A stretch of DNA of 64,000 bases from assembly GCA_029865385.1 (NCBI GenBank), contig JAOUGX010000010.1, positions 1 through 64,000 on the forward strand. The letters run 5' to 3'. This document shows, one piece after another, positions 1-64,000 of this stretch (position 1 is its first letter; each line of letters opens with the position of its first letter). A program made the position numbers and the translations under genes. Under the pieces are notes generated by a model that was given only the letters and a program-made list of their open reading frames with translations, made no database searches and was not told the origin of the DNA. This DNA is from Gammaproteobacteria bacterium. Its GTDB lineage: Bacteria; Pseudomonadota; Gammaproteobacteria; Steroidobacterales; Woeseiaceae.

Positions 1-378
1 TCCTAAGCGTACACGGTCGATAAGGTTGCCGACAGCGCCGCCCAGGACCAGCGCAAGTCCGGCGGACAGTATGTATTGTCCCTCGTCCCGCAGTCGCCAC
101 AGCCACGCGGCAATGAATCCACTGACGACAGTAGCCAGCACGATGAATGCCCAGCGTTGCCAGCCGCCCGCATCCGCCAGGAAACTGAATGCAGCACCCG
201 AATTCTGCTGGTGGGTGATGTTTATGAATCCGTTTACCGGAATTTTTTCGTAGCGCGGAACCCATTTGATGATCGCCAGCTTGGTCAGCTGGTCCAGCAC
301 CACCACGATGACCGATACGATAATCCAAAGGCCGAATGTTGCGCGTTTGCCGGTCGATTCTGATGTACTCGCTGTCAA
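1..378 (-). CDS. lspA: Lipoprotein signal peptidase (signal peptidase II), 3' end cut by window
   Basis: Inner-membrane aspartyl protease that removes signal peptides from diacylglyceryl-prolipoproteins. The visible 126 residues contain the family motif NSGAAFS and, at the window edge, GGAVGNLIDR, which carries the first catalytic Asp; the second catalytic Asp lies outside the window. Hydrophobic membrane segments are present near residues 13-30 and in the middle. I chose the TTG at 376-378 because an AAGGA Shine-Dalgarno lies about eight bases upstream and translation then runs straight into the family sequence; no suitable ATG exists. It starts 32 bases after the ribF stop, so it is probably cotranscribed with ribF. 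The ileS gene that usually sits between ribF and lspA in gammaproteobacteria is missing here. Confidence 0.9.
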   Translation of the reverse strand, partial: MTASTSESTGKRATFGLWIIVSVIVVVLDQLTKLAIIKWVPRYEKIPVNGFINITHQQNSGAAFSFLADAGGWQRWAFIVLATVVSGFIAAWLWRLRDEGQYILSAGLALVLGGAVGNLIDRVRLG

Positions 379-410
379 TGGATTGTCCTTTTCTGTTCTC
401 GAATTCTCTG

Positions 411-1343
411 TCAGGCAGCGAGCACCGCACGTGCCTGTTGTGAGTCCCTGTGCATCTGTTCGACCAGGGCTTCGGCGTTACTGAACCTGCGTTCATCACG
501 CAGGCGTTCAACGAATTCTACGTGAATATACTTGCCGTAGATGTCCCGGTCGAAATCGAAAATGTGCACCTCGAGGATAGGTTTTGTGCCATCGAAAGTA
601 GGCCGCGTTCCGACGCTGGCAACGGCATCGAGTGCTTGCCCCCCCAGGCCGTGCACCCTGGCAGCGAATATACCCATGACCGGGCTCTGGCGCCGCCGGA
701 GATTGACGTTGGCGGTCGGAAATCCGAGCTTTCGACCGACCCGCTCGCCCTTGATGACCTTGCCGGACATGCTGTACGGCTTGCCGAGGAGACGACCGGC
801 ATGTGCAAGATCGCCATCCGCCAGCGCGTTGCGGATAGCGGTACTGCTGACGCGCTCGCCCCCGGATATCACGCTCGGTACCTGCTGAATGTCAAACCCC
901 AGCGCACGGCCTGCACGTCGCAAGTGTTCGATACTGCCCTCGCGATTCGCGGCAAATCGGAAATCGTTGCCAACGACCAGGTCGCGAACATTCATCGCAT
1001 GAATCAGGATCCTCCGGATAAACGTATTCGCGTCGATCTGCCGCATCGAAGAGCCGAATCGCGGGCAGTAAAAAATATCGATACCGGCACTGTCCAACGC
1101 ATCAAACTTTTCACGAAACCGCATCAGTCGCGCCGGCGGACTGGAGGTGGCAAAATATTCCCTGGGCATCGGCTCAAAACTCATGACAACGGTCGGCAGG
1201 CCGTGCTTCTTCGCGCGGTCTCGCACCGTTTGCAGCAACTGCTGGTGGCCAAGATGCAAGCCGTCATAGGCGCCGATGGTGGCGACACTGCCTTGCCGGA
1301 CAAGATCGAACGGGAAACTCGCTGCTGTGCGCACCAGGTACAT
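411..1343 (-). CDS. ribF: Bifunctional riboflavin kinase / FAD synthetase
   Basis: Makes FMN from riboflavin and then FAD from FMN, both with ATP, in the cytoplasm. The N-terminal adenylyltransferase half shows GAYDGLHLGH at residues 24-33 (the usual Phe of the GxFDGxHxGH motif is Tyr) and FEPMPREYF near 56-64, followed by the conserved STAIRNAL segment. The C-terminal kinase half (about 190-300) has GRKLGFPTAN, the riboflavin kinase ATP-binding motif. At 310 residues it is the normal length. It lies nine bases downstream of murJ and just upstream of lspA, the common murJ-ribF neighbourhood. Confidence 0.96.
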   Translation of the reverse strand: MYLVRTAASFPFDLVRQGSVATIGAYDGLHLGHQQLLQTVRDRAKKHGLPTVVMSFEPMPREYFATSSPPARLMRFREKFDALDSAGIDIFYCPRFGSSMRQIDANTFIRRILIHAMNVRDLVVGNDFRFAANREGSIEHLRRAGRALGFDIQQVPSVISGGERVSSTAIRNALADGDLAHAGRLLGKPYSMSGKVIKGERVGRKLGFPTANVNLRRRQSPVMGIFAARVHGLGGQALDAVASVGTRPTFDGTKPILEVHIFDFDRDIYGKYIHVEFVERLRDERRFSNAEALVEQMHRDSQQARAVLAA

Positions 1344-1352
1344 ATTGACAGC

Positions 1353-3002
1353 TTATTCCGATCTCAGGCGCAGCGCACCGGGGCGAAGACCGAGAAGCAA
1401 GAGCGCGGCGAAATAAACGCCACCGCCAACCAATATAACAAGCGTCAACCATGACGATCGGTCGAGCAGGCTGCTCTCCAGCCACCACGCCAGCGGCCTA
1501 TTCAATGCCAGCAGGCAAAAAGTCATCAGGATGTTGGCCGCGGCAAATCGCAGCAGCAGCGGCTGCCACCCTTTACCGTGCACAATCACGGCCTCGCGTC
1601 GCAATCCCCGGTAAAGCAGCCAGGCGTTCACTATCGCCGCTACTGACGTTGCGAGCGCCAGCCCCGCATGCGTCCCCTCGTAGCCGGAGCGGGTCAGGCC
1701 AAATGCCAGCGTCACGCTCAAAATGAAATTCACAGCCAACGCTATCAGACCGATTTTGACCGGTGTCTTGGTATCCTCCCGTGCGAAATAGGCCGGCGCC
1801 AAGATCTTGACCAGCGAAAATCCGACCAGGCCAATGGCAAAGGCCTGCAGGCTGAGTGCCGTCATTCTTACGTCGTAGTCCGAAAATTCGCCGCCGTGAA
1901 AAATCGTTGCAACGAGTGGCTCGGCGAGCACGATGAGCCCTATCGCGGCGGGAATGACGATGAGGAAAGTAAGTTTGAGTGACCAGTCGATGATCAGTGC
2001 AAACTCACCGGTCGCCTTCTTCGCATGCTCGCGTGAGAGTTGCGGCAACGTGACCGTGGCGATTGCGATGCTGAACAAACCGAGCGGAAACTCCATCAGC
2101 CGATCGGAGTAATACAGCAAGCTGACCTTACCGACCCCGAGCATCGAAGCAATGATTCCGCCAACCAGCACATTCACTTGCGCGACAGACGATCCGAAGA
2201 TAGACGGCACCATCAGCGTACCGACGCGACGAACACCTTCGTGGCGCGGCCGCCATCTGGGAATCGGCACCGCATGAATCTTGGCCAGAAACGGAATCTG
2301 GAACAGCAATTGCGCTATGCCGGCGAGGAATACGCCATAGGCGAGCGCCATGCCGGGTTCTTCCAACATCGGCGCCAGCCATATCGCGGCGGCAATCAGC
2401 ACGACGTTCAGGATTACCGGCGTGAATGCCGGAGCCCCGAATTTTCCATAAGTATTGAGAACGCCCCCGGCGAAAGCGGTCAGCGAAACAAAAAACAGGT
2501 ATGGAAACGTGAACCGCAACATGGCTGTCGCCATGTCGAAACGACCGTCGTCACCGATGAATCCAGGCGCGACCAGAAATACCAGCAACGGCGCAGCGAT
2601 AACGCCGATCGAAGTTACGACGAACAGTATCAGCCCGAGCGTTCCTGCAATCGCGTCAACGAACTCGCCGGCCTGTTCCTTCGAATGTCGTTCGCGATAG
2701 CGCGCCATGACCGGCACGAATCCCTGCGAAAATGCGCCTTCGGCAAAAAAGCGACGCAGCATGTTCGGAATGCGGTTGGCGACAATAAAAGCATCCATGA
2801 CGATAGTGGCGCCGAAATACCGGGCAAACACGACGTCGCGAACGAGTCCGAGAATGCGTGACATCAGGGTCATGGCACTGACTACCGACGTGGACTTCAG
2901 CAGCCCGAGCCCGCTCAATCGCCGAATGGGGCCGATTTCACCGGACGGGTATTGCTCGTTTTCGGGCGGGCGGGTATCGGACATTCGTGCTGGATCCGGC
3001 AT
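1353..3002 (-). CDS. murJ: Lipid II flippase MurJ (MviN)
   Basis: Polytopic inner-membrane MOP-superfamily protein that flips lipid II, the peptidoglycan precursor, to the periplasmic face. The start of the fold, SAMTLMSRILGLVRDVVFA, is the family signature, and hydrophobic segments consistent with about 14 helices cover the 549 residues. A Met at residue 7 is an alternative start, since the first residues are not conserved. It is the first gene of the leftward murJ-ribF-lspA run and is divergent from rpsT, the classical gammaproteobacterial arrangement. Confidence 0.95.
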   Translation of the reverse strand: MPDPARMSDTRPPENEQYPSGEIGPIRRLSGLGLLKSTSVVSAMTLMSRILGLVRDVVFARYFGATIVMDAFIVANRIPNMLRRFFAEGAFSQGFVPVMARYRERHSKEQAGEFVDAIAGTLGLILFVVTSIGVIAAPLLVFLVAPGFIGDDGRFDMATAMLRFTFPYLFFVSLTAFAGGVLNTYGKFGAPAFTPVILNVVLIAAAIWLAPMLEEPGMALAYGVFLAGIAQLLFQIPFLAKIHAVPIPRWRPRHEGVRRVGTLMVPSIFGSSVAQVNVLVGGIIASMLGVGKVSLLYYSDRLMEFPLGLFSIAIATVTLPQLSREHAKKATGEFALIIDWSLKLTFLIVIPAAIGLIVLAEPLVATIFHGGEFSDYDVRMTALSLQAFAIGLVGFSLVKILAPAYFAREDTKTPVKIGLIALAVNFILSVTLAFGLTRSGYEGTHAGLALATSVAAIVNAWLLYRGLRREAVIVHGKGWQPLLLRFAAANILMTFCLLALNRPLAWWLESSLLDRSSWLTLVILVGGGVYFAALLLLGLRPGALRLRSE

Positions 3003-3094
3003 CGTTTGTAGGGCGATTTTAGCCTGAAATGCACCGAAAAATCAGGCATTTAGCAGGACCTGGGCAATCATTCGCGAGGCCGCGCCAGGATACA

Positions 3095-3123
3095 TTGACA
3101 ATCGGCGGCCCGGCACGAATAAT
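3095..3123 (+). promoter_or_regulatory. Sigma-70 promoter of rpsT
   Basis: TTGACA at 3095-3100 and AATAAT at 3118-3123 are separated by exactly 17 bases. The -35 is perfect and the -10 differs from consensus at one position. It lies about 70 bases before the rpsT start, as expected for a strongly expressed ribosomal protein gene. Confidence 0.8.
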
Positions 3124-3193
3124 ACGCGGCTCTTTGGGCCCGGACAGCCGACGCAGTGTCCCGGCAGAAACCCGAACAATTGGAATACCAGTA

Positions 3194-3460
3194 GTGGCAA
3201 ATATCAAATCAGCCCGCAAGCGCGCCAAACAGGCAATCAAGGCCCGGCACCAGAACATGGGTTTTCGCTCGAAATTGCGGACTCATATCAAGTCCGTAAT
3301 CACTGCCGTGCAAAAGGGCGACAAAGCCGGTGCAACGGCTGCCTACAAAGCTGCGGTTCCTGTCATCGACAGCATGATCAACAAGGGCATCGTGCCGAAG
3401 AACAAGGCCGCCCGGCACAAGAGCCGCCTGAACAAGATGATCAAGGCAATGGCCGCCTGA
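3194..3460 (+). CDS. rpsT: 30S ribosomal protein S20
   Basis: Small basic protein that binds 16S rRNA in the 30S subunit. The 88-residue product beginning ANIKSARKRAKQAIKARHQN is unmistakably S20, with the Lys/Arg-rich helices of the family and the conserved C-terminal segment around NKAARHKSRLN. The reading frame stays open upstream to 3029, but homology starts at the GTG at 3194, so that is the start I use. It stands alone between its own promoter and a rho-independent terminator, divergent from murJ. Confidence 0.96.
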   Translation: MANIKSARKRAKQAIKARHQNMGFRSKLRTHIKSVITAVQKGDKAGATAAYKAAVPVIDSMINKGIVPKNKAARHKSRLNKMIKAMAA

Positions 3461-3482
3461 TCCGCATCGAAAACGCATTGCG

Positions 3483-3511
3483 AAAAAAGGATCCTCACGG
3501 ATCCTTTTTTT
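3483..3511 (+). terminator. Rho-independent terminator of rpsT
   Basis: AAAAAAGGATCC, loop TCAC, then GGATCC followed by seven T. The A-run on the other side makes the hairpin usable from both directions, so it may also end the leftward obgE transcript. Confidence 0.9.
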
Positions 3512-3531
3512 GTGGCGGTTTTCGCAACGTG

Positions 3532-3577
3532 TTGTAGGAGCCTGCATTGCAGGCGACCCGGCGCAACTCGCGCCACA
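3532..3577. repeat. REP-like element with two palindromes
   Basis: TGTAGGAG precedes a perfect palindrome GCCTGCATTGCAGGC at 3540-3554, then a second palindrome GGCGC-AACTC-GCGCC at 3560-3574. The layout resembles the GTAGGAGC-type REP/BIME elements common in gammaproteobacteria. Only one copy is seen in this window. Confidence 0.65.
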
Positions 3578-3579
3578 AA

Positions 3580-4614
<1,035 letters not shown>

Positions 4615-4645
4615 TCAGTCCGAATCCGTTGCGGAATCCCGAAAC

Positions 4646-4675
4646 AAAAAACCCCGCAAGACGGCGGGGTTTTTC
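4646..4675 (-). terminator. Terminator between rpmA and obgE
   Basis: ACCCCGC and GCGGGGT form a seven-pair stem around a short loop, with a T-run on either strand. Read leftward it would end the rplU-rpmA transcript before obgE. Confidence 0.85.
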
Positions 4676-4697
4676 GCGTGATGCTGTTGAGGAGAAT

Positions 4698-4955
4698 CTA
4701 GTTTGCGACCACGCTGACGAACTGGCGACTCTTGGGACCCTTCTTCTCGAAAACCACCAGGCCGGCGGCTTTGGCGAAAAGCGTATGGTCCCTGCCGAGT
4801 CCCACATTGGTGCCCGGATGAAACCGCGTTCCACGCTGGCGCACGATAATATTGCCGGCAACGACTTCCTGCCCGCCGAAGATCTTCACGCCAAGGCGCT
4901 TGCTTTCCGAATCGCGACCGTTCTTGCTACTGCCGCCTGCTTTTTTATGAGCCAC
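4698..4955 (-). CDS. rpmA: 50S ribosomal protein L27
   Basis: L27 sits near the peptidyl transferase centre of the 50S subunit. The 85-residue product starts [20 protein letters not shown] and continues [10 protein letters not shown], the family signature, with the conserved [12 protein letters not shown]. It lies 76 bases downstream of rplU, the standard operon partner, and is followed by a terminator. Confidence 0.97.
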
Positions 4956-5031
4956 TGTATTTCACCTTGCTGTCTGAAGCCGGCTGCATCGAATTCGCCG
5001 GCTACTGAAAATCAATTGATCCTGAATTGCC

Positions 5032-5544
5032 TCAGGCGCCTTTCTTCTTCGACACCTTCTTTTTGGCCGCTTTCTTGGCTGCCGGCTTTTTCGCCGCCGC
5101 CTTCTTGGCCGATTTCTTCGCTGCTGCCTTCTTGGCAGCCGGCTTCTTGGCCGCTACCTTCTTTTCCGGCGCTTTTTTCGCGGCGGGCTTCTCGGCCGCA
5201 GCAGCCTTCGGCGCCGATTTCGGTGCGGACCCACCGCTACGAATATCGATGATTTCGACTTCGGTAAAGAACTGACGATGCGTGTGCTTGCGCAGGTAGT
5301 TCTGCCGGCGGCGGAACTTGATGACGTTTACCTTCTTCGTCTTGCCCTGCTGGATTACCCTGGCATCCACGGCCATGCCGGCAACCAGCGGCGAACCCAC
5401 CTTGACGTCACTGCCCTCGCCTACCAGCAGGACTTCGTCAAAACTGATGTTCGCGCCTTCGTCGGCGTCGATCTTCTCGAGCTTCAAGCGCTCGCCTTTG
5501 CTGGCCCGGTACTGCTTGCCGCCAGTGCGAAAAACCGCGTACAT
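5032..5544 (-). CDS. rplU: 50S ribosomal protein L21 with long Lys/Ala-rich C-terminal tail
   Basis: L21 binds 23S rRNA. The first ~103 residues ([18 protein letters not shown] to EVEIIDIR) are an ordinary L21 including the [13 protein letters not shown] core. They are followed by about 65 residues made of AAKKPAAKK-type repeats, resembling the C-terminal domain of histone H1. Most bacterial L21 proteins end near residue 103. The Met at 5544 is used because homology begins there; the frame is open five codons further upstream. A strong promoter lies upstream at 5668-5696. Confidence 0.93.
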
Positions 5545-5667
5545 CGTTGCGAACTCCAATGTGCAGGTCGCGCCACGTGCGCAAGCTGCTGAAAAATAAG
5601 AGATTTTGCGCGCGTCGGCCAGCCGGATTCCAGCTTCTTCCGGGCCTGACGCTACAAAAGAGCCGGG

Positions 5668-5696
5668 ATTCTATAGGCTTCGGCCGCCCGGGTCAA
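5668..5696 (-). promoter_or_regulatory. Sigma-70 promoter of rplU-rpmA
   Basis: On the minus strand TTGACC (5696-5691) and TAGAAT (5673-5668) are separated by 17 bases; each differs from consensus at one position. It would give rplU a leader of more than 100 bases. The gene on the other side, ispB, is divergent. Confidence 0.8.
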
Positions 5697-5812
5697 CGCT
5701 GCCCGCACAAAAATTCTACCTGAATTCAATAGCTTGCAAATGCGTCTCTCGATCCGATTTACGCTGGCGCCGGTCGCCAATACCGGCTTTATCAGGCATT
5801 ATCGATTACCTT

Positions 5813-6811
5813 ATGCAAGCCGCCGAAAACAAAAGCATTTCTCCGGACATCGACGATGTGAAAGCACTCGCGGCGAGCGACATGCATGCCGTGGACGACC
5901 TCATCCGACGGTCGCTCGAGAGCGATGTCGCGCTGGTATCGCAGGTTTCTCAATACATCGTCACCAGTGGCGGCAAACGTCTGCGGCCGCTGATCGTGCT
6001 GCTGGCCGCCCGCGCTCTGGGCTACTCCGGCCAGCATCATGTTCATGCGGCGGCGATCATCGAGTTCATCCATACCGCCACCCTGCTGCACGACGATGTG
6101 GTCGATTCCTCCGCAAGGCGCCGCGGGCGCGAGACGGCCAACACCGTCTTCGGCAACCAGGCCAGCGTGCTGGTCGGCGATTTCCTGTATTCGCGGGCTT
6201 TTCAGATGATGGTCGAGGTAGGCCGGATGCCCGTCATGCGCATCATGGCCGATGCGACCAATACCATTGCCGCCGGCGAAGTCATGCAATTGATGAACGT
6301 GCACGACCCGGACGTTTCCGAGCACGACTACCGCCAGGTGATATACCGCAAAACGGCGCGGCTCTTCGAGGCCGGGGCACAGATCGCGGCCATTCTCGCC
6401 GGCCGCCACGCAGGCGACGAGGATGCGATGATCCTGTACGGCCGCAACCTGGGCACGGCGTTTCAGCTCATCGACGATGCGCTGGATTACGGCGCGAGCG
6501 CTGAAGAGCTTGGCAAGAATCTCGGCGACGATCTGGCCGAGGGCAAGGCAACCTTGCCGCTGATCCACGCGATGAAAAATTGCAGCGATGCAGAGCGCCG
6601 GTTAATCCGCCATGCCATCGAGGACAGTGAATCGGCGAGCCTCCGGGATATTCAGGCAATCATTGAATCGACCGGAGCCCTGAAGTACACGACGGCTCGC
6701 GCCCGGGAGGCCGCCGATCTTGCAATCGATGCGTTGTCCGGGATTCCCGAATCGGATTGGAAAGATGCGTTGATCGCCATCGCAGAATTCTCCGTCAGCC
6801 GCCGATCCTGA
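5813..6811 (+). CDS. ispB: Polyprenyl (octaprenyl-type) diphosphate synthase
   Basis: Builds the long isoprenoid tail of ubiquinone from farnesyl diphosphate and isopentenyl diphosphate. The 332-residue product has GGKRLRP at 53-59, the first Asp-rich motif LLHDDVVD ending at residue 98 with ARRRG after it, and a second Asp motif in FQLIDDALDYG. The frame is open upstream to 5606, but the ATG at 5813 gives the normal family length and start. The gene is divergent from rplU, a classical arrangement. A decayed homologous copy of its last ~150 bases lies at 8162-8304. Confidence 0.93.
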   Translation: MQAAENKSISPDIDDVKALAASDMHAVDDLIRRSLESDVALVSQVSQYIVTSGGKRLRPLIVLLAARALGYSGQHHVHAAAIIEFIHTATLLHDDVVDSSARRRGRETANTVFGNQASVLVGDFLYSRAFQMMVEVGRMPVMRIMADATNTIAAGEVMQLMNVHDPDVSEHDYRQVIYRKTARLFEAGAQIAAILAGRHAGDEDAMILYGRNLGTAFQLIDDALDYGASAEELGKNLGDDLAEGKATLPLIHAMKNCSDAERRLIRHAIEDSESASLRDIQAIIESTGALKYTTARAREAADLAIDALSGIPESDWKDALIAIAEFSVSRRS

Positions 6812-6848
6812 ATACAGCGCAAGCACTCAGCCTCGAATCGGGATCCTG

Positions 6849-8099
6849 ATGAAACACGCTCTGGCGCCGGTCGCCTCACTCCTTATAGGTGTCTCAATTC
6901 TGCTCACCGGGCAGGGATTGCAAGGTACCTTGTTGCCCGTCCGCGCAACGCTCGAGGGCTTTTCGACGGTCTCGATCGGACTGATGGGTGCCGCTTACTT
7001 CTTTGCATTCACAGTCGGCTGCCTCAAGGGCGGCGAACTCGTCAAACGCGTCGGCCATGTGCGAGTGTTCCTCGCGATGACGGCCACGGCGTCCGCGGTT
7101 CCGCTCGTGCATGGCCTGGTACTCGACGCGTGGATCTGGACGCTCCTGCGCATGCTGACCGGCTTCTGTTTTGCCGTGCTATACGTCGTTATCGAAAGCT
7201 GGCTCAACGACCGGTCTACGTCTGAGAATCGCGGCACTATTTTTTCAACTTACGTCATGATCACGATGACGGTACTGGCCGCAGGCCAGATGATGATGCT
7301 GCTCTACGACCCCGCCGACTTGCAGTTGTTCGCCATTGCCTCGGTGTTGGTGTCGTTGGCCGCCCTGCCGGTCGCGCTGTCGACCGCACCATCGCCAGGT
7401 TTGCCGCAGACTGTCAAACCGAATTTCCGGCGCCTGATGAAGATATCACCGGGGGGCTCGATTGCCTGCCTGGCGTCAGGTTTTACCAATGGCGCGTTCT
7501 GGGCTCTGGCGCCGGTATTCACGGCCGGCCTGTCCGACGACCTGTCGCTTGCCCCGTGGTTCATGACGGCAACCGTGATCGGCGGCGCCGTTTCGCAGTG
7601 GCCGCTGGGCTTCCTGTCCGACCGGATCGGACGGCGCAAGGTGTTGATCGCATCTGCCGTTGCCGCCGCAGGTGTTGGCGCGGCAATAGTCGTCTGGGGA
7701 CCGCAGCTGTCTTTCGCCAGCATTTGCCTGCTCGGCGCCGCATGGGGCGCCATGTCGTTTCCCTTGTATACGCTCGCCGTGGCTCACACCAACGATTACG
7801 TCGATCCGCGCGAGTACGTGATGGTGTCCGCCGGGCTGCTGCTCATGTACGGGGTTGGCGCAATCATCGGGCCATTTGTCGCATCGACGGCGATGACCTT
7901 TGCCGGAGCAACCGCGCTATTCCTCTACGCAGCCGTAATACACGGGCTGCTGGTTCTGTATGCGCTCTACCGTTTGCTCCGGCGCAAGAGCGCGCCATCG
8001 GACAAGCACATGCCCTTCGGGGACGCGCTGACGAGCGCGGTCACGGCCTCACAGGTTTACGAGGACGAGATGGGACATCAGGGGGCGGAGAATCGTTAG
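6849..8099 (+). CDS. MFS transporter, YcaD-like
   Basis: Twelve-helix inner-membrane carrier of 416 residues; the substrate is unknown. Hydrophobic helices fill the sequence, and the MFS loop motif is visible as GFLSDRIGRRKVL after the first half. The opening (LLTGQGLQGTLLPVRATLEGFS) and AYFFAFTVGC resemble the YcaD/MFS_1 group. It starts 37 bases after ispB in the same direction. It sits between the ispB 3' end and a second, decayed ispB 3' end, so it may have entered by insertion or recombination. Confidence 0.85.
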   Translation: MKHALAPVASLLIGVSILLTGQGLQGTLLPVRATLEGFSTVSIGLMGAAYFFAFTVGCLKGGELVKRVGHVRVFLAMTATASAVPLVHGLVLDAWIWTLLRMLTGFCFAVLYVVIESWLNDRSTSENRGTIFSTYVMITMTVLAAGQMMMLLYDPADLQLFAIASVLVSLAALPVALSTAPSPGLPQTVKPNFRRLMKISPGGSIACLASGFTNGAFWALAPVFTAGLSDDLSLAPWFMTATVIGGAVSQWPLGFLSDRIGRRKVLIASAVAAAGVGAAIVVWGPQLSFASICLLGAAWGAMSFPLYTLAVAHTNDYVDPREYVMVSAGLLLMYGVGAIIGPFVASTAMTFAGATALFLYAAVIHGLLVLYALYRLLRRKSAPSDKHMPFGDALTSAVTASQVYEDEMGHQGAENR

Positions 8100-8161
8100 C
8101 AGAGAGCGAACGAGGAAAAGAGCTTTTTTTGCGCCTGAACTCAGAACTGGCGCCGTTTTCG

Positions 8162-8304
8162 CATTGAATCGACGGGGGCCGTCCAGTACACTGCGGCGCG
8201 CGCTCAGGAGCGCCGCCGATCTGGCGATTGATGCATTGTCCGGAGTTCCCGAATCGGACTGGAAAGACGCACTGATCGCAATCGCAGAATTTTCCGTCGA
8301 ATGA
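8162..8304 (+). pseudogene. Decayed duplicate of the ispB 3' end
   Basis: This stretch aligns base for base with 6661-6811, the last ~150 bases of ispB, at roughly 80% identity by eye. It reads SGVPESDWKDALIAIAEFSVE then TGA, against SGIPESDWKDALIAIAEFSV in ispB. One extra base near 8209 breaks the frame relative to ispB. There is no start codon or upstream domain, so it cannot be a gene. It lies directly before tRNA-Pro, which suggests the original order was ispB then tRNA-Pro. Confidence 0.85.
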
Positions 8305-8323
8305 CGATCCTGAGAATCGAGCG

Positions 8324-8400
8324 CGGGGTGTAGCTCAGCCTGGTAGAGCACTGTCTTCGGGAGGCAGGGGCCGGAGGTTCAAATCCTCTCACCCCGACCA
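8324..8400 (+). tRNA. tRNA-Pro (anticodon CGG)
   Basis: A 77-base cloverleaf with encoded CCA. The acceptor stem is CGGGGTG / CACCCCG. The anticodon stem is CTGTC / GGCAG around loop TTCGGGA, so the anticodon is CGG with G37, as in tRNA-Pro reading CCG. The T arm is GGAGG-TTCAAAT-CCTCT. An integrase gene begins nine bases beyond the CCA end, and partial copies of this 3' half recur at 13648, 49327 and 56512, marking it as an integration site. Confidence 0.96.
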
Positions 8401-8408
8401 ACTAGTCC

Positions 8409-9554
8409 TTAAACGTCAACGGCTTGCAAGTGATCTACCCGACTGCTGCCATTTTGTGTGACGGATTGTGTGAGAAACGTGTGAGCTGCGACCCGTAAAA
8501 CGGTGTTCGCTCGTCGTTCACACACTTTCTCCGCCGCTTCAATCAGCCTAGCGACATCCGGTGCTGAGTAATGCGTCGTGATCCGCTCGGACTTGTGTCC
8601 GAGCAAATCCTGACGATCCTCGAAACTCACGCCCGCCGCTCGCAGCCTGTGCCCGAAGGTATGGCGAAGATCGTGCACGCGAAACCCTGGCAGGCTTGCC
8701 CGGTCCCTCGCCCTTCGCCATGCCGAATTGAGCATGTTGAACAAGTGATTGCCTTTGTACGTGAAAACGAACTCGCGGTGCTTTCCCCGCTGTTCGTCGA
8801 CCACTTGCCGTGCAATCGAGTTCAACACCACGATTCGCTCCTGAAAGTTTTTCGTTTCGAACTGGTCGTTGCTCGGCAGCACAAACACGCTCGTCATCAG
8901 CTCCGGAACCTTGACCTCCCAGTCCCAGCGCAGCTGACACACTTCCTGCTCCCGGCAGCCGGTGTTGACCTTGTACAATGCCATCCGCTGCAGGTGCCCG
9001 GGTAACTCCTTGAACAATCGATCCTGTTCTTCCCAGCTCAGCGGATAGGGTTTCCGTGCCGGCCCCTGTTCCATCTCGATCAATGGCGGTGCGTCCAGGT
9101 AGGACATGCCGTTGTCGTGGCGCCAGACCCTGGCAGCCAGATTCAGGATCCGCCGAATGCAGCTCAACTCCTTATTAATGGTCCCGGCCGTCACCCCGTC
9201 CGCGCGACGGGCTTTGCGGTACTGCGCCAGCGTATCGTTGTGAATGCGATCGAGGGTCAGATCGCCGATGTGCGGCATAATGCGATTGAAGGCGTACACG
9301 TCCCGGTCCAGACTCTTCTTGTGCTGATAGTCGTTGAGATACTTGATCGCTGCCTGCTCAAACGTCCGTGTCGGTCGAATGCCGTAGACCACTGCCTGGC
9401 GAACTTCGTTGAGGCGGTGCGCTAGGTAGCGTTCCGCTTCGTCGAGATTATCCGTGCTGCAGCTTTCCGCCAGTCGTCCGTACCCCTTGATTCTCTTGTC
9501 GATCCACCAGATGCGGCCTCTTTTCTTGAGGCCCGGTGATTTTTTGCGTCCCAT
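8409..9554 (-). CDS. Tyrosine recombinase / integrase next to tRNA-Pro
   Basis: Site-specific recombinase expected to integrate and excise the element at tRNA-Pro. The 381-residue protein has the full catalytic set: Arg201 in TGCREQEVCQLRW, HDLRH at 294-298, Gly-His320 in LLGHKS, and the nucleophile Tyr329 in THYSA. The N-terminal ~150 residues form a core-binding domain. Its 3' end points at the tRNA, nine bases away, the usual position of a tRNA-targeting integrase. Its start overlaps the upstream HTH gene by 133 bases. Confidence 0.95.
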   Translation of the reverse strand: MGRKKSPGLKKRGRIWWIDKRIKGYGRLAESCSTDNLDEAERYLAHRLNEVRQAVVYGIRPTRTFEQAAIKYLNDYQHKKSLDRDVYAFNRIMPHIGDLTLDRIHNDTLAQYRKARRADGVTAGTINKELSCIRRILNLAARVWRHDNGMSYLDAPPLIEMEQGPARKPYPLSWEEQDRLFKELPGHLQRMALYKVNTGCREQEVCQLRWDWEVKVPELMTSVFVLPSNDQFETKNFQERIVVLNSIARQVVDEQRGKHREFVFTYKGNHLFNMLNSAWRRARDRASLPGFRVHDLRHTFGHRLRAAGVSFEDRQDLLGHKSERITTHYSAPDVARLIEAAEKVCERRANTVLRVAAHTFLTQSVTQNGSSRVDHLQAVDV

Positions 9555-9781
9555 AATTCACTCCTTTTGGCGGAACGCCCGTTGCGGGAGACATACTCGT
9601 CCACCCAGGCGTCGAGTTCAAGCCGGTCGAAAGCAATGCCCTGCCGACCGATGGGAATGCTGGTGAGAAAAGGCCGGACTTCCGCGTTGAAGCGATTGCG
9701 GTCCATGCCAAGATAATTCGGAGCATCACGAAATCGCAGCAATCGCGGCAGCATGTCGGTCGCTGTGCGTGCCGGTTTCAT
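9422..9781 (-). CDS. Small HTH protein, AlpA/excisionase-like
   Basis: 119 residues. The first ~70 look like a MerR/AlpA-type DNA-binding domain: a helix (RFRDAPNYLGMDRNRFNAEV), the turn IPIGRQGIAFDR, then LDAWVDEYV, as in excisionase/AlpA proteins that recognise att DNA or regulate integrases. The last ~45 residues overlap the integrase gene in another frame and are rich in Arg and Ser. Its ATG overlaps the stop of the second integrase by four bases (ATGA), so all three genes should be translationally coupled. The excisionase role is inferred from fold and position. Confidence 0.75.
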   Translation of the reverse strand: MKPARTATDMLPRLLRFRDAPNYLGMDRNRFNAEVRPFLTSIPIGRQGIAFDRLELDAWVDEYVSRNGRSAKRSELWDAKNHRASRKEAASGGSTRESRGTDDWRKAAARIISTKRNAT

Positions 9782-10740
9782 CGCCCCAGGTACACTGCCG
9801 AGATCGCTTCGCGGGCGTGACCGAGTTCGGCGCTGATCGTGGCTCGCGCTGCGGCATCAACCGCTCGTTGTTCCGGGGATTGATCCTTGGATGGCAACCC
9901 ACCCGCCGCTGGACAAACCCGTTCGGTGAGCACGACATAGCGGCGTTGGGCGTAGGCGTGGCGCAATCCGTGCAGACGGGACAGGCCTGCGTTGGCTGTC
10001 TGCTTTTCGTAGCGATGCAGCTGCTGGACGTAGTTCAGGTGGGGCGGTATTAGAGCACCGCCCCTGGTTAGCGTCCTGACTGCGTCCAATAGCCGGCGCT
10101 GGTCCTCATTGGTGACTGGGACGATTCGTGCACGACCTCCCTTGGTCCAGTTTGCTTTAAGTCGGATGTGGTCACCCTGCATGGCATAGGTCGGCTGAAA
10201 CTTGATCGCCTCTTCGCGTCGCAGACCGAAGGCTGCTTGCAAGCGCACGCTCATGCGAACGTGTTCGTCTTCGATCTTCGCAAGCATCGCCTGGTCCAGA
10301 ACCTGCGCTTTCGATTCTTTTGCAACGTACGTTCGTGATCCAATGCCGTAGGCCGTGTTATCCCGCGCCATGATGCTTTGCCGGTTGACCTTCTGCGCCC
10401 ACCAGCGAAGTGCCGATAGTCGGTTTTTCAATGTTCCGGTTTTGATTCCCTCCTCGCGCCACTGCTTGACCAGGGCCTCGACGTGTTTTGGCTTCAGCGA
10501 CGTGGCCTGCATATGCCGGTAGCCCAGCGCGTGCAGCTGATTGGCGCTCAGGTCCAGAATCCGGGACCGGGCCGTTTGCGTCGCGTAGCCACCGTCTTTG
10601 TTTTGACGGCAAAGTTTCATTAGCTCGTGGTTCAGGTTTTTCACGGTGCATACCTTCTCGTCGGTGAGTTTCGATGACCACTCCGCATCCGCGAGGATTA
10701 CGAAGTCCGATTTTTCAATCGGGTAACGGTCGCGGGACAC
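9778..10740 (-). CDS. Second tyrosine recombinase (Integrase_1 type)
   Basis: 320-residue recombinase of a different subfamily from its neighbour, resembling the phage integrase N-terminal plus Integrase_1 architecture. Catalytic residues are Arg174/175 in FGLRREEA, HGLRH at 257-261, Gly-His308 in ELGHAR, and Tyr317 in AVYLGR. It ends almost immediately after the tyrosine, so the C-terminal helix swapped between protomers is very short. It is the first gene of the int2-HTH-int1 set. A stem-loop array lies 126-268 bases upstream of its start. Confidence 0.9.
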   Translation of the reverse strand: MSRDRYPIEKSDFVILADAEWSSKLTDEKVCTVKNLNHELMKLCRQNKDGGYATQTARSRILDLSANQLHALGYRHMQATSLKPKHVEALVKQWREEGIKTGTLKNRLSALRWWAQKVNRQSIMARDNTAYGIGSRTYVAKESKAQVLDQAMLAKIEDEHVRMSVRLQAAFGLRREEAIKFQPTYAMQGDHIRLKANWTKGGRARIVPVTNEDQRRLLDAVRTLTRGGALIPPHLNYVQQLHRYEKQTANAGLSRLHGLRHAYAQRRYVVLTERVCPAAGGLPSKDQSPEQRAVDAAARATISAELGHAREAISAVYLGR

Positions 10741-10865
10741 CAGTCCCCATTTGCCTGACCCTCAATCAGGTTCACCGGCGTTCTCTTTGAGAATCAGACG
10801 GTGACCACCAGCTGGCCGAATTGGCCCATAACGAAACGAACAGAAATACCCTCCTTCTGTGAAAG
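10741..10865. other. Leader region of the recombinase operon
   Basis: No gene is supported. On the minus strand there is an excellent Shine-Dalgarno-like AAGGAGGG at about 10849-10856 without a matching long ORF; only a 10-codon frame (MGQFGQLVVTV) follows, and the spacing is poor. Palindrome TTCTC-TTT-GAGAA lies near 10778-10790. These could be leader or operator elements of the recombinase operon. Confidence 0.4.
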
Positions 10866-11008
10866 TTGAAGATGCGCCAGGGGCGCGCGATTTGAAGATG
10901 CCGGACGAATCAGTCCGGCTGACTTGAAGATGCCGAACCCGTAGGTCCAGCTTTGTCGAAGATGCTGACCGTCAAGGCTCAGCTGAGTTTGAAGATGGAT
11001 CCTCGATC
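10866..11008 (-). repeat. Tandem array of five stem-loops separated by a constant ATCTTC-type linker
   Basis: On the minus strand each unit is a stem-loop followed at once by ATCTTCAA or a close variant. Plus-strand motif starts are near 10867, 10893, 10925, 10957 and 10990, spaced 26, 32, 32 and 33 bases. Stems: 10874-10886 (5 pairs), 10900-10919 (7 pairs, GCCGGAC/GTCCGGC), 10932-10951 (8 pairs counting G-U, closing a UACG tetraloop when read as minus-strand RNA), 10964-10983 (7 pairs with one bulge), 10998-11008 (4 pairs). The stem sequences differ while the fold and linker are kept. No known repeat family was recognised. Confidence 0.7.
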
Positions 11009-11246
11009 AAAGATCGCGACGCCGTCCTTCCAGGACCCTTAGACGTCTTCTTGCCACACTTTTCGCAGTGGCCGCGTTACATGCTGAGGACGCTAGTACA
11101 AACCTGAACCCGCGTCCAGAGATAACCCCGACAATCGGGTGCAGGGGTTTTCCAATTCAGGGGTTGAGCGCTCGCGAAATACCGCGTCACTCGTCCAGAC
11201 TTCGTGAAATCCGACCAGAACCCGCGCCATTGCTGGTTCGGAGCAC

Positions 11247-11280
11247 CGCGTCACTACAGCGCTTCGCTCGTAGTGACGCG
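11247..11280. repeat. Long perfect hairpin
   Basis: CGCGTCACTAC and GTAGTGACGCG form an 11-pair perfect stem; the interior AGCG-CTT-CGCT can pair further, leaving one bulged C. No T-run follows, so it is not a standard terminator. It lies in the non-coding stretch between the recombinase operon and the exported two-gene cargo. The remaining parts of 11009-11435 show nothing I can assign. Confidence 0.6.
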
Positions 11281-11435
11281 CCTTCTTACAGTTCCTCACC
11301 GTTGGGTCGGGCACATTTGGGAAGGTCCCGACATGAGACTTGAGGTTGCCCGAAAGTCACGCTTGACGGCCTTGGTAGACCGGAGTAGAACTATATCTGT
11401 TACTTTAATCCCATAAAAGAAGTGAGGACAAGGGC

Positions 11436-12188
11436 GTGAGACCACTACCCATTGCGCTAGTCGCTTGTTGGCTGGCTCCTTCATCGTTCGCAGAGCCTCC
11501 CGAACTATTGGCCTCGGTGCCGGACGATGTACGAGCGATCGTTGAGGCTGCTAACCCATACTTTTTGGCCAAAGAGACGTACTTTGCAAAGCAATACCGC
11601 ATTGTAACCGTCAACGCACTGCTGCTACTGACGGCCGAGAAGTTCAAAATCTCGCTATTCGATGACCAGTCGATCGTACTTGAGGTAGACAGCGTGGACG
11701 TCCATCCAAAGGGCTTGACGATTGCTTGGAACGGACATTTCGTTGAGCCAACCGTATCGGTGGCTGATCTCGGGGCCGCTGAGCTATCGCTTGAGGAGGC
11801 AAAAGCGCTTCTTCCAGAACTCCACAGAGTAGGGATCTTTGCAGCGCAGGTCAGCTTCGATGAAACGTCTCGAATAAAGTATCAGCACGACTTCGCCCGA
11901 TTCAAGGAGTTTCATGCCCGCGGTGAACCGGCTCTCTACGACGTTGTTTTCTTGTTGCAGACCGTCGTCCTGCCGAAGGCTTATGAGCTTCGGCCACTCG
12001 CGTCGGCTCCGCAATACCACGTACTTCTTGAATGGGATCCAGAGAAGGCCTTCTCGATACCGACAGAGTCTGACCCCGATTTTACTGCTTCGGAGTCAAA
12101 CGAAAATCGAGTCAAACGGGAACGGTATCGTGATTTTCTCGATTCACTGGGACCGGATCCGCGGCCGGCAAACATTCACGAGGAATAA
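11436..12188 (+). CDS. Exported protein of unknown function, partner of the metzincin gene
   Basis: 250 residues, family not recognised. It starts with a signal peptide (MRPLPIALVACWLAPSSFAE, cleavage probably after SFA). The mature part is acidic and shows no Cys pairs, repeats or catalytic motifs that I can name; hydrophobic strands such as NALLLLTAEKFKISLF suggest a globular beta/alpha protein. Its stop is four bases before the GTG of the metzincin gene, so the two form an operon. A processing or inhibitory role for the protease partner is possible but only inferred from adjacency. Confidence 0.7.
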   Translation: MRPLPIALVACWLAPSSFAEPPELLASVPDDVRAIVEAANPYFLAKETYFAKQYRIVTVNALLLLTAEKFKISLFDDQSIVLEVDSVDVHPKGLTIAWNGHFVEPTVSVADLGAAELSLEEAKALLPELHRVGIFAAQVSFDETSRIKYQHDFARFKEFHARGEPALYDVVFLLQTVVLPKAYELRPLASAPQYHVLLEWDPEKAFSIPTESDPDFTASESNENRVKRERYRDFLDSLGPDPRPANIHEE

Positions 12189-12192
12189 CAAC

Positions 12193-13479
12193 GTGAGAAG
12201 AATAATTCTGGGCTGCCTGGCATTCGGCACTTTACTTCTCAATGGCGATTTACCTGCTTCGGTCGGCAAGCCCGCGTCAACTCCCCAAGAGACGGTCATC
12301 AGAATTCTTCTTGTCGCCGATAACCGGCTCTCCGGTGCAGACATCACGGCGGCCAAGAACTTTCTGATGAATGCTTGGCTCAGCACCGATTTCGGCGGTA
12401 TGAATCTACCAACGGATGTTGCCTTCGCCAACAACGGGAATCACCTCTCCGTTGGCACCACGGTGTTTTCCGGCGACGATGACGAGCAAGCCGACAAGCT
12501 CAGGGTCTGGGTCGAGGACATCGCGCCGCCCGCCGCAGTGGGCCGGCGGGATTTTCACGGTGCAGATGTGGTTATCGGGCTGTCATCAAAGTTTGACAAC
12601 GCTAGCTGCGGTCATGCCGTGCAAGAGAACTGGAAAGGTTTTAACCCGGGGTTTGTACAGGATGCCAACGGGCTCGATCTTCGCGGAGCTAACCGTGACT
12701 ATGTCGCTGTCGCCCAGATTGTGGGGCATACCTCCTGTCGATACTACTTAGGTGCGCACGAATTTGGCCACCTATTGGGGGGTGGTCATCGTGATCAAAT
12801 ATACGGTTTCAATGGAGGCTTGCTCCCCAACAGCAAGGCTCACCGCCTTACCGTTAATCCCGGCGGCGTCCAAAAACAAGTAATCACTGCAATCGGCCAT
12901 GGCCCGCAAACAGTTGACTGCCCGTCTTCAGATCCAGCGCACTGCAACCATGTAGGTAGGTTCAGTGGGTTCGCAACTGCGAACAATAACGCCGAGGCAT
13001 TCAACGTTACCGCTAGGTCAGTCGCAAACTATCGTGGGCCCGCCATGCCGGTTCAGCCGGCCACATGTTCGGACGGGATCAGCAACGATGGGGATAGTCT
13101 CGTCGACTCCGCCGACCCGGACTGTGCTGTGTGCAACCAGGAGGTGTGCCCGAGCAACCCGAATCCACCATCGTGCAATGCGACGACGCCGCCCATTGGC
13201 ATGATCGGATGGATAACGCAAATCTGCTATCCGGATCCTACAGGAGGTACCCTCTATCAAATAGTGTGGGCTCACGCATGTCCTGGGCAAGTAAGTTTCT
13301 ATGAAGTCTGGGCTGCCCAACCGACATCAAATCCATACACGTACAGGTGGACAGTTGTGCCGCCGACCACAAGTGCGGTTGTCTACGGATCATCAGCACG
13401 GATTAAGGTCAAGTCATGTGGTACGGGAGGTTGCTCCGCGTTATCAAGCTCGAATTTCTTGGCAGTTGACTTGTGCTGA
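12193..13479 (+). CDS. Secreted metzincin-type zinc metalloprotease
   Basis: 428 residues from a GTG with GAGGAA seven bases upstream; the longer open frame upstream overlaps the preceding gene and is not used. A signal peptide precedes about residue 24. The zinc site is HEFGHLLGGGH at 189-199, the extended HExxHxxGxxH of metzincins, so His189, His193 and His199 should bind zinc and Glu190 catalyse. I see no clear Met-turn after it. Farther on, CSDGISNDGDSLVDSADPDC is a Ca-binding-like Asp/Gly motif, and a Cys-rich C-terminal domain ends the protein. Substrate unknown; it is cargo of the tRNA-Pro element. Confidence 0.85.
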   Translation: MRRIILGCLAFGTLLLNGDLPASVGKPASTPQETVIRILLVADNRLSGADITAAKNFLMNAWLSTDFGGMNLPTDVAFANNGNHLSVGTTVFSGDDDEQADKLRVWVEDIAPPAAVGRRDFHGADVVIGLSSKFDNASCGHAVQENWKGFNPGFVQDANGLDLRGANRDYVAVAQIVGHTSCRYYLGAHEFGHLLGGGHRDQIYGFNGGLLPNSKAHRLTVNPGGVQKQVITAIGHGPQTVDCPSSDPAHCNHVGRFSGFATANNNAEAFNVTARSVANYRGPAMPVQPATCSDGISNDGDSLVDSADPDCAVCNQEVCPSNPNPPSCNATTPPIGMIGWITQICYPDPTGGTLYQIVWAHACPGQVSFYEVWAAQPTSNPYTYRWTVVPPTTSAVVYGSSARIKVKSCGTGGCSALSSSNFLAVDLC

Positions 13480-13647
13480 CGCCGAGCGGGTCAAGCGAAT
13501 GTGGCCGTCGTGGTTGTCATTCGAAGAATCTGGTATGTATGAAAATTGTGTGACTGAGCAGTGCACGGTCATGCTCGGTACTGCAGTTGCAACGGGCGCC
13601 TTGCGCCAGACTGTTAATTAAAACAAATACTTAAAATACGAAATCCG

Positions 13648-13741
13648 TTTTCGGGAGGCAGGGGCCCTCCCGATATATACACGGCAACAATCGAATACCT
13701 GCCGACACTTTTGGAACGGTTCAAATCCTCTCACCCGACCA
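13648..13741 (+). other. tRNA-Pro-derived attachment-site remnant with a 51-base interruption
   Basis: 13650-13666 repeats the anticodon-loop to variable-region part of tRNA-Pro (TTCGGGAGGCAGGGGCC). 13718-13741 repeats the T-arm and acceptor end (GGTTCAAATCCTCTC then ACCCGACCA, one C shorter than the tRNA). Between them are 51 bases where the tRNA has three. There is no 5' half, so it is not a functional tRNA. It marks the far end of the 8.4-13.7 kb element. Confidence 0.85.
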
Positions 13742-14171
13742 AGTTCTTCCTTAAGTATGTATAAAACTGGAAAAACCACCCCGTACGTTGCCGGTCTTAT
13801 CTGAAAACCGAAATTGCCGCGCGTCGCGTTGCCTTTGCTCTCGACTTACTCGTGCGTTGCCAGAAATTCATTTACAACTTCCTCGACGCACATCAATTCG
13901 TCCACAAAAAAACTCGGAATAAGGCCTGTATTCCTGGTGTTTAATTCACAACTTATGCACGAGTGCACATAGACGGGACTGCGTATCGATTTCGTGCAGC
14001 TTGCTGATTTGATGTTCTTTAATTGACCGCGATAGTATTGACCCATTCGAATTGCTATTGAAATCGCAATGGCTAACTAAATGACGTGATCGTGATGGCA
14101 CCAAATGAGAGTGGTGATTCTGGCATTTTTTGCTGGCATCCGTGCCAATACGAACGGAGGTTTGATAGAGA
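13742..14171. other. Non-coding stretch after the att remnant
   Basis: Only short, poor frames are found on either strand. Base composition is more A/T-rich than the neighbouring genes. I see no promoter, repeat or RNA that I can support. GGAGG at about 14155 may belong to the following DoxX-family gene. Confidence 0.4.
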
Positions 14172-14675
14172 ATGAAGCGCAATACAGACATGCGATATCC
14201 GGAACGATGGCTTGCGACCATCCGAATCGCGACTGGCCTGTGGTTTATCAAAGCCATTTGGACAAAGTGGGTTCTGTTCGGCGGGATTTTGCCGGTACCG
14301 ATGGCAACGCCGCGATGGATTGAAACTCTGCCGCGAATCCTGGCAGGGTACGCCGACGTGAATCCGCTGGTCTGGGTTCAAAACTACTTGCAGCACATTG
14401 TTAATTACAATGTTGAACTGTTTGCTCACCTCACGGCTATTGGCGAAGGTTTGGTAGGAATTGGACTTACGCTTGGTCTTGTGACTCGATCATCGGCCGC
14501 AGGCGGATTGTTTTTGCTCCTGGTCTACGAGGTTGCTGCGCTGGGACTACCGTTTTCACAGCACGGGCTTCGATTGTTTTTGATTGTCGCAATGGCGGGG
14601 TTTTTCTTCGCGCGCGCAGGCAATGTGTGGGGCCTCGATGCTTGGCTCGCGCAGCGAGCCAAGCCTGAATCTTAG
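14172..14675 (+). CDS. DoxX-family membrane protein
   Basis: 167-residue integral membrane protein with four hydrophobic segments, including a conserved Arg-rich start of helix 1 (ATIRIATGLWFIKAIWTKW) and GEGLVGIGLTLGLVTR in helix 3, as in DoxX/DoxD proteins. Family members are quinone-linked or redox-associated, but the function here is unknown. It is the first gene after the att remnant and lies convergent to the YVTN propeller gene, at the edge of the quinoprotein region. A second Met six codons in is an alternative start. Confidence 0.75.
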   Translation: MKRNTDMRYPERWLATIRIATGLWFIKAIWTKWVLFGGILPVPMATPRWIETLPRILAGYADVNPLVWVQNYLQHIVNYNVELFAHLTAIGEGLVGIGLTLGLVTRSSAAGGLFLLLVYEVAALGLPFSQHGLRLFLIVAMAGFFFARAGNVWGLDAWLAQRAKPES

Positions 14676-14682
14676 CCGCTAC

Positions 14683-15822
14683 TCAATTAGTTCGACCGGG
14701 ATTTGGACCTAACGCAAGGCCCCAGGGCATATCGCCAACCTTGACTCGCGCAATCACCGTAAACGTTTCAATATCGACCACCGAGACATCATCGGAAGGC
14801 CCGTTCGCAGTATAGAGAAAACGCTCATCGTTGCTGAGCACGATCCCCCATGCGCGCGGGCCGACCTCTACGGACCGCAAAATTTGAAGCGACTCCAGAT
14901 CTATCTCACTGACCGTCTGTCCGCGCCCATTGGCCACGTAAAGTCGCCGGCCGTCGGATCGAATGGCCATTCCTACCGGTTTTGCAGCATCATCCAGTGC
15001 AATCTTTGCAGCAACCGTATGGCTCTTGACGTCGATTACTTCTATCGAATGACCAATTTCTGATGACACGTATGCGCGAGAACCGTCAGGCGCGAAAACG
15101 ACGTCGCGTGGTCTGAGACCCACGCCAATTGTCGCGATGACGGCACCGTTATCGGCATCCAGCACCGTGACATCGTGGTCCGTTTCACCGGTAACGTAAA
15201 CGACCCTGCCATCCGGACTGATACGAATACCTTCCGGCTCGCGACCGACATCAACGATTTGCAGGATCTCGCCGGTTTCGATATCCACAATGGTGGCCTG
15301 ATTGGAGTCTTCATTTGAAACATATAAGCGCCGGCCGTCGGTATTCAGGTCAAACTGTTCGGGATCCGAACCGCCAGGCAATACGCGTTCCAGCCGCGCC
15401 GTTCGAACGTCAACTACGGCAATGCCATCTTTGCTTTTGTCTGTAGCTAAACTCTCACATTCTTCATCAGGCATCGTTGGGGGGCATTTCGGTGATCCGG
15501 ACAATGCTACAAACACCTTGTCCCCAATGCCATTGACCTTGATTCCGCGGGGTCGACGGCCCACTTCCAGTGTAGTTACGACCTGATTGGTCGCCGTCGC
15601 AATGATCGATATGTCTCCGGAATCTTCGTTACTGACATAGATCAAATCGCCATCGGCAGGCCATGCGATTTCAGCACGCTGCGATGGGCTGGTTTCGTTT
15701 ACGTCGGGTTCCAGTGACGCATTTTGTTGACTTGGCTCACGCTCACAACCTACCAAGCATGAAAGTACAAGGAGACATGGAAGGAAGAGAATTAGTTGTA
15801 CTTCGTGCCGTTCGCTACTCAT
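14683..15822 (-). CDS. YVTN beta-propeller lipoprotein of the PQQ-catabolism type
   Basis: 379 residues starting at MSSERHEV (15822; AAGGA SD nine bases upstream). A lipoprotein signal ends in LVLSCLVGC, so the protein is predicted to be membrane-anchored in the periplasm. The rest is seven or so propeller blades with motifs such as LYVSNEDSNQATIVDIETG, VYVTGETDHDVTVLDAD and LYTANGPSDDVSVVDIET. It matches the PQQ-dependent catabolism-associated propeller group found beside quinoprotein alcohol dehydrogenases. One blade has an insertion with two Cys (SPKCPPTMPDEECES). Its role is unknown; it may help electron transfer or enzyme assembly. Confidence 0.85.
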   Translation of the reverse strand: MSSERHEVQLILFLPCLLVLSCLVGCEREPSQQNASLEPDVNETSPSQRAEIAWPADGDLIYVSNEDSGDISIIATATNQVVTTLEVGRRPRGIKVNGIGDKVFVALSGSPKCPPTMPDEECESLATDKSKDGIAVVDVRTARLERVLPGGSDPEQFDLNTDGRRLYVSNEDSNQATIVDIETGEILQIVDVGREPEGIRISPDGRVVYVTGETDHDVTVLDADNGAVIATIGVGLRPRDVVFAPDGSRAYVSSEIGHSIEVIDVKSHTVAAKIALDDAAKPVGMAIRSDGRRLYVANGRGQTVSEIDLESLQILRSVEVGPRAWGIVLSNDERFLYTANGPSDDVSVVDIETFTVIARVKVGDMPWGLALGPNPGRTN

Positions 15823-16108
15823 TATTAATCCTTCGGTTGCAACACGCCGCATACATCTATAGGTGTTTCGACCCGGAATACTGGCGATTTTAACCCATGC
15901 CAAGCTTGTGCGGATAGCTATCCGGCGACTCGCGAACTATTTTCAAGGATTATTCTTGTTTCAAACTGATTGAATTTAGTCTTTTTTATGCATATCAGCT
16001 TCGCTGCAATGCCGCCCGAGCGAAGTTAACAGCCAGGAATTCGCAACAAAAACGATGCTTCAAGCGTATTCAATTGGGAACGCATGCCGCCAGATCGTGT
16101 TTCGTCGC

Positions 16109-16642
16109 TTACTCGCGGTGGAGCGTCTTTTCAGGACGTCCCGGCGCCAGCGCACCATCCGCTCTCGCTCTCAGGTAGGCGTAAATATCCAGCACATGTG
16201 GTTTGACGTTGCGGTCCGCCTCCCACCCGGGCATGAGGATCTCTCCGCGCTCACGACGCAATACCTGCTCAAGAAATGCATCGCGTAATTCGGTTTTGTC
16301 GTCACCACCGGTTGCCCGTTCGCTGACCGTAATTCGATATCGTGACAATACTTTTACGCTGAAGTCTCGCGCAGAAAGGTTCCGAATCTTCTCGACCAGG
16401 CTTGGGGCAACGCTGGTACCGGTAGCATCGACACCGTGACAACCGTGACAGGTTGAGTGATAAATTCGCCAACCCAGGTAAGTCGACTCATCGACCCTCC
16501 CATCCTCTATTTCATAGGGCAGATTTTCACCTGCCGCGGCGATGCTTGACGTTATAGCCACAACGACACCAAGTGAAACAGCCCTTATCATCGCGAATGG
16601 AGATCTCAGGGAATTTAGATCGAATTTTGGGATTCCGAGCAT
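16109..16642 (-). CDS. Periplasmic c-type cytochrome, PQQ-dehydrogenase partner type
   Basis: 177 residues with an N-terminal signal segment (hydrophobic ~19-38) and one haem site CHGCH at 65-69. The distal ligand is probably the Met in EILMPGWE. The C-terminal KPHVLDIYAYLRARADGALAPGRP closely resembles that of the cytochrome at 26489-27058, so the two are paralogues, as in cytochrome c550/XoxG-like electron acceptors of alcohol dehydrogenases. I kept the first Met because AGGA lies about five bases upstream; Met18 is an alternative. It stands apart from the two PQQ genes, so which enzyme it serves is not shown. The region 15823-16108 upstream of the propeller gene holds nothing else I can identify. 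Confidence 0.88.
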   Translation of the reverse strand: MLGIPKFDLNSLRSPFAMIRAVSLGVVVAITSSIAAAGENLPYEIEDGRVDESTYLGWRIYHSTCHGCHGVDATGTSVAPSLVEKIRNLSARDFSVKVLSRYRITVSERATGGDDKTELRDAFLEQVLRRERGEILMPGWEADRNVKPHVLDIYAYLRARADGALAPGRPEKTLHRE

Positions 16643-16775
16643 ATTCCTAGGTTAACGAAATGGAGCCAGTACTGCTATCAGTGAAACTACTTAAGTGAAT
16701 GCCGTTTGTCGTCCGCCGATCGCCAAATCGGTATTTGCAATGAACAAGTATTCGGACTTGATATTTCTTTGCGTA

Positions 16776-17192
16776 CTATTCGACCGTCTTGTCAGCCACT
16801 GTCCAATTCCCACCGCCGCTGAGGCACTGTCTTTTCGCGCGCTCAATTACAACTTCCGATTTGTCGTAAATGAAGATCTTCACCGGAACCATAATCGCGG
16901 GGCCCAGAATGAGCCGATCACAATATGCGCTGTATGAAATTGGACAGGACGACACGAATCGCGTAGTTACTTTTGTCTGGTTCAACTCTTGTGCATCTGT
17001 TTTCCACCGACAAACGCCTGACTCAAAAGAACTGCGTTCAAGAGATATATTTTCGAAACAAGTAATATTTTTATTGCCATCCGAATTAGAATTTTCGTGA
17101 ATCACGACGCAACTTGAAGCTGCCTCCACTGCATCGTCTGCAGAAGAAAAGTACGGAAACAGGATAATTGCAATTATAGTCAAAACACGCAC
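16776..17192 (-). CDS. Small exported Cys-containing protein of unknown function
   Basis: 138 residues from a GTG with AGAGGG upstream. It starts with a signal peptide (VLTIIAIILFPYFSSADD) and has several spaced Cys (SSCVVI, ITCFEN, GVCRW, SSCPIS, AYCDR, RQCLSG), suggesting disulphide bonds in the periplasm. No family was recognised. It is more A/T-rich than its neighbours. It lies between the cytochrome and the MxaD-like gene, but no functional link is shown. Confidence 0.6.
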   Translation of the reverse strand: MRVLTIIAIILFPYFSSADDAVEAASSCVVIHENSNSDGNKNITCFENISLERSSFESGVCRWKTDAQELNQTKVTTRFVSSCPISYSAYCDRLILGPAIMVPVKIFIYDKSEVVIERAKRQCLSGGGNWTVADKTVE

Positions 17193-17258
17193 GCCCGAAC
17201 CCTCTTGAAAATCGACGATGACTTAGATCTTTTTTCTGCCTGGGAAATACAGGAAGTT

Positions 17259-17681
17259 TTATGCGGCTCCAAACTTCTCGAGCAGCGCAGCGAATCCGGC
17301 AGTATAGACACCGGACATCACTGTCTTCGCGTCGGCTTCCGAGACGCCGCGAGGCTCGAATTTACTCGACCAAGTGACCGTTGCAACCGAACCGCCTCCC
17401 GATACCTTGATTGTGGACTGGTAATTCTGAACCGGCAACGGACCTGCCTCCAGGATCGTGTAAACGTAATTTCGGGCTTTGCCTTCATGCGAATCCAGGC
17501 GTTCGACAATTTTGCTGCCGTCACCGAGCGTCAGATTGCGTACCTTGTTGCCATCGATCATCACCAATTTGCACGACGCTACCGCAGGATGCCAGGAATC
17601 CAGGGTGTCGAATTCTCCGATGACCGACCAGACCCGGTCCGGTGTCGCATCAAGGGAAACAGTCTCTGATACCGTTGCCAT
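17259..17681 (-). CDS. SRPBCC-fold protein, MxaD-like
   Basis: 140 residues with a START/SRPBCC ligand-binding fold: the N-terminal strand-helix TVSLDATPDRVWSVIGEFDTLDSWHPAVASC and the C-terminal helix MSGVYTAGFAALLEKF are typical. Proteins of this family in methanol dehydrogenase loci are called MxaD and were proposed to aid contact between dehydrogenase and cytochrome. There is no clear signal peptide here, unlike periplasmic MxaD. GAGGAA precedes the ATG at a good distance. Assignment to MxaD rests mostly on context. Confidence 0.75.
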   Translation of the reverse strand: MATVSETVSLDATPDRVWSVIGEFDTLDSWHPAVASCKLVMIDGNKVRNLTLGDGSKIVERLDSHEGKARNYVYTILEAGPLPVQNYQSTIKVSGGGSVATVTWSSKFEPRGVSEADAKTVMSGVYTAGFAALLEKFGAA

Positions 17682-17783
17682 CTTTAAGATTCCTCATTAG
17701 GCACGACCAATGCCTCACGATAGCACTTCCGCGGTATACTTCAAAACATCGCGTGCCGTAGGGACTTGAATGCTTTGAAAATC

Positions 17784-18650
17784 ATGCGCCGAACACTGGG
17801 AACATACGCGTGCTTAAGCTTAGCAGTAATCCTCGTCTCGCAAAGTACGTTGACCAAGGCTGAAGATGGCACATGGACATTGAATCTGGGTCTGCTCGAG
17901 GCATCAAAAAAGGGTGAATCAGCACTTGTCGCATCCAGATTGGCGGAGGGTGCCGCCGTCAACACTCGCGATCGGTTCGGCAATAGTGCTTTGATATATG
18001 CCGTGCGGGGCAACCACCTGGAAACCATCAATGTGCTGGTCGACGCCGGCGCGAACCTGAACCAGGCTAACGTTAATGGCATAACGCCATTGTTTGAAGC
18101 TGCCGGCGGCCGCCATATTGAGACAGTCCGATTGCTTCTGCACAAGGGTGCTGATCCGAATATCGTCAATATGCAACAAGTGTCACCGCTTGCAAACGCC
18201 GTCTTCAACAAGTCCGCCGCAATAGTGGATCTGTTGCTGGAGTCCGGCGCCAATCCGGACGTCGTCGACGACACCGGAAAGAGCAGTGCCGTTTATGCGG
18301 CTGCGAACGGCGAGACTCAAATACTGAAACGGATCCTTGGCGTTAGCACAGCGCTGGAAAACGCCGTGGACACCCGATACCAACATGGATTGACGTTGAT
18401 GATGTGGGCGGCGGGCTATGGCCATGTCGATACCGTGAAAATGCTCGTCGATCGCGGTGCGGTACTCGATCTGGCGGATGATCGCGGTCGAACAGCGATG
18501 ATGATCGGCGCGGAAAACGGTCACGGAGACGTCGTTGCCTTCTTGCTCCAATCCGGAGCCGATGCCGATCGCCGTGACCGCGACGGCCGGACCGCGCGTG
18601 ATCTCGCCAGCCTGGCCGACCAATCGGAGATTCTCGGTATTCTGAATTAG
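17784..18650 (+). CDS. Exported ankyrin-repeat protein of quinoprotein loci
   Basis: 288 residues from MRRTLGTYACLSLAVIL; a TTG six codons upstream at 17766 is an alternative start. A signal peptide ends near KAED. Then come about seven ankyrin repeats (NSALIYAVRGNHLETINVLVDAGANLN, GITPLFEAAGG..., LTLMMWAAGYGHVDTVKMLVDRGA, GRTAMMIGAENGH...), each about 33 residues. Exported ankyrin proteins are recurrent neighbours of PQQ alcohol dehydrogenases; they probably bind another protein in the periplasm. It is on the plus strand, convergent with the dihaem cytochrome gene. Confidence 0.85.
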   Translation: MRRTLGTYACLSLAVILVSQSTLTKAEDGTWTLNLGLLEASKKGESALVASRLAEGAAVNTRDRFGNSALIYAVRGNHLETINVLVDAGANLNQANVNGITPLFEAAGGRHIETVRLLLHKGADPNIVNMQQVSPLANAVFNKSAAIVDLLLESGANPDVVDDTGKSSAVYAAANGETQILKRILGVSTALENAVDTRYQHGLTLMMWAAGYGHVDTVKMLVDRGAVLDLADDRGRTAMMIGAENGHGDVVAFLLQSGADADRRDRDGRTARDLASLADQSEILGILN

Positions 18651-18665
18651 GGCATTCGGACGGCT

Positions 18666-19259
18666 TTATTCACGAAGAGCACTCAGGTACTGAGCCACAT
18701 CGGAAATCTGTTCGTCACTGAATGTCGCCATGAGCGATCCCTTGTCGGGCGCGTTATTTCTCGACCTGGATTTGAAATCGAGCATTGTCTTGGAAAGGTA
18801 TTCGGCGTGTTGACCTGCGAGCCGCGGTATTCGGCTGTTGCCGTGAAATGCGCCCAGGTGGCAAGCGACGCATTGGCCGGCAGCGATTACAGTCCGGCCG
18901 GATCTCGTCTGCTGCTCGTCAGCGGCGTAGTCCGTTTCGGGCCATGATCCTTCCGAAAAATACTTCGCCAATAGCTGCATGGTTTCCTTGTCCAGTCCGG
19001 AAACGAGCGGGCCCATGATCGGCCCTTCGCGCAGGCCCGACTGAAAATCTTTCAGCTGTACGTAAATGTAATAGAACTCCTGCCCCGCCAGTATCGGGTA
19101 TTGCTGCAATGTGGATGCTCCGGATACTCCGTGACACACCTCGCAGGTATTGATCACACTTCGAACAGAGGCGTATTCATCGACAGCTTCCTCTGCTGTC
19201 AGGAGATGTGATGCGAGTACAGAAATAATGAAAGCCGACAAGACTTGAGTTCGGGTCAT
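18666..19259 (-). CDS. Dihaem cytochrome c4-like protein
   Basis: 197 residues from MTRTQVLSAF (GGA eight bases upstream), with a signal peptide to about residue 21. There are two haem motifs, CEVCH at 39-43 and CVACH at 131-135, each starting a ~90-residue cytochrome c domain, the c4/c553 layout. Conserved LAGQ motifs (ILAGQEFYYIYVQL and RLAGQHAEYL) follow each haem. It is encoded just downstream of the second PQQ dehydrogenase, beyond a terminator, and probably passes electrons from the dehydrogenase chain to an oxidase. Confidence 0.88.
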   Translation of the reverse strand: MTRTQVLSAFIISVLASHLLTAEEAVDEYASVRSVINTCEVCHGVSGASTLQQYPILAGQEFYYIYVQLKDFQSGLREGPIMGPLVSGLDKETMQLLAKYFSEGSWPETDYAADEQQTRSGRTVIAAGQCVACHLGAFHGNSRIPRLAGQHAEYLSKTMLDFKSRSRNNAPDKGSLMATFSDEQISDVAQYLSALRE

Positions 19260-19338
19260 GGAGTATTCCGTTGAGCGTCGTCCGACTACGTGGTTTCGAC
19301 CCCGGGTTGCGGACATCGGTTCCCAATGTTTTTACCAC

Positions 19339-19368
19339 AAAAAAATGCGGCCGCCCTGCGGCGGCCGC
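19339..19368 (-). terminator. Rho-independent terminator after the second PQQ dehydrogenase
   Basis: On the minus strand GCGGCCGCC, a four-base loop, GGCGGCCGC, then ATTTTTTT. The nine-pair stem is perfect. It separates the dehydrogenase from the downstream cytochrome c4-like gene, so that gene depends on readthrough or its own promoter. Confidence 0.9.
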
Positions 19369-19394
19369 CAGATACTTCCGTCAGTGTACGTTGT

Positions 19395-21110
19395 TTAGTT
19401 ACCGAGCTTGAAAGCCAGTATCTCGTTGCCGCGCTTGTAATTAAGCTGCGCGTTGCCGCCAGCCCCTACGACAATGTACTGGCTTCCCCCGACATTGTAT
19501 GACGCAGGCGGTGCATTGACTCCGGCACTGGCTTTGTACTGCCACAGCAATTCACCGGTCGCCGAATCGTAAGCCTTGAACCAGCCGTTGCCTTCGCCGG
19601 TAAACGCCAGCCCGCCGCCGGTGGCCAGAATTCCACCGATCATCGGCTGCTCTGTCTTGACCTTCCACCGGATCTTTCCGGTGTTGTAGTCCACTGCCGT
19701 GACGTTACCCCACTGTTGTTCCTCCGGGATCACCTTGAACGCACCACCGAGCCACAGCTTGCCACCCGGGTACGGCGTCTCCTCGACGTGGTAGGTCATC
19801 GGCTGATGAAGGTTGATTGCGAATGCGAGATCGAGGTTCGGGTCAATGGCCATCGGTGACCATTCCACACCCCCATTTGCACCCGGCAACATGCGCGCTC
19901 CGTCCTTTGTCGGCAGGACCCAGCGGTTTTCCTGGCTGACCATGGGTTCCGAGAATCGGATGAGTCCGCAGTCACTCGCGCGGTGCACGTAGATATAGCC
20001 CGTTTTGCCGCCGTGCAGTATGCCCTTCACGTTGTTGCCTCGCTCGTCGACCACGGTCGTGATGATCGGCGGACTTACTGCATCCAGATCCCATACATCG
20101 TGCGCAATGTACTGGAAATGGCATTTGTATTTGCCGGTATCGAGGTCCACTGCGACCAGCGAATTGGTATAAAGGTTGTCGCCCGGGCGAATTGCACCGT
20201 AGAGATCGGGAGACGGATTTCCAACGACGAAATAGGTGGTGTTCGTCTCGCGGTCCACCGCCATATTCTGCCAGACGCCACCGCCGAGGGTCTTGTAGGG
20301 ATCGCCAAGCTCTTTCAATGCCGCCTTTTCTGCCTTGATATCCCGCAACATGTCCCGGCCCGTTGCATCCTTGGTTGCCCAGACTCCTACGGAGTTCTCC
20401 GCCGTGGAATGGAAGGTCCACAGCTCCTTGCCGGTATCTGCGTCATACGCTTTGACGAAGCCACGTATTCCGTACTCGCCTCCGTTCGTACCGATCAGGA
20501 CCTTTCCGTCAACGACGGTCGGTGCCATGGTTTCGCTATAGCCCAGTTCGGGATCTGCGATCTGTGTTTCCCACTCCAGGCGCCCAGTTTTCGCATTCAG
20601 AGCGACCAGTTTCGCGTCGAGCGTTCCCATGTAAACTCTATCGCCATATGGAAATACGCCCCGATTGTTTGGCCCACAGCAGTACGTTGTAATCGGACCC
20701 ATTTTGTGTTTGTAATGCCAGATTTGCTGGCCGGTATCAGCATTCAATGCGTAGACATGATTAAATGACGTTGTGACATACATGATGCCGTTTACAATTA
20801 TCGGCGTCGTCTCCAGTGACTCTACAACTTCGGTCTCGAACGACCATGCACGCTGAAGTCGATGGACATTGCTCGTATTAATCTGGCGTGCCGGGTAGTA
20901 GCGCGTCTGATGATAATTGCCGTTCGTGTGAAGAAAATTGTTCGAATCCCCACTCGCGTGATCCAGCATATCCTGCGTAACGGTTTGCAGGTCCCCATAC
21001 ATCGTGGCGCTGTCGACTTCTTGCGCGCTGACAGGCGCAACGCCTGTCAGACCTGCGCCAAAAAAAATGAATAGCTTCAATACCGGGCCACTGTTTTTTT
21101 TGCTGACCAT
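19395..21110 (-). CDS. PQQ-dependent alcohol dehydrogenase with lanthanide signature (second copy)
   Basis: 571 residues from [10 protein letters not shown] (AGGGGGTG SD upstream), with a signal peptide to about Ala29. It is an eight-bladed quinoprotein without a C-terminal haem domain. Seen: vicinal Cys144-145 in TTYCCGPNN, Glu212 in GGEYG, Asn298 in GNPSP, catalytic Asp341 in HDVWDLD and the extra Asp343 that marks lanthanide enzymes (Ca enzymes have a non-Asp there). It is related to the methanol/ethanol family (XoxF/PedH-like), but only distantly to the XoxF at 27157, so its substrate may be another alcohol. It is divergent from a TonB receptor. Confidence 0.9.
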
Positions 21111-21463
21111 TACTACACCCCCTGGTTCGTTTGTAGATCGTGCTCGGGCCAATTACTGTTTCGCCTTGGCGTCGCTTGAGCCAAGTCTCTTTTCGACACC
21201 GGGAATTATAGACCTTAGACCCGCTCAATGATCCTGTCACAGTGACTGGACATATGACAATCTGTTTCAATCGAAATTGATTTATCGATCGAATGGTAAC
21301 GTATGATACTTTGGCCAAGTCCGACCCAAGACCTCCTTCCAGCAAAAAAGTGGGCCAAATCGTGCACGAATCTGTCAGACATATGGTCGGCACAAGCGAT
21401 GGGAATTCTGGCTTGATCGTCGGCCAGCATCGGTATTCACTCAAGTTGTTCGTAGCCAAACGA

Positions 21464-23761
21464 ATGCTTGCGCGGACCAATCGATCACGCTTTGCGTTGC
21501 TCATTATCAGCACTTTTCTGGCCCTGAGTAGCGTCGTGAAAGCAGATGACTTTGAGGAGATTGATGAAATCGAAGTCGTAGGTGTGACTCCTACCCGGTC
21601 TGGCGGACTCGATGCGGACAAGATTGCCGCAAATATTCAGTCGGTAACGAGCGCAGCCCTTGAGGAGCAACACAGCCTGGATATTACGGAATTTCTCAGC
21701 CGCAACCTGGGTAGCGTTTTCGTCAATCAGGCCCAGAACAATCCGTTGCAGCCTGACGTCCAGTTTCGAGGTTTTGTTGCGTCTCCGTTGTTGGGACTGC
21801 CTCAAGGCATCGCTGTATACCAGGATGGTGTGCGCATCAACGAACCTTTCGGAGATACGGTCAATTGGGCTTTGCTGCCGGTTTCCGCCATCGCGTCAAT
21901 CGACCTGATCCCCGGCTCCAATCCGCTGTTCGGCCTGAACACGCTGGGTGGCGCGCTGTCGGTGCAAACGAAAAACGGCTGGTCTCATCCGGGCAGTCAA
22001 GCTGAATTCTCCGCAGGGTCGTTTCAACGGGTCAATGCCAGTATCCAGACAGGCGGCGATATCGATGGCAGGTTGGGTTACTTCGCAACAGCCGCTTATT
22101 TTGATGAAGACGGCTGGCGCGACTTTTCGCCGTCGGCTGCCGGCCAGTTCTTCGGCAATTTGAGCCTTCTGAGCCGGGCCAGCACATTGGACCTGGGCCT
22201 TACTCTCGTCCAGACGGATCTGATTGGCAACGGGCCAGTGCCGATAGATCTGATGAACATGAATCGAAAAGCCATATTCACACGTCCTGACATCACCGAA
22301 AATGACCTCCTGTTGCTGAATTTGCAGAGCAGCCACCGTTTCGGGGATCGCCTGAGTCTTGACGGCAACGTTTACTACCGATCAAGCGATGTCGATGCCG
22401 TGAACGGCGACGAATCCGACTTCGATGAATGCGAAATGCCGGGCAACGCAGGCTACCTGTGTGAAGAGGAAGGGGGAGAGGAAAGCGTGCTTGAGGACGG
22501 ATCGGGCGACCCGGTTCCGTTCGATGAGAGCCTTGCGGGAGCCGCGTTGAATCGGAGCACCACCGAACAGGACACCCTTGGCGGCACTCTCCAACTCAGC
22601 TTTCGCTCGGAATCCGAAAAGTTCGACAACTTGCTGATAGTTGGCGGCTCCTTCGACAGCAGCAAGATCCGTTTTGCCAATAGCACCGAACTTGGCGCCC
22701 TCGATGCAAGTCGACTGGCCGTGCCGGGCGGTGTGTTCATCGGCGACGGATTTACTGAACTGGACGCTGATGTCGATCATTTCGGTCTTTACTTCACCGA
22801 CACGTTTTCACCATACGATGCAGTCGCTATCACCCTATCGGCACGATTCAACACCTCCAAGGTCCTGTTGCGCGACAAACTCGGCACGGCTTTGAACGGT
22901 GAGCACCGATTCGAACGTCTGAACCCGGCGGCGGGCGTTACCTATAAATTGTCACAATCGCTGGGCGTCTATCTGGGATACAGCGAATCCAATCGAATTC
23001 CAACGCCTGTGGAGCTGACGTGTGCCGATCCCGATGATCCTTGCCGGCTGCCGAACGCGTTTCTGGCCGATCCGCCGCTGAATCAGGTCGTTGGCAAGAC
23101 CTGGGAGCTTGGAGTACGCGATAATTCCGCCGGCCTGGATTGGCATCTCGGGCTGTTTCGCACCGAGAACGAAGATGACATCATTTTTATCAGCGCCGGT
23201 GCCATTACCAACCAGGGTTACTTCAGCAACGTGGGCAAGACGGCGCGACAGGGTGTTGAGGTAAGTTTGCGTGGTGATGCTTCCGATCGCCTGGAGTGGT
23301 TTGTAAACTACACGTATTTGAAGGCTACATTCGAGCAGAACTTAACCATGCCGACCGCAAACAATCCGGCGGCGGTAAACGGCGAAGTCAACGTGCAATC
23401 CGGTGATCGACTGCCGTTGGTTCCCGATGGGATGTTAAAAGCGGGCTTCAGTTTTGCTGTAACTGACAAGTTGACCGTTGGCGCCGGCATGCAGTATTCG
23501 GGAAAAATGTACCTGCGCGGTGATGAAGGCAACGACGTCGAGCAGATCTCAGGATACGCCGTCTTTGATATGCGCGGCGAATATCGATTCAATAAACATG
23601 TTTCGACGTTCGTGACTATCGACAATTTATTCGACCGACACTACGAAACTTTTGGTCTTTTCGGCAATCCGCAGGAAGTGCTGGGCGATGCATTTGACGA
23701 TCCGCGATTCCTGGGACCCGGCACGCCTCGTGCCGCCTGGATCGGCGTCACATTACAATAG
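21464..23761 (+). CDS. TonB-dependent outer-membrane receptor with acidic loop, beside the PQQ dehydrogenase
   Basis: 765 residues counted from MLARTNRSRF, which gives a good signal peptide (LLIISTFLALSSVVKAD); the frame is open upstream to 21293 and the start is uncertain. A TonB-box-like DEIEVVGV is followed by a plug domain with GVRINEPFGD, then a 22-strand barrel. Between about 22411 and 22530 is an unusually acidic segment with two Cys (ECEMPGN..., CEEEGGEESVLED). Another Cys pair is in CADPDDPCRLPNAF. Position opposite a lanthanide-type dehydrogenase makes a metal-chelate receptor plausible, but this is inference. Confidence 0.85.
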   Translation: MLARTNRSRFALLIISTFLALSSVVKADDFEEIDEIEVVGVTPTRSGGLDADKIAANIQSVTSAALEEQHSLDITEFLSRNLGSVFVNQAQNNPLQPDVQFRGFVASPLLGLPQGIAVYQDGVRINEPFGDTVNWALLPVSAIASIDLIPGSNPLFGLNTLGGALSVQTKNGWSHPGSQAEFSAGSFQRVNASIQTGGDIDGRLGYFATAAYFDEDGWRDFSPSAAGQFFGNLSLLSRASTLDLGLTLVQTDLIGNGPVPIDLMNMNRKAIFTRPDITENDLLLLNLQSSHRFGDRLSLDGNVYYRSSDVDAVNGDESDFDECEMPGNAGYLCEEEGGEESVLEDGSGDPVPFDESLAGAALNRSTTEQDTLGGTLQLSFRSESEKFDNLLIVGGSFDSSKIRFANSTELGALDASRLAVPGGVFIGDGFTELDADVDHFGLYFTDTFSPYDAVAITLSARFNTSKVLLRDKLGTALNGEHRFERLNPAAGVTYKLSQSLGVYLGYSESNRIPTPVELTCADPDDPCRLPNAFLADPPLNQVVGKTWELGVRDNSAGLDWHLGLFRTENEDDIIFISAGAITNQGYFSNVGKTARQGVEVSLRGDASDRLEWFVNYTYLKATFEQNLTMPTANNPAAVNGEVNVQSGDRLPLVPDGMLKAGFSFAVTDKLTVGAGMQYSGKMYLRGDEGNDVEQISGYAVFDMRGEYRFNKHVSTFVTIDNLFDRHYETFGLFGNPQEVLGDAFDDPRFLGPGTPRAAWIGVTLQ

Positions 23762-23843
23762 CTTATGCACCGAGTGTACCCAGCACTCAACGCCGACATT
23801 GGCCGTTTCGGCTTTATGCGCAGGTCTATCTGGGGCACCTGAC

Positions 23844-25562
23844 TTAAGCGGATTTAAGCTTCTTTGCGCCTGTATCATCCGACATATAGTGCTTGTTCGC
23901 GACCGGGCGCATCAGAGCATTGGAAATCAGCGCAACAAATAGCAACGCCGCCATCAGGTACATGGTCGTATTGTACAGACTGCTAGTGGGATCAACGGTT
24001 TCCGATGGCGCAATCTCCATCAGTTTCGCGATCGTCACGCTCTTCTGGGCAACAAGCATGTCGAGCTGGTCCATTCCCGCACCAAATTTCGCAGCAAACA
24101 CGTTCGGATCGATCTTCGTAACCAGATTCGTTATCGCGCTGCTGATCGAGGATTCACGCAGAGACGTGATGGCGAGCGGTCCGAGCACACCTGCGGTACT
24201 CCAGGCCGTCAACAACCGCCCGTGGATTCCGCCCACGTATTTGGTACCGAAAACGTCCGCAAGGTACGCCGGAATAGTCGCGAATCCCCCGCCATACATC
24301 GTGAATATCAGCATGCTTGCAGCATAAAAATAGATCAGCCAGACGACGCTCGGGTCGACGCTGACCCGTTGCGCGCAGAACGGTATCGAGCAGTAAAGCA
24401 GGATACCCACGCCGAAGAAAATCCAGTAGGTATTACGCCGACCGATGAAATCCGACATGCTCGCCCAGAAAAACCGCCCGATCATGTTGAATACACTGAT
24501 CATCACAACATAAGTACCTGCGAAAACCCCATCGACGATACCTGGCAGCGCGCCGCCGAAAATTTCGACCATCATTGTCTTCGCTACGCCCAGCACCCCG
24601 ATACCCGCCGTAACGTTGAAACATAGAACGATCCAGAGCTGGTAGAACTGTCTTGTCTTGAGCGCCTGATCGATATCGACATCGCGGTGTGTGATCATTC
24701 GTTTGGACGATTCGTCCGGGTGCGGCGGCGTCCAGCCGGCCGGTTGCCAGCCCGGCGCAGGAACGCGGTAAGCAAAAGCGGCGATCAGCATCACGACGAG
24801 GTAGATGATCCCCAGCGTTATGAATGTCTGGGCAACGCCGGTGGAACCGGTACCGACGACGTAGACCCCCTCGGGCCCCGGAACCAGCATGCCCGCCAGG
24901 TCGTTCGGTCCGACGATCACAACCTCGCTCAGCTTTCCGGACAGATCCGCAAAGCGCTTGCCCGCCTGCGTAACGAGGTTGACATCGGAGACCGGTCCCA
25001 GGTAGTCCGGGGCACGATAGAACATCCGGATGAAGAAGCCCTTCAACGGCGCTCCGATCATGGCGCCGCCTCCGAACCCCATGATCGCCATGCCCGCTGC
25101 CATGCCTCGCCTGTCCGGAAACCAGCGGATGAGGGTGCTGACCGGGGAGACATACCCCAGTCCAAGACCACAACCGCCGACCACGCCGTAACCGAGATAA
25201 AGCAACCACAGCTGATGTGTGTAAATTCCGGCACTGCCGATCAGGTAGCCGCCGCCCCAACAGCAGGCCGCTACGACGCCAACCATACGCGGCCCGACCC
25301 GCTCCAGCCAGCGTCCGGCAAATGCCGCCGACAATCCGAGACACACGATGGCGACCGTAAAAATCCACACGACTTCCTTGAGTGTCCAGTCACCGGCGGC
25401 ACTCGTAACGACGCCTTGCACTCGTATCAGCGCGGGGTTGTAGATACTCCAAGCGTATACCGAGCCGATACACAGATGAATTGCGATGGAAGCCGGCGGC
25501 ACGCGCCACCGATTGAATCCCGGTTCGGCTACAATGTGTTCCTTCGCTAGAACATTTGCCAT
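23844..25562 (-). CDS. OFA-family MFS carrier (oxalate/formate antiporter type)
   Basis: 572-residue inner-membrane carrier. The opening RWRVPPASIAIHLCIGSVYAWSIYNPAL and GWGPRMVG-like loop (ERVGPRMVGVV), together with LGYVSPVSTLIRWFPDRRGMAAG, are OFA-family signatures. Twelve helices are visible, with a larger central loop and a long extra segment near the C-terminus. It is the last gene of the xoxF-cytochrome-xoxJ run (43 bases after xoxJ). Because methanol oxidation ends in formate, formate export or exchange is a reasonable role; oxalate cannot be excluded. Confidence 0.88.
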   Translation of the reverse strand: MANVLAKEHIVAEPGFNRWRVPPASIAIHLCIGSVYAWSIYNPALIRVQGVVTSAAGDWTLKEVVWIFTVAIVCLGLSAAFAGRWLERVGPRMVGVVAACCWGGGYLIGSAGIYTHQLWLLYLGYGVVGGCGLGLGYVSPVSTLIRWFPDRRGMAAGMAIMGFGGGAMIGAPLKGFFIRMFYRAPDYLGPVSDVNLVTQAGKRFADLSGKLSEVVIVGPNDLAGMLVPGPEGVYVVGTGSTGVAQTFITLGIIYLVVMLIAAFAYRVPAPGWQPAGWTPPHPDESSKRMITHRDVDIDQALKTRQFYQLWIVLCFNVTAGIGVLGVAKTMMVEIFGGALPGIVDGVFAGTYVVMISVFNMIGRFFWASMSDFIGRRNTYWIFFGVGILLYCSIPFCAQRVSVDPSVVWLIYFYAASMLIFTMYGGGFATIPAYLADVFGTKYVGGIHGRLLTAWSTAGVLGPLAITSLRESSISSAITNLVTKIDPNVFAAKFGAGMDQLDMLVAQKSVTIAKLMEIAPSETVDPTSSLYNTTMYLMAALLFVALISNALMRPVANKHYMSDDTGAKKLKSA

Positions 25563-25604
25563 GGTGTATTTCCCGGATTGAGGCGGCGATAGGACTATTG
25601 GACG

Positions 25605-26480
25605 TCAGTCGTCATCTGACGATTCGGCAGAATCGGCGTCGGACTCGATGTCGAGTAATGGTACGTTGTACTCCGCGAGGATCTCTTGTATCGGTGCAGC
25701 GGTCTTGATCATCAAATCTTCCAGCAGCCGCTTTCGTTCACCGTCGCCGTACCGCACTCCCGCGGCTATTGCGAAATCGAATTGAATGCCCGGCTCCGAT
25801 TGTAACGGGATAACCACGAGTTCCTCGCCTTTTACCCGCCTGGCGAAGTAGCCTGCCATCGGCCCCCAGATCACGGCAGCATCAAGCTGCCCTTTTGCCA
25901 GTTCTTTCTCGAGCACCTGTCCAGGATAGGCATCGGGATCGCCCGACATGGCGACAAACGCGACGGTCTGCTCCGTCATTCCGTAGCGTGCGAGCCATTT
26001 GACGCCCGGTGTCGGGGTAAATGCCCCGATTTTCAGATGATTTCTTATGTCAGGTTGCAAATTGATCAAGTCCTGGCCGCTTCGTACGCCATCCATGTTT
26101 CGTCCACGCGCATAGACCAACGCATAAGTCGAGCGGTAATAGGGCCTGGTGGTCAACAGCTCGTCAGACGATGCAGCCACGCCCATTACGATATCGCATT
26201 TGAAGCCGTCACCCGATTCGTGCGGCGCCCTGAGCGTATTGCGAACGAATCCGCGCCGCTGCGGGAACCAGGTATATTCAATCGGCAGTCCAAGTTCATC
26301 TGCCCACAACTCGGCGATTCTGTTCTCGAATCCGTTTTGGTTCCTGGAGGATAAAGGAAGATTGTTGGGGTCGGCACAAACGCGAAACGCCGGCGGCCGT
26401 TCAGCCAAAGCGACCGCAGAGAACCCCAGGACAATCAGCAGGCAAGCACACCGTCGCATTGGGCGATTTACCGGGATCAC
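25605..26480 (-). CDS. xoxJ: XoxJ/MxaJ-like periplasmic substrate-binding-type protein
   Basis: 291 residues with a signal peptide (CLLIVLGFSAVALAE). It has the extracellular solute-binding fold of the group found only with quinoprotein dehydrogenases: FRVCADPNNLPLSSRNQNGFENRIAELWADELG, then QRRGFVRNTLR and CDIVMGVAAS. XoxJ is thought to help activate the dehydrogenase rather than feed an ABC transporter, and no ABC genes adjoin it. The tail is very acidic (DIESDADSAESSDDD). The GTG at 26480 is eight bases past the cytochrome stop; the ATG at 26459 is an alternative start. Confidence 0.92.
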   Translation of the reverse strand: MIPVNRPMRRCACLLIVLGFSAVALAERPPAFRVCADPNNLPLSSRNQNGFENRIAELWADELGLPIEYTWFPQRRGFVRNTLRAPHESGDGFKCDIVMGVAASSDELLTTRPYYRSTYALVYARGRNMDGVRSGQDLINLQPDIRNHLKIGAFTPTPGVKWLARYGMTEQTVAFVAMSGDPDAYPGQVLEKELAKGQLDAAVIWGPMAGYFARRVKGEELVVIPLQSEPGIQFDFAIAAGVRYGDGERKRLLEDLMIKTAAPIQEILAEYNVPLLDIESDADSAESSDDD

Positions 26481-26488
26481 GAGATTGC

Positions 26489-27058
26489 CTAAGGCTTCTT
26501 TTTCGGACGGCCCGGCGGCAAAGCGCCGTCAGCACGCGCCTTGAGATAAGCATACAGCTCTTTGTATCGTTTGCTGACATTGGGATTGTCCTTCCACGGT
26601 GGCATCACGCCAACCTGGCCGGTATATCCGTTTGCCGTTCGATCCACGAACAACTCGAAATCCATGGTGTGCATGCGATCTAGCAGATTGGGTGCGAAGG
26701 TGCTGCCCACCGCATCCTGCGCATGACAAACGTGGCAAAACCCGTGAAAAGTACGCCACCCAATGTACGTATCGCCATCCACGTAACAGAACGATTCACC
26801 CGCGTCATCCGTGTTTCCGCATTCAACAGTATATGGCGCAGTCGAGCTGGGTGCGGATTCCGACGCACCGTCCGACGCCGCGACGGCGGATTCTGTGTTG
26901 CTTGCGGCAACCGCTATTGGTGTTTGGGCAGACTCCGATTGGTCACCATAGGTATTCTGGCAGCCAGCGGCGCAGAGCAGCAACGCGCATGAGACGAGAA
27001 ACACCGCCCCGAAAACACTCTTGTTCTTTTCCTCAGGTACCTTGGTGCTGAAATCCAC
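26489..27058 (-). CDS. c-type cytochrome lipoprotein, XoxG-like electron acceptor
   Basis: 189 residues. The N-terminus ends in a lipobox (LLLCAAGC, Cys33), so it is predicted to be lipid-anchored. A low-complexity Ala/Ser linker (35-75) leads to the haem domain with CHVCH at 108-112 and a probable Met ligand in GVMPPWKDN. The end YAYLKARADGALPPGRPKKK matches that of the cytochrome at 16109. It lies between xoxF and xoxJ, the place of the dedicated cytochrome cL (XoxG), but a terminator separates it from xoxF. Confidence 0.88.
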   Translation of the reverse strand: MDFSTKVPEEKNKSVFGAVFLVSCALLLCAAGCQNTYGDQSESAQTPIAVAASNTESAVAASDGASESAPSSTAPYTVECGNTDDAGESFCYVDGDTYIGWRTFHGFCHVCHAQDAVGSTFAPNLLDRMHTMDFELFVDRTANGYTGQVGVMPPWKDNPNVSKRYKELYAYLKARADGALPPGRPKKKP

Positions 27059-27083
27059 GGGTTCCTCCCCACATCAAAGCATG

Positions 27084-27118
27084 AAAAAAACCCCCGGCCG
27101 TCAACAACAGCCGGGGGT
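27084..27118 (-). terminator. Terminator between xoxF and its cytochrome gene
   Basis: On the minus strand ACCCCCGGC, a loop of about 11 bases, GCCGGGGGT, then T7. The nine-pair stem is perfect. It should allow much more xoxF than cytochrome/xoxJ message. Confidence 0.92.
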
Positions 27119-27156
27119 CCCAATGTAACAAACAATTTCTGGTTAATCCTCGATAC

Positions 27157-28959
27157 TTAGTCCGGCAAAGCAAACACCGTCATCACGCCGCCCAGCTGCG
27201 TGTATTTATCGAGTGATTTATAGGCACCAACCGCGCCAAGACCATCCGTATCACCTTCCAGTCCTGCCGCCATGCCGATGCCGGCCCAGCCACCGATGCC
27301 GGAAAGTACGCCGACGTATTGTTTACCCTTGAAACTCCAGGTATTTACGTTTCCGATGATTCCGGACGGTGTCTTGAACTTGTACAGCTCCTTGCCGGTC
27401 TTGGCGTCCACCGCTTTCAGATAGCCCTCGAGCGTGCCATAGAACACGACATCCCCGGCCGTTGCCAGCGCACCGCTCCATACCGAGAACTGCTCCGGCA
27501 GCGACCAGACGATCTTGCCCTCGGATGCATCCCAGGCAATGAAATTGCCCAGGTGATTGGTGCCGTCACCGGTAACCCGTCCCGCCGGGAACATGCTCAA
27601 CGTCGCTCCGACATAAGGCTGGCCGGCAACGTATTCCACCTCAAACGGCTCATAGTCCATGCACACGTGGTTCGTGGGCACGTAGAACAAACCGGTACGT
27701 GGTGAAAATGCCGCGGGCTGCTGATCCTTGCTGCCCAACGCAGCCGGACAGACGTTCTGCGTATTGGTGTCTTCGCCGTTCTGGTGCGTGCTGTATTTCG
27801 CAACCACCGCCGGGCGGCCCGTCTTCATATCGACGTGTGTCGCCCAATTCACGGCCGGATCGTACTTCTCGGCAACGAGCAATTCGCCTGTCACGCGGTC
27901 CAGCGTGTAACCGAAGCCGTTACGGTCGAAGTGCACGAGGACCTTCCGGTCTTTACCCTTGACCTTGATATCGGCAAGGATCATTTCGTTTATGCCGTCG
28001 TAGTCCCATTCATCGTGCGGCGTCATCTGGTAGACCCACTTGGCCATACCTGTATCCAGATCACGGGCGAATATGGTCATCGACCATCGATTGTCGCCGG
28101 GTCGCACCACCGGATTCCAGGTGCTCGGGTTGCCGGTGCCGTAATAGACCAAGTTGAGAGCCGGGTCGTAGGTGTACCAGCCCCAGGTCGTTCCGCCACC
28201 GATTTTCCACTGGTCGCCTTTCCAGGTGTTCGTACCCGAATTCGCGCCCACCGGTTTGCCGAGATGCGTGGTCTTCTTGGGGTCGATCAGGGTCATGGAG
28301 TCGGGCCCCGTGCTGAAGCCCTTCCAGGCCAGGCTGCCGTCCTTGGTATTGTAGGCTGCCAGGAAGCCATGGACGCCAAACTCGCCGCCGCTGATGCCGG
28401 TTATCACTTTGTCTTTGATAACCACCGGTGCATTGGTATTGGTGCTGCCCGATTTCGGATCACCGTTCTTGATCCGCCAGATCATCTTGCCGGTTTTGGC
28501 ATCGAGCGCCACGAGGTGCGTATCGGCCTGCTGCAGAAAGATTTTCCCGTCTGCATAAGCGAGTCCGCGATAAACCGTATCGCAGCACATCACCGGAATT
28601 GTATCGGGATCCTGTTTTGGCTCGTAACGCCAGATGATGCTCTGGTCATTCAGGTTGATCGCAAATACCTTGTTCGGAAAAGGCGTGTGTACGTACAACG
28701 TTTCACCAACCACCAATGGGCCGCCTTCGTGGCCGCGCAGCACACCCGTGGAAAATGTCCAGGCCACCTGCATCTTCCCGACATTTGAACTGTTGATCTG
28801 ACTCAGTTTGCTATACCGCGTACCTGCGTAATCGCCCCCCCATATCGCCCAATTATTCGGGTTATTCATCAATTGCATCAGTTCACTGTTTGCGCCGGAC
28901 GTGACCGGCACAATCAGCGCTAGTGAAACACTGATTATCGCTACTATTCGCTTAAACAT
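27157..28959 (-). CDS. xoxF: Lanthanide-dependent methanol dehydrogenase XoxF (XoxF5-like)
   Basis: 600-residue periplasmic PQQ enzyme oxidising methanol (to formaldehyde or formate). A signal peptide ends near SGANS. The disulphide pair Cys125-126 lies in PVMCCDTV. Metal ligands are Glu193 (GGEFG), Asn277 (GTGNPST) and Asp319, the catalytic base in HDEWDYDG; Asp321 is the lanthanide-specific residue that is Ala in Mxa[17 protein letters not shown] and repeated propeller Trp motifs resemble the XoxF5 clade. GGAGGTGGGGAA stands before the ATG, a very strong SD. No mxaF or mxaI is present in the window. Confidence 0.95.
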
Positions 28960-29097
28960 TTCCCCACCTCCGATGATGGTCTGTCTACCTCGCCAGGGCA
29001 GCCAATGGTTTGCTGCAGAACAACGAAAGTAGAGCTTCTGCCCTTATATCTTAACGTAGGCAATTTCCCAGTATTTGTGTGGCCGCCGTCCAGGATT

Positions 29098-29463
29098 CTA
29101 GTTGGCGGATTTCGCTCCTAACCCCACGAAGCACGAATTTTCCGCGCCCTCGGTGATTTCAAATATCTTGTCGACCAAAAGACTCGCACGATCGGGATCC
29201 CGGAATACGCCGCCTCGCTCGCCGGGGGTAGATCGCAACTGACTAAAAACGTCGGCTTCGACATATTCGTCGTACGCGATCTTCTCTGCTATTTTGTCGA
29301 TGACGCACACGCACGAATAGAGGGTTTCATACGTTTGGCCGCCATGTGAATTCATGCATTTGAATACGTATTCCACCCGAGCCTGGGTAGGAAAATCATT
29401 CGCGCCGGCTGTCGAACAAATCAACAGGGAATAAAGAACAAACGCGAAAGCAAGGAACCTCAC
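29098..29463 (-). CDS. Small exported protein of the xoxF locus
   Basis: 121 residues from a GTG at 29463, chosen because GGGGGG-CGAG lies just upstream and a signal peptide (FLAFAFVLYSLLICSTAGAND) follows at once. The mature part has four Cys (VFKCMNSH, YSCVCVIDK, NSCFVG) and is predicted periplasmic. Similar small Cys proteins occur near quinoprotein genes, but I cannot name a family. It is divergent from moxR and upstream of xoxF, separated by a 138-base promoter region. Confidence 0.72.
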   Translation of the reverse strand: MRFLAFAFVLYSLLICSTAGANDFPTQARVEYVFKCMNSHGGQTYETLYSCVCVIDKIAEKIAYDEYVEADVFSQLRSTPGERGGVFRDPDRASLLVDKIFEITEGAENSCFVGLGAKSAN

Positions 29464-29628
29464 AATCTCGCCCCCCGTAACTGTGCAAAAGGAATCTACC
29501 TGGTGGATGCTATCAGAGCATTGGCGGAGTGTCAGCATGCGGCCAGCTACGATTAATGGGCCGCAACCGGAAAAATCAAAAAATTATTGGGAAATCAATC
29601 AACGATTAAAAGGTCTTCAAGGAATTTC

Positions 29629-30660
29629 ATGACTGTACATTTGAAATCTGAAAATCGGTTGGCGGACTGGAGCACGCAAGCACAGGGCATGGAGCGAGCG
29701 ATCAACCTCGTAATGGTCGGTCAGGAGACGGCTGTACGCCTTTTGTGCATCGCGACATTTGCACGCGGTCACGTCATTCTCGAGGGCAATGTCGGCGTAG
29801 GCAAGACCACACTTCTGCGCGCGGCCGCGCGAACGCTCGGTGGCGGCTATGAGCGAATCGAGGGTACCGTCGATCTCATGCCAAGTGACCTGATCTACCA
29901 TGCTTATGTCGATACGAATGGGAAACCACAAGTGGCGCCGGGCCCTTTGCTCAAACACGGTGAATCACTTGCGGTGTTTTTTTTCAACGAAGTGAATCGA
30001 GCCCGGCCACAAATGCATTCGCTGATGCTGCGAGTGATGGCGGAACGCTCAGTTTCGGCATTTAATCGTGAATACCGCTTCCCACATCTGCAGGTATTCG
30101 CCGACCGCAATCGAGTTGAGCGAGAGGAGACATTTGAAATTCCGGCTGCTGCCAGAGACCGGTTTCTAATGGAAATCGAAGTGGAAGCACCGCAGGATCG
30201 GGAACAGTTGTACGAGCTGATGGTCGATACGCGTTTTCACGACGCCGACAAACTGCTGGACCAGGTACCTGCCGGAACAGTCGATTACCGCGAACTGAAC
30301 GCGATTGCGAGGACCGTTCAAGATGGCGTTCAAACCAGCAAAGCCATACTGGACTATGCATTCGACCTTTGCCGCGCGACGTCGGACCCGGCTGCTTTCG
30401 GTATCGCCGTTCCGGATACGGACATGACCCGGCTGATACAGGCAGGCGTGAGTCCGAGGGGAATGAGCTTCCTGTTACGGGCTGCGCGCGTCGCGGCGTG
30501 GCTGAACGGGCGCGACAGCGTGATGCCAGAGGATCTTCATGAAGTGTTTCTTGCGACGGTAGCACATCGAATTTTCTTCAGGCCAGCCTATGAATTGCGC
30601 CGGACGGAAATGGCGAAGGACCTGATCGACAGGATCATGCGATCGGTTGCCGCACCCTAG
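29629..30660 (+). CDS. mxaR: MoxR-family AAA+ ATPase, MxaR-like
   Basis: 343 residues from the ATG at 29629 (AAGGAA upstream). AAA+ chaperone-type ATPase that with VWA proteins matures quinoprotein dehydrogenases. Walker A is GNVGVGKT at 53-60. The Walker B region reads VFFFNE at 116-121, with Asn where most MoxR proteins have Asp (LADE); sensor 1 is FADRNRVE rather than ATQNP. These may be traits of the MxaR branch. It is the first gene of a six-gene operon with overlaps or short gaps (mxaR-S-A-C-K-L). Confidence 0.9.
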   Translation: MTVHLKSENRLADWSTQAQGMERAINLVMVGQETAVRLLCIATFARGHVILEGNVGVGKTTLLRAAARTLGGGYERIEGTVDLMPSDLIYHAYVDTNGKPQVAPGPLLKHGESLAVFFFNEVNRARPQMHSLMLRVMAERSVSAFNREYRFPHLQVFADRNRVEREETFEIPAAARDRFLMEIEVEAPQDREQLYELMVDTRFHDADKLLDQVPAGTVDYRELNAIARTVQDGVQTSKAILDYAFDLCRATSDPAAFGIAVPDTDMTRLIQAGVSPRGMSFLLRAARVAAWLNGRDSVMPEDLHEVFLATVAHRIFFRPAYELRRTEMAKDLIDRIMRSVAAP

Positions 30661-30670
30661 GAATCGGCCG

Positions 30671-31513
30671 ATGCACGACGCTGCAGAGATTCGATATCGC
30701 GTCCCCTGGCGGGCAAGGTCATGCTACCCCGGTAGCCATCCCAGCATGCAGCAGGGCAGCGGATACGAGGTGCACAAGAGCGTGCCCTTCCATGTTTCGG
30801 GCGATCCCAGGCGCCTTGACTTGCGCGCCACGCTGCGCGATCCGTTGGGGCAGGTGCAGGTCCGGATTTATAAGCAGCGCAGCAGCGTTCCGGTGACCGT
30901 GCTCGCCGATGTGTCCGGATCCATGAGCTTTGTAGGATGCGCCAGCAAACTCAAGCTGCTGAGTGACTTTGCCTGCGCGCTGGCGTACTCCGCCTTCCGC
31001 GTTGGCGATCCGTTCGCATTTACGGCATGCGATAGCGTTGTCCGGGATGAAATCTCGCTGCCGCTTGCACGGGCAGCCGGTGCCGGGCCATTGATCGCGC
31101 AACGCCTGCGACACTGCACACCTTCCGGGTCCGACGCACGCGGTCTGCTTGCCGGCGCAGAAAGAATTTCCGGCGCACGGGCGCTGGTGTTCCTCCTGTC
31201 CGATTTTTACCTGCCGCTCGAATTGTTGCGCGGTGTATTGGGCCGCCTGGCTCAACATGCCGTTGTTCCCGTAGTCCTGGTCGACACGGCGGAAGGCCGT
31301 TTACCCGGCATCGGCCTGACGCACCTTCTCGATCCGGAAACCGGGGCAAGTCGGACAGTCGTGCTTCGGCCATCGCTGGCGAAACGCCTGGAAGCGAATT
31401 TGCACAAACACCACGACGAGCTTGTCAAATGCCTTGCGACGTTCGATCTGAGGCCACTCTACGTTGTTGACAAATTCGATACCGGGGACGTCAATCGATA
31501 CTTCAATGAATAG
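30671..31513 (+). CDS. mxaS: MxaS-like DUF58 protein
   Basis: 280 residues from MHDAAEIRYR (30671), ten bases after mxaR; the frame is open a few codons further upstream. DUF58/VWA-like protein with a MIDAS-type motif DVSGSM near residue 90 and the conserved region LRDPLGQVQVR. Genetic work in Methylorubrum places MxaS in metal insertion into methanol dehydrogenase, which is the expected role here. No transmembrane segment is seen, so it probably acts with MxaR in the cytoplasm. Confidence 0.88.
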   Translation: MHDAAEIRYRVPWRARSCYPGSHPSMQQGSGYEVHKSVPFHVSGDPRRLDLRATLRDPLGQVQVRIYKQRSSVPVTVLADVSGSMSFVGCASKLKLLSDFACALAYSAFRVGDPFAFTACDSVVRDEISLPLARAAGAGPLIAQRLRHCTPSGSDARGLLAGAERISGARALVFLLSDFYLPLELLRGVLGRLAQHAVVPVVLVDTAEGRLPGIGLTHLLDPETGASRTVVLRPSLAKRLEANLHKHHDELVKCLATFDLRPLYVVDKFDTGDVNRYFNE

Positions 31514-32441
31514 TTGCACGATGTCACGTTCATGCGCGGGCAGGTTGTGTCTCTGGACCGTGCTCATCGCGTGTTTTGTGCTGCCTGTGGTTTACGCCCA
31601 GGCGATAGTCGATTTTCGAATCGCCACTCCCAGGAATTTCGGCTATACGATCGGAGACAGGATCACGCACGAGATGCATCTGGTCCTTGCGGCGAATCAT
31701 TCGCTCGACTCCGCCGCACTGGCAAAGACCGGGCGTATCAATCGATGGCTCGAAATCGCCGGCACGAACGTCGAAATCCGAAACCGGGAAAATCAGGTCC
31801 GCTATCACATTTCGATCGACTACCTGATCGTCAATGCGCCACGGGAACCGGCCTCCATTACGATCCCGCAGCATGAATTCACGATCCTCGGCGACACCAG
31901 CAGCTCTTCGGTTTTCTTGCCGGAATGGACGTTCGGCATGGGACCGATCGCGTCTTCCGGCGCAGAGGACGTACTGATTTTACAACCCGATCGTCGGCCC
32001 CGGTCGATACCTGTTATCGGCCGGCAGCTCCGATTGCGGACACTGTCCCTGATTCTCGGGGGCTTGTTGATTTACCTGGCGTATCTCCGGTGGGTATTGC
32101 CGCGCATCAGGCGCGAGCGGTTCCCGTTTTCCGTTGCCCTGCGCAAATTGCGTCATCTGCAGCGATCGGAATGCACTCCGGCAACTTACCGGCGCGGCGT
32201 TCAGGCATTGCACGCCGCTGTGAACGCTGCCGCCGGCCAGGTAATCTTCTCCGTCAATCTTTGCGCATTGTTTGCCGCACATCCGGAATTCCGATCGCTG
32301 GAATCCGACCTATCGCAGTTTTACAGCCGATCGCGCGATGTCTTTTTCAACAATGCGGCGGTTGCACAACCGGAATCCTCGTTACAGGAACTGATCGATC
32401 TCTGCAGCCGTTGCCGCACGCTTGAGCGATCCTACGCGTGA
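31506..32441 (+). CDS. mxaA: MxaA-like membrane protein
   Basis: 311 residues; the ATG at 31506 overlaps the mxaS stop, and the ATG at 31521 is an alternative start. A signal segment (LCLWTVLIACFVLPVVYAQA) is followed by a periplasmic beta-rich domain, then one transmembrane helix (LRTLSLILGGLLIYLAYLRW) and a cytoplasmic C-terminal part. This is the MxaA layout. MxaA is required for metal insertion into calcium-dependent methanol dehydrogenase in model methylotrophs. Position between mxaS and mxaC supports the call more than sequence alone. Confidence 0.82.
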   Translation: MNSCTMSRSCAGRLCLWTVLIACFVLPVVYAQAIVDFRIATPRNFGYTIGDRITHEMHLVLAANHSLDSAALAKTGRINRWLEIAGTNVEIRNRENQVRYHISIDYLIVNAPREPASITIPQHEFTILGDTSSSSVFLPEWTFGMGPIASSGAEDVLILQPDRRPRSIPVIGRQLRLRTLSLILGGLLIYLAYLRWVLPRIRRERFPFSVALRKLRHLQRSECTPATYRRGVQALHAAVNAAAGQVIFSVNLCALFAAHPEFRSLESDLSQFYSRSRDVFFNNAAVAQPESSLQELIDLCSRCRTLERSYA

Positions 32442-33433
32442 ATATATCGGTTCAATATCCTTGGGTACTCCTGCTTCTGGTGTCCGGCATCGTGCCGTTG
32501 ATCACCCGTGAAACGGCACCGGTTCGTTATTCGACGTTCACCGTGCTCCCGCCCGACACGATATCGAATGCAGCCGCCATCGCTCTGCGGCTGGCTCGAA
32601 GCGCGTCGCTGGTACTCCTGATTATCGGATTGAGCGGGCCGTACCTCCCCGAGAAAGAAGTCGAGCGAATTGGCGAGGGAGCGCAGATCATATTGCTGCT
32701 CGATCGCAGCCGAAGCATGGACCAGCCTTTCGGCGGCCAGCCGTTCAAGAACCCGCTGCTTCCTGCCGGTGGGGAAACGAAAGGCACCGTTTCCCGGAGA
32801 CTGTTGTCGGAATTCGTCGCCGACCGGCGAAATGACAAGTATGGAATGCTCGTCTTCAGCACCGAACCGATTCAGGTGCTGCCCCTGACGGACAAGACGG
32901 AAATCATCCAGGCCGCGATCGAAGCAGGCAACATCGGGCGCGGGCTATCCGAAACCAATGTCGGGCCCGGCATCATCGACGCCATCCGGTTTTTTGAAGA
33001 TAAATCGTACACCGGATCCCGGGTCATCTTGCTGGTGTCCGACGGCGGTGCCAGGCTGGACGTCGCGACCCGCATACAGATAGCCGACTTGCTGAAGCGT
33101 TTTCGCATTGCCCTGTACTGGATTTACATCCGATCGAGAAACAGTCCGGGCATTGTTGCGTCCCGTACCGAGGAGAAACGTGATGACATCGCTCCTGCAC
33201 GCGTTCTGCATGAATTTTTCGAGACGCTTGAAACCCCATACCGCGCATTCGATGCGGAAGATCCGAGCGCACTGGCGGCGGCCATCGCCGAAGTGAACGA
33301 GCTGCAAAGCCTGCCGATCCAGTATATCGACATCATTCAACGCAAGAATATCGCAATCTGGTTCTACGCTGCAGCAATGGCACTTGTGTCCGTCTTGTTG
33401 ATCGCGGACCGCACGGAGATCAGAAGATGGTGA
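32438..33433 (+). CDS. mxaC: MxaC-like VWA membrane protein
   Basis: 331 residues from a GTG overlapping the mxaA stop by four bases (GTGA). One N-terminal helix (YPWVLLLLVSGIVPLI), a second near 50-70, a VWA domain with MIDAS LLLDRSRSMD near 86-95 and the later VSDGGA, and a C-terminal helix (IWFYAAAMALVSVLLIAD). This is the Bat-like layout of MxaC, whose homologues are needed for methanol dehydrogenase maturation. Confidence 0.88.
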   Translation: MNISVQYPWVLLLLVSGIVPLITRETAPVRYSTFTVLPPDTISNAAAIALRLARSASLVLLIIGLSGPYLPEKEVERIGEGAQIILLLDRSRSMDQPFGGQPFKNPLLPAGGETKGTVSRRLLSEFVADRRNDKYGMLVFSTEPIQVLPLTDKTEIIQAAIEAGNIGRGLSETNVGPGIIDAIRFFEDKSYTGSRVILLVSDGGARLDVATRIQIADLLKRFRIALYWIYIRSRNSPGIVASRTEEKRDDIAPARVLHEFFETLETPYRAFDAEDPSALAAAIAEVNELQSLPIQYIDIIQRKNIAIWFYAAAMALVSVLLIADRTEIRRW

Positions 33434-33969
33434 TTCAGCGCTCGAAAGTGCCGATTACCGTGCTGGTATTCGGGCTGATACTGGCCATCGGTAACGACGG
33501 CATTCGCCTTGCATCAGATCGCGCCTTCAACGCTGCCCTGGCAAAGGACGAAGTAGGCCGGACGGATGAGCCGAGCGGCGTATACCGTCAGTTCGCCCGG
33601 GCGTTTTCGCTGCAGCAGCAGCCCGACTTCAAGGCTGCGGTAGCAGCATATGCGATCATAGATGCAGAGCCGCACAGCCGAATGCACCTCGACATCAAGT
33701 ACAACCTGGCAAACCTCTATTTTCGAGAAGCGATGCGATTGCGAGACGAGAAGTCTGACGACCTCGCAATGCCATTGCTCGAACTGGCAAAACAAAACTA
33801 CGTCGACGTTCTGCGCGTTGACAGCGATCATTGGGACGCAAAGTACAACCTCGAGCTGGCGCTGATTCTGTCTCCGGAGCTGGACCCGGCCGATCCGATG
33901 GAAGAAAGAAATCCGGAACACAGCCCTCGAGCACTGACGGTCATGCCCTCACGTGAGCCGTTGCCGTGA
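33427..33969 (+). CDS. mxaK: MxaK-like TPR membrane protein
   Basis: 180 residues starting inside the end of mxaC (7-base overlap). One N-terminal helix (VPITVLVFGLILAIG) and a periplasmic TPR-like helical part, with repeats around FKAAVAAYAIIDAEPHSRMHLDIKYNLANLYF and HWDAKYNLELAL. MxaK is a poorly known member of the methanol dehydrogenase maturation operon; the gene position and TPR style support the name. Confidence 0.83.
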   Translation: MVIQRSKVPITVLVFGLILAIGNDGIRLASDRAFNAALAKDEVGRTDEPSGVYRQFARAFSLQQQPDFKAAVAAYAIIDAEPHSRMHLDIKYNLANLYFREAMRLRDEKSDDLAMPLLELAKQNYVDVLRVDSDHWDAKYNLELALILSPELDPADPMEERNPEHSPRALTVMPSREPLP

Positions 33970-34976
33970 CGACATCCCCTGATCCGGTGAAACACGCATC
34001 CCGGCCGACCTGGCCGTGGCTGACAGTGGCATTGCTTTTTCTCGGCATCGCTATCACCGATCCTGTGCTTCGCCTGAAGCCGCCGACGTTTCGTTATTTG
34101 TTTGCAATCGACATCACTCAAAGCATGAACGTCAGCGACATGCATCTGGCCGGCATCGAAGTCTCGCGACTCGAATATGCAAAGTCCATGGTCGAAACGG
34201 CGACAAGAAGCCTGCCCTGCGGATCCGAAGCCGGGTTGGCGATTTTCGCGGCACATCGCACCCTGGTGTTGTTCAGTCCGGTCGAGGTCTGTGCGAACTT
34301 TCAGGCGTTGTCGGAAATGCTGAAGAAAATCAACTGGCGGATGGCATGGACGGCCCGCAGCGAGGTATCCAAGGGACTTTACTCTGCGATAGAAGCCGCG
34401 GGCCAGATCATGAATGACACACGGCTCGTATTCCTTACCGACGGACACGAGGCCCCGCCACTCAACAGGGACATACTGCCTCCATTCAGCACTGGCGCTG
34501 ATATTGCCGGTTTCATAGTCGGCGTCGGTGGAACGACGCCAAGCAGGATTCCGCATCTCGACGAGCAAGGCAATGTCGTCGGCTACTGGAGTCACAGTGA
34601 AGTACTTCAGGTTGACGTACACAGCCTCGGCCGCCCGACCTCCGGAAACGGCGAGGCGATGGTCGGCGTCAACATGGCCGACGTGGCGCGCCGGATCATG
34701 CTGGGCCAGGAGCATCTCTCATCGCTGCGCGAACCTCACCTGCGGGAACTTGCTGCACGGACGGGGCTGGATTACGTCCGCCTCGATTCGGCGTCGACTT
34801 TCGTGGAGAAGCTGCACAAGGAGACCTATGCACGGCGAATCCCCGTGGAAACTGCGACGGGATGGCTGCCGGCATCCCTGGCGTTTGCCTGCCTGGTGCA
34901 TTGCCTCATTGCGATACCCTGGTTCCATCGAATCCGGCGGAACCGACACAGCCTGCGGTCGCCGGAGCCGATCTAG
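33966..34976 (+). CDS. mxaL: MxaL-like VWA membrane protein
   Basis: 336 residues from a GTG that overlaps the mxaK stop (GTGA). N-terminal helix (WPWLTVALLFLGIAITDPVL), VWA domain with MIDAS FAIDITQSMN near 47-56 and LVFLTDGHE, and a C-terminal helix (LPASLAFACLVHCLIAIPWF). It is the last gene of the mxaRSACKL run and is convergent with the SoxYZ-like gene. MxaL homologues act in metal insertion; the metal here would presumably be a lanthanide, since both dehydrogenases in the window have the DxD signature. Confidence 0.88.
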   Translation: MTTSPDPVKHASRPTWPWLTVALLFLGIAITDPVLRLKPPTFRYLFAIDITQSMNVSDMHLAGIEVSRLEYAKSMVETATRSLPCGSEAGLAIFAAHRTLVLFSPVEVCANFQALSEMLKKINWRMAWTARSEVSKGLYSAIEAAGQIMNDTRLVFLTDGHEAPPLNRDILPPFSTGADIAGFIVGVGGTTPSRIPHLDEQGNVVGYWSHSEVLQVDVHSLGRPTSGNGEAMVGVNMADVARRIMLGQEHLSSLREPHLRELAARTGLDYVRLDSASTFVEKLHKETYARRIPVETATGWLPASLAFACLVHCLIAIPWFHRIRRNRHSLRSPEPI

Positions 34977-35043
34977 CACGGCGCCGGTCCCGGCCGGACC
35001 TGGCGTTCGAACTCCGCCGCCGGAAGCCGCAGGAATTTCGCGG

Positions 35044-35904
35044 CTAGTTTGCGACCAGTTCCTTATCGCCCTCCGTGTGCACCTGCAGAGTCTGGCTGAA
35101 AAACTGGTTTTTCGTATCGGATACTTCTGCCGTCAGTTCGCCCGCCCGGTCGGGCACGAAAAAGAATTTGAAACTGGGATTTTCGCTGATTGCGAACGAT
35201 GTGTCGGCAGAAAAAACCTCTTCATCGTCGAAACTGACCTTGATTTGCCGAACGAAGTGCGCAGGCGCGTATAACTGCGTCAACTGGTCCATCTGCAAGC
35301 CGCTCAGGTTCGGGTGAGAAATCATCAGTTGCACGGAATTTGGATGTGCCGTGCGCGCGACATCCCCCGTTTTCAGTTTGATTCTGCCAAGTCGTGCCAT
35401 TGCAGCATCGAGATCGGACGCGGCCGGTGCAGAACAGCCACCGCTTGCCTTGATAAATCGCCGGCTCATGAACAATTCGCCGTTATTGGTTTCCGCGATC
35501 GCGCGGACCGGGCTGTAGGCATTGACGCGCACACGGAACGCAAGATCCGCTCGCCCGCTTGCCTGCGTGAAACGAAACGTTGCCGCCAGCGGACCGGGAT
35601 TCTTGTCGATCAGCAGGTAAATGGTCTTGATGTACCTCTCGTCCGTTTGCGGAACTTGCGCGGTGATCGAAACCGGTACGATGGCCGCGTCTTCTGCACG
35701 CGCCGGCACATCGAGCACGATGAGCTCATCAGACTCGGTAATGGCGCGATCGCCGAACAGGGCCTGGCGCAGCCCCCCGGTCCACACCATGTCCTCCTCG
35801 ACGGTCGTCGCGCCACCCACCGTCGGAATCAGGAATGCCAACATAACCATGGCGCGGCGGACCTGGCTCGAGAACGAAACGAATCCGGCAGGGTGTGTCG
35901 TCAT
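35044..35904 (-). CDS. Quinoprotein-dehydrogenase-associated SoxYZ-like carrier
   Basis: 286 residues from the ATG at 35904, preceded by GGGAGGA at ideal distance. A signal segment (AMVMLAFLIPTVGGATT) is followed by a SoxY-like domain ending in KASGGCSAP (Cys157, the likely carrier Cys) and a SoxZ-like domain (KTGDVARTAHPNSVQLMISHPNLSG). SoxYZ-fusion proteins of this type co-occur with PQQ dehydrogenases rather than sulphur oxidation genes. It starts two bases before the end of the metallohydrolase gene's stop region, so the pair is coupled. The carried group is unknown. Confidence 0.88.
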   Translation of the reverse strand: MTTHPAGFVSFSSQVRRAMVMLAFLIPTVGGATTVEEDMVWTGGLRQALFGDRAITESDELIVLDVPARAEDAAIVPVSITAQVPQTDERYIKTIYLLIDKNPGPLAATFRFTQASGRADLAFRVRVNAYSPVRAIAETNNGELFMSRRFIKASGGCSAPAASDLDAAMARLGRIKLKTGDVARTAHPNSVQLMISHPNLSGLQMDQLTQLYAPAHFVRQIKVSFDDEEVFSADTSFAISENPSFKFFFVPDRAGELTAEVSDTKNQFFSQTLQVHTEGDKELVAN

Positions 35905-35905
35905 G

Positions 35906-36904
35906 TCAATCCTCCCATTCCAACTCTGCGTATGCTGCGCCGACATTGCGCCGATGATAACGATCCAGCAACACCCAGTCACCCGCTCGAGGCGGCCGTA
36001 TGCCGTCCTGGGCCGAAACGAGACCCTCGCCAGCCGCGATTCGCTTTCGCACGTCGCGCCGCAAGTCCGTCAGGTATCGCGCGGTCGGCGTCACCACCGA
36101 CGGCCAGGGCACGTTCACCGGGCCATGGCCCGGCACGACACGGTCGAACGACTCTCCGGCAATTGCCTCCAGTTCGCTGATCCATCCATTGATACTTCCG
36201 TCGATGACCGGCAAATGTTCGAGAAAGACCAGGTCTCCGAGAAATGCCGTCCCCGTATTTCGGTCAACGACACTGAGATCGTTGTCGGTGTGGGCGCTCG
36301 GATGGGCGCGCACGATCAGGATCCTGCCTCCGATATCCAGTTCGACAAAATCCGCGACCGTCCTGTGCGGAAATACGATTACCGAATCGTTCAGCTCCCG
36401 TTTCTCGTATGCCGAGGCTCTCTCGAGGTACAGGTCGCCGCGCAGTGCCAGCGCACGCGGCAATTTGGCGTGACCGATGAATTCGACGCCGGGTCCCTGA
36501 AATGCCTCGTTGCCGAGCAAATGATCCGGATGGACGTGTGTATTGATCACGTAGCAGACAGGACGATCGGTCTTTTGCCGAATCGCGCAATCCAGCGCGG
36601 CTCCTTCCGCAACGCTTCCGCCCGAATCGATGACCGCAACGCAACGTTCTCCGACGATGAATCCGATATTCGCGATCTCGTCGCCTTCGAATACAACTGC
36701 TGCACGTCCGTGTCGAACGTAAATGCCGGAAGCGACTTGCACGACGCCGGTGGGTTCGGCGCAGTGACGCTGAGTGCGCGGCGCTCCGCCGCTGCAGGAA
36801 AGGGCATAAGCAGAGCAGCACAGCAGCAGAATCGCCCGTCGCCGATTGCCGCGTTCTCGTTGCCTGCGCAGAACGAACATGTGGTAAGTTCCTAATATTC
36901 GCAT
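35906..36904 (-). CDS. Quinoprotein relay zinc metallohydrolase (MBL fold), lipoprotein
   Basis: 332 residues. The N-terminus carries a lipobox (AYALSC, Cys37), so it should be anchored in the periplasm. Metallo-beta-lactamase fold with NTHVHPDHLLGN (His123, His125, Asp127, His128) and later zinc ligands in HPSAHTDNDL and VVPGHGPVN. This subgroup occurs with the SoxYZ-like carrier and PQQ dehydrogenases (quinoprotein relay system). It is coupled to the SoxYZ-like gene. Met9 is an alternative start. Its substrate may be a thioester on the carrier, which is inferred. Confidence 0.88.
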   Translation of the reverse strand: MRILGTYHMFVLRRQRERGNRRRAILLLCCSAYALSCSGGAPRTQRHCAEPTGVVQVASGIYVRHGRAAVVFEGDEIANIGFIVGERCVAVIDSGGSVAEGAALDCAIRQKTDRPVCYVINTHVHPDHLLGNEAFQGPGVEFIGHAKLPRALALRGDLYLERASAYEKRELNDSVIVFPHRTVADFVELDIGGRILIVRAHPSAHTDNDLSVVDRNTGTAFLGDLVFLEHLPVIDGSINGWISELEAIAGESFDRVVPGHGPVNVPWPSVVTPTARYLTDLRRDVRKRIAAGEGLVSAQDGIRPPRAGDWVLLDRYHRRNVGAAYAELEWED

Positions 36905-37089
36905 TATTTTTTCCGCGATCCGGAGATCCTCCGCCGAATCGGGCCGATGGCGAGATTCGCCCGATGGAATAACGATCGACGCGACAAATTGCTAGACTGA
37001 GTCTAATATAGTCAGCGTAGCGAAGGTGCGAAATCCGCACCATCTGTCTATCTGCTCAATCATAAGCAATAAAAAGCGAGAGAAAGCGC

Positions 37090-40340
<3,251 letters not shown>

Positions 40341-40702
40341 TATCGCCCGGTCGGCAGCGGGAATGACTGCGAATGCTGTCGACGAGCGAGGCACGGCTGG
40401 CAAAAAAGGCGAATCTTATGTTGACTCGGACGCGACCCGGCAGCATTCTTTTGAAAAATTCAATTGCTCGGCGGCGAAGCTTCGGGGCGCAATCGTTACT
40501 TCTGAAACATTTCTCCGCCCGGGAATCGGTGCCTTTGGGACACGGGAGGCTCAATAAGACGACCTGACACAATCGTCGTTATACACAAACGAAGAATCAC
40601 CGAAACGAAGATTCACCGCAGACCTTAGTTTCTGCAGGTTGCTCGTTGGTATATGCGCCGGACTTTCGCCGGGGCAAATTTCAAGTAATGGGGGATTCGC
40701 AA
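40341..40702. other. Intergenic region before the porin gene
   Basis: Only short frames without family resemblance. GGGGGA at 40691-40696 is the SD of the porin gene. I see no convincing promoter or hairpin. Confidence 0.4.
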
Positions 40703-41983
40703 ATGTTAAGCAAACGATTGAGGAACTGGCTTCCCGCGCTGACGGGAATCATCGCTTTGACGATGACATCGGCCAACGTGTACGCGTTTGAGTCGATGAA
40801 GATGGGTAACTGGGACGTTGACATCAGCGGCAATATCAACGGTTTTTTCACAAGCATTGATTGCAAGCCAAACGTCGTTGGCGAGGTGGTTTCAAGCGGC
40901 CTGGCCTGCGGCTCTTTCGGCTCGGACTATCGCTCCGGTAACGTTCAGACCGGATTATTGCCCTCTTGGTTCGGCTTCCATGCGAAACAGGAAACCATGG
41001 GGTTGATCACGGAAATCAATATCGGCTTTCAGCCCGGAATCGACGGAGGGTCGGGCGGCATCGACACCGGCCTGAGCCTGAACTCGGAAAACCTCCGGCA
41101 AGTGAATCTCAAGTTCGGCTCGGACTGGGGAATGATCACGGTCGGGCGCGATCTGGGCATATTCGGATCGGATGCCATCCTCTCCGACATGACGCTGCTG
41201 GGCGTCGGCACGGTGTCCGATCTGGCTGTGGGCGGCGGCAATACCACTTTGGGCCGTATCGGTGTCGGGTACCTGTACGCCGACTGGAAAGCGCAGATTC
41301 AATATGCATCGCCGGATTTCAGCGGATTTTCGTTTAATGTCGCGTTGGTCGACCCGTGGGGCCTGGTCGATCTCGCCGATGCATACGGCGGAACGGCTTC
41401 CTCGACCGGCGCGAGCGACTTCGATCAGAAGTTCGATACCTATGGTTTCGAGGGCAAAGCGGTCTATTCCTGGGGTGGCGAAAACGCGACCACGAGCGGC
41501 AAGGTCTGGGCCGGTTTCATCACCCAATCCCTGGAATCGGATACGCCGGGGCTTTCGAGCGAAGACGCGACGGGCATTGAAGTAGGCGGAAAGGTCGCAT
41601 TCAGCGGATTGGAACTCGTCGGCTACTATTACAGCGGGGACGGCATCGGGACGACGGGATTTCTGTTCGACGCGATGGATCCGGGCGGCGCGACCCGTGA
41701 CTCGGACGGTTACTACGTGCAGGCCACGTACAAATTTCCCGAGGTGGGCACCAAGTTGGGGGTCAGTTTTGGCGGGAGCAATCTCGACCTGGGCCCCAAT
41801 GACGGACTGGCTGTCAACAGCACCCTGCTGGAAACCAACGAATCGTTCGTCATCGGTGTCTATCACCCGCTCACCCAGTCGCTGAACCTGGTGCTCGAAT
41901 ACACGGCGACAGAAGCTACTGCGCACAATGGCAATAAAGCAGAAGAAAGTACGATTGCCCTGGGCGCCATTCTGTTCTACTGA
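40703..41983 (+). CDS. Outer-membrane porin-like protein
   Basis: 426 residues from the ATG at 40703, with GGGGGA eight bases upstream. A signal peptide (LPALTGIIALTMTSANVYAF) leads to a barrel of alternating strands rich in Gly, Tyr and Trp, such as WDVDISGNINGFF, WGMITVGRDLGIFG, FNVALVDPWGLVDL and AVYSWGGENATTSGKVWAGF, ending in the aromatic AILFY typical of barrel C-termini. It resembles the gammaproteobacterial general porin group. Context suggests entry of methanol or other alcohols, though simple alcohols diffuse freely. Confidence 0.82.
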   Translation: MLSKRLRNWLPALTGIIALTMTSANVYAFESMKMGNWDVDISGNINGFFTSIDCKPNVVGEVVSSGLACGSFGSDYRSGNVQTGLLPSWFGFHAKQETMGLITEINIGFQPGIDGGSGGIDTGLSLNSENLRQVNLKFGSDWGMITVGRDLGIFGSDAILSDMTLLGVGTVSDLAVGGGNTTLGRIGVGYLYADWKAQIQYASPDFSGFSFNVALVDPWGLVDLADAYGGTASSTGASDFDQKFDTYGFEGKAVYSWGGENATTSGKVWAGFITQSLESDTPGLSSEDATGIEVGGKVAFSGLELVGYYYSGDGIGTTGFLFDAMDPGGATRDSDGYYVQATYKFPEVGTKLGVSFGGSNLDLGPNDGLAVNSTLLETNESFVIGVYHPLTQSLNLVLEYTATEATAHNGNKAEESTIALGAILFY

Positions 41984-42019
41984 TCGGGACTAACAAGAAA
42001 GAAGGAATACAAGTAATTT

Positions 42020-42041
42020 GGCGGCGCCATCCGGCGCCGCC
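42020..42041 (+). terminator. Strong GC hairpin after the porin gene
   Basis: GGCGGCGCC and GGCGCCGCC form a perfect nine-pair stem around a four-base loop. Only a weak T-run (CTGTTT) follows, so termination may be partial. Confidence 0.65.
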
Positions 42042-42135
42042 AGCTGTTTCAAGGAGCCGATTGCGAAGTCCGAAGATGCACTTGCGCAGGGCCCAAGCAC
42101 CCGGCCATAGTACCTATCATTCGATGGAGCGAAAA

Positions 42136-43056
42136 ATGCAACCCGGACCCGCTACCAGATCTTGGCTGGCCAGCCTCGCCTTTGCCTTCTGCTGCCTCTC
42201 GCCTGCGTTCGCAGCGTCGGACGCGACGATCTGGAAGCGCGGCGATCAAATCGTGCAACTGGCCCCTCAGGACGACGCGTCTGCATTACCGAATGATCAT
42301 CCGGTCTCCACCACACCGAACGAAATCGGAGCGATACTCGAAATGCTGCGAATGCGTTTCCTCGATGACGATACCGAGACGGCTCCGGCGTCGGTTTTCA
42401 CTCCGGAAGAGATCGACAATCTCGGTAAAGCAATCGCGGCGGGCCTCGGCCATGCAACACCGAATCAGGACATCCTGTTTCACGTCATCGGAGCACACCG
42501 GACGTCTCCGGGTGCCTGGCTGAAACGTAACCGGGTGTCGGCAGGACGCGTATTCTTCCGAGACGGGCACCTCAATATCATTTTCGGCCAGGTCCAGACG
42601 CCGTATCGAAAAAAGAACCTGTACGGCCAAACGGACGAAGATTTCTATCCGCGGAACTATGGCAGCCGTGCCGCAGTTGCAGAACACGATGTCGTCCTGC
42701 TGGCGGCGGACGGAGTTCGGCCATATGAAGCCAACGGCGGGGTACGCAACGACTGGATGGTCATCAGCCCGCACGCCGCGACCCCTGCGCTCGCGGACAG
42801 GGAACCCGAACCTCAATCCGCTGCCATCATAGCGCCGGCCGCCGGGGTCTCCCGAAATTCGTCCGAACCAATGGAGCCGATGGTCGAAAAAAGCACTCCG
42901 CGCGATGCGCCATCCGAAATATCGCGCGACCGGGTGACTCCGCCCGCTACGAATATCGAACGACGGCTAGAGGAATTGAAGCGCCTGCGCGAGCGCGAGC
43001 TGATTTCCGAAGAGGTTTACCAGGCAAGAATGAAAGAGATCTTGCAGGAATTATAG
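42136..43056 (+). CDS. Exported protein with C-terminal SHOCT domain
   Basis: 306 residues from MQPGPATRSW (GGAG six bases upstream; ATG at 42124 is an alternative). A signal peptide ends in SPAFAAS. The middle part has no recognised family (LFHVIGAHRTSPGAWLKRNRVSAGRVFFRDGHLNIIFGQVQ). The end (IERRLEELKRLRERELISEEVYQARMKEILQEL) is a SHOCT domain, usually a short oligomerisation or targeting motif. It is followed 10 bases on by another exported unknown, so they are likely one operon. Confidence 0.75.
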   Translation: MQPGPATRSWLASLAFAFCCLSPAFAASDATIWKRGDQIVQLAPQDDASALPNDHPVSTTPNEIGAILEMLRMRFLDDDTETAPASVFTPEEIDNLGKAIAAGLGHATPNQDILFHVIGAHRTSPGAWLKRNRVSAGRVFFRDGHLNIIFGQVQTPYRKKNLYGQTDEDFYPRNYGSRAAVAEHDVVLLAADGVRPYEANGGVRNDWMVISPHAATPALADREPEPQSAAIIAPAAGVSRNSSEPMEPMVEKSTPRDAPSEISRDRVTPPATNIERRLEELKRLRERELISEEVYQARMKEILQEL

Positions 43057-43066
43057 AAGCAGCCGT

Positions 43067-43831
43067 ATGCGGTACTCGCTCTGTATGTTTGCATTCCTTT
43101 TGCAGGCCGATCACGCGCGGAGCGAGGCAACGGACGTCACGGTGCGCGTAATTGCGCGAAACGGCATGTATGTCGGAGATCTCGTCCACGGAGCGTTTGT
43201 ATCGATTACGGATGCGGCGAGTGGTGAGATGCTCGCGCAGGGCGTTACTGCCGGCGGTGCCGGCAACCCGAAGCGCCTGATGAAAACCGCGCGCAATCGC
43301 ACGGAACCACTGGCCGCGGAAGGTGACGCGAAATTCTCTGCCACACTGGACCTCGACGAGCCGCGCTTGCTGCAGGCAACTGCGTTCGGACCGTTGAGCC
43401 AGTCGAACTCAGCGAACAAGGCCTCGGCAACTCAATGGGTTGTGCCGGGCAAACACCTGACCGGCGGTGACGGCTGGGTGCTGGAACTGCCCGGTCTGAT
43501 GGTGACGCCGAATCTGGATGCGAGCACCGTGCCACTCTCAAGAGCGGTCAACGGCATCAATATCGAAGCCGAAGTGACGCTGATGTGCGGCTGCCCGATA
43601 AAGCCCGGGTCCCATTGGGATCCATTGGACTATGAAGTCGTTGCGATCGTGCGGCGAGCCGAAAAGGCCGTGGGCCAGTACGCGTTTCGGTATGCCGGCA
43701 TCGACAGCGAGTTTGAAACGGAAATCAAACTGCAGCTGCCCGGCATCTACGATATTGTCGTCTACGCGTATGACGCCGCATCCGGCAACACCGGTGTCGG
43801 TCGGATCGAACTCACCGTTGCTGGCGAATAG
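43067..43831 (+). CDS. Exported protein of unknown function
   Basis: 254 residues with a short N-terminal signal-like segment (LCMFAFLLQADHARSE). The body looks like beta-sandwich material (VTVRVIARNGMYVGDLVHGAFVSIT; FETEIKLQLPGIYDIVVYAYDAASGNTG). One Cys pair lies in MCGCPIKPGSHWDPLDYEV, a distinctive sequence likely to be structurally important. No family was recognised. It is coupled to the SHOCT-domain gene and convergent with the pentapeptide gene. Confidence 0.65.
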   Translation: MRYSLCMFAFLLQADHARSEATDVTVRVIARNGMYVGDLVHGAFVSITDAASGEMLAQGVTAGGAGNPKRLMKTARNRTEPLAAEGDAKFSATLDLDEPRLLQATAFGPLSQSNSANKASATQWVVPGKHLTGGDGWVLELPGLMVTPNLDASTVPLSRAVNGINIEAEVTLMCGCPIKPGSHWDPLDYEVVAIVRRAEKAVGQYAFRYAGIDSEFETEIKLQLPGIYDIVVYAYDAASGNTGVGRIELTVAGE

Positions 43832-43860
43832 TTCCGGGGAACCAGGACCTCATTGTTCCG

Positions 43861-44703
43861 TTACGGCCGGTCGGTCACGGCCTCAGCCAGGTTCTTGACG
43901 GTGTCCAACCCGACGATTCCATCCTTGCCAACCAGATCCACGAGATAGGCGCCGGATACGTCGGAACCGCTCAGGTCCAGACCCGCAACGGATGCGCCCG
44001 TGAGGTCCGCGCCCGTCAGCTCGACGCCGCGAAAATTCGCGTTGTCTAACATGACTTTCCGCATGGACGCGAATTCGGCATCCATTCGCATGGCGTCGCT
44101 GTTACGCAGATCCGCCCCATCGAGTTTGGCCATGCGCACGATCGTCCGCATCAGTCCCATGGACTGGTTCTTCATATCGGCGGACATATTGGCGTTGCTG
44201 AGATCCGCGCCCCGCAGATCCGCACGTTCCAGGTTGGCTACGATTCGCGCACCCGAAAGGTCCGCATTTTGCAGGTTTGCGCGCTGCATCTGCGTCGATG
44301 CGAGACTCGCGCCACGCAGGTCGGAACCCTCGAGATTCGCATCGATCAACCAGGCCGAGTCCAGGATCGCGTTGCGAAGATTTGCGCCTCTGAGATCCGC
44401 ATTGTTCAGCCGGGCCCAGCGTAGGTTCGCTGCCCTGAAGTCGATATTCTGCAAATTCAGACCAGACAATCTTTTGCTAGTCAAATCAAGCGGCATGTCG
44501 ACCGATGCACGTGACAACGCGTCCACCAATTCCTCGCGCGTCATTTCAGCTTGGGTCATTTCCTCGCTCGTCAAATCCACATGATCCATCACGGACTGCG
44601 CCGCGGACGATTCATACATCAGAAATTGTACGTTGCAGCTGAACATAAATAAGACGAAGTGTCGGAGTGAAATATTTCCCTCCACAATTTGATGGAAAAC
44701 CAT
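43861..44703 (-). CDS. Exported pentapeptide-repeat protein
   Basis: 280 residues from MVFHQIVEGN (44703), chosen because AGGAA lies upstream and a hydrophobic leader (HFVLFMFSCNVQFLMY) follows. From about residue 75 it consists of A(N/D)Lxx pentapeptide repeats (ANLRWARLNNADLRGANLRNA..., ADLSGARIVANLERADLRGADLSNANM), which form a right-handed square helix. The last ~40 residues leave the repeat. Exported pentapeptide proteins recur in quinoprotein loci; the partner is unknown. Confidence 0.8.
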   Translation of the reverse strand: MVFHQIVEGNISLRHFVLFMFSCNVQFLMYESSAAQSVMDHVDLTSEEMTQAEMTREELVDALSRASVDMPLDLTSKRLSGLNLQNIDFRAANLRWARLNNADLRGANLRNAILDSAWLIDANLEGSDLRGASLASTQMQRANLQNADLSGARIVANLERADLRGADLSNANMSADMKNQSMGLMRTIVRMAKLDGADLRNSDAMRMDAEFASMRKVMLDNANFRGVELTGADLTGASVAGLDLSGSDVSGAYLVDLVGKDGIVGLDTVKNLAEAVTDRP

Positions 44704-45088
44704 GACATTCCTACCTCTCGAATGACTGGCGAAAAAACACTGTAGCACACTGGAAAAGACTGAGATTCGGGGCAATTTCAACGTACCTGAAAAGTGCAAA
44801 ACCAGGGCAATATATCCGCTGGCATCGCCAATTGCTTCCCGCAGGCTCGATGTTAGTCCTCGTGATGGTAACTATCGAGCGGGGTTCGCAATTTGTGATC
44901 GGAGTCGCACACATTGATTGCTTTTTGTCTTGTAACCGTGTGGCCGAGCACAGCATTCCCGGCAATTTTTATTCAAACTGTATTCGAGAAGGCTGGCCGC
45001 CATTGGCCAATTATTGTCTTGGTCTTGTCGCTGGCCGCGCGGTACTTACAGAGCAATTTCGAGCTCCGCTCTAGTGTGGCTAGCGACT
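44704..45088. other. Intergenic region, no supported gene
   Basis: Several short frames overlap here but none has a good SD or family signature. It is A/T-rich compared with the methanol genes, like the next gene, which suggests a later addition. Confidence 0.35.
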
Positions 45089-45523
45089 ATGGGACTGGAT
45101 GCAATTCTGCCGATTCTCCTTAGCTGGGCTTCCTATCTGTCCGGTTACCCGGTGCCGCATGAGCCTCCTGAAGTTCGATTCGAACAACATTCATTTTTTG
45201 TCGAGAGAGTCTGTGGCGGCCATGAGTGTACTGTCGTCGGTTGGTACAATGACGCCGATACCGTCTACGTCGATGAGCGATATCGTAATGTTGAAAGCGG
45301 GTTCGCAGCCAGCCTTATAGTTCACGAATTCACCCATTATTTGCAGCATAAGAGCGGAAACTTTGAGTCTCTCTCTTGCAATGACAGTATTGTTCGCGAA
45401 CGCGAGGCATATTACGTGCAGAATCGATATATTATTGAGGCGCTTGCCAGAATTGACACAGTACGGCCGGCTCCAACCAACTGCGAATATCCCAGTGCGG
45501 GAGTAAGCACAGCCAAGGATTGA
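45089..45523 (+). CDS. Zincin-like protein, DUF6647 type
   Basis: 144 residues from MGLDAILPIL (45089); the start is uncertain because the frame is open upstream. A hydrophobic N-terminal stretch is followed by a small domain with HEFTHYLQH (HExxH, probable zinc site) and conserved REREAYYVQNRYI, as in DUF6647 proteins. Catalysis is unproven. Three Cys are present. Composition differs from the methanol genes around it, as do the next 230 bases. Confidence 0.6.
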   Translation: MGLDAILPILLSWASYLSGYPVPHEPPEVRFEQHSFFVERVCGGHECTVVGWYNDADTVYVDERYRNVESGFAASLIVHEFTHYLQHKSGNFESLSCNDSIVREREAYYVQNRYIIEALARIDTVRPAPTNCEYPSAGVSTAKD

Positions 45524-45659
45524 CCTTGTCGGGTTCACTTACGAAGAAATTAAACGTGCGCAACTCAAATCAGGAAAATTAAGCCTTGATCTCAACAACA
45601 TGCGTGAGGCGCTTGAAAAGAAGGGGTTGCGATACGACAAATCCTTAATCCCCGACTGA
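45507..45659 (+). pseudogene. Possible gene fragment without a start
   Basis: A frame open from the stop at 45504 to TGA at 45657 reads QPRIDLVGFTYEEIKRAQ and ends EKKGLRYDKSLIPD, which looks protein-like (amphipathic helices) but has no start codon before its middle and overlaps the preceding gene. It may be the 3' remnant of a lost gene. Nothing else is recognised up to 45757. Confidence 0.3.
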
Positions 45660-45757
45660 TGAATTGATGAGTATTCCAAATTCGGCAGCCGGCAAAGCGC
45701 AGCACTAAACGCAAGAAAGATCGCCTGCCCGTTCGCAAAGCCCGGCATTTATGGCCT

Positions 45758-48700
45758 TTAGCTCAGCACTACCAGTAGAGTCTTCGCGTCCACATCAGCG
45801 CCAGGCCGAACCAGCACTTCAGCAACGGTACCGTCCACATCCGCACAGACGCTGGCTTCCATCTTCATGGCTTCAAGTGTCACCAGGACCGATCCACGAG
45901 CGACCTTGTCGCCGGCTTTCACGACGACCGAGATGACTTTCCCCGGCATGGGTGCGGCAACATGACGTGCATTTCCCGGCTCGGCTTGCCTGGCCGGTGC
46001 GCGCAACGGCACCTGCTTCTTGTCCCGAACGCGAATAGCCCGCGGCTCGCCGTTCAGTTCAAAAAAGACGGTTCGGGTTCCGTCCTCATGCGCATCGCTG
46101 GTTGTGACATAGCGGATGATCAGAGTCTTACCGCGTTCGATATCAACCAGAATTTCCTCGCCAGGCACCGGACCATAGAAAAAAACCTGCGTTGGCAGTA
46201 TGGCGAGATCACCGAAGTCCTCCCTGTCGCGGGCGTAATCGACGAATACCTGCGGATACATGAGGTACGACGCCAGCTGGTTGTCAGTGACCGCGCGTCC
46301 GATTTTCGACTGCACATCGTTTCGCGCCGCTTCCAGATCGACCGCTGCCATTACCGCGCCCGGCCGTTCTGTCAATGGGGCAGTGCCCTTGAGAATTTTC
46401 TTCTGCAACGCTTCTGGAAAGCCGCCGTGCGGTTGACCCAGCTCACCGCGAAACAACTGCACAACCGACTGGGGAAACGGCACCTCGGTGGAAGGATCTT
46501 CAATATCGGCGCGGGTAATGCCGCTGGTGACCATCAGAATGGCCAGGTCGCCCACGACCTTTGAGGTCGGTGTCACCTTGACGATATCGCCAAACATCGC
46601 GTTGACCTGCTGATAAACGGAAGCGACTTCCGGCCAGCGTGCGTTCTCGATGCCGAGCGCGCGGGACTGCTCCTTGAGATTGGTGTACTGACCTCCCGGC
46701 ATCCCGTGCACGTAGACCTCGGATGCGCCCGATCGAATGTCACTTTCGAAGGCGACATAGTGGCGCCGTATCTGCTCCCAGTACGCGGATATTTGCCGCA
46801 ATTGATCCGGTACCAGCCCCGTGTCCCGCGGGTCGTGCCGCAGCGCCTCGACGATCGAGCCAAGATTCGGTTGCGACGTCAGGCCGCTCATGGAATCCAT
46901 CGCAGCGTCCACAGCGTCCGCACCCGCATCGACCGCCGCGAGCACACTGGCGGCCGCAATGCCGCTGGTATCGTGCGTATGAAAATGCACCGGCAAACCG
47001 ATCTCGCGTTTCAACGCACTGACCAAGAGGTGCGCTGCGCGCGGACGGCAGAGCCCGGCCATATCCTTGATGCCGATGATATGGGCACCGGCTTGTTTGA
47101 GTTCGTCGGCCAGAGCCAGGTAATAGTCAAGCGTGTACTTGGTTTCCTTTGGATCGCTCAGGTTGCCGGTAAAACACAAGGCTGCTTCGCACAAACGACC
47201 GCTCGCAAGAACGGCGTCGATCGCAACCCGCATGTTGTCGACCCAGTTCAAAGAGTCAAAGATGCGGAACAAATCGACGCCAGCGGCAGCCGCGCGCTCG
47301 ACAAAAAACCGAACCACGTTATCCGGATAGTTCGTATATCCCACGGCATTCGACGCACGCAAAAGCATTTGCAGCAACAGGTTCGGCATGCCTTCCCGCA
47401 AGCGTTCGAGCCGCTCCCAGGGATCTTCCTTCAGAAACCGCATCGAAACGTCAAACGTGGCGCCACCCCAGCACTCCATCGACAGCAACTGCGGCGCGAG
47501 TCGCGCATAGTGCGGCGCAATGGCGGCAAGATCGATGGTTCGCATGCGCGTCGCGAGCAGCGATTGATGCGCATCGCGCATGGTCGTATCCGTTACCAGC
47601 ACGCGTTCCTGCTCGAGCATCCATTTAGCGAAACCATCGGCGCCGAGTTCATCGAGCAGCTGCTTTGTACCATCGGGCGGATCTTCAATACCGTGTTTCG
47701 GCAGCCGCACAGTTGCCCGGTCGTTCGGGCGTGCCCGGCCGGCTACCTGTGCATTGCCGTTGACTGCGGTTTCGGCAATGTAACGCATGACCCGTGTCGC
47801 ACGATCACGCTTGTGCGGCAGCTCGAACAGTTCCGGCGTCGAATCGATAAATGTCGTCGTGTAGTCGCCTGCCACGAACTTCGGATGCGTGATGATCTGG
47901 TCGAGAAATCGCAGGTTGGTGACGACACCACGGATTCGAAATTCCCACAGCGCACGATGGCAGCGCGCAACGCACTCCGCCGGCGTCGGCGCCCATGCCG
48001 TAATTTTCACAAGCAAAGAATCGTAGTGCCGCGAAATGATGGCGCCGGCGTAAGCGGTCCCCGCATCCAGCCTTATGCCGAAGCCGGCCGGGCTGCGATA
48101 CGCGGTAATTCGGCCGTAGTCCGGGACGAATTTATTTTCCGGATCCTCCGTGGTAACCCGACATTGAATTGCATGGCCGGTAACCCGGATATCCGGCTGC
48201 GCCGGAACTCCGCTTTCCGGGGTACCCAGAACGGCGCCGAAGGCAATGCGGATTTGCGCTTTGACAATATCGATGCCGGTCACCGCCTCGGTGACGGTAT
48301 GTTCGACCTGGATACGGGGGTTGACCTCGATAAAATAGAATTTGCCGGAATCGACGTCCTGCAGGAACTCGACCGTGCCGGCGTTTCGATAGTTGGCGGC
48401 GCGCCCGATCTTCAGTGCCGCTTCACACATCTCCGCCCGTTGCGAATCGCCAAGGAACACCGCAGGCGCCCGTTCCACGACTTTCTGATTACGGCGCTGC
48501 ACCGAACAATCGCGCTCAAACAGATGCACCAGGTTGCCGGCATCGTCGCCGATGATCTGCACTTCGATATGGCGCGCATTGCGCACCAGTTTTTCGAGAT
48601 ACACCTCGTCGTTGCCGAAGGCCGCCTTGGCCTCGCGTCGCGCAACCGGTAACAACTCTGTCAGCTGCGTTTCGGATTCGATGACGCGCATACCGCGACC

Positions 48701-49294
48701 ACCGCCACCCCAACTGGCTTTCAGCATGACCGGGTAGCCAATTTCCTTTGCCAATTGTGCGCATTCTGCCAGCGACTCCGGCAACGGTTTGGTGGCCGGC
48801 ATAACCGGAACGCCGGCTTTCGTTGCCAGCTCGCGCGCCGATATCTTGTTACCGAGCAAATGCAGAGTCTTGGCCGTCGGTCCGATCAGTTTGATACCGA
48901 CGGCCTCGCAGGCGGATGCGAAATCCGGATTTTCAGAAAGGAATCCGTACCCCGGGTGAATTGCATCGACTCGCGCCTCGTGCGCAATTTTCAAGACGTC
49001 GGCTATGTCGAGGTATGCCTCAATGGGGCCTTTGCCGCTGCCAACCAAATAAGCTTCATCGGCTTTGCTACGGTGTAGTGAGAATCGGTCTTCGGCGGAA
49101 AAAATCGCAATGGTTCGCATGCCCAGTTCACTGGCCGCGCGCATGACGCGAATGGCGATTTCGCCGCGATTTGCAACCAGGATGCGCTTGAGATCGGATA
49201 GCTTGTCGTGTTCATGCATCGACGCCGCATTGCTACGGTCCGATGGCCGCGTAAGCGGTGCGATTGCTCCGGATTTGTCATTCTGCATAAACAC
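45758..49294 (-). CDS. pyc: Pyruvate carboxylase (single chain)
   Basis: 1178-residue biotin enzyme making oxaloacetate from pyruvate, bicarbonate and ATP. Biotin carboxylase from about residue 35 (LKRILVANRGEIAIRVMRA) to 490, with ASWGGGGRGMRV; carboxyltransferase from about 565 (DTTMRDAHQSLLATRMR, then SMECWGGATFDVSMRFL); biotinyl domain at the end with the lysine in EAMKMEAS. The GTG at 49294 and later Met residues (up to Met26) are possible starts. It would refill C4 acids during growth on C1 or C2 compounds. It lies within the tRNA-remnant-bounded region. Confidence 0.93.
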   Translation of the reverse strand: MFMQNDKSGAIAPLTRPSDRSNAASMHEHDKLSDLKRILVANRGEIAIRVMRAASELGMRTIAIFSAEDRFSLHRSKADEAYLVGSGKGPIEAYLDIADVLKIAHEARVDAIHPGYGFLSENPDFASACEAVGIKLIGPTAKTLHLLGNKISARELATKAGVPVMPATKPLPESLAECAQLAKEIGYPVMLKASWGGGGRGMRVIESETQLTELLPVARREAKAAFGNDEVYLEKLVRNARHIEVQIIGDDAGNLVHLFERDCSVQRRNQKVVERAPAVFLGDSQRAEMCEAALKIGRAANYRNAGTVEFLQDVDSGKFYFIEVNPRIQVEHTVTEAVTGIDIVKAQIRIAFGAVLGTPESGVPAQPDIRVTGHAIQCRVTTEDPENKFVPDYGRITAYRSPAGFGIRLDAGTAYAGAIISRHYDSLLVKITAWAPTPAECVARCHRALWEFRIRGVVTNLRFLDQIITHPKFVAGDYTTTFIDSTPELFELPHKRDRATRVMRYIAETAVNGNAQVAGRARPNDRATVRLPKHGIEDPPDGTKQLLDELGADGFAKWMLEQERVLVTDTTMRDAHQSLLATRMRTIDLAAIAPHYARLAPQLLSMECWGGATFDVSMRFLKEDPWERLERLREGMPNLLLQMLLRASNAVGYTNYPDNVVRFFVERAAAAGVDLFRIFDSLNWVDNMRVAIDAVLASGRLCEAALCFTGNLSDPKETKYTLDYYLALADELKQAGAHIIGIKDMAGLCRPRAAHLLVSALKREIGLPVHFHTHDTSGIAAASVLAAVDAGADAVDAAMDSMSGLTSQPNLGSIVEALRHDPRDTGLVPDQLRQISAYWEQIRRHYVAFESDIRSGASEVYVHGMPGGQYTNLKEQSRALGIENARWPEVASVYQQVNAMFGDIVKVTPTSKVVGDLAILMVTSGITRADIEDPSTEVPFPQSVVQLFRGELGQPHGGFPEALQKKILKGTAPLTERPGAVMAAVDLEAARNDVQSKIGRAVTDNQLASYLMYPQVFVDYARDREDFGDLAILPTQVFFYGPVPGEEILVDIERGKTLIIRYVTTSDAHEDGTRTVFFELNGEPRAIRVRDKKQVPLRAPARQAEPGNARHVAAPMPGKVISVVVKAGDKVARGSVLVTLEAMKMEASVCADVDGTVAEVLVRPGADVDAKTLLVVLS

Positions 49295-49326
49295 GTAAGC
49301 TCTTGATTATAAACGAGTGTCTAATT

Positions 49327-49349
49327 GTCTTCGGGAGGCAGGGGCCCTC
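49327..49349 (+). other. Left half of a tRNA-Pro-derived attachment remnant
   Basis: Positions 49326-49346 match the anticodon-loop to variable-region part of tRNA-Pro (8352-8372) over about 21 consecutive bases. The next bases (CTCTCG) resemble the start of the 51-base interruption in the remnant at 13648, not the tRNA. The T-arm half is not found at the expected distance; the nhaC coding end lies there instead. Confidence 0.8.
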
Positions 49350-49365
49350 TCGCGTCTTTGTCCGC

Positions 49366-50904
49366 TTACAGGAAACTGACAAATGCGATTAGCACGTACA
49401 ACACCATCGAGATGCCTGCGGCCAGCAATGCCAGAGGTAGCTGGGTCAGAACATGGTCCATCAGATCTGCTCCGCACGCCATGGCCGACAAGACAGTAGT
49501 ATCCGAATAAGGCGAACATTGATCGCCAAACACCGCACCGCCAAGAATAGCGCTAAAATTCAACACGAAAAACAGCGGATCCGGGCTGATCGTATAAGCG
49601 AGGGGCAACGCTATCGGGTACATCACCGCATAGGTTCCCCAGGACGATCCGATCGAGAACGATACGAACATACAGACCAACATTAGCAGGCCGGGAAGTA
49701 TGTAAGGCACTTGCTGCAGGATGCTGCTCGAGTTTTCTACGACAAAGACTGCCGCACCCAGTGACTCGGACACATTGCCGAGTGTCACCGCAAGACCCAG
49801 TATCACAGCGCCGACAGTTACACCCTTGATGCCATTCAATACAGCCTCGAATACATCGTGGACCGGCATGCCGCGCATTGCAGAAAGGAGCATCGCCGAC
49901 AGGACCGACAGCCCGAACGCCTCGAATATCATCGGCGATCCGCCCAGCAGCCACGGCACAATGGAGAAACCAAGCAAGACTGACATCGGCAGAAAAAAGT
50001 CGATCAGTGACGGACGATAGTAGTCCGGTACCTCGGCCTCGTTTAACTCCGGCGACAGTAAGGGTTGCGCCCCCGGGCGATTCAATTGATGCGTGCTGCT
50101 GGAGCGCTCGATCGCAGCACGCATTTTCGCGCCTACCCAGAACATTTTGTCCAGCGACAGCAACAAAGTAAATGTCACGGCGATCAGCGCGTAGAAATTG
50201 AAAGGTATCGCCTTCAGGAACCAGGCTATGGCGCTTTCCTGATCCGGCACCATGGGGCGGAGTGACTCGATCGTGATCAGGCCCGCGATGTAAGCAGGCC
50301 ATACGTTGAACGGAATTACAGTTGCTATCGGGGACGCCGTTGAATCAACGACGTATGACAGTTCTTCATGCGAAACGTACTCACGATCTGCAACCGGTTT
50401 GACCGTAGTCCCGGTCAGGACCGTGCTAATCGTTCCGCCCTGGTGAAAGATGACGCCCATGATCCATGCGAATACCTTTGCTGAACGCCGGGAGCGAACG
50501 AATCTGTTTGCGGCTGTAATCGCGAAGTGCTGTGCGCCGCCGTTTTTGTTCCAGATTCCGATGAGGCCACCAAGTGCCCACAAGTAGACCAGAAGGATCT
50601 GCGCATAGCGCTCGCTACCCAGGCTTGGAATCAGGTAAGCGTTGACGACGTTGTATTGGCCGGTAACGACACCACCCAGTAGAACGCCACAAAGAAGACC
50701 CAGCAAGACGTTTTTTGTCCAAAAAGAAATAATGAGAGTTGCGAGTGCCGGAGCAAGAGACAACAATCCGTAATGCTCGGAACCGCCACTCGTCGCCTCG
50801 GTGTTCGCTATCGCCACACTGGTGCAGATGACCAGTGACGATACGATCAGGACCTGTCTCCAGTCAGTCCAACGTGCGAATCTGAAGTAGTTGTCGAAAT
50901 TCAT
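49366..50904 (-). CDS. NhaC-family Na+/H+ antiporter
   Basis: 512-residue inner-membrane carrier with 10-12 helices. Family sequences include GGLIGIWNKNGG, FHQGGTISTVLTGTTVKPVADR, FSIGSSWGTYAVMYPIALPLA and GGAVFGDQCSPYSDTTVLSAMA, typical of NhaC and the related YheL/arginine-lysine antiporter superfamily. Sodium/proton exchange fits a marine bacterium, but amino-acid exchange is not excluded. Its 3' end abuts the tRNA remnant at 49327. Confidence 0.85.
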   Translation of the reverse strand: MNFDNYFRFARWTDWRQVLIVSSLVICTSVAIANTEATSGGSEHYGLLSLAPALATLIISFWTKNVLLGLLCGVLLGGVVTGQYNVVNAYLIPSLGSERYAQILLVYLWALGGLIGIWNKNGGAQHFAITAANRFVRSRRSAKVFAWIMGVIFHQGGTISTVLTGTTVKPVADREYVSHEELSYVVDSTASPIATVIPFNVWPAYIAGLITIESLRPMVPDQESAIAWFLKAIPFNFYALIAVTFTLLLSLDKMFWVGAKMRAAIERSSSTHQLNRPGAQPLLSPELNEAEVPDYYRPSLIDFFLPMSVLLGFSIVPWLLGGSPMIFEAFGLSVLSAMLLSAMRGMPVHDVFEAVLNGIKGVTVGAVILGLAVTLGNVSESLGAAVFVVENSSSILQQVPYILPGLLMLVCMFVSFSIGSSWGTYAVMYPIALPLAYTISPDPLFFVLNFSAILGGAVFGDQCSPYSDTTVLSAMACGADLMDHVLTQLPLALLAAGISMVLYVLIAFVSFL

Positions 50905-51055
50905 GATTGCAGAACCTTCGAATAGTTCTGGCTAGCCGAGCACCGCCGACCAAAGACGCCTCAAGCACTGCCGATGCGGGCAAGCTGTTGTAGTAGAACG
51001 GATTGGAGAAATAGTAAGCGCTGTATCATGAAGCATGTTGTAGTCAACGTCCATT

Positions 51056-51176
51056 TTGACCACGGATTCAAAGGAGGCTCTATGCAGTCCTGTAACGTGG
51101 ATTCGCATTGGCTTAATCATGATCTTGTGTGGCAATCGTGCAGAGTCTGACGCCAGCGAGACCACCGACAAGCAAA
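51056..51176 (+). pseudogene. Possible lipoprotein gene remnant
   Basis: AAGGAGG at 51071-51077 stands five bases before an ATG at 51082 whose frame gives only 22 codons. A frame offset by one base reads WIRIGLIMILCGNRAESDAS, like a lipoprotein signal with a lipobox, and then runs into the end of the barrel gene. Together they suggest a frameshifted, truncated gene. The remainder of 50905-51176 shows nothing else. Confidence 0.3.
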
Positions 51177-52463
51177 TCAAAAATACCAGGCGAGTTGTGC
51201 AAACACGGCAAGGTCCGTGGAGACGTATTGATCCGGCAGGCCGCTTTCAATTCCGCCGTACTCGGTACCCTGCGGGCCCATCGGTATACTCAGCGCACCG
51301 AGAAACGTTGCGTTGTCGCCAAGGCTATATTGCGTGACGATCTGAAAGAACGCACTTTTGTCATCAAGGTTGGCGAACAGATTCGGCGTCAAGGTCCACA
51401 GCGGCGTCATCTCGACCGTTATGCCGCCGGCGAGATAATTCCGCCCAAGCGTGAACAGCTCGCCTCTTGAAATTCGTCGCAGCAGCTCCGCGTTTTCCGC
51501 AAGGCCCGCGGCATCGTAATGTCCGCCTCCGATGCCGAAGCCGCTGTAGTAATACTCGACTACACCGCTGACGTTTTTCCCAAGCCAGGTCCACGAGTGG
51601 TTGAGATTGGTGACGAGCTGTGCGGTAGCCGACGAATCGTGCAGGGTGACAAGGACATCGCCCCGCCACACGGCACCACCGAGATCGCGATTTCCGCCAA
51701 TACCGAACATCGTGTCACCGTAGCTGCGCGCAACGAGTGCATCGAATTCTCCGTTGCCGACGATGCCGTGGTACTTGACCGATAACGTGCTTTGGGTCGA
51801 TTCAGGGTCGCCCGTTAGCGGATCGCGGCGGAAAACGACCGCAGCCTGTATGTCATGGCCATTTTTTCTCAGGTACTGGCCGTACAACATGTCGTCGCCG
51901 GCTTTGTATTCCGTGTCGATTGCCGTCGGATCGAAGGGATTGACGATATCCATCGGCGAAAAAAAGAAGCCGTTGCCCCAGGTAATAGCCTGGCGTCCGA
52001 CACGCAGCACAGTGCTGTTGCCGGTGTAGTCGAACCAGAGCCGGTCCAGGCGATGCAGGGTCGCGAATTCTCCATCGTCGCGAATGACACTGGTCAGATC
52101 CAGCAGGCGCCGCCGGTCGTCGGGCAGGCGGTCGCCAGTAAGGCCGGCCGTGAACGAAATATTCCTGGAATACTCGATGCGATCGCCGTGAAGAGCAAAC
52201 AACTGGTAAGAGCCTTGCACGGCCCACGGGCCTTGCTTTGCTTCCAGGTTCAGTCGCAGATCCGTTTCGATATCGAGCGCAGACGTTCCCGTCAGCTCAT
52301 TGAAAATGCTGTCGTCCGGAAACCAGTGGCCAAAGACCCTGCCCTTTGTATGGCCATCGAATTGATACTCCGTCTCATCGGCGTGGCCAGCTCCAGCCAA
52401 CAGCAGCGCGGCAGCCGCGAGAATCAGCGTTGAACTACGCAGCCTGCTGATCGATATCGTCAA
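51177..52463 (-). CDS. Outer-membrane beta-barrel protein of an ABC/LolA-like operon
   Basis: 428 residues from the TTG at 52463, 28 bases inside the ATPase end; the longer frame upstream lies wholly inside that gene. A signal peptide (STLILAAAALLLAGAGHADE) is followed by barrel strands such as WAVQGSYQLFALHGDRIEYS, RVGRQAITWGNGFFFSPMDIVNPF and GVVEYYYSGFGIGGGHYD, ending in the aromatic FAQLAWYF. RQAITWGNGFFF is a motif seen in DUF1302-like barrels. As the last gene of the operon it may be the outer-membrane component of the transport system. Confidence 0.75.
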   Translation of the reverse strand: MTISISRLRSSTLILAAAALLLAGAGHADETEYQFDGHTKGRVFGHWFPDDSIFNELTGTSALDIETDLRLNLEAKQGPWAVQGSYQLFALHGDRIEYSRNISFTAGLTGDRLPDDRRRLLDLTSVIRDDGEFATLHRLDRLWFDYTGNSTVLRVGRQAITWGNGFFFSPMDIVNPFDPTAIDTEYKAGDDMLYGQYLRKNGHDIQAAVVFRRDPLTGDPESTQSTLSVKYHGIVGNGEFDALVARSYGDTMFGIGGNRDLGGAVWRGDVLVTLHDSSATAQLVTNLNHSWTWLGKNVSGVVEYYYSGFGIGGGHYDAAGLAENAELLRRISRGELFTLGRNYLAGGITVEMTPLWTLTPNLFANLDDKSAFFQIVTQYSLGDNATFLGALSIPMGPQGTEYGGIESGLPDQYVSTDLAVFAQLAWYF

Positions 52464-53127
52464 CGATTCGCCCGTCCAGCATCTTGATGAGCCGTTTCGC
52501 GTATCCCATGACACGCTGATCGTGCGTGGCAATGACGAAGGTCGTGCCGTGCGTCTTGTTCAGCTGCACGAACAGCTCCATCAATGCATCCGAGGTCTTC
52601 GAGTCGAGATTGGCCGTAGGCTCGTCCGCGAGCACCAGTGCCGGGCGCGACACGATGGCACGCGCGACGGCGACTCGTTGCTGCTGGCCGCCGGACATCT
52701 CGGCCGGTCGCCGATCTTCCAGTCCCTGCAGGCCGACTTCTTTCAGAATCGCCATCGACTTCTCGGCGCGTTGGCCGGCGGGAACGCCCTGCACCTGCAT
52801 GACGAATTCGACGTTCTCCCTGGCCGACAGCACCGGCACCAGGTTGTAAGCCTGAAACACGTACCCGATCTTGTGCAGGCGCAAGTTTGCAAGTTCGCCT
52901 TTGCCGAGGTTGTCGATACGTTTGCCGGCAATCCAGACTTCGCCGCTATCCGGAATATCCAGCCCGCCAATGGCATTCAGCAGCGTGGTCTTGCCACCGC
53001 CCGACGGTGCGGACAGGCAGACGAAGCCGCCCTCCCCGATATCGATACTGGCATGATCGAGCGCCTTGATCTCCTGGTCGCCTTGCCGGTAGGTCTTGCA
53101 CAGTTCGATACACGTCACCGCAGTCAT
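52435..53127 (-). CDS. ABC transporter ATPase, LolD/MacB-like
   Basis: 230 residues with Walker A APSGGGKTT near 40-48, Q-loop YVFQAYNLVP, signature MSGGQQQR, Walker B LVLADEP and H-loop ATHD. These place it with LolD/MacB/FtsE-type ATPases of mechanotransmission transporters. It is encoded two bases after the second permease in a five-gene run. The substrate is likely a lipoprotein or lipid-like molecule because a LolA-like gene leads the operon. Confidence 0.93.
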   Translation of the reverse strand: MTAVTCIELCKTYRQGDQEIKALDHASIDIGEGGFVCLSAPSGGGKTTLLNAIGGLDIPDSGEVWIAGKRIDNLGKGELANLRLHKIGYVFQAYNLVPVLSARENVEFVMQVQGVPAGQRAEKSMAILKEVGLQGLEDRRPAEMSGGQQQRVAVARAIVSRPALVLADEPTANLDSKTSDALMELFVQLNKTHGTTFVIATHDQRVMGYAKRLIKMLDGRIVDDIDQQAA

Positions 53128-53129
53128 AA

Positions 53130-54359
53130 CTAAACCTTCGTAATTGCTTCAATAGGGTCGTAGCGCGATGCGCGCCAGGCGGGCGAAAGGCTGGCTATAG
53201 AGCCCAGAATGAGGACGACGACGTTTGCCAATACCACGTCGTGCGCTGTCAATTGCGGATAAAGCAAGCTGCTGGCGCCGAACATCTCCATGCCCGCGGC
53301 AACGACGGAGATGTCAATGCCATCGCGCAACCAGTAGACGGTTGCACCTGCGAGCACGTTGCCGATAAGCAGCCCGAGCAACAGCAACAGCAGCGACTCG
53401 ATGACGATCTGCAACAGGATACTTGTCGGACGCATGCCTAGCGCCATCATCAAACCGATTTCACGAACGCGCTCGAAAACAGCCATTACCAACGTATTGA
53501 CCAGTCCGAATGAAAGTGCCAGAAACACGACGATCATCCACACCAGCACGAATCCATCCATTACCGTCATCATCGTGCCGAGGTAACTGTCCACCTCGTA
53601 CCAGGGCAGCACTTCGACACCCGGGCCGACCAGATCGGTCACTTTGCGCACAACCGGGTCGACATTGCGGTAGTCGTCGCCCAGCACGACCACTTCGTTG
53701 ATGCGGTCCGGGACGTTCAGCATTTTCTGGATGGCCGACTTGCCCGCAAAAAGCATTGAGGTCTCGTAGGCCTCGAGCCTGGCCTCGAAAATACCGACGA
53801 TACGAAAGCCACGGTCCGCGATTTCGTTATCAGGGTCCTGGCTCATGATGACAATCCGTTTACCAAGTTCCGTTTCGAGATTGTCCGCTAGCTTCCTGCC
53901 GATCACGACGCCGCTGTCGTCTGCGTCTTCGAGAAAGCGTCCCTCAACGATGTCACCGGCTACGAAAGTGATGTCCCTTTCGCGGACGGGGTCGATACCG
54001 TAAAGCGTGATCCCGCGCGAATCCCGTTCGCTCGTTACGACCGCAGGTACCCTGATGCGGCCGGCCCAGGCGTCGAAACCGGCCGCATCGAAGGATGCGG
54101 TAACGTCCTCGTCTTTCATTGGCAGCAAATTGTTGATGCCCGGATCGTCAAGGAACCCGCGCCCGTGAATCTGAACGTGACCCGGCAGCGCGCGAATGCC
54201 GTCGCGGACCATTTCGTTGACCATGCCGCGCATCAGCGCCGTCATGAAGATCATGGCCCAGACGCCGATCGTTATTGCGCTGATCATGATGATCGTTCGG
54301 CGATGGTTTCGCCAAAGATTACGCCAAGCGAGCGTCGACATGATTCTCAGCATGTACAT
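53130..54359 (-). CDS. FtsX-like ABC permease (second)
   Basis: 409 residues with the MacB/LolC plan: one helix at the N-terminus (TIIMISAITIGVWAMIFMTALM), a large periplasmic domain (about 45-270) and three helices near the end (VWMIVVFLALSFGLVNTLVMAVFERVREIGLMMALGMRPTSILLQIVIESLLLLLLGLL). Its ATG shares one base with the stop of the preceding permease (TGATG), so the two should form a heterodimer served by the ATPase. Confidence 0.9.
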   Translation of the reverse strand: MYMLRIMSTLAWRNLWRNHRRTIIMISAITIGVWAMIFMTALMRGMVNEMVRDGIRALPGHVQIHGRGFLDDPGINNLLPMKDEDVTASFDAAGFDAWAGRIRVPAVVTSERDSRGITLYGIDPVRERDITFVAGDIVEGRFLEDADDSGVVIGRKLADNLETELGKRIVIMSQDPDNEIADRGFRIVGIFEARLEAYETSMLFAGKSAIQKMLNVPDRINEVVVLGDDYRNVDPVVRKVTDLVGPGVEVLPWYEVDSYLGTMMTVMDGFVLVWMIVVFLALSFGLVNTLVMAVFERVREIGLMMALGMRPTSILLQIVIESLLLLLLGLLIGNVLAGATVYWLRDGIDISVVAAGMEMFGASSLLYPQLTAHDVVLANVVVLILGSIASLSPAWRASRYDPIEAITKV

Positions 54360-55588
54360 CAGGCCGCCCTCATCGCGGCCACCGGCTGCAACCAGTGTAG
54401 CCGCATCGCGGGATAAATCGCTGCAAGCAGCGTGAACAGGAAAACGATTCCCGGCCCGGCAATGAGCGTTAGTGCCGAAACCTGCGGATACATCCTGGAC
54501 GGAAGATTGAACTGCCCGGCCATTTCCTCCATGCCGGGCACGTAGATTCCCTTTACCGTAAACAGACTGGTCACGATTCCGCCCAGCACCGAACCCATGA
54601 CAAGCCCGACGAGCCCCATCAGGGCCGTTTCCAGCATCACCAGCCGGCCAAGCCGTCCCGGAGTCAATCCGAGTGCCATCACAATGCCGAATTCCCGGGT
54701 TCGTTCCAGAACCGACATCAGCTGCGTGTTCAGCACGCTGAATGCCACCAGCACTACCAGCACCGCGTACATGAAAATGGCGCTGCCCATGTCCGCCTGG
54801 ATGGCCTGCCGAAGACCAGGCTGCAGGGCGTTCCAGTCATGCACCACGAGTTTGCTATCGGCAGGCAGCAACGCATTTGCCTGCTGAACCAGCTGTTCCG
54901 TTTTCGAATAGTCGCCGGCATTGATGACAATCTGGTGCGCCGCGCCCTGCATGTCGAACGTGTCCTCGAAATAACCGATTGGCACTTCCGCGATGCCGCG
55001 GTCCAGTTCCTTGTTGCCGCCGTGAAATACGCCGACGACGGTCACGATGCCCGCGGCGATCGATCCGTCACGCCCGCTGCCGAGAAGAGTCAGTTCACCG
55101 CCGATCGATACGCGCAGATTCCGTGCCAGCACGGAACCGATGACAATTTCCGCTGCGTTCGCATCGTCGAGGTAGCGGCCTTCCTTCGTCAGGCCGGGCA
55201 GGCTCGAGACTCCGGGCTCGAACATCGGTTCGACGCCGAGTACCTGTATGCCGTAGCTGCGGTCTTCACTGGAGGCCAATGCGAAGGCCGCGCCCCGCGC
55301 GGAGACGGTTTGCAGATTCAGCCCTTCCCGCACCGACGCCGCCAGCGAAATCGCGTCCGGCACGACCTGGCGCATCTTCAGGTCGTCCTTGTAGCCCGGG
55401 GCCTGGATCTGCAGGTGCCCTGTCAGCGCCTCAAGCGTGTTGTCGATCATCAGGCCATATGTGCCGATCTGGATTGAAATCATGAACACCAGCAGTACGT
55501 TGGAAAAAATCATGGCGCCGGTTGTCAGCCAGGTGCGGCGCGGATAGCGCCACAGGTTTCGCCAGGCCAGCCGCAGAACGATATTCAT
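54359..55588 (-). CDS. FtsX-like ABC permease (first)
   Basis: 409 residues, same plan as the next permease and similar in sequence: N-terminal helix (MIFSNVLLVFMISIQIG), periplasmic domain, then three C-terminal helices with VFSVLNTQLMSVLERTREFGIVMALGLTP. The matching length and order suggest that the pair arose by duplication. It follows the LolA-like gene by 12 bases. Confidence 0.9.
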   Translation of the reverse strand: MNIVLRLAWRNLWRYPRRTWLTTGAMIFSNVLLVFMISIQIGTYGLMIDNTLEALTGHLQIQAPGYKDDLKMRQVVPDAISLAASVREGLNLQTVSARGAAFALASSEDRSYGIQVLGVEPMFEPGVSSLPGLTKEGRYLDDANAAEIVIGSVLARNLRVSIGGELTLLGSGRDGSIAAGIVTVVGVFHGGNKELDRGIAEVPIGYFEDTFDMQGAAHQIVINAGDYSKTEQLVQQANALLPADSKLVVHDWNALQPGLRQAIQADMGSAIFMYAVLVVLVAFSVLNTQLMSVLERTREFGIVMALGLTPGRLGRLVMLETALMGLVGLVMGSVLGGIVTSLFTVKGIYVPGMEEMAGQFNLPSRMYPQVSALTLIAGPGIVFLFTLLAAIYPAMRLHWLQPVAAMRAA

Positions 55589-55600
55589 GCCGTGCGCAAC

Positions 55601-56362
55601 TCAGTTGCGCGGATTGCGCAGATTGGACTGTGTAAAGACGTTATCGTTAAGCTCGACGCCGTACTCGATTGCATCAATACGCACTTCCGTCCACTCATCC
55701 GGTTCGTCAACCTTGCCCATGCGTTGCCGAATGGCAACGCTTCGACCTCCCATTTCGCCGATCTCCAGCGAGGTCAGTTTCTTGACCAGCATGCCGTCCT
55801 GATCGTAAAACTCGTGTCCGATCAGGACGTAGTCGTCCCGGACGGTCAGCACTTCCTTGCCCCAGACGACCGCCGCATCTTCGTGCGGAACCGACTGGAT
55901 TTCATAAGTTACGTGACCGCCGGCTTCCGTCGTGCCGATCAGATTGTGTTCGTATTGGTCAACGATGTCGTCCGATCGGGAGATATCCTTGTTGGAGAAG
56001 TCCGACCCCATCCAGCTCTGACTCATCATCGATGACGGAATCTTGATGACGCGGTTCACTTTCGGACTGTAGGTCCACATCGTGTTGTCGATCATCAGCG
56101 TGCCGTTGCCTCGATCCTTCTGCGGCTCCGTCACTCTCACCAAAGTACGTTTGTCGCCCTCGGTCCAGCCGCGCATGGACATCGTGCGCTGCCAATCGGG
56201 GCGGTGAATGATCATGGTCATCTCCGAATAGGATGACGTGCCTCGCCAGTGATCTATGGCGCCACGGACGATCTCCGCGGCATCGGGCTGCTGCGCGCTC
56301 GCAGCCAGCGGGTGCGCCAGGAGCGAGATGACAACAGACAGAATTGCCGATTGTTTAGCCAT
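55601..56362 (-). CDS. Outer-membrane lipoprotein-sorting (LolA-like) protein
   Basis: 253 residues with a signal peptide (ILSVVISLLAHPLAASAQQ). The rest is the LolA-like half-barrel fold: SEMTMIIHRPDWQRTMSMRGWTEGDKRTLVRV, then DNTMWTYSPKVNRVIKIPSSMMSQSWMGSDFSN, a signature of the YP_3368/PF17131-type outer membrane lipoprotein-sorting group. As first gene of the operon it probably carries the hydrophobic cargo of the ABC exporter across the periplasm. The cargo is unknown. Confidence 0.85.
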   Translation of the reverse strand: MAKQSAILSVVISLLAHPLAASAQQPDAAEIVRGAIDHWRGTSSYSEMTMIIHRPDWQRTMSMRGWTEGDKRTLVRVTEPQKDRGNGTLMIDNTMWTYSPKVNRVIKIPSSMMSQSWMGSDFSNKDISRSDDIVDQYEHNLIGTTEAGGHVTYEIQSVPHEDAAVVWGKEVLTVRDDYVLIGHEFYDQDGMLVKKLTSLEIGEMGGRSVAIRQRMGKVDEPDEWTEVRIDAIEYGVELNDNVFTQSNLRNPRN

Positions 56363-56511
56363 ATATATGTCCTACGATAAGCGCACAGGGATCCGGGCAC
56401 GATACGTTTTGACCGCAACACCATCGAACGCTTTCGAAACACACCGTACGCGATTGTTCTTATTCGTGATAGTCTTGTAAGTGATTGAAAACTAACAAGA
56501 GCCGAAACGAA

Positions 56512-56603
56512 TTCGCGAGGCAACGGCCCTGCTGGTCGAGACTGGCGACCAACCGACTGTTTCCGCGTGTGGCGAGTACGGTTCAAATTCTTTCACTCCG
56601 ACA
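56512..56603 (+). other. Degenerate tRNA-Pro-derived attachment remnant
   Basis: 56512-56528 (TTCGCGAGGCAACGGCC) matches the anticodon-loop/variable part of tRNA-Pro with three changes. 56580-56603 (GGTTCAAATTCTTTCACTCC then GACA) matches its T arm and acceptor end with a few changes. As at 13648-13741, exactly 51 bases separate the two blocks. It is the rightmost and most decayed remnant. The rest of 56363-56712 shows no gene. Confidence 0.7.
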
Positions 56604-56712
56604 ATATTTTCTACAAACATTCATCATTAATAGTCCCGGTCGAAAATGCCGCGTAGCCTTGGGCGGTTGATGCGAACAACCAAGCATTTGATAGCCGATT
56701 CTGGAGACTGAC

Positions 56713-58806
56713 ATGCACGGCAGCTTTGAAAAACGCGACAATATCGGGATCATCCGGGTCAACAATCCTCCGGTGAATGCCATCAATGCCGGTGTTCGCG
56801 AGGCCATCATCGATGGTTGCGCCAAAATTAACGCAGATCCGCAGATCAAGGCCGGCATCCTGATCTGCGAAGGCCGCACCTTCATGGTCGGTGCCGACAT
56901 CAGGGAATTCGGCAAACCGATGCAGGCTCCGTCCTTGCCCGACACGATCCAGGCACTCGAAGACTCTTCCAAATTCATGGTCGCCGCAATTCATGGCAGC
57001 GCCTTCGGTGGCGGTCTTGAAATCGCGCTGGGCTGTCATTACCGCGTCGCGGTCGCGGACGCAAAGGTAGGACTGCCGGAGGTAAAACTCGGATTGCTGC
57101 CGGGCGCCGGCGGCACGCAGCGCTTGCCACGGCTGGTCGGCGTCGATGCGGCGCTCGATATCATCGTCTCCGGCGACCCGTTGCCTGCGGAAAAGGCCGC
57201 GCAACTCGGCATCATCGACAAAATCCTCGATGGCGATTTGCCGGAAGCGGCGCTCGAATACACGAAGCGCCTCGTTGCCGAAGGTGCACTACCGCGAAAG
57301 ATCCGCGACCTCGATATCGATACCGGCCAAATGCCGAAAGACTACTTCGAGCAGGCGCGCCAGCGTATCGCGAAGCAAAAGAAGAAACTTTTTTCGCCAC
57401 AGCGCATTGTCGATGCGCTTGAAGCCGCGGCCACGCTGCCGTTTGACAAAGGATTGAAGCGCGAACGGGATCTGTTCATGCAGTGCCTGCAAAACAGCCA
57501 GGCCCGCGCCCTGCAACATGTCTTCTTTGCAGAACGCGCAACATCGCAAATTCCGGACCTCGACAAGAACGTTCCGGTGCGCGACATCGAATCGGTTGCC
57601 GTCATCGGCGCCGGAACCATGGGTGGCGGCATTGCAATGAACTTCCTGAATGCCGGCATTCCCGTCACCTTGCTGGAGGTGAAACAGGATGCATTGGATC
57701 GCGGCGTCGCGGTCATGCGAAAGAATTACGAGAGCTCGGCTGCAAAGGGCCGGCTGACGATGCAACAGGTCGAACAACGCATGGACCTGCTCGCTCCAAC
57801 GTTGAGCTATGACGATCTCGGCAAGGCCAATCTCATTATCGAAGCCGTTTTCGAGACCATGGCGATCAAGAAAGAGGTTTTCGGCAAGCTGGATAAAGTC
57901 GCCGCGAAAGGCGCGATCCTCGCCTCCAATACGTCCTATCTGTCGATCGACGAAATCGCCAGTTCCACCTCGCGCCCGCAGGATGTCGTAGGCATGCATT
58001 TTTTCTCACCGGCCAATGTCATGCGCCTGTGCGAAGTGGTGCGAGGCAAAAAATCCGCTCAGGACGCATTAAAAACAGCCATTGAAACCACAAAGCGTAT
58101 CGGCAAGGTTGGCGTGGTCTGTGCCAACAGCGACGGCTTCATCGGCAATCGGATGCTGGGTGGTTACGGCTACCAGGCGGCGCTTTGCGTGCTCGAAGGT
58201 GCAATGCCGGAACAGGTCGACTCGGTTCTCCGCGACTTCGGCATGCCGATGGGCCCGATGCAGATGAGCGATCTGGCCGGTCTCGATATCGGTTACAAAT
58301 CCCGCAAGGAACGCGATCCGGATTCCTTCGATGGCCGCGTGTTTCGCACGGCCGATCTGCTGGTCGAAATGGGACGCCTGGGCCAGAAGACCGGTGCCGG
58401 TTACTACGACTATGCTCCCGGCGACCGCACGCCGCGTCCGTCTCCCGTCGTCGCCGAGCTCATCGAAATGTCGTCGCAAGATTTCGGCATCGTGCGTCGT
58501 GAAATCCGCGACGAGGAAATACTCGAACGCTGCCTGCTTTCGCTGGTCAACGCGGGTTGCGATGTGCTGGCAGAGAAAGTGGCTAATCGTGCAAGCGACA
58601 TAGACATTGTTTACATCTACGGCTACGGCTTTCCCGCCTATCGCGGCGGACCGATGTTCTGGGCCGAGAACGAAGTAGGCTTGAAGACCGCGCTGGAGAA
58701 GCTACGAAAGTACAGTGTTCAGACGGGCGGCAAGTGGCTCAAGGTATCGCCGTTTCTTGAAAAGCTGGTCGCCAGCGGCGAAGGCTTCGCGAGCGCCGGC
58801 GAATGA
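56713..58806 (+). CDS. Bifunctional enoyl-CoA hydratase / 3-hydroxyacyl-CoA dehydrogenase
   Basis: 697-residue beta-oxidation enzyme, FadJ/FadB-type alpha subunit. Hydratase part at residues 1-190 has Glu103 (GGGLEIALG) and Glu123 (LPEVKLGLLPGAGGTQR), the two catalytic glutamates. Dehydrogenase part has the NAD fold IGAGTMGGGIA at 298-308, then GMHFFSPANVMRL with the catalytic His, and a C-terminal all-helical domain. It is 30 bases upstream of the thiolase gene, an operon pair. Whether it is FadB or FadJ cannot be decided here. Confidence 0.93.
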   Translation: MHGSFEKRDNIGIIRVNNPPVNAINAGVREAIIDGCAKINADPQIKAGILICEGRTFMVGADIREFGKPMQAPSLPDTIQALEDSSKFMVAAIHGSAFGGGLEIALGCHYRVAVADAKVGLPEVKLGLLPGAGGTQRLPRLVGVDAALDIIVSGDPLPAEKAAQLGIIDKILDGDLPEAALEYTKRLVAEGALPRKIRDLDIDTGQMPKDYFEQARQRIAKQKKKLFSPQRIVDALEAAATLPFDKGLKRERDLFMQCLQNSQARALQHVFFAERATSQIPDLDKNVPVRDIESVAVIGAGTMGGGIAMNFLNAGIPVTLLEVKQDALDRGVAVMRKNYESSAAKGRLTMQQVEQRMDLLAPTLSYDDLGKANLIIEAVFETMAIKKEVFGKLDKVAAKGAILASNTSYLSIDEIASSTSRPQDVVGMHFFSPANVMRLCEVVRGKKSAQDALKTAIETTKRIGKVGVVCANSDGFIGNRMLGGYGYQAALCVLEGAMPEQVDSVLRDFGMPMGPMQMSDLAGLDIGYKSRKERDPDSFDGRVFRTADLLVEMGRLGQKTGAGYYDYAPGDRTPRPSPVVAELIEMSSQDFGIVRREIRDEEILERCLLSLVNAGCDVLAEKVANRASDIDIVYIYGYGFPAYRGGPMFWAENEVGLKTALEKLRKYSVQTGGKWLKVSPFLEKLVASGEGFASAGE

Positions 58807-58835
58807 ACGATTGAACTGGAAAAAGAGGAACCATC

Positions 58836-60041
58836 ATGCGTGAAGCAGTCATCGTCTCGGTCGCCCGTACCCCGATTGGGAAGGCCTATCGCGGAGCGTT
58901 CAACGACACCCAGGGTCAGACGCTCGGCGGTCATGCCATCGCGGAAGCGGTGAAACGCGCCGGTATCGATCCGCAAAGCGTCGACGACGTGATCATGGGC
59001 TGCGCGTTGCAACAAGGCAGTACCGGGGGCAACGTTGCGCGCCAGGCCGCGATGCGAGCCGGCCTGCCGGTCACCGTGTCGGGCATGACGATCGACCGTC
59101 AGTGTTCGTCCGGTCTGATGGCCATCGCGACGGCTTCGAAACAGATCGTCGAGGACGGCATGAACATCACGATCGGCGGCGGCCTGGAATCCATATCACT
59201 GGTTCAAAACGAAAAGATGAACCGTTTCCGCGCCACCGATCCATACCTCGTCAGCCATCTTCCACAGCTCTACATGAGCATGCTGGAAACGGCGGAGATC
59301 GTGGCCGAACGGTATGGCGTCAGCCGCGATGCGCAGGACGAATTTGCGCTGCAATCGCAGCAACGCACGGCCAAGGCGCAGGCAGACGGTCGTTACAACG
59401 CAGAGATCGCCCCGATAACGACAACCATGCAGGTCATGATCAATAAGGAAACCGGCGAGACACAGCCCAAGGAAGTCACTATCGAGCTGGACGAAGGAAA
59501 CCGTCCGGCGACGACCATCGAAGACCTGAAGAAGCTGTCGCCGGTGTTCAAGGGCGGTCAGAAAGTCCAGCAGGGCAAGTTCATTACCGCAGGCAATGCC
59601 TCGCAACTTTCCGACGGCGCTGCCGCTGTGGTCCTGATGGAAGCAAAAGCAGCCGAGAAAAAAGGACTGGAAGCCCTGGGCGTTTGTCGCGGGATGACGG
59701 TCGCCGGTTGCGATCCGGATGAAATGGGCATCGGCCCCGTATTCGCGGTTCCGAAATTACTGAAAGCCCATGGCCTCAAAATGGATGACATCGGCATCTG
59801 GGAGTTGAACGAGGCATTCGCCAGCCAGGCGATTTACTGTCGCGACAAACTCGGCATACCGAATGACATATTCAATGTCTCCGGCGGTGCCATTTCAATC
59901 GGCCATCCATACGGCATGTCCGGTGCACGCATGACCTGCCACGTGTTGATGGAAGGCAAACGCCGTGGCGCTAAATACGCCGTGGTGACGATGTGCGTCG
60001 GCGGCGGCATGGGCGCCGCGGGCCTGTTCGAAATATGCTGA
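58836..60041 (+). CDS. Acetyl-CoA C-acyltransferase (thiolase)
   Basis: 401-residue thiolase completing the beta-oxidation cycle. Nucleophile Cys90 is in [15 protein letters not shown] follows, the His is in [14 protein letters not shown], and the second Cys is in [17 protein letters not shown] stands just upstream of the ATG. As partner of the alpha-type gene it forms a FadJI/FadBA-like pair for 3-ketoacyl-CoA cleavage. 60042-60394 contains only short frames and nothing I can assign. Confidence 0.94.
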
Positions 60042-60394
60042 CGTGCCTTTATATCGCCTTTGACTGAGGTTCGGCCCTTAGACAGTGAGATCCTGGTGAA
60101 TCGACCTGTCGTATGAACGTCCAGTATCCGGATCTTTGCAACACGCTCTTAATGCAGTGGTGTTCCAATCGCAATGGATCACCCTCCGGACTTGTGCCGT
60201 GCTGCCAGAAAACTTCATATGAATCATTGCTTTGCCCCGCTCGAGGCTTGTACGTATGTTTTTTTCAATCGCAGCGGCGCATTCTCCATTAAGTGGCACC
60301 GACATTGGAGAACACAGAAAACAATCTGGAACGACGCTCGGCCACGTGTGGAATTACGCAGATTTCACATTCGACAATTGTTGAGGAGAGCACG

Positions 60395-60928
60395 ATGTCC
60401 AAACTAACTGTAAGAAAAGTGCCGTCAATCCAGGAGCGTAAGCTACCGATTTTCGATGAGCTCGAAAAAGTCGTCGATCAGATTCGGGTTCGTGCCTACA
60501 ACCTGTTTGCCCGACGGGGCTTCAGCATGGGCAATGATCTGGAGGATTGGCTGGATGCCGAGCGAGAAGTCTGCTGGCCTGCCGCGGAATTGGTCGAAGA
60601 AGACGACGAGTTCGAAGTCAAAGTGGCCCTCGCAGGCTTCGATGCCAAAGATATCTCCGTTACGGCGACTCCACGCGAACTGATTGTCAAGGCTGCTCGC
60701 AGCGAGAGCCATGCGGAAAGGGAAAGCGCCAAAGTTCGCTGGAGTCAGTTCAGCAGTAACGACGTGTACAGGTACATAGAACTGCCTGCCGACATCAACG
60801 TGGACAAAATCACGGCGGAATACAAGAACGGAGTTCTTGAAATCGAAGCTCCGAAATCCAAAAAGAAGGCGAAGGCGAAGACGAAGACGGGAAAAGGCAG
60901 GAAGAAAAGCGTAAAGATCTCATCCTAG
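60395..60928 (+). CDS. Hsp20-type small heat-shock protein with N-terminal DUF2934-like domain
   Basis: 177 residues from MSKLTVRKVP (GGAG before the ATG). Residues ~17-55 (VVDQIRVRAYNLFARRG, then NDLEDWLDAEREV) match DUF2934. Residues ~63-155 form the alpha-crystallin domain (EVKVALAGFDAKDISVTATPRELIVKA..., then YRYIELPADINVDKITAEYKNGVLEIEAPK), and a Lys-rich tail ends the protein. DUF2934 plus Hsp20 is a combination seen in soil and aquatic bacteria. Chaperone role expected. A short mobile element begins directly after its TAG. Confidence 0.85.
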   Translation: MSKLTVRKVPSIQERKLPIFDELEKVVDQIRVRAYNLFARRGFSMGNDLEDWLDAEREVCWPAAELVEEDDEFEVKVALAGFDAKDISVTATPRELIVKAARSESHAERESAKVRWSQFSSNDVYRYIELPADINVDKITAEYKNGVLEIEAPKSKKKAKAKTKTGKGRKKSVKISS

Positions 60929-61057
60929 GGAAGCATTGATCAATTTGCCTTTGCGAGGAGCAAAGCGACGAAGCAATCGGCAATGCACACTATACAAAGT
61001 ACAAGAATGCTTCGCTGCGCTCGCAATGACCGGATTTCCGAAAAAATGAGTGCTTCA
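60929..61057. mobile_element. Short palindromic (MITE-like) element, copy 1
   Basis: Contains TTTGCGAGGAGCAAAGCGAC and GAAGCAATC, with the inverted GCTTCGCTGCGCTCGCAATGA at about 61010-61028. GAAGCA at the left end matches TGCTTC at the right end. The core is shared with copy 2 at 63396. It begins immediately after the hsp20 stop codon (CCTAGGGAA). Confidence 0.75.
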
Positions 61058-61135
61058 CTGGATTTTGGACACGTGCCATAGCTGCTATGGGCCGGTGCCG
61101 TCGTCACCGGCCTGTCATACTTTCGGCGCAAACGG

Positions 61136-62125
61136 TTACGGTCTCGCTTCCTCATCATCAGGGATACGAGACGGAGACCTGCCGCTGCGACCGTGGATAT
61201 GGTCCCGTACACTATTGCGGACTGTAGTTTCCTCAGTACCGATGAGAAAGTGACCGCCCTTTGCAAAACGAACCAGCGTTGAATCCGGAATCGTGGCAGC
61301 AGCGAACTCGGCGTTGTGGAATAGCTGCAACGTATCGTCCGCGGCATGAAGTATCAGGGTCGGCGCCATAATCGCGGCAATCCTCTTACCCGGAAGTAGA
61401 GCTTTGTTATCGAATTCCGCTCCGGAAGAACGCAACGAAACGGGGTTCATGTAATCAATGAATTCATCGAATAAGATTCGCTGGTCGGAGGTAAGGCCAG
61501 CGATAACAGCGTCGTCGGCACCCATCAGGATCATGAGTTGTTTCCTGAACGATCTCGAGATAAGCCAGTAAAGCGGGTCGTATCGGAAAATCGTGGTCAG
61601 CATCTCGCCCTTTTCGTTCGCCTGAGCTTGAAGCCCTGCGGAAGACGCGACCACTCCGCAAGAGATCAGCGTCAGCGAGGAAACCCGCTCGGGATGCAAT
61701 ACAGCGAAAAGCAGCGCCGATGGTCCCCCCTGAGACATGGCAACGACTGCGACGTTTTCGATATTCAGGTGATCGAGTAGAAATGCATAAGCATCGGCCT
61801 GGGCGTCCCACGTGGCCCCCTCCTGGAAGCTTGAGCGCAGATAGCCGAAGCGCGACGGCGCAATCCAGCGGAATTCGTCACCCAGTACGGCCCGCGCAAT
61901 GAGCTCGCCTTGATCAAAGCCGCCGCCACTGCCGTGGACCAGCAGAACGGCAGGACCGGATCCACCCTCGACGTACTCGATGTCCCCGTAAGGCGATGCT
62001 ATGACCGTGCTCTTGTCCTGAACGCGCTCGTAGGCGCGATTCATGTCGCGGACATACAGTGCCGATATCGCGATCAGCGCAATGACCAGGCCAGAGGCTG
62101 CGCATTGCAGCAATCTTTTGGGCAT
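61136..62125 (-). CDS. Alpha/beta hydrolase with N-terminal membrane anchor
   Basis: 329 residues. One N-terminal hydrophobic helix (AASGLVIALIAISALYV) suggests an inner-membrane-anchored or exported enzyme. Hydrolase fold: oxyanion region LLVHGSGGGFDQ, nucleophile Ser in VAMSQGGPSA, acidic residue in LHAADDT, and catalytic His in KGGHFLIG. Substrate unknown; esterase, lactonase or haloperoxidase-like activities are possible. The C-terminal tail is Arg/Ser rich. Confidence 0.82.
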   Translation of the reverse strand: MPKRLLQCAASGLVIALIAISALYVRDMNRAYERVQDKSTVIASPYGDIEYVEGGSGPAVLLVHGSGGGFDQGELIARAVLGDEFRWIAPSRFGYLRSSFQEGATWDAQADAYAFLLDHLNIENVAVVAMSQGGPSALLFAVLHPERVSSLTLISCGVVASSAGLQAQANEKGEMLTTIFRYDPLYWLISRSFRKQLMILMGADDAVIAGLTSDQRILFDEFIDYMNPVSLRSSGAEFDNKALLPGKRIAAIMAPTLILHAADDTLQLFHNAEFAAATIPDSTLVRFAKGGHFLIGTEETTVRNSVRDHIHGRSGRSPSRIPDDEEARP

Positions 62126-62204
62126 CGTACTGTCACTCCATATGCATTGCCTTGCGCAGGCAATTTATCACGTCGGCCGGCGTGACTGATTTCGGTATCT
62201 GCTT

Positions 62205-62636
62205 ATGGCGCGCGGCGGCGGTAACCTCGACCATTTTCGGTCGGCATTCGGGCGATACGCAGCGGAGGCAGTATTCTGGGCGCCAGCGGCTCTGCTGCCA
62301 GGTGGCCATGTTCGCTGGGACCCGATCGACGATGCGACTGCACGAGTGACCTTATCGTTTGGAGAATTCGATCAATCCGTTGACCTGTCGGTGGAGACGG
62401 ACGGAAGCTTGAACAAAGTCGTATTCCAGCGCTGGTCGGATACGAACGCCACGAAGACTTTCCAGCGACAGCCTTTTGGCGGGAACCTGTCCAAAAACGT
62501 GGAATTCGACGGACACCGTTTACCGACGCATATCGACGCGGGTAATTTCTTCGGAACTGACGAGTATTTCCCATTCTATAAGGTCAACGTCACCTCGATT
62601 CGCTTCCCGAAATCCAACGGTGATGGGAGGAACTGA
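62205..62636 (+). pseudogene. C-terminal half of a DUF6544-like protein
   Basis: 143 residues matching only the second half of DUF6544 proteins (GRYAAEAVFWAPAALLPG, WDPIDDATARVTL, FQRQPFGG, DEYFPFYKVNVTSIRFP). Intact members are about 270 residues. No N-terminal half is found in any frame upstream, where the hydrolase gene starts divergently. I regard it as a truncated gene; independent translation from ATG 62205 is possible. Confidence 0.55.
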
Positions 62637-62735
62637 CAATCCGGTGGCGCATTTCTCAAATTGTTCTTGCGTAATACCTTTGCGGCAGGGCTAAATCCGG
62701 CAACTTAATCGCTCGCAGCGTCGCGGTGTTAAGAA

Positions 62736-63395
62736 ATGAAGCAGCAGAATCATTTTGAATCGACATTGAGGGATCGGAAAGCCACCCGCTTCGGGCCGGC
62801 CCGAATCGCTGTCAGGAACACGCTGGTCGACGGCTGGTCACTTGGCGCCGCCTTGTTGCGCTCGCCCCGGGAAGTCGGCGCCATCCTGCCGAGTGGCAGG
62901 TTCCTGGCCGACGCGATGGCCAGGGAAATTGCTCACGGGGATGGCCTGGTCGTGGAACTCGGTGGCGGCACCGGCAGCATTACGGCCGGGCTTCTTCGTG
63001 CCGGTATCGCATCGAACAAGCTGGTGATTATTGAAAGAGACCCGCAACTATGCGGACGCCTGCGTCGCCGATTTCCGGCCTGCACGATCGTTCGCGGGGA
63101 TGCCCGCGAGCTGCAGGCATTGTTGCAGCATTCCGGCATTGCCGACCCGGTCAAGGCCGTGGTGTCCGCCCTGCCGATACTGACAATGAACCGGGACGAT
63201 CAGGACTCCTTTCTGCGAGAAGCGTTGCGCACTGGCAGCGGAGGACCGCTGATCCAGTTTACCTATGGCCTGCGTTGCCCGGTGCCGGCTGAGCTGCTGG
63301 CCCGGCATGGCGCGGCAGCGAAGCGGCGTACCTGGATCTGGCAGAATCTGCCGCCGGCCTCCGTCTGGCGCATCGAGCAAACGCAGGTCGCCTAG
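62736..63395 (+). CDS. Class I SAM-dependent methyltransferase, phospholipid N-methyltransferase-like
   Basis: 219 residues with a SAM-binding motif VVELGGGTGSITAGLL near 70-85, then VIIERDPQLCGRLRRRFP and an acidic-to-basic end of the fold (QFTYGLRCPVP). An N-terminal region (FLADAMAREIA, preceded by SPREVGAILPSGRF) matches PmtA-like phosphatidylethanolamine N-methyltransferases and related rRNA methylases. The substrate is probably a membrane lipid, but not certain. The TAG stop lies in a target-site duplication of the mobile element that follows. Confidence 0.75.
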   Translation: MKQQNHFESTLRDRKATRFGPARIAVRNTLVDGWSLGAALLRSPREVGAILPSGRFLADAMAREIAHGDGLVVELGGGTGSITAGLLRAGIASNKLVIIERDPQLCGRLRRRFPACTIVRGDARELQALLQHSGIADPVKAVVSALPILTMNRDDQDSFLREALRTGSGGPLIQFTYGLRCPVPAELLARHGAAAKRRTWIWQNLPPASVWRIEQTQVA

Positions 63396-63521
63396 GGAAC
63401 CTCTGATTAATTCGTCATTGCGAGGAACGAAGAGACGAAGCAATCTCTAAGTCATTGAATAAGAAGTAAGAGATTGCTTCGCTGCGCTCGCAATGACGGT
63501 GGATTTCGAATTAATCAGAGG
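63396..63521. mobile_element. Short palindromic (MITE-like) element, copy 2, with target duplication
   Basis: Terminal inverted repeats CCTCTGATTAATTCG (63400-63414) and CGAATTAATCAGAGG (63507-63521) are perfect. Inside is TCATTGCGAGGAACGAAGAG and its inverted partner, shared with copy 1. GGTCGCCTAG at 63386-63395 recurs at 63521-63530, a likely 9-10-base target-site duplication. No ORF. Confidence 0.85.
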
Positions 63522-63526
63522 GTCGC

Positions 63527-64000
63527 CTAGAGGGGTCCGTTGATTGCCTGCGGATTTCCCCACACCGTCGAAAACACTTCATCGTCGCGCACGTAGTAGA
63601 TCGTGTCATCGTGCAGGATCGCACGACTTCGCCTGCTGAAGTAATAAGGAACACCTTCGTTCTCGTCGTGCACGACGACACTGCCGACTGCATTGAGCGA
63701 TGCCAGTGCCGGCGTCGCCTTGTCGCGAATCTCGTAGAGATAGAGCCCGGATTCGACCATTTGGTAACTGTCATCGTCGGCAGTCAGGTCTGCAGGGATC
63801 GTGAAACGATCGACACCATTCACATCCGCGAGATAGGTAAACGCGTGCCGGTCGTTGATCGCCTCGCTGTAGGAACCGCGGCCGCCGAGGACGTCGCTTC
63901 CCAATGACAGCGGCTGGGCGATATTGGATACATCGAAAAGCTCCAGTTTGACCGCGTTGTTATCGCTGGTGCCGACGCCAAGTAACAGGTCGTCGCTGAC
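63527..64000 (-). CDS. Beta-propeller domain protein, C-terminal part (cut by window)
   Basis: 158 residues visible; the frame is open to the window edge. Sequence such as LLLGVGTSDNNAVKLELFDVSN, then SEAINDRHAFTYL and YLYEIRDKATPALASLNAVGSV, matches the Beta_propel (PF09826-type) secreted proteins, often metal-binding or protease-inhibitor-like. The product should be exported, but the N-terminus is not in view. Its stop codon (CTA read leftward) lies inside the target duplication and originally overlapped the methyltransferase stop in CTAG. Confidence 0.75.
   Translation of the reverse strand, partial: VSDDLLLGVGTSDNNAVKLELFDVSNIAQPLSLGSDVLGGRGSYSEAINDRHAFTYLADVNGVDRFTIPADLTADDDSYQMVESGLYLYEIRDKATPALASLNAVGSVVVHDENEGVPYYFSRRSRAILHDDTIYYVRDDEVFSTVWGNPQAINGPL

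Follow-up and report, generated by a model that had tools for sequence, protein, structure and literature searches.

Apparent stacking of mobile DNA blocks behind a single tRNA gene in a marine-type bacterium

Genomic islands often sit at tRNA genes. The locus analyzed here, a 64,000-nucleotide stretch of a Woeseiaceae genome (contig JAOUGX010000010.1; hereafter, the window), poses the question of how three displaced 3' halves of tRNA-Pro(CGG) came to lie behind the intact gene, and why two of them are interrupted by inserts of exactly the same length. It appears that mobile DNA blocks are stacked behind this one tRNA gene, and we consider it fairly probable that these are stacked islands whose displaced tRNA halves were damaged by insert modules that tend to fix the islands.

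A tRNA-Pro gene and its displaced halves

The only tRNA called by ARAGORN in the window is tRNA-Pro (cgg), and the obg-ispB-tRNA order on its left is kept in relatives, where ispB adjoins the tRNA. Behind its 3' end, and in its orientation, lie the displaced 3' halves, remnants 1 to 3 (Table 1). An earlier sequence-only reading had placed the gene and the remnants at these coordinates and in this orientation, and both are borne out; it spoke of four copies, and four tRNA-Pro segments are indeed present, but one is the intact gene, leaving three displaced halves. Read directly, remnant 1 consists of the block TTTTCGGGAGGCAGGGGCC, 51 bases and the block GGTTCAAATCCTCTCACCCGACCA, and its acceptor run is one C short (CACCCGACCA versus CACCCCGACCA); in remnant 2, the left block is followed by CTCTCG...; remnant 3 is more decayed than remnant 1, with a spacing of, again, exactly 51 bases. 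The observations that 3 bases of the tRNA correspond to 51 in the first and last remnants, and that all three read CT instead of GG after GGCC, were exact, and the agreement of the two middles, put by eye at about 22 positions, computes to 22/51, a value reached by 0.17% of 20,000 shuffles. With remnant 1 as the query, the window's own genome yielded the tRNA and the other remnants on the contig (E 3.5e-4 to 0.67), and nothing beyond these below E 2.3.

Table 1. Positions of the features discussed, within the window
Feature	Position	Strand	Basis or remark
obg	3580-4599		left flank of tRNA-Pro(CGG)
ispB	5606-6811		left flank of tRNA-Pro(CGG)
Intact tRNA-Pro(CGG), integration target	8324-8400	+	ARAGORN, Rfam
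Right (P'-type) arm, tRNA-proximal island	8401-8436	+	alignment to L093 arm
IntA, tyrosine integrase	8409-9554	-	PF00589 E=2.9e-17; phrog_1 integrase
IntB, second tyrosine recombinase	9778-10740	-	PF12834/PF12835
First-island cargo, putative M12-like metallopeptidase (weak)	11914-13479	+	PF13688 E=0.0019, below its cut-off
Left (P-type) arm of remnant 1	13608-13649	+	match to arm at L042:3615
Remnant 1, displaced tRNA-Pro 3' half with 51-base module	13648-13741	+	
51-base module, remnant 1	13667-13717	+	ungapped in alignments A2 and A4
Second block, 35.6 kb	13742-49326		PQQ alcohol dehydrogenases, TonB receptors, pyruvate carboxylase
Left arm of remnant 2	49288-49329	+	match to arm at L100:1419
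Remnant 2, displaced tRNA-Pro fragment, left part only	49327-49349	+	right part lost
Third block	49366-56362	-	Na+/H+ antiporter family protein, ABC/MacB-FtsX, LolA-like genes
Left arm of remnant 3	56472-56513	+	match to arm at L100:1419
Remnant 3, decayed displaced tRNA-Pro 3' half with 51-base module	56512-56603	+	
51-base module, remnant 3	56529-56579	+	alignments with relatives' copies

The 3' end of the IntA gene abuts that of tRNA-Pro, and its PF00589 match (8556-8993) lies inside the first interval, beside the tRNA. Full-length IntA relatives (84-85% identity) are found 12-14 bases from tRNA-Pro(CGG) in L194 and L195, and L196 has a near-full one (90%) at a distance of 11 bases. IntB lies beside IntA or an IntA remnant in L090, L109, L099 and L098; IntA remnants occur at distal sites in L090, L092, L098 and L107, whereas that of L093 adjoins the tRNA. 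Similarity between the att-type sites starts at TTCGGG, and the crossover region of tRNA-Pro(CGG) is likely the anticodon stem-loop, CTGTCTTCGGGAGGCAG. Against an acidic double-disulfide repeat, the product of the first-island cargo gene scores 36.4 bits, short of the cut-off of 41. The best relatives of pyc (71%) and of the fadJ-like gene (63%) are both in G027, which belongs to a different family of the same order. On L202, an antiporter homologue (63%) was dropped as shared cargo because it lies on the opposite side of the tRNA from the integrase.

Arrays and insert modules in the relatives

In Woeseiaceae genomes, such sites form same-orientation arrays behind tRNA-Pro(CGG) and tRNA-Arg(CCG), often accompanied by the integrase subfamily of IntA. 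Each of the three remnants in the window has a left arm that matches arms in relatives: 35/42 identical positions for remnant 1 (null maximum 24), 33/42 for remnant 2 (null maximum 25) and 26/42, with a 2-base shift, for remnant 3 (maximum 24 for shuffled sequences and 22 for random 42-mers of the window); the right arm of the tRNA-proximal island aligns with a score of 28 against a null maximum of 21. The arrays, the integrase and the left-arm matches together uphold the earlier proposal that the remnants are att copies of stacked islands. Against it stand the second and third intervals (13742-56511), with no PF00589 match at E <= 1e-5, and the right arms, which, compared with those of relatives, are not above chance after remnant 1 and marginal after remnant 3 (22 against a null maximum of 21). 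The earlier reading had named an empty site in relatives, with ispB and fadJ near each other, as a check. On the left side, ispB lies beside the tRNA in relatives; the stretches of relatives examined contained no such empty site, no fadJ-like gene downstream of tRNA-Pro and no shared right flank. The stretches from G004 and G017 represent the ispB side of an apparently inverted tRNA-Pro and are uninformative on the right flank; in G089, a 45% homologue of the fadJ-like gene lies on the 5' side of tRNA-Pro.

Among loci picked for a site or tRNA match, rather than all genomes, 34/54 displaced tRNA-Pro copies and 18/36 tRNA-Arg copies are altered, including 14 and 4, respectively, with the right part lost or unrecognised within 170 bases; 20/54 and 18/36 are plain. 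These counts follow removal of a non-tRNA match in L056 and merging of duplicates (Pro rows 82 to 79, Arg 49 to 45), and remnant 3 of the window, which fails the 2-mismatch cut-off, is outside them. L212, a plain tRNA-Arg island of a sister integrase, is bounded by two identical 45-base copies that run from the anticodon loop to CCA and lie 10.6 kb from each other. The blocks between neighbouring sites are mostly short, with 36/48 under 5.5 kb (one pair, L284 and L289, apparently identical); PF00589 was found in at least 8 of the 43 blocks from genomes covered by the search, and some blocks hold integrase remnants and resemble decayed islands. Toxin-antitoxin families were matched by 3/8 of the cargo proteins scanned, from 36 extracted.

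Two kinds of modules occur among the altered copies. The fixed-length one, with a signature of mostly GGCC, 51 bases and GG, separates the variable loop from the T stem in displaced halves. It is represented by 14 ungapped copies: eight in tRNA-Pro, all of exactly 51 bases, one in tRNA-Arg and five at non-tRNA sites; it occurs without a tRNA in G089:C33, G010 and G070. Its ends are conserved, and in module-free versions, it is replaced by 3 bases at three comparable site types (Pro, Arg, G089). Model R1 matches remnant 1 (13664-13721, E=3.4e-9) and remnant 3 (56526-56583, E=6.5e-10), both sequences being part of the model. Model R2, searched with strict filters that can miss weak copies, matches 11/396 genomes of the order (E <= 0.001), all Woeseiaceae, of which eight supplied training sequences; the matches in the remaining three are partial. 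The module of G093 is found on the chromosomal side, ahead of a terminator resembling that behind relatives' tRNAs, and therefore may predate the island.

The shuffles, the model matches and the ungapped recurrence in relatives reject a chance origin of the 51 bases. The sequence-only reading had taken the equal spacing as evidence of one ancestral 94-base element; it was right that the spacing is not a matter of chance, but the two outer blocks together make up the displaced tRNA half, whereas the 51 bases form a separable module that also occurs at a tRNA-Arg site and at non-tRNA sites. Occurrence far from tRNA genes, which it had set against its own proposal, pertains to the 51-base part only, in few genomes. 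A tRNA intron is rejected, as the module was found in none of the 25 tRNA-Pro and nine tRNA-Arg intact genes sampled (two of the latter, L281 and L295, look like one gene in two near-identical genomes). These genes are free of GNA-loop hairpins, too. A folded hairpin is rejected as well, with fold z-scores of -1.4 to 1.1 for 13 sequences under RNA and DNA parameters; the consensus structure of eight module sequences has little covariation. At its own thresholds, Rfam matched tRNA as the sole family in seven sources; a search around one site at E 1 gave no match.

The second module, of very variable length, consists of GNA-loop hairpins, which many displaced copies in Woeseiaceae have in their T loop. 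In 25 inserts, 41/51 three-base-loop hairpins have GNA loops, where 0.6 are expected. Such hairpins also follow tRNAs in genomes that have no island at that place, and they occur at other positions as well. A REP-type transposase was considered as the agent of the modules and found unsupported, PF01797 being present in only 4/7 of the carrying genomes checked.

Lock-in and its rivals

In the scenario that we favor, islands would have entered the anticodon loop of tRNA-Pro(CGG) one after another, the place of the crossover and the order being our reconstruction; each island's own 3' half would restore the tRNA, and the old 3' half would move to the far end of the island. The remnants are such displaced halves, and in Woeseiaceae these halves carry modules at fixed places. 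An island with a module-bearing half at its far end would, on leaving, break the tRNA, so that, with the inserts, excision would come at a cost and the island would tend to become fixed; lock-in would also be the reason why the modules persist. When the flanks of 12 hand-chosen sites were joined in silico as by excision, no tRNA was predicted at 8/8 altered sites, and a tRNA was predicted at 3/4 plain sites. Insertion-type damage of the displaced halves may, we infer, lock islands in. Against lock-in, however, the many plain copies have to be counted, as well as the tRNA-Pro(TGG) and tRNA-Pro(GGG) also encoded in the genome, because of which loss of the CGG tRNA may be tolerated; furthermore, with hairpins away from islands and the 51-base module away from tRNAs, neither module is specific to locking. 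We regard as doubtful a scheme of gene capture by Woeseiaceae at tRNA-Pro(CGG) and tRNA-Arg(CCG), whereby a tRNA-side integrase takes short integrase-less blocks and the modules, being exchangeable, are a ratchet that renders every capture irreversible, since leaving would destroy the tRNA; many of the blocks that would be captured hold one or two genes.

The main rival accepts a real stack but takes the 51-base module and the hairpins for functionless parts of a family-wide mosaic (BIME-like) repeat, which settle wherever a tRNA 3' half escapes selection. This is possible, if on the unlikely side: it accommodates the hairpins behind island-free tRNAs and at other places as well as the 51-base module without a tRNA in three genomes, and inserts would simply be cleared from working tRNAs, but a length of exactly 51 bases in all eight tRNA-Pro copies, together with a 3-base replacement shared by three site types, suggests that settling was not just random, and the patchy presence of the REP-type transposase does not favor it either. 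That the modules are working att parts, for example, providing spacing or a bend for IntA or IntB, would fit their position between the core and the right arm, and the fixed length and conserved ends of the first one; given that plain sites are common, that the complete island L212 has a plain site and that the second module varies so much in length, we find this highly improbable. Chance similarity or an assembly artefact as the origin of the remnants is barely credible: remnant 2 is short, remnant 3 decayed and the genome is in 198 contigs, but the same kind of sites, arms and module recur in other Woeseiaceae genomes.

Integron arrays are one-orientation rows of small cargo blocks with hairpin-bearing sites, the attC boxes RYYYAAC / GTTRRRY and some toxin-antitoxin genes. 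The relatives' arrays share the small same-orientation blocks and the hairpin sites, so rich in GNA loops, and, in part, the toxin-antitoxin matches, and PF00589 is listed for a minority of their blocks, so one could think of cassettes bearing attC-like hairpin sites, which an integrase acting in trans would capture at the tRNA. This is improbable, and integron membership proper is rejected: the integrase is not IntI (TIGR02249 20.3 bits, cut-off 265), attC R-box pairs occur at 0/21 sites (mean in shuffles 0.065), and the integrase remnants in some blocks resemble decayed islands.

Comparison with known systems

In E. coli, the tyrT 178-bp repeats (RtT RNA) lie behind a tRNA and contain its 3' end. 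The hairpin-bearing tRNA trailers of the relatives resemble these repeats; in the loci searched here, Rfam matched tRNA only. Among the matches listed in a literature search that covered subscription journals and bioRxiv thinly, there was no report of such arrays or of the 51-base module. One fixed-length insert in the displaced halves of two tRNAs would offer a direct test of island lock-in, and its signature, mostly GGCC-51 bases-GG, could serve to find decayed island borders, such as remnant 3, that searches for plain tRNA repeats can miss.

According to the portion of the Islander paper considered, Islander-type islands share with the window an intact tRNA, a same-orientation displaced 3' fragment, a tRNA-side tyrosine integrase, an anticodon-centred site and tandem stacking (PMC4383910). 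There, a tandem is counted only if no member lacks an integrase and a tRNA fragment of its own, and the 3919 islands listed include 4 tandems with at least three members (PMC4383910). In the window, by contrast, no integrase is recognisable in the later blocks, and insert modules are present in displaced halves. In the tRNA-linked flexible islands and tycheposons of Methylophilaceae, as here, tRNA-end repeats mark additive islands, and another island type has a tyrosine recombinase at a tRNA; however, those repeats are plain 20-base tRNA-Lys repeats, with no insert modules mentioned in the accessible sections of that article (PMC10872708). The closing parallel is damage itself. Deletion damage of displaced tRNA fragments has been described for islands and for PICIs, at least in the excerpts consulted (PMC4383910, PMC10111431), and for PICIs, an addiction-like role of the damaged fragment was proposed, such that, as here, excision from an altered attR would leave a bad tRNA (PMC10111431). 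PICI damage, as presented in those excerpts, is a deletion from one acceptor-stem position (PMC10111431), whereas here a 51-base module or T-loop hairpins have been inserted: in remnant 1, one C of the acceptor run is missing, but the main change is the 51-base insertion.

A stack of tRNA-Pro islands

The window contains a real stack of tRNA-Pro islands, as the sequence-only reading had proposed, and our reading of the three displaced 3' halves (remnants 1 to 3) agrees with the positions it gave. It had also claimed an equal 51-base spacing in two of them, with agreement at about 22 positions: in remnants 1 and 3, exactly 51 bases do take the place of the tRNA's GGA, and 22 of the 51 are identical between the two middles (shuffle fraction 0.0017). 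With remnant 1 as the query against the window's own genome (3.92 Mb, 198 contigs), only the window's contig matches below E 2.3.

Positions of features in the window and at one locus of a related genome
Feature	Positions	Strand	Remark
MFS transporter gene	6849-8099		between ispB and tRNA-Pro
tRNA-Pro (CGG)	8324-8400		sole tRNA in the window
IntA	8409-9554	-	tyrosine integrase (PF00589, phrog_1), abuts the tRNA 3' end
Remnant 1	13648-13741		displaced tRNA-Pro 3' half
Remnant 2	49327-49349		displaced tRNA-Pro 3' half, left part only
Remnant 3	56512-56603		displaced tRNA-Pro 3' half
L097 (G089:C11)	15257-17753		fadJ-like (45%) and thiolase (63%) homologues, 5' side of tRNA-Pro(CGG), opposite the island array

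Different sites share the 42 bases to the left of the core. Compared with 51 distinct arms from other genomes, the left arms of remnants 1, 2 and 3 reach 35, 33 and 26 of 42, respectively, against maxima of 24, 25 and 24 in 300 shuffles and of 23, 23 and 22 in 300 random window 42-mers; element borders therefore lie left of all three remnants. The right arm scores 28 behind the tRNA (null maximum 21), marginally behind remnant 3, and no better than chance behind remnant 1.

The left flank, obg and ispB, adjoins tRNA-Pro in many relatives, where ispB lies directly beside the tRNA without the MFS transporter gene; in two loci (L236 of G004 and L234 of G017), the orientation of the tRNA-Pro match (85-86%) to ispB is apparently the reverse of that in the window. 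Within the window, PF00589 matches in the first block only. The second block encodes two proteins of the PQQ alcohol dehydrogenase type (only one of which passes the TIGR03075 cut-off, the other scoring below it), TonB receptors and a pyruvate carboxylase, Pyc, whose best relative (71%) belongs to another family of the order; biotin-carboxylase-like matches to Pyc in two congeners, both incomplete genomes, reach only 43-44%. Right of remnant 3, a fadJ-like gene, below both the FadJ and FadB cut-offs, has its best match (63%) in that same other family and at most 56% in its own, so that the stack may extend past 56.6 kb.

Integrases and attachment sites across the family

The nearest relatives of IntA are found in MAGs labelled Woeseiaceae or Gammaproteobacteria. 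Among 35 loci with IntA relatives, the matched integrase end has a tRNA within 200 bases in 19 and at a greater distance (281 and 913 bases) in two; no tRNA is seen in the other 14. Next to tRNA-Pro(CGG), at a distance of 11-14 bases, are the closest tRNA-linked relatives (81-90%, including some fragments); next to tRNA-Arg(CCG), 45-66 bases away, are those at 80-82%; and those at 40-64% have tRNA-Met, -Phe, -Arg(ACG) or -Lys nearby. One locus, L212, is a complete plain island, in which a perfect 45-base copy lies 10.6 kb from tRNA-Arg, and in four others (L090, L092, L098, L107), IntA remnants adjoin displaced sites, as expected of stacked, decaying islands.

The pattern TTCGGGAGGCAGGGGCC, with one mismatch allowed, is present in 49 of 107 family genomes, often several times per contig in a single orientation, and the tRNA-Arg(CCG) pattern in 59 of 107. 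After removal of duplicates, the fetched loci yield 79 tRNA-Pro sites, of which 25 are intact tRNAs and 54 are displaced halves. Among the latter, 20 are plain, 9 have T-loop hairpins, 5 the 51-base module with hairpins, 2 the module alone, 3 a T-arm deletion and 1 another change; the remaining 14 have a right part that is missing or went unrecognised. The 45 tRNA-Arg(CCG) sites (9 tRNAs, 36 displaced halves) include 18 plain halves, 12 with hairpins, one with both modules, one with a deletion and 4 with the right part lost or unrecognised.

Array blocks are mostly short (36 of 48 under 5.5 kb), and three of eight cargo proteins scanned match toxin-antitoxin families. In four tRNA-Arg arrays (L189, L278, L280, L281), successive tRNA-Arg 3' halves enclose blocks of some 0.7-1.5 kb that encode Gp49-type toxins, an HI1420-type antidote or nucleotidyltransferases.

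Two modules in the displaced halves

The 51-base module, between variable loop and T stem, aligns without gaps in its eight tRNA-Pro copies, which share 21 to 38 of 51 positions pairwise (shuffle fraction 0.013 for the weakest pair). Further copies, picked up by a sequence-only model, lie at a tRNA-Arg(CCG) site of G115 (GGTC, 51 bases, GGTTC) and, in G089, G010 and G070, at sites of a third, non-tRNA type, with no tRNA in the stretches fetched around these. All 14 copies used align gap-free, preceded by GGCC (12), GGTC (1) or AGCC (1) and followed by GG (12) or AG (2). In G089 the non-tRNA site occurs in two forms, GGTGGCC-51-GGCGGA when it has the module and GGTGGCCAGGGGCGGA when it lacks it, so that three bases stand in place of the 51, as at other sites. 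Model R2 of the module matches 11 of 396 order genomes, every one in the window's family, 8 of which had supplied training sequences. Partial modules adjoin REP-like repeats with CCCGCTCCTAC(A) in G075 and G069 (L157, L159, L170, L172). A 104.5-kb contig, G089:C33 (L180-L185), contains several direct-repeat families with units of roughly 40-160 bases, almost all of them pointing the same way; they include GNA hairpins and, in part, the 51-base module. The contig has no tRNA and no PF00589 match at E <= 1e-5.

The second module consists of hairpins in the T loop: 25 inserts contain 51 three-base-loop hairpins, 41 of them with GNA loops, where the expectation from shuffled sequence is 0.6. With one hairpin insert as the query, the window's genome gives only weak matches (best E 0.099). 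By eye, six loci (L122, L124, L052, L144, L142, L138) have, behind tRNA genes, a terminator-like hairpin, a degenerate inverted tRNA 3'-end copy, and then a direct copy with T-loop hairpins, sometimes in tandem; the form of these trailers resembles that of the E. coli tyrT repeats. At L139 (G059:C20), also by eye, a hairpin chain interrupts the T loop itself of a tRNA-Gln-like gene, and no normal acceptor end follows.

Loss of the predicted tRNA and proposed lock-in

We simulated excision at 12 chosen sites by fusing the 5' part of the tRNA with displaced halves. No tRNA is predicted at the joined sites of the window (via remnants 1 and 3), G093, G089 (two sites), G061, G111 and G078 (hairpin site), nor in G011, where the half is plain but its T loop is changed; those of G065, G082 and G078 (plain site) retain a predicted tRNA. 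The element borders, the integrase, the module with its fixed position and the loss of the predicted tRNA are thus results of the analysis. Beyond these, we propose that crossover would occur in the anticodon loop, that the islands would have integrated one after another, and that the locking-in of islands would be the reason why the modules persist. The window's genome also carries tRNA-Pro(GGG) and tRNA-Pro(TGG), so that a cost of losing the CGG tRNA is not a given. The main rival to lock-in is that the modules are neutral repeat debris. Some genomes that lack an island behind a given tRNA nevertheless have related hairpin chains at that place, accompanied by another copy of the tRNA 3' end, and such chains are present at other places too. 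Neither module occurs in any of the 34 intact tRNAs sampled.

The stack is a known kind of object; the form of damage in its displaced halves is unusual and reproducible. In published work, displaced tRNA fragments have suffered deletions, and one paper suggests that such damage renders excision harmful in the manner of an addiction (PMC10111431); Islander counts 148 of 3919 islands with damage (PMC4383910). The same logic fits the window's sites, although modules are inserted here, whereas the published damage is by deletion.
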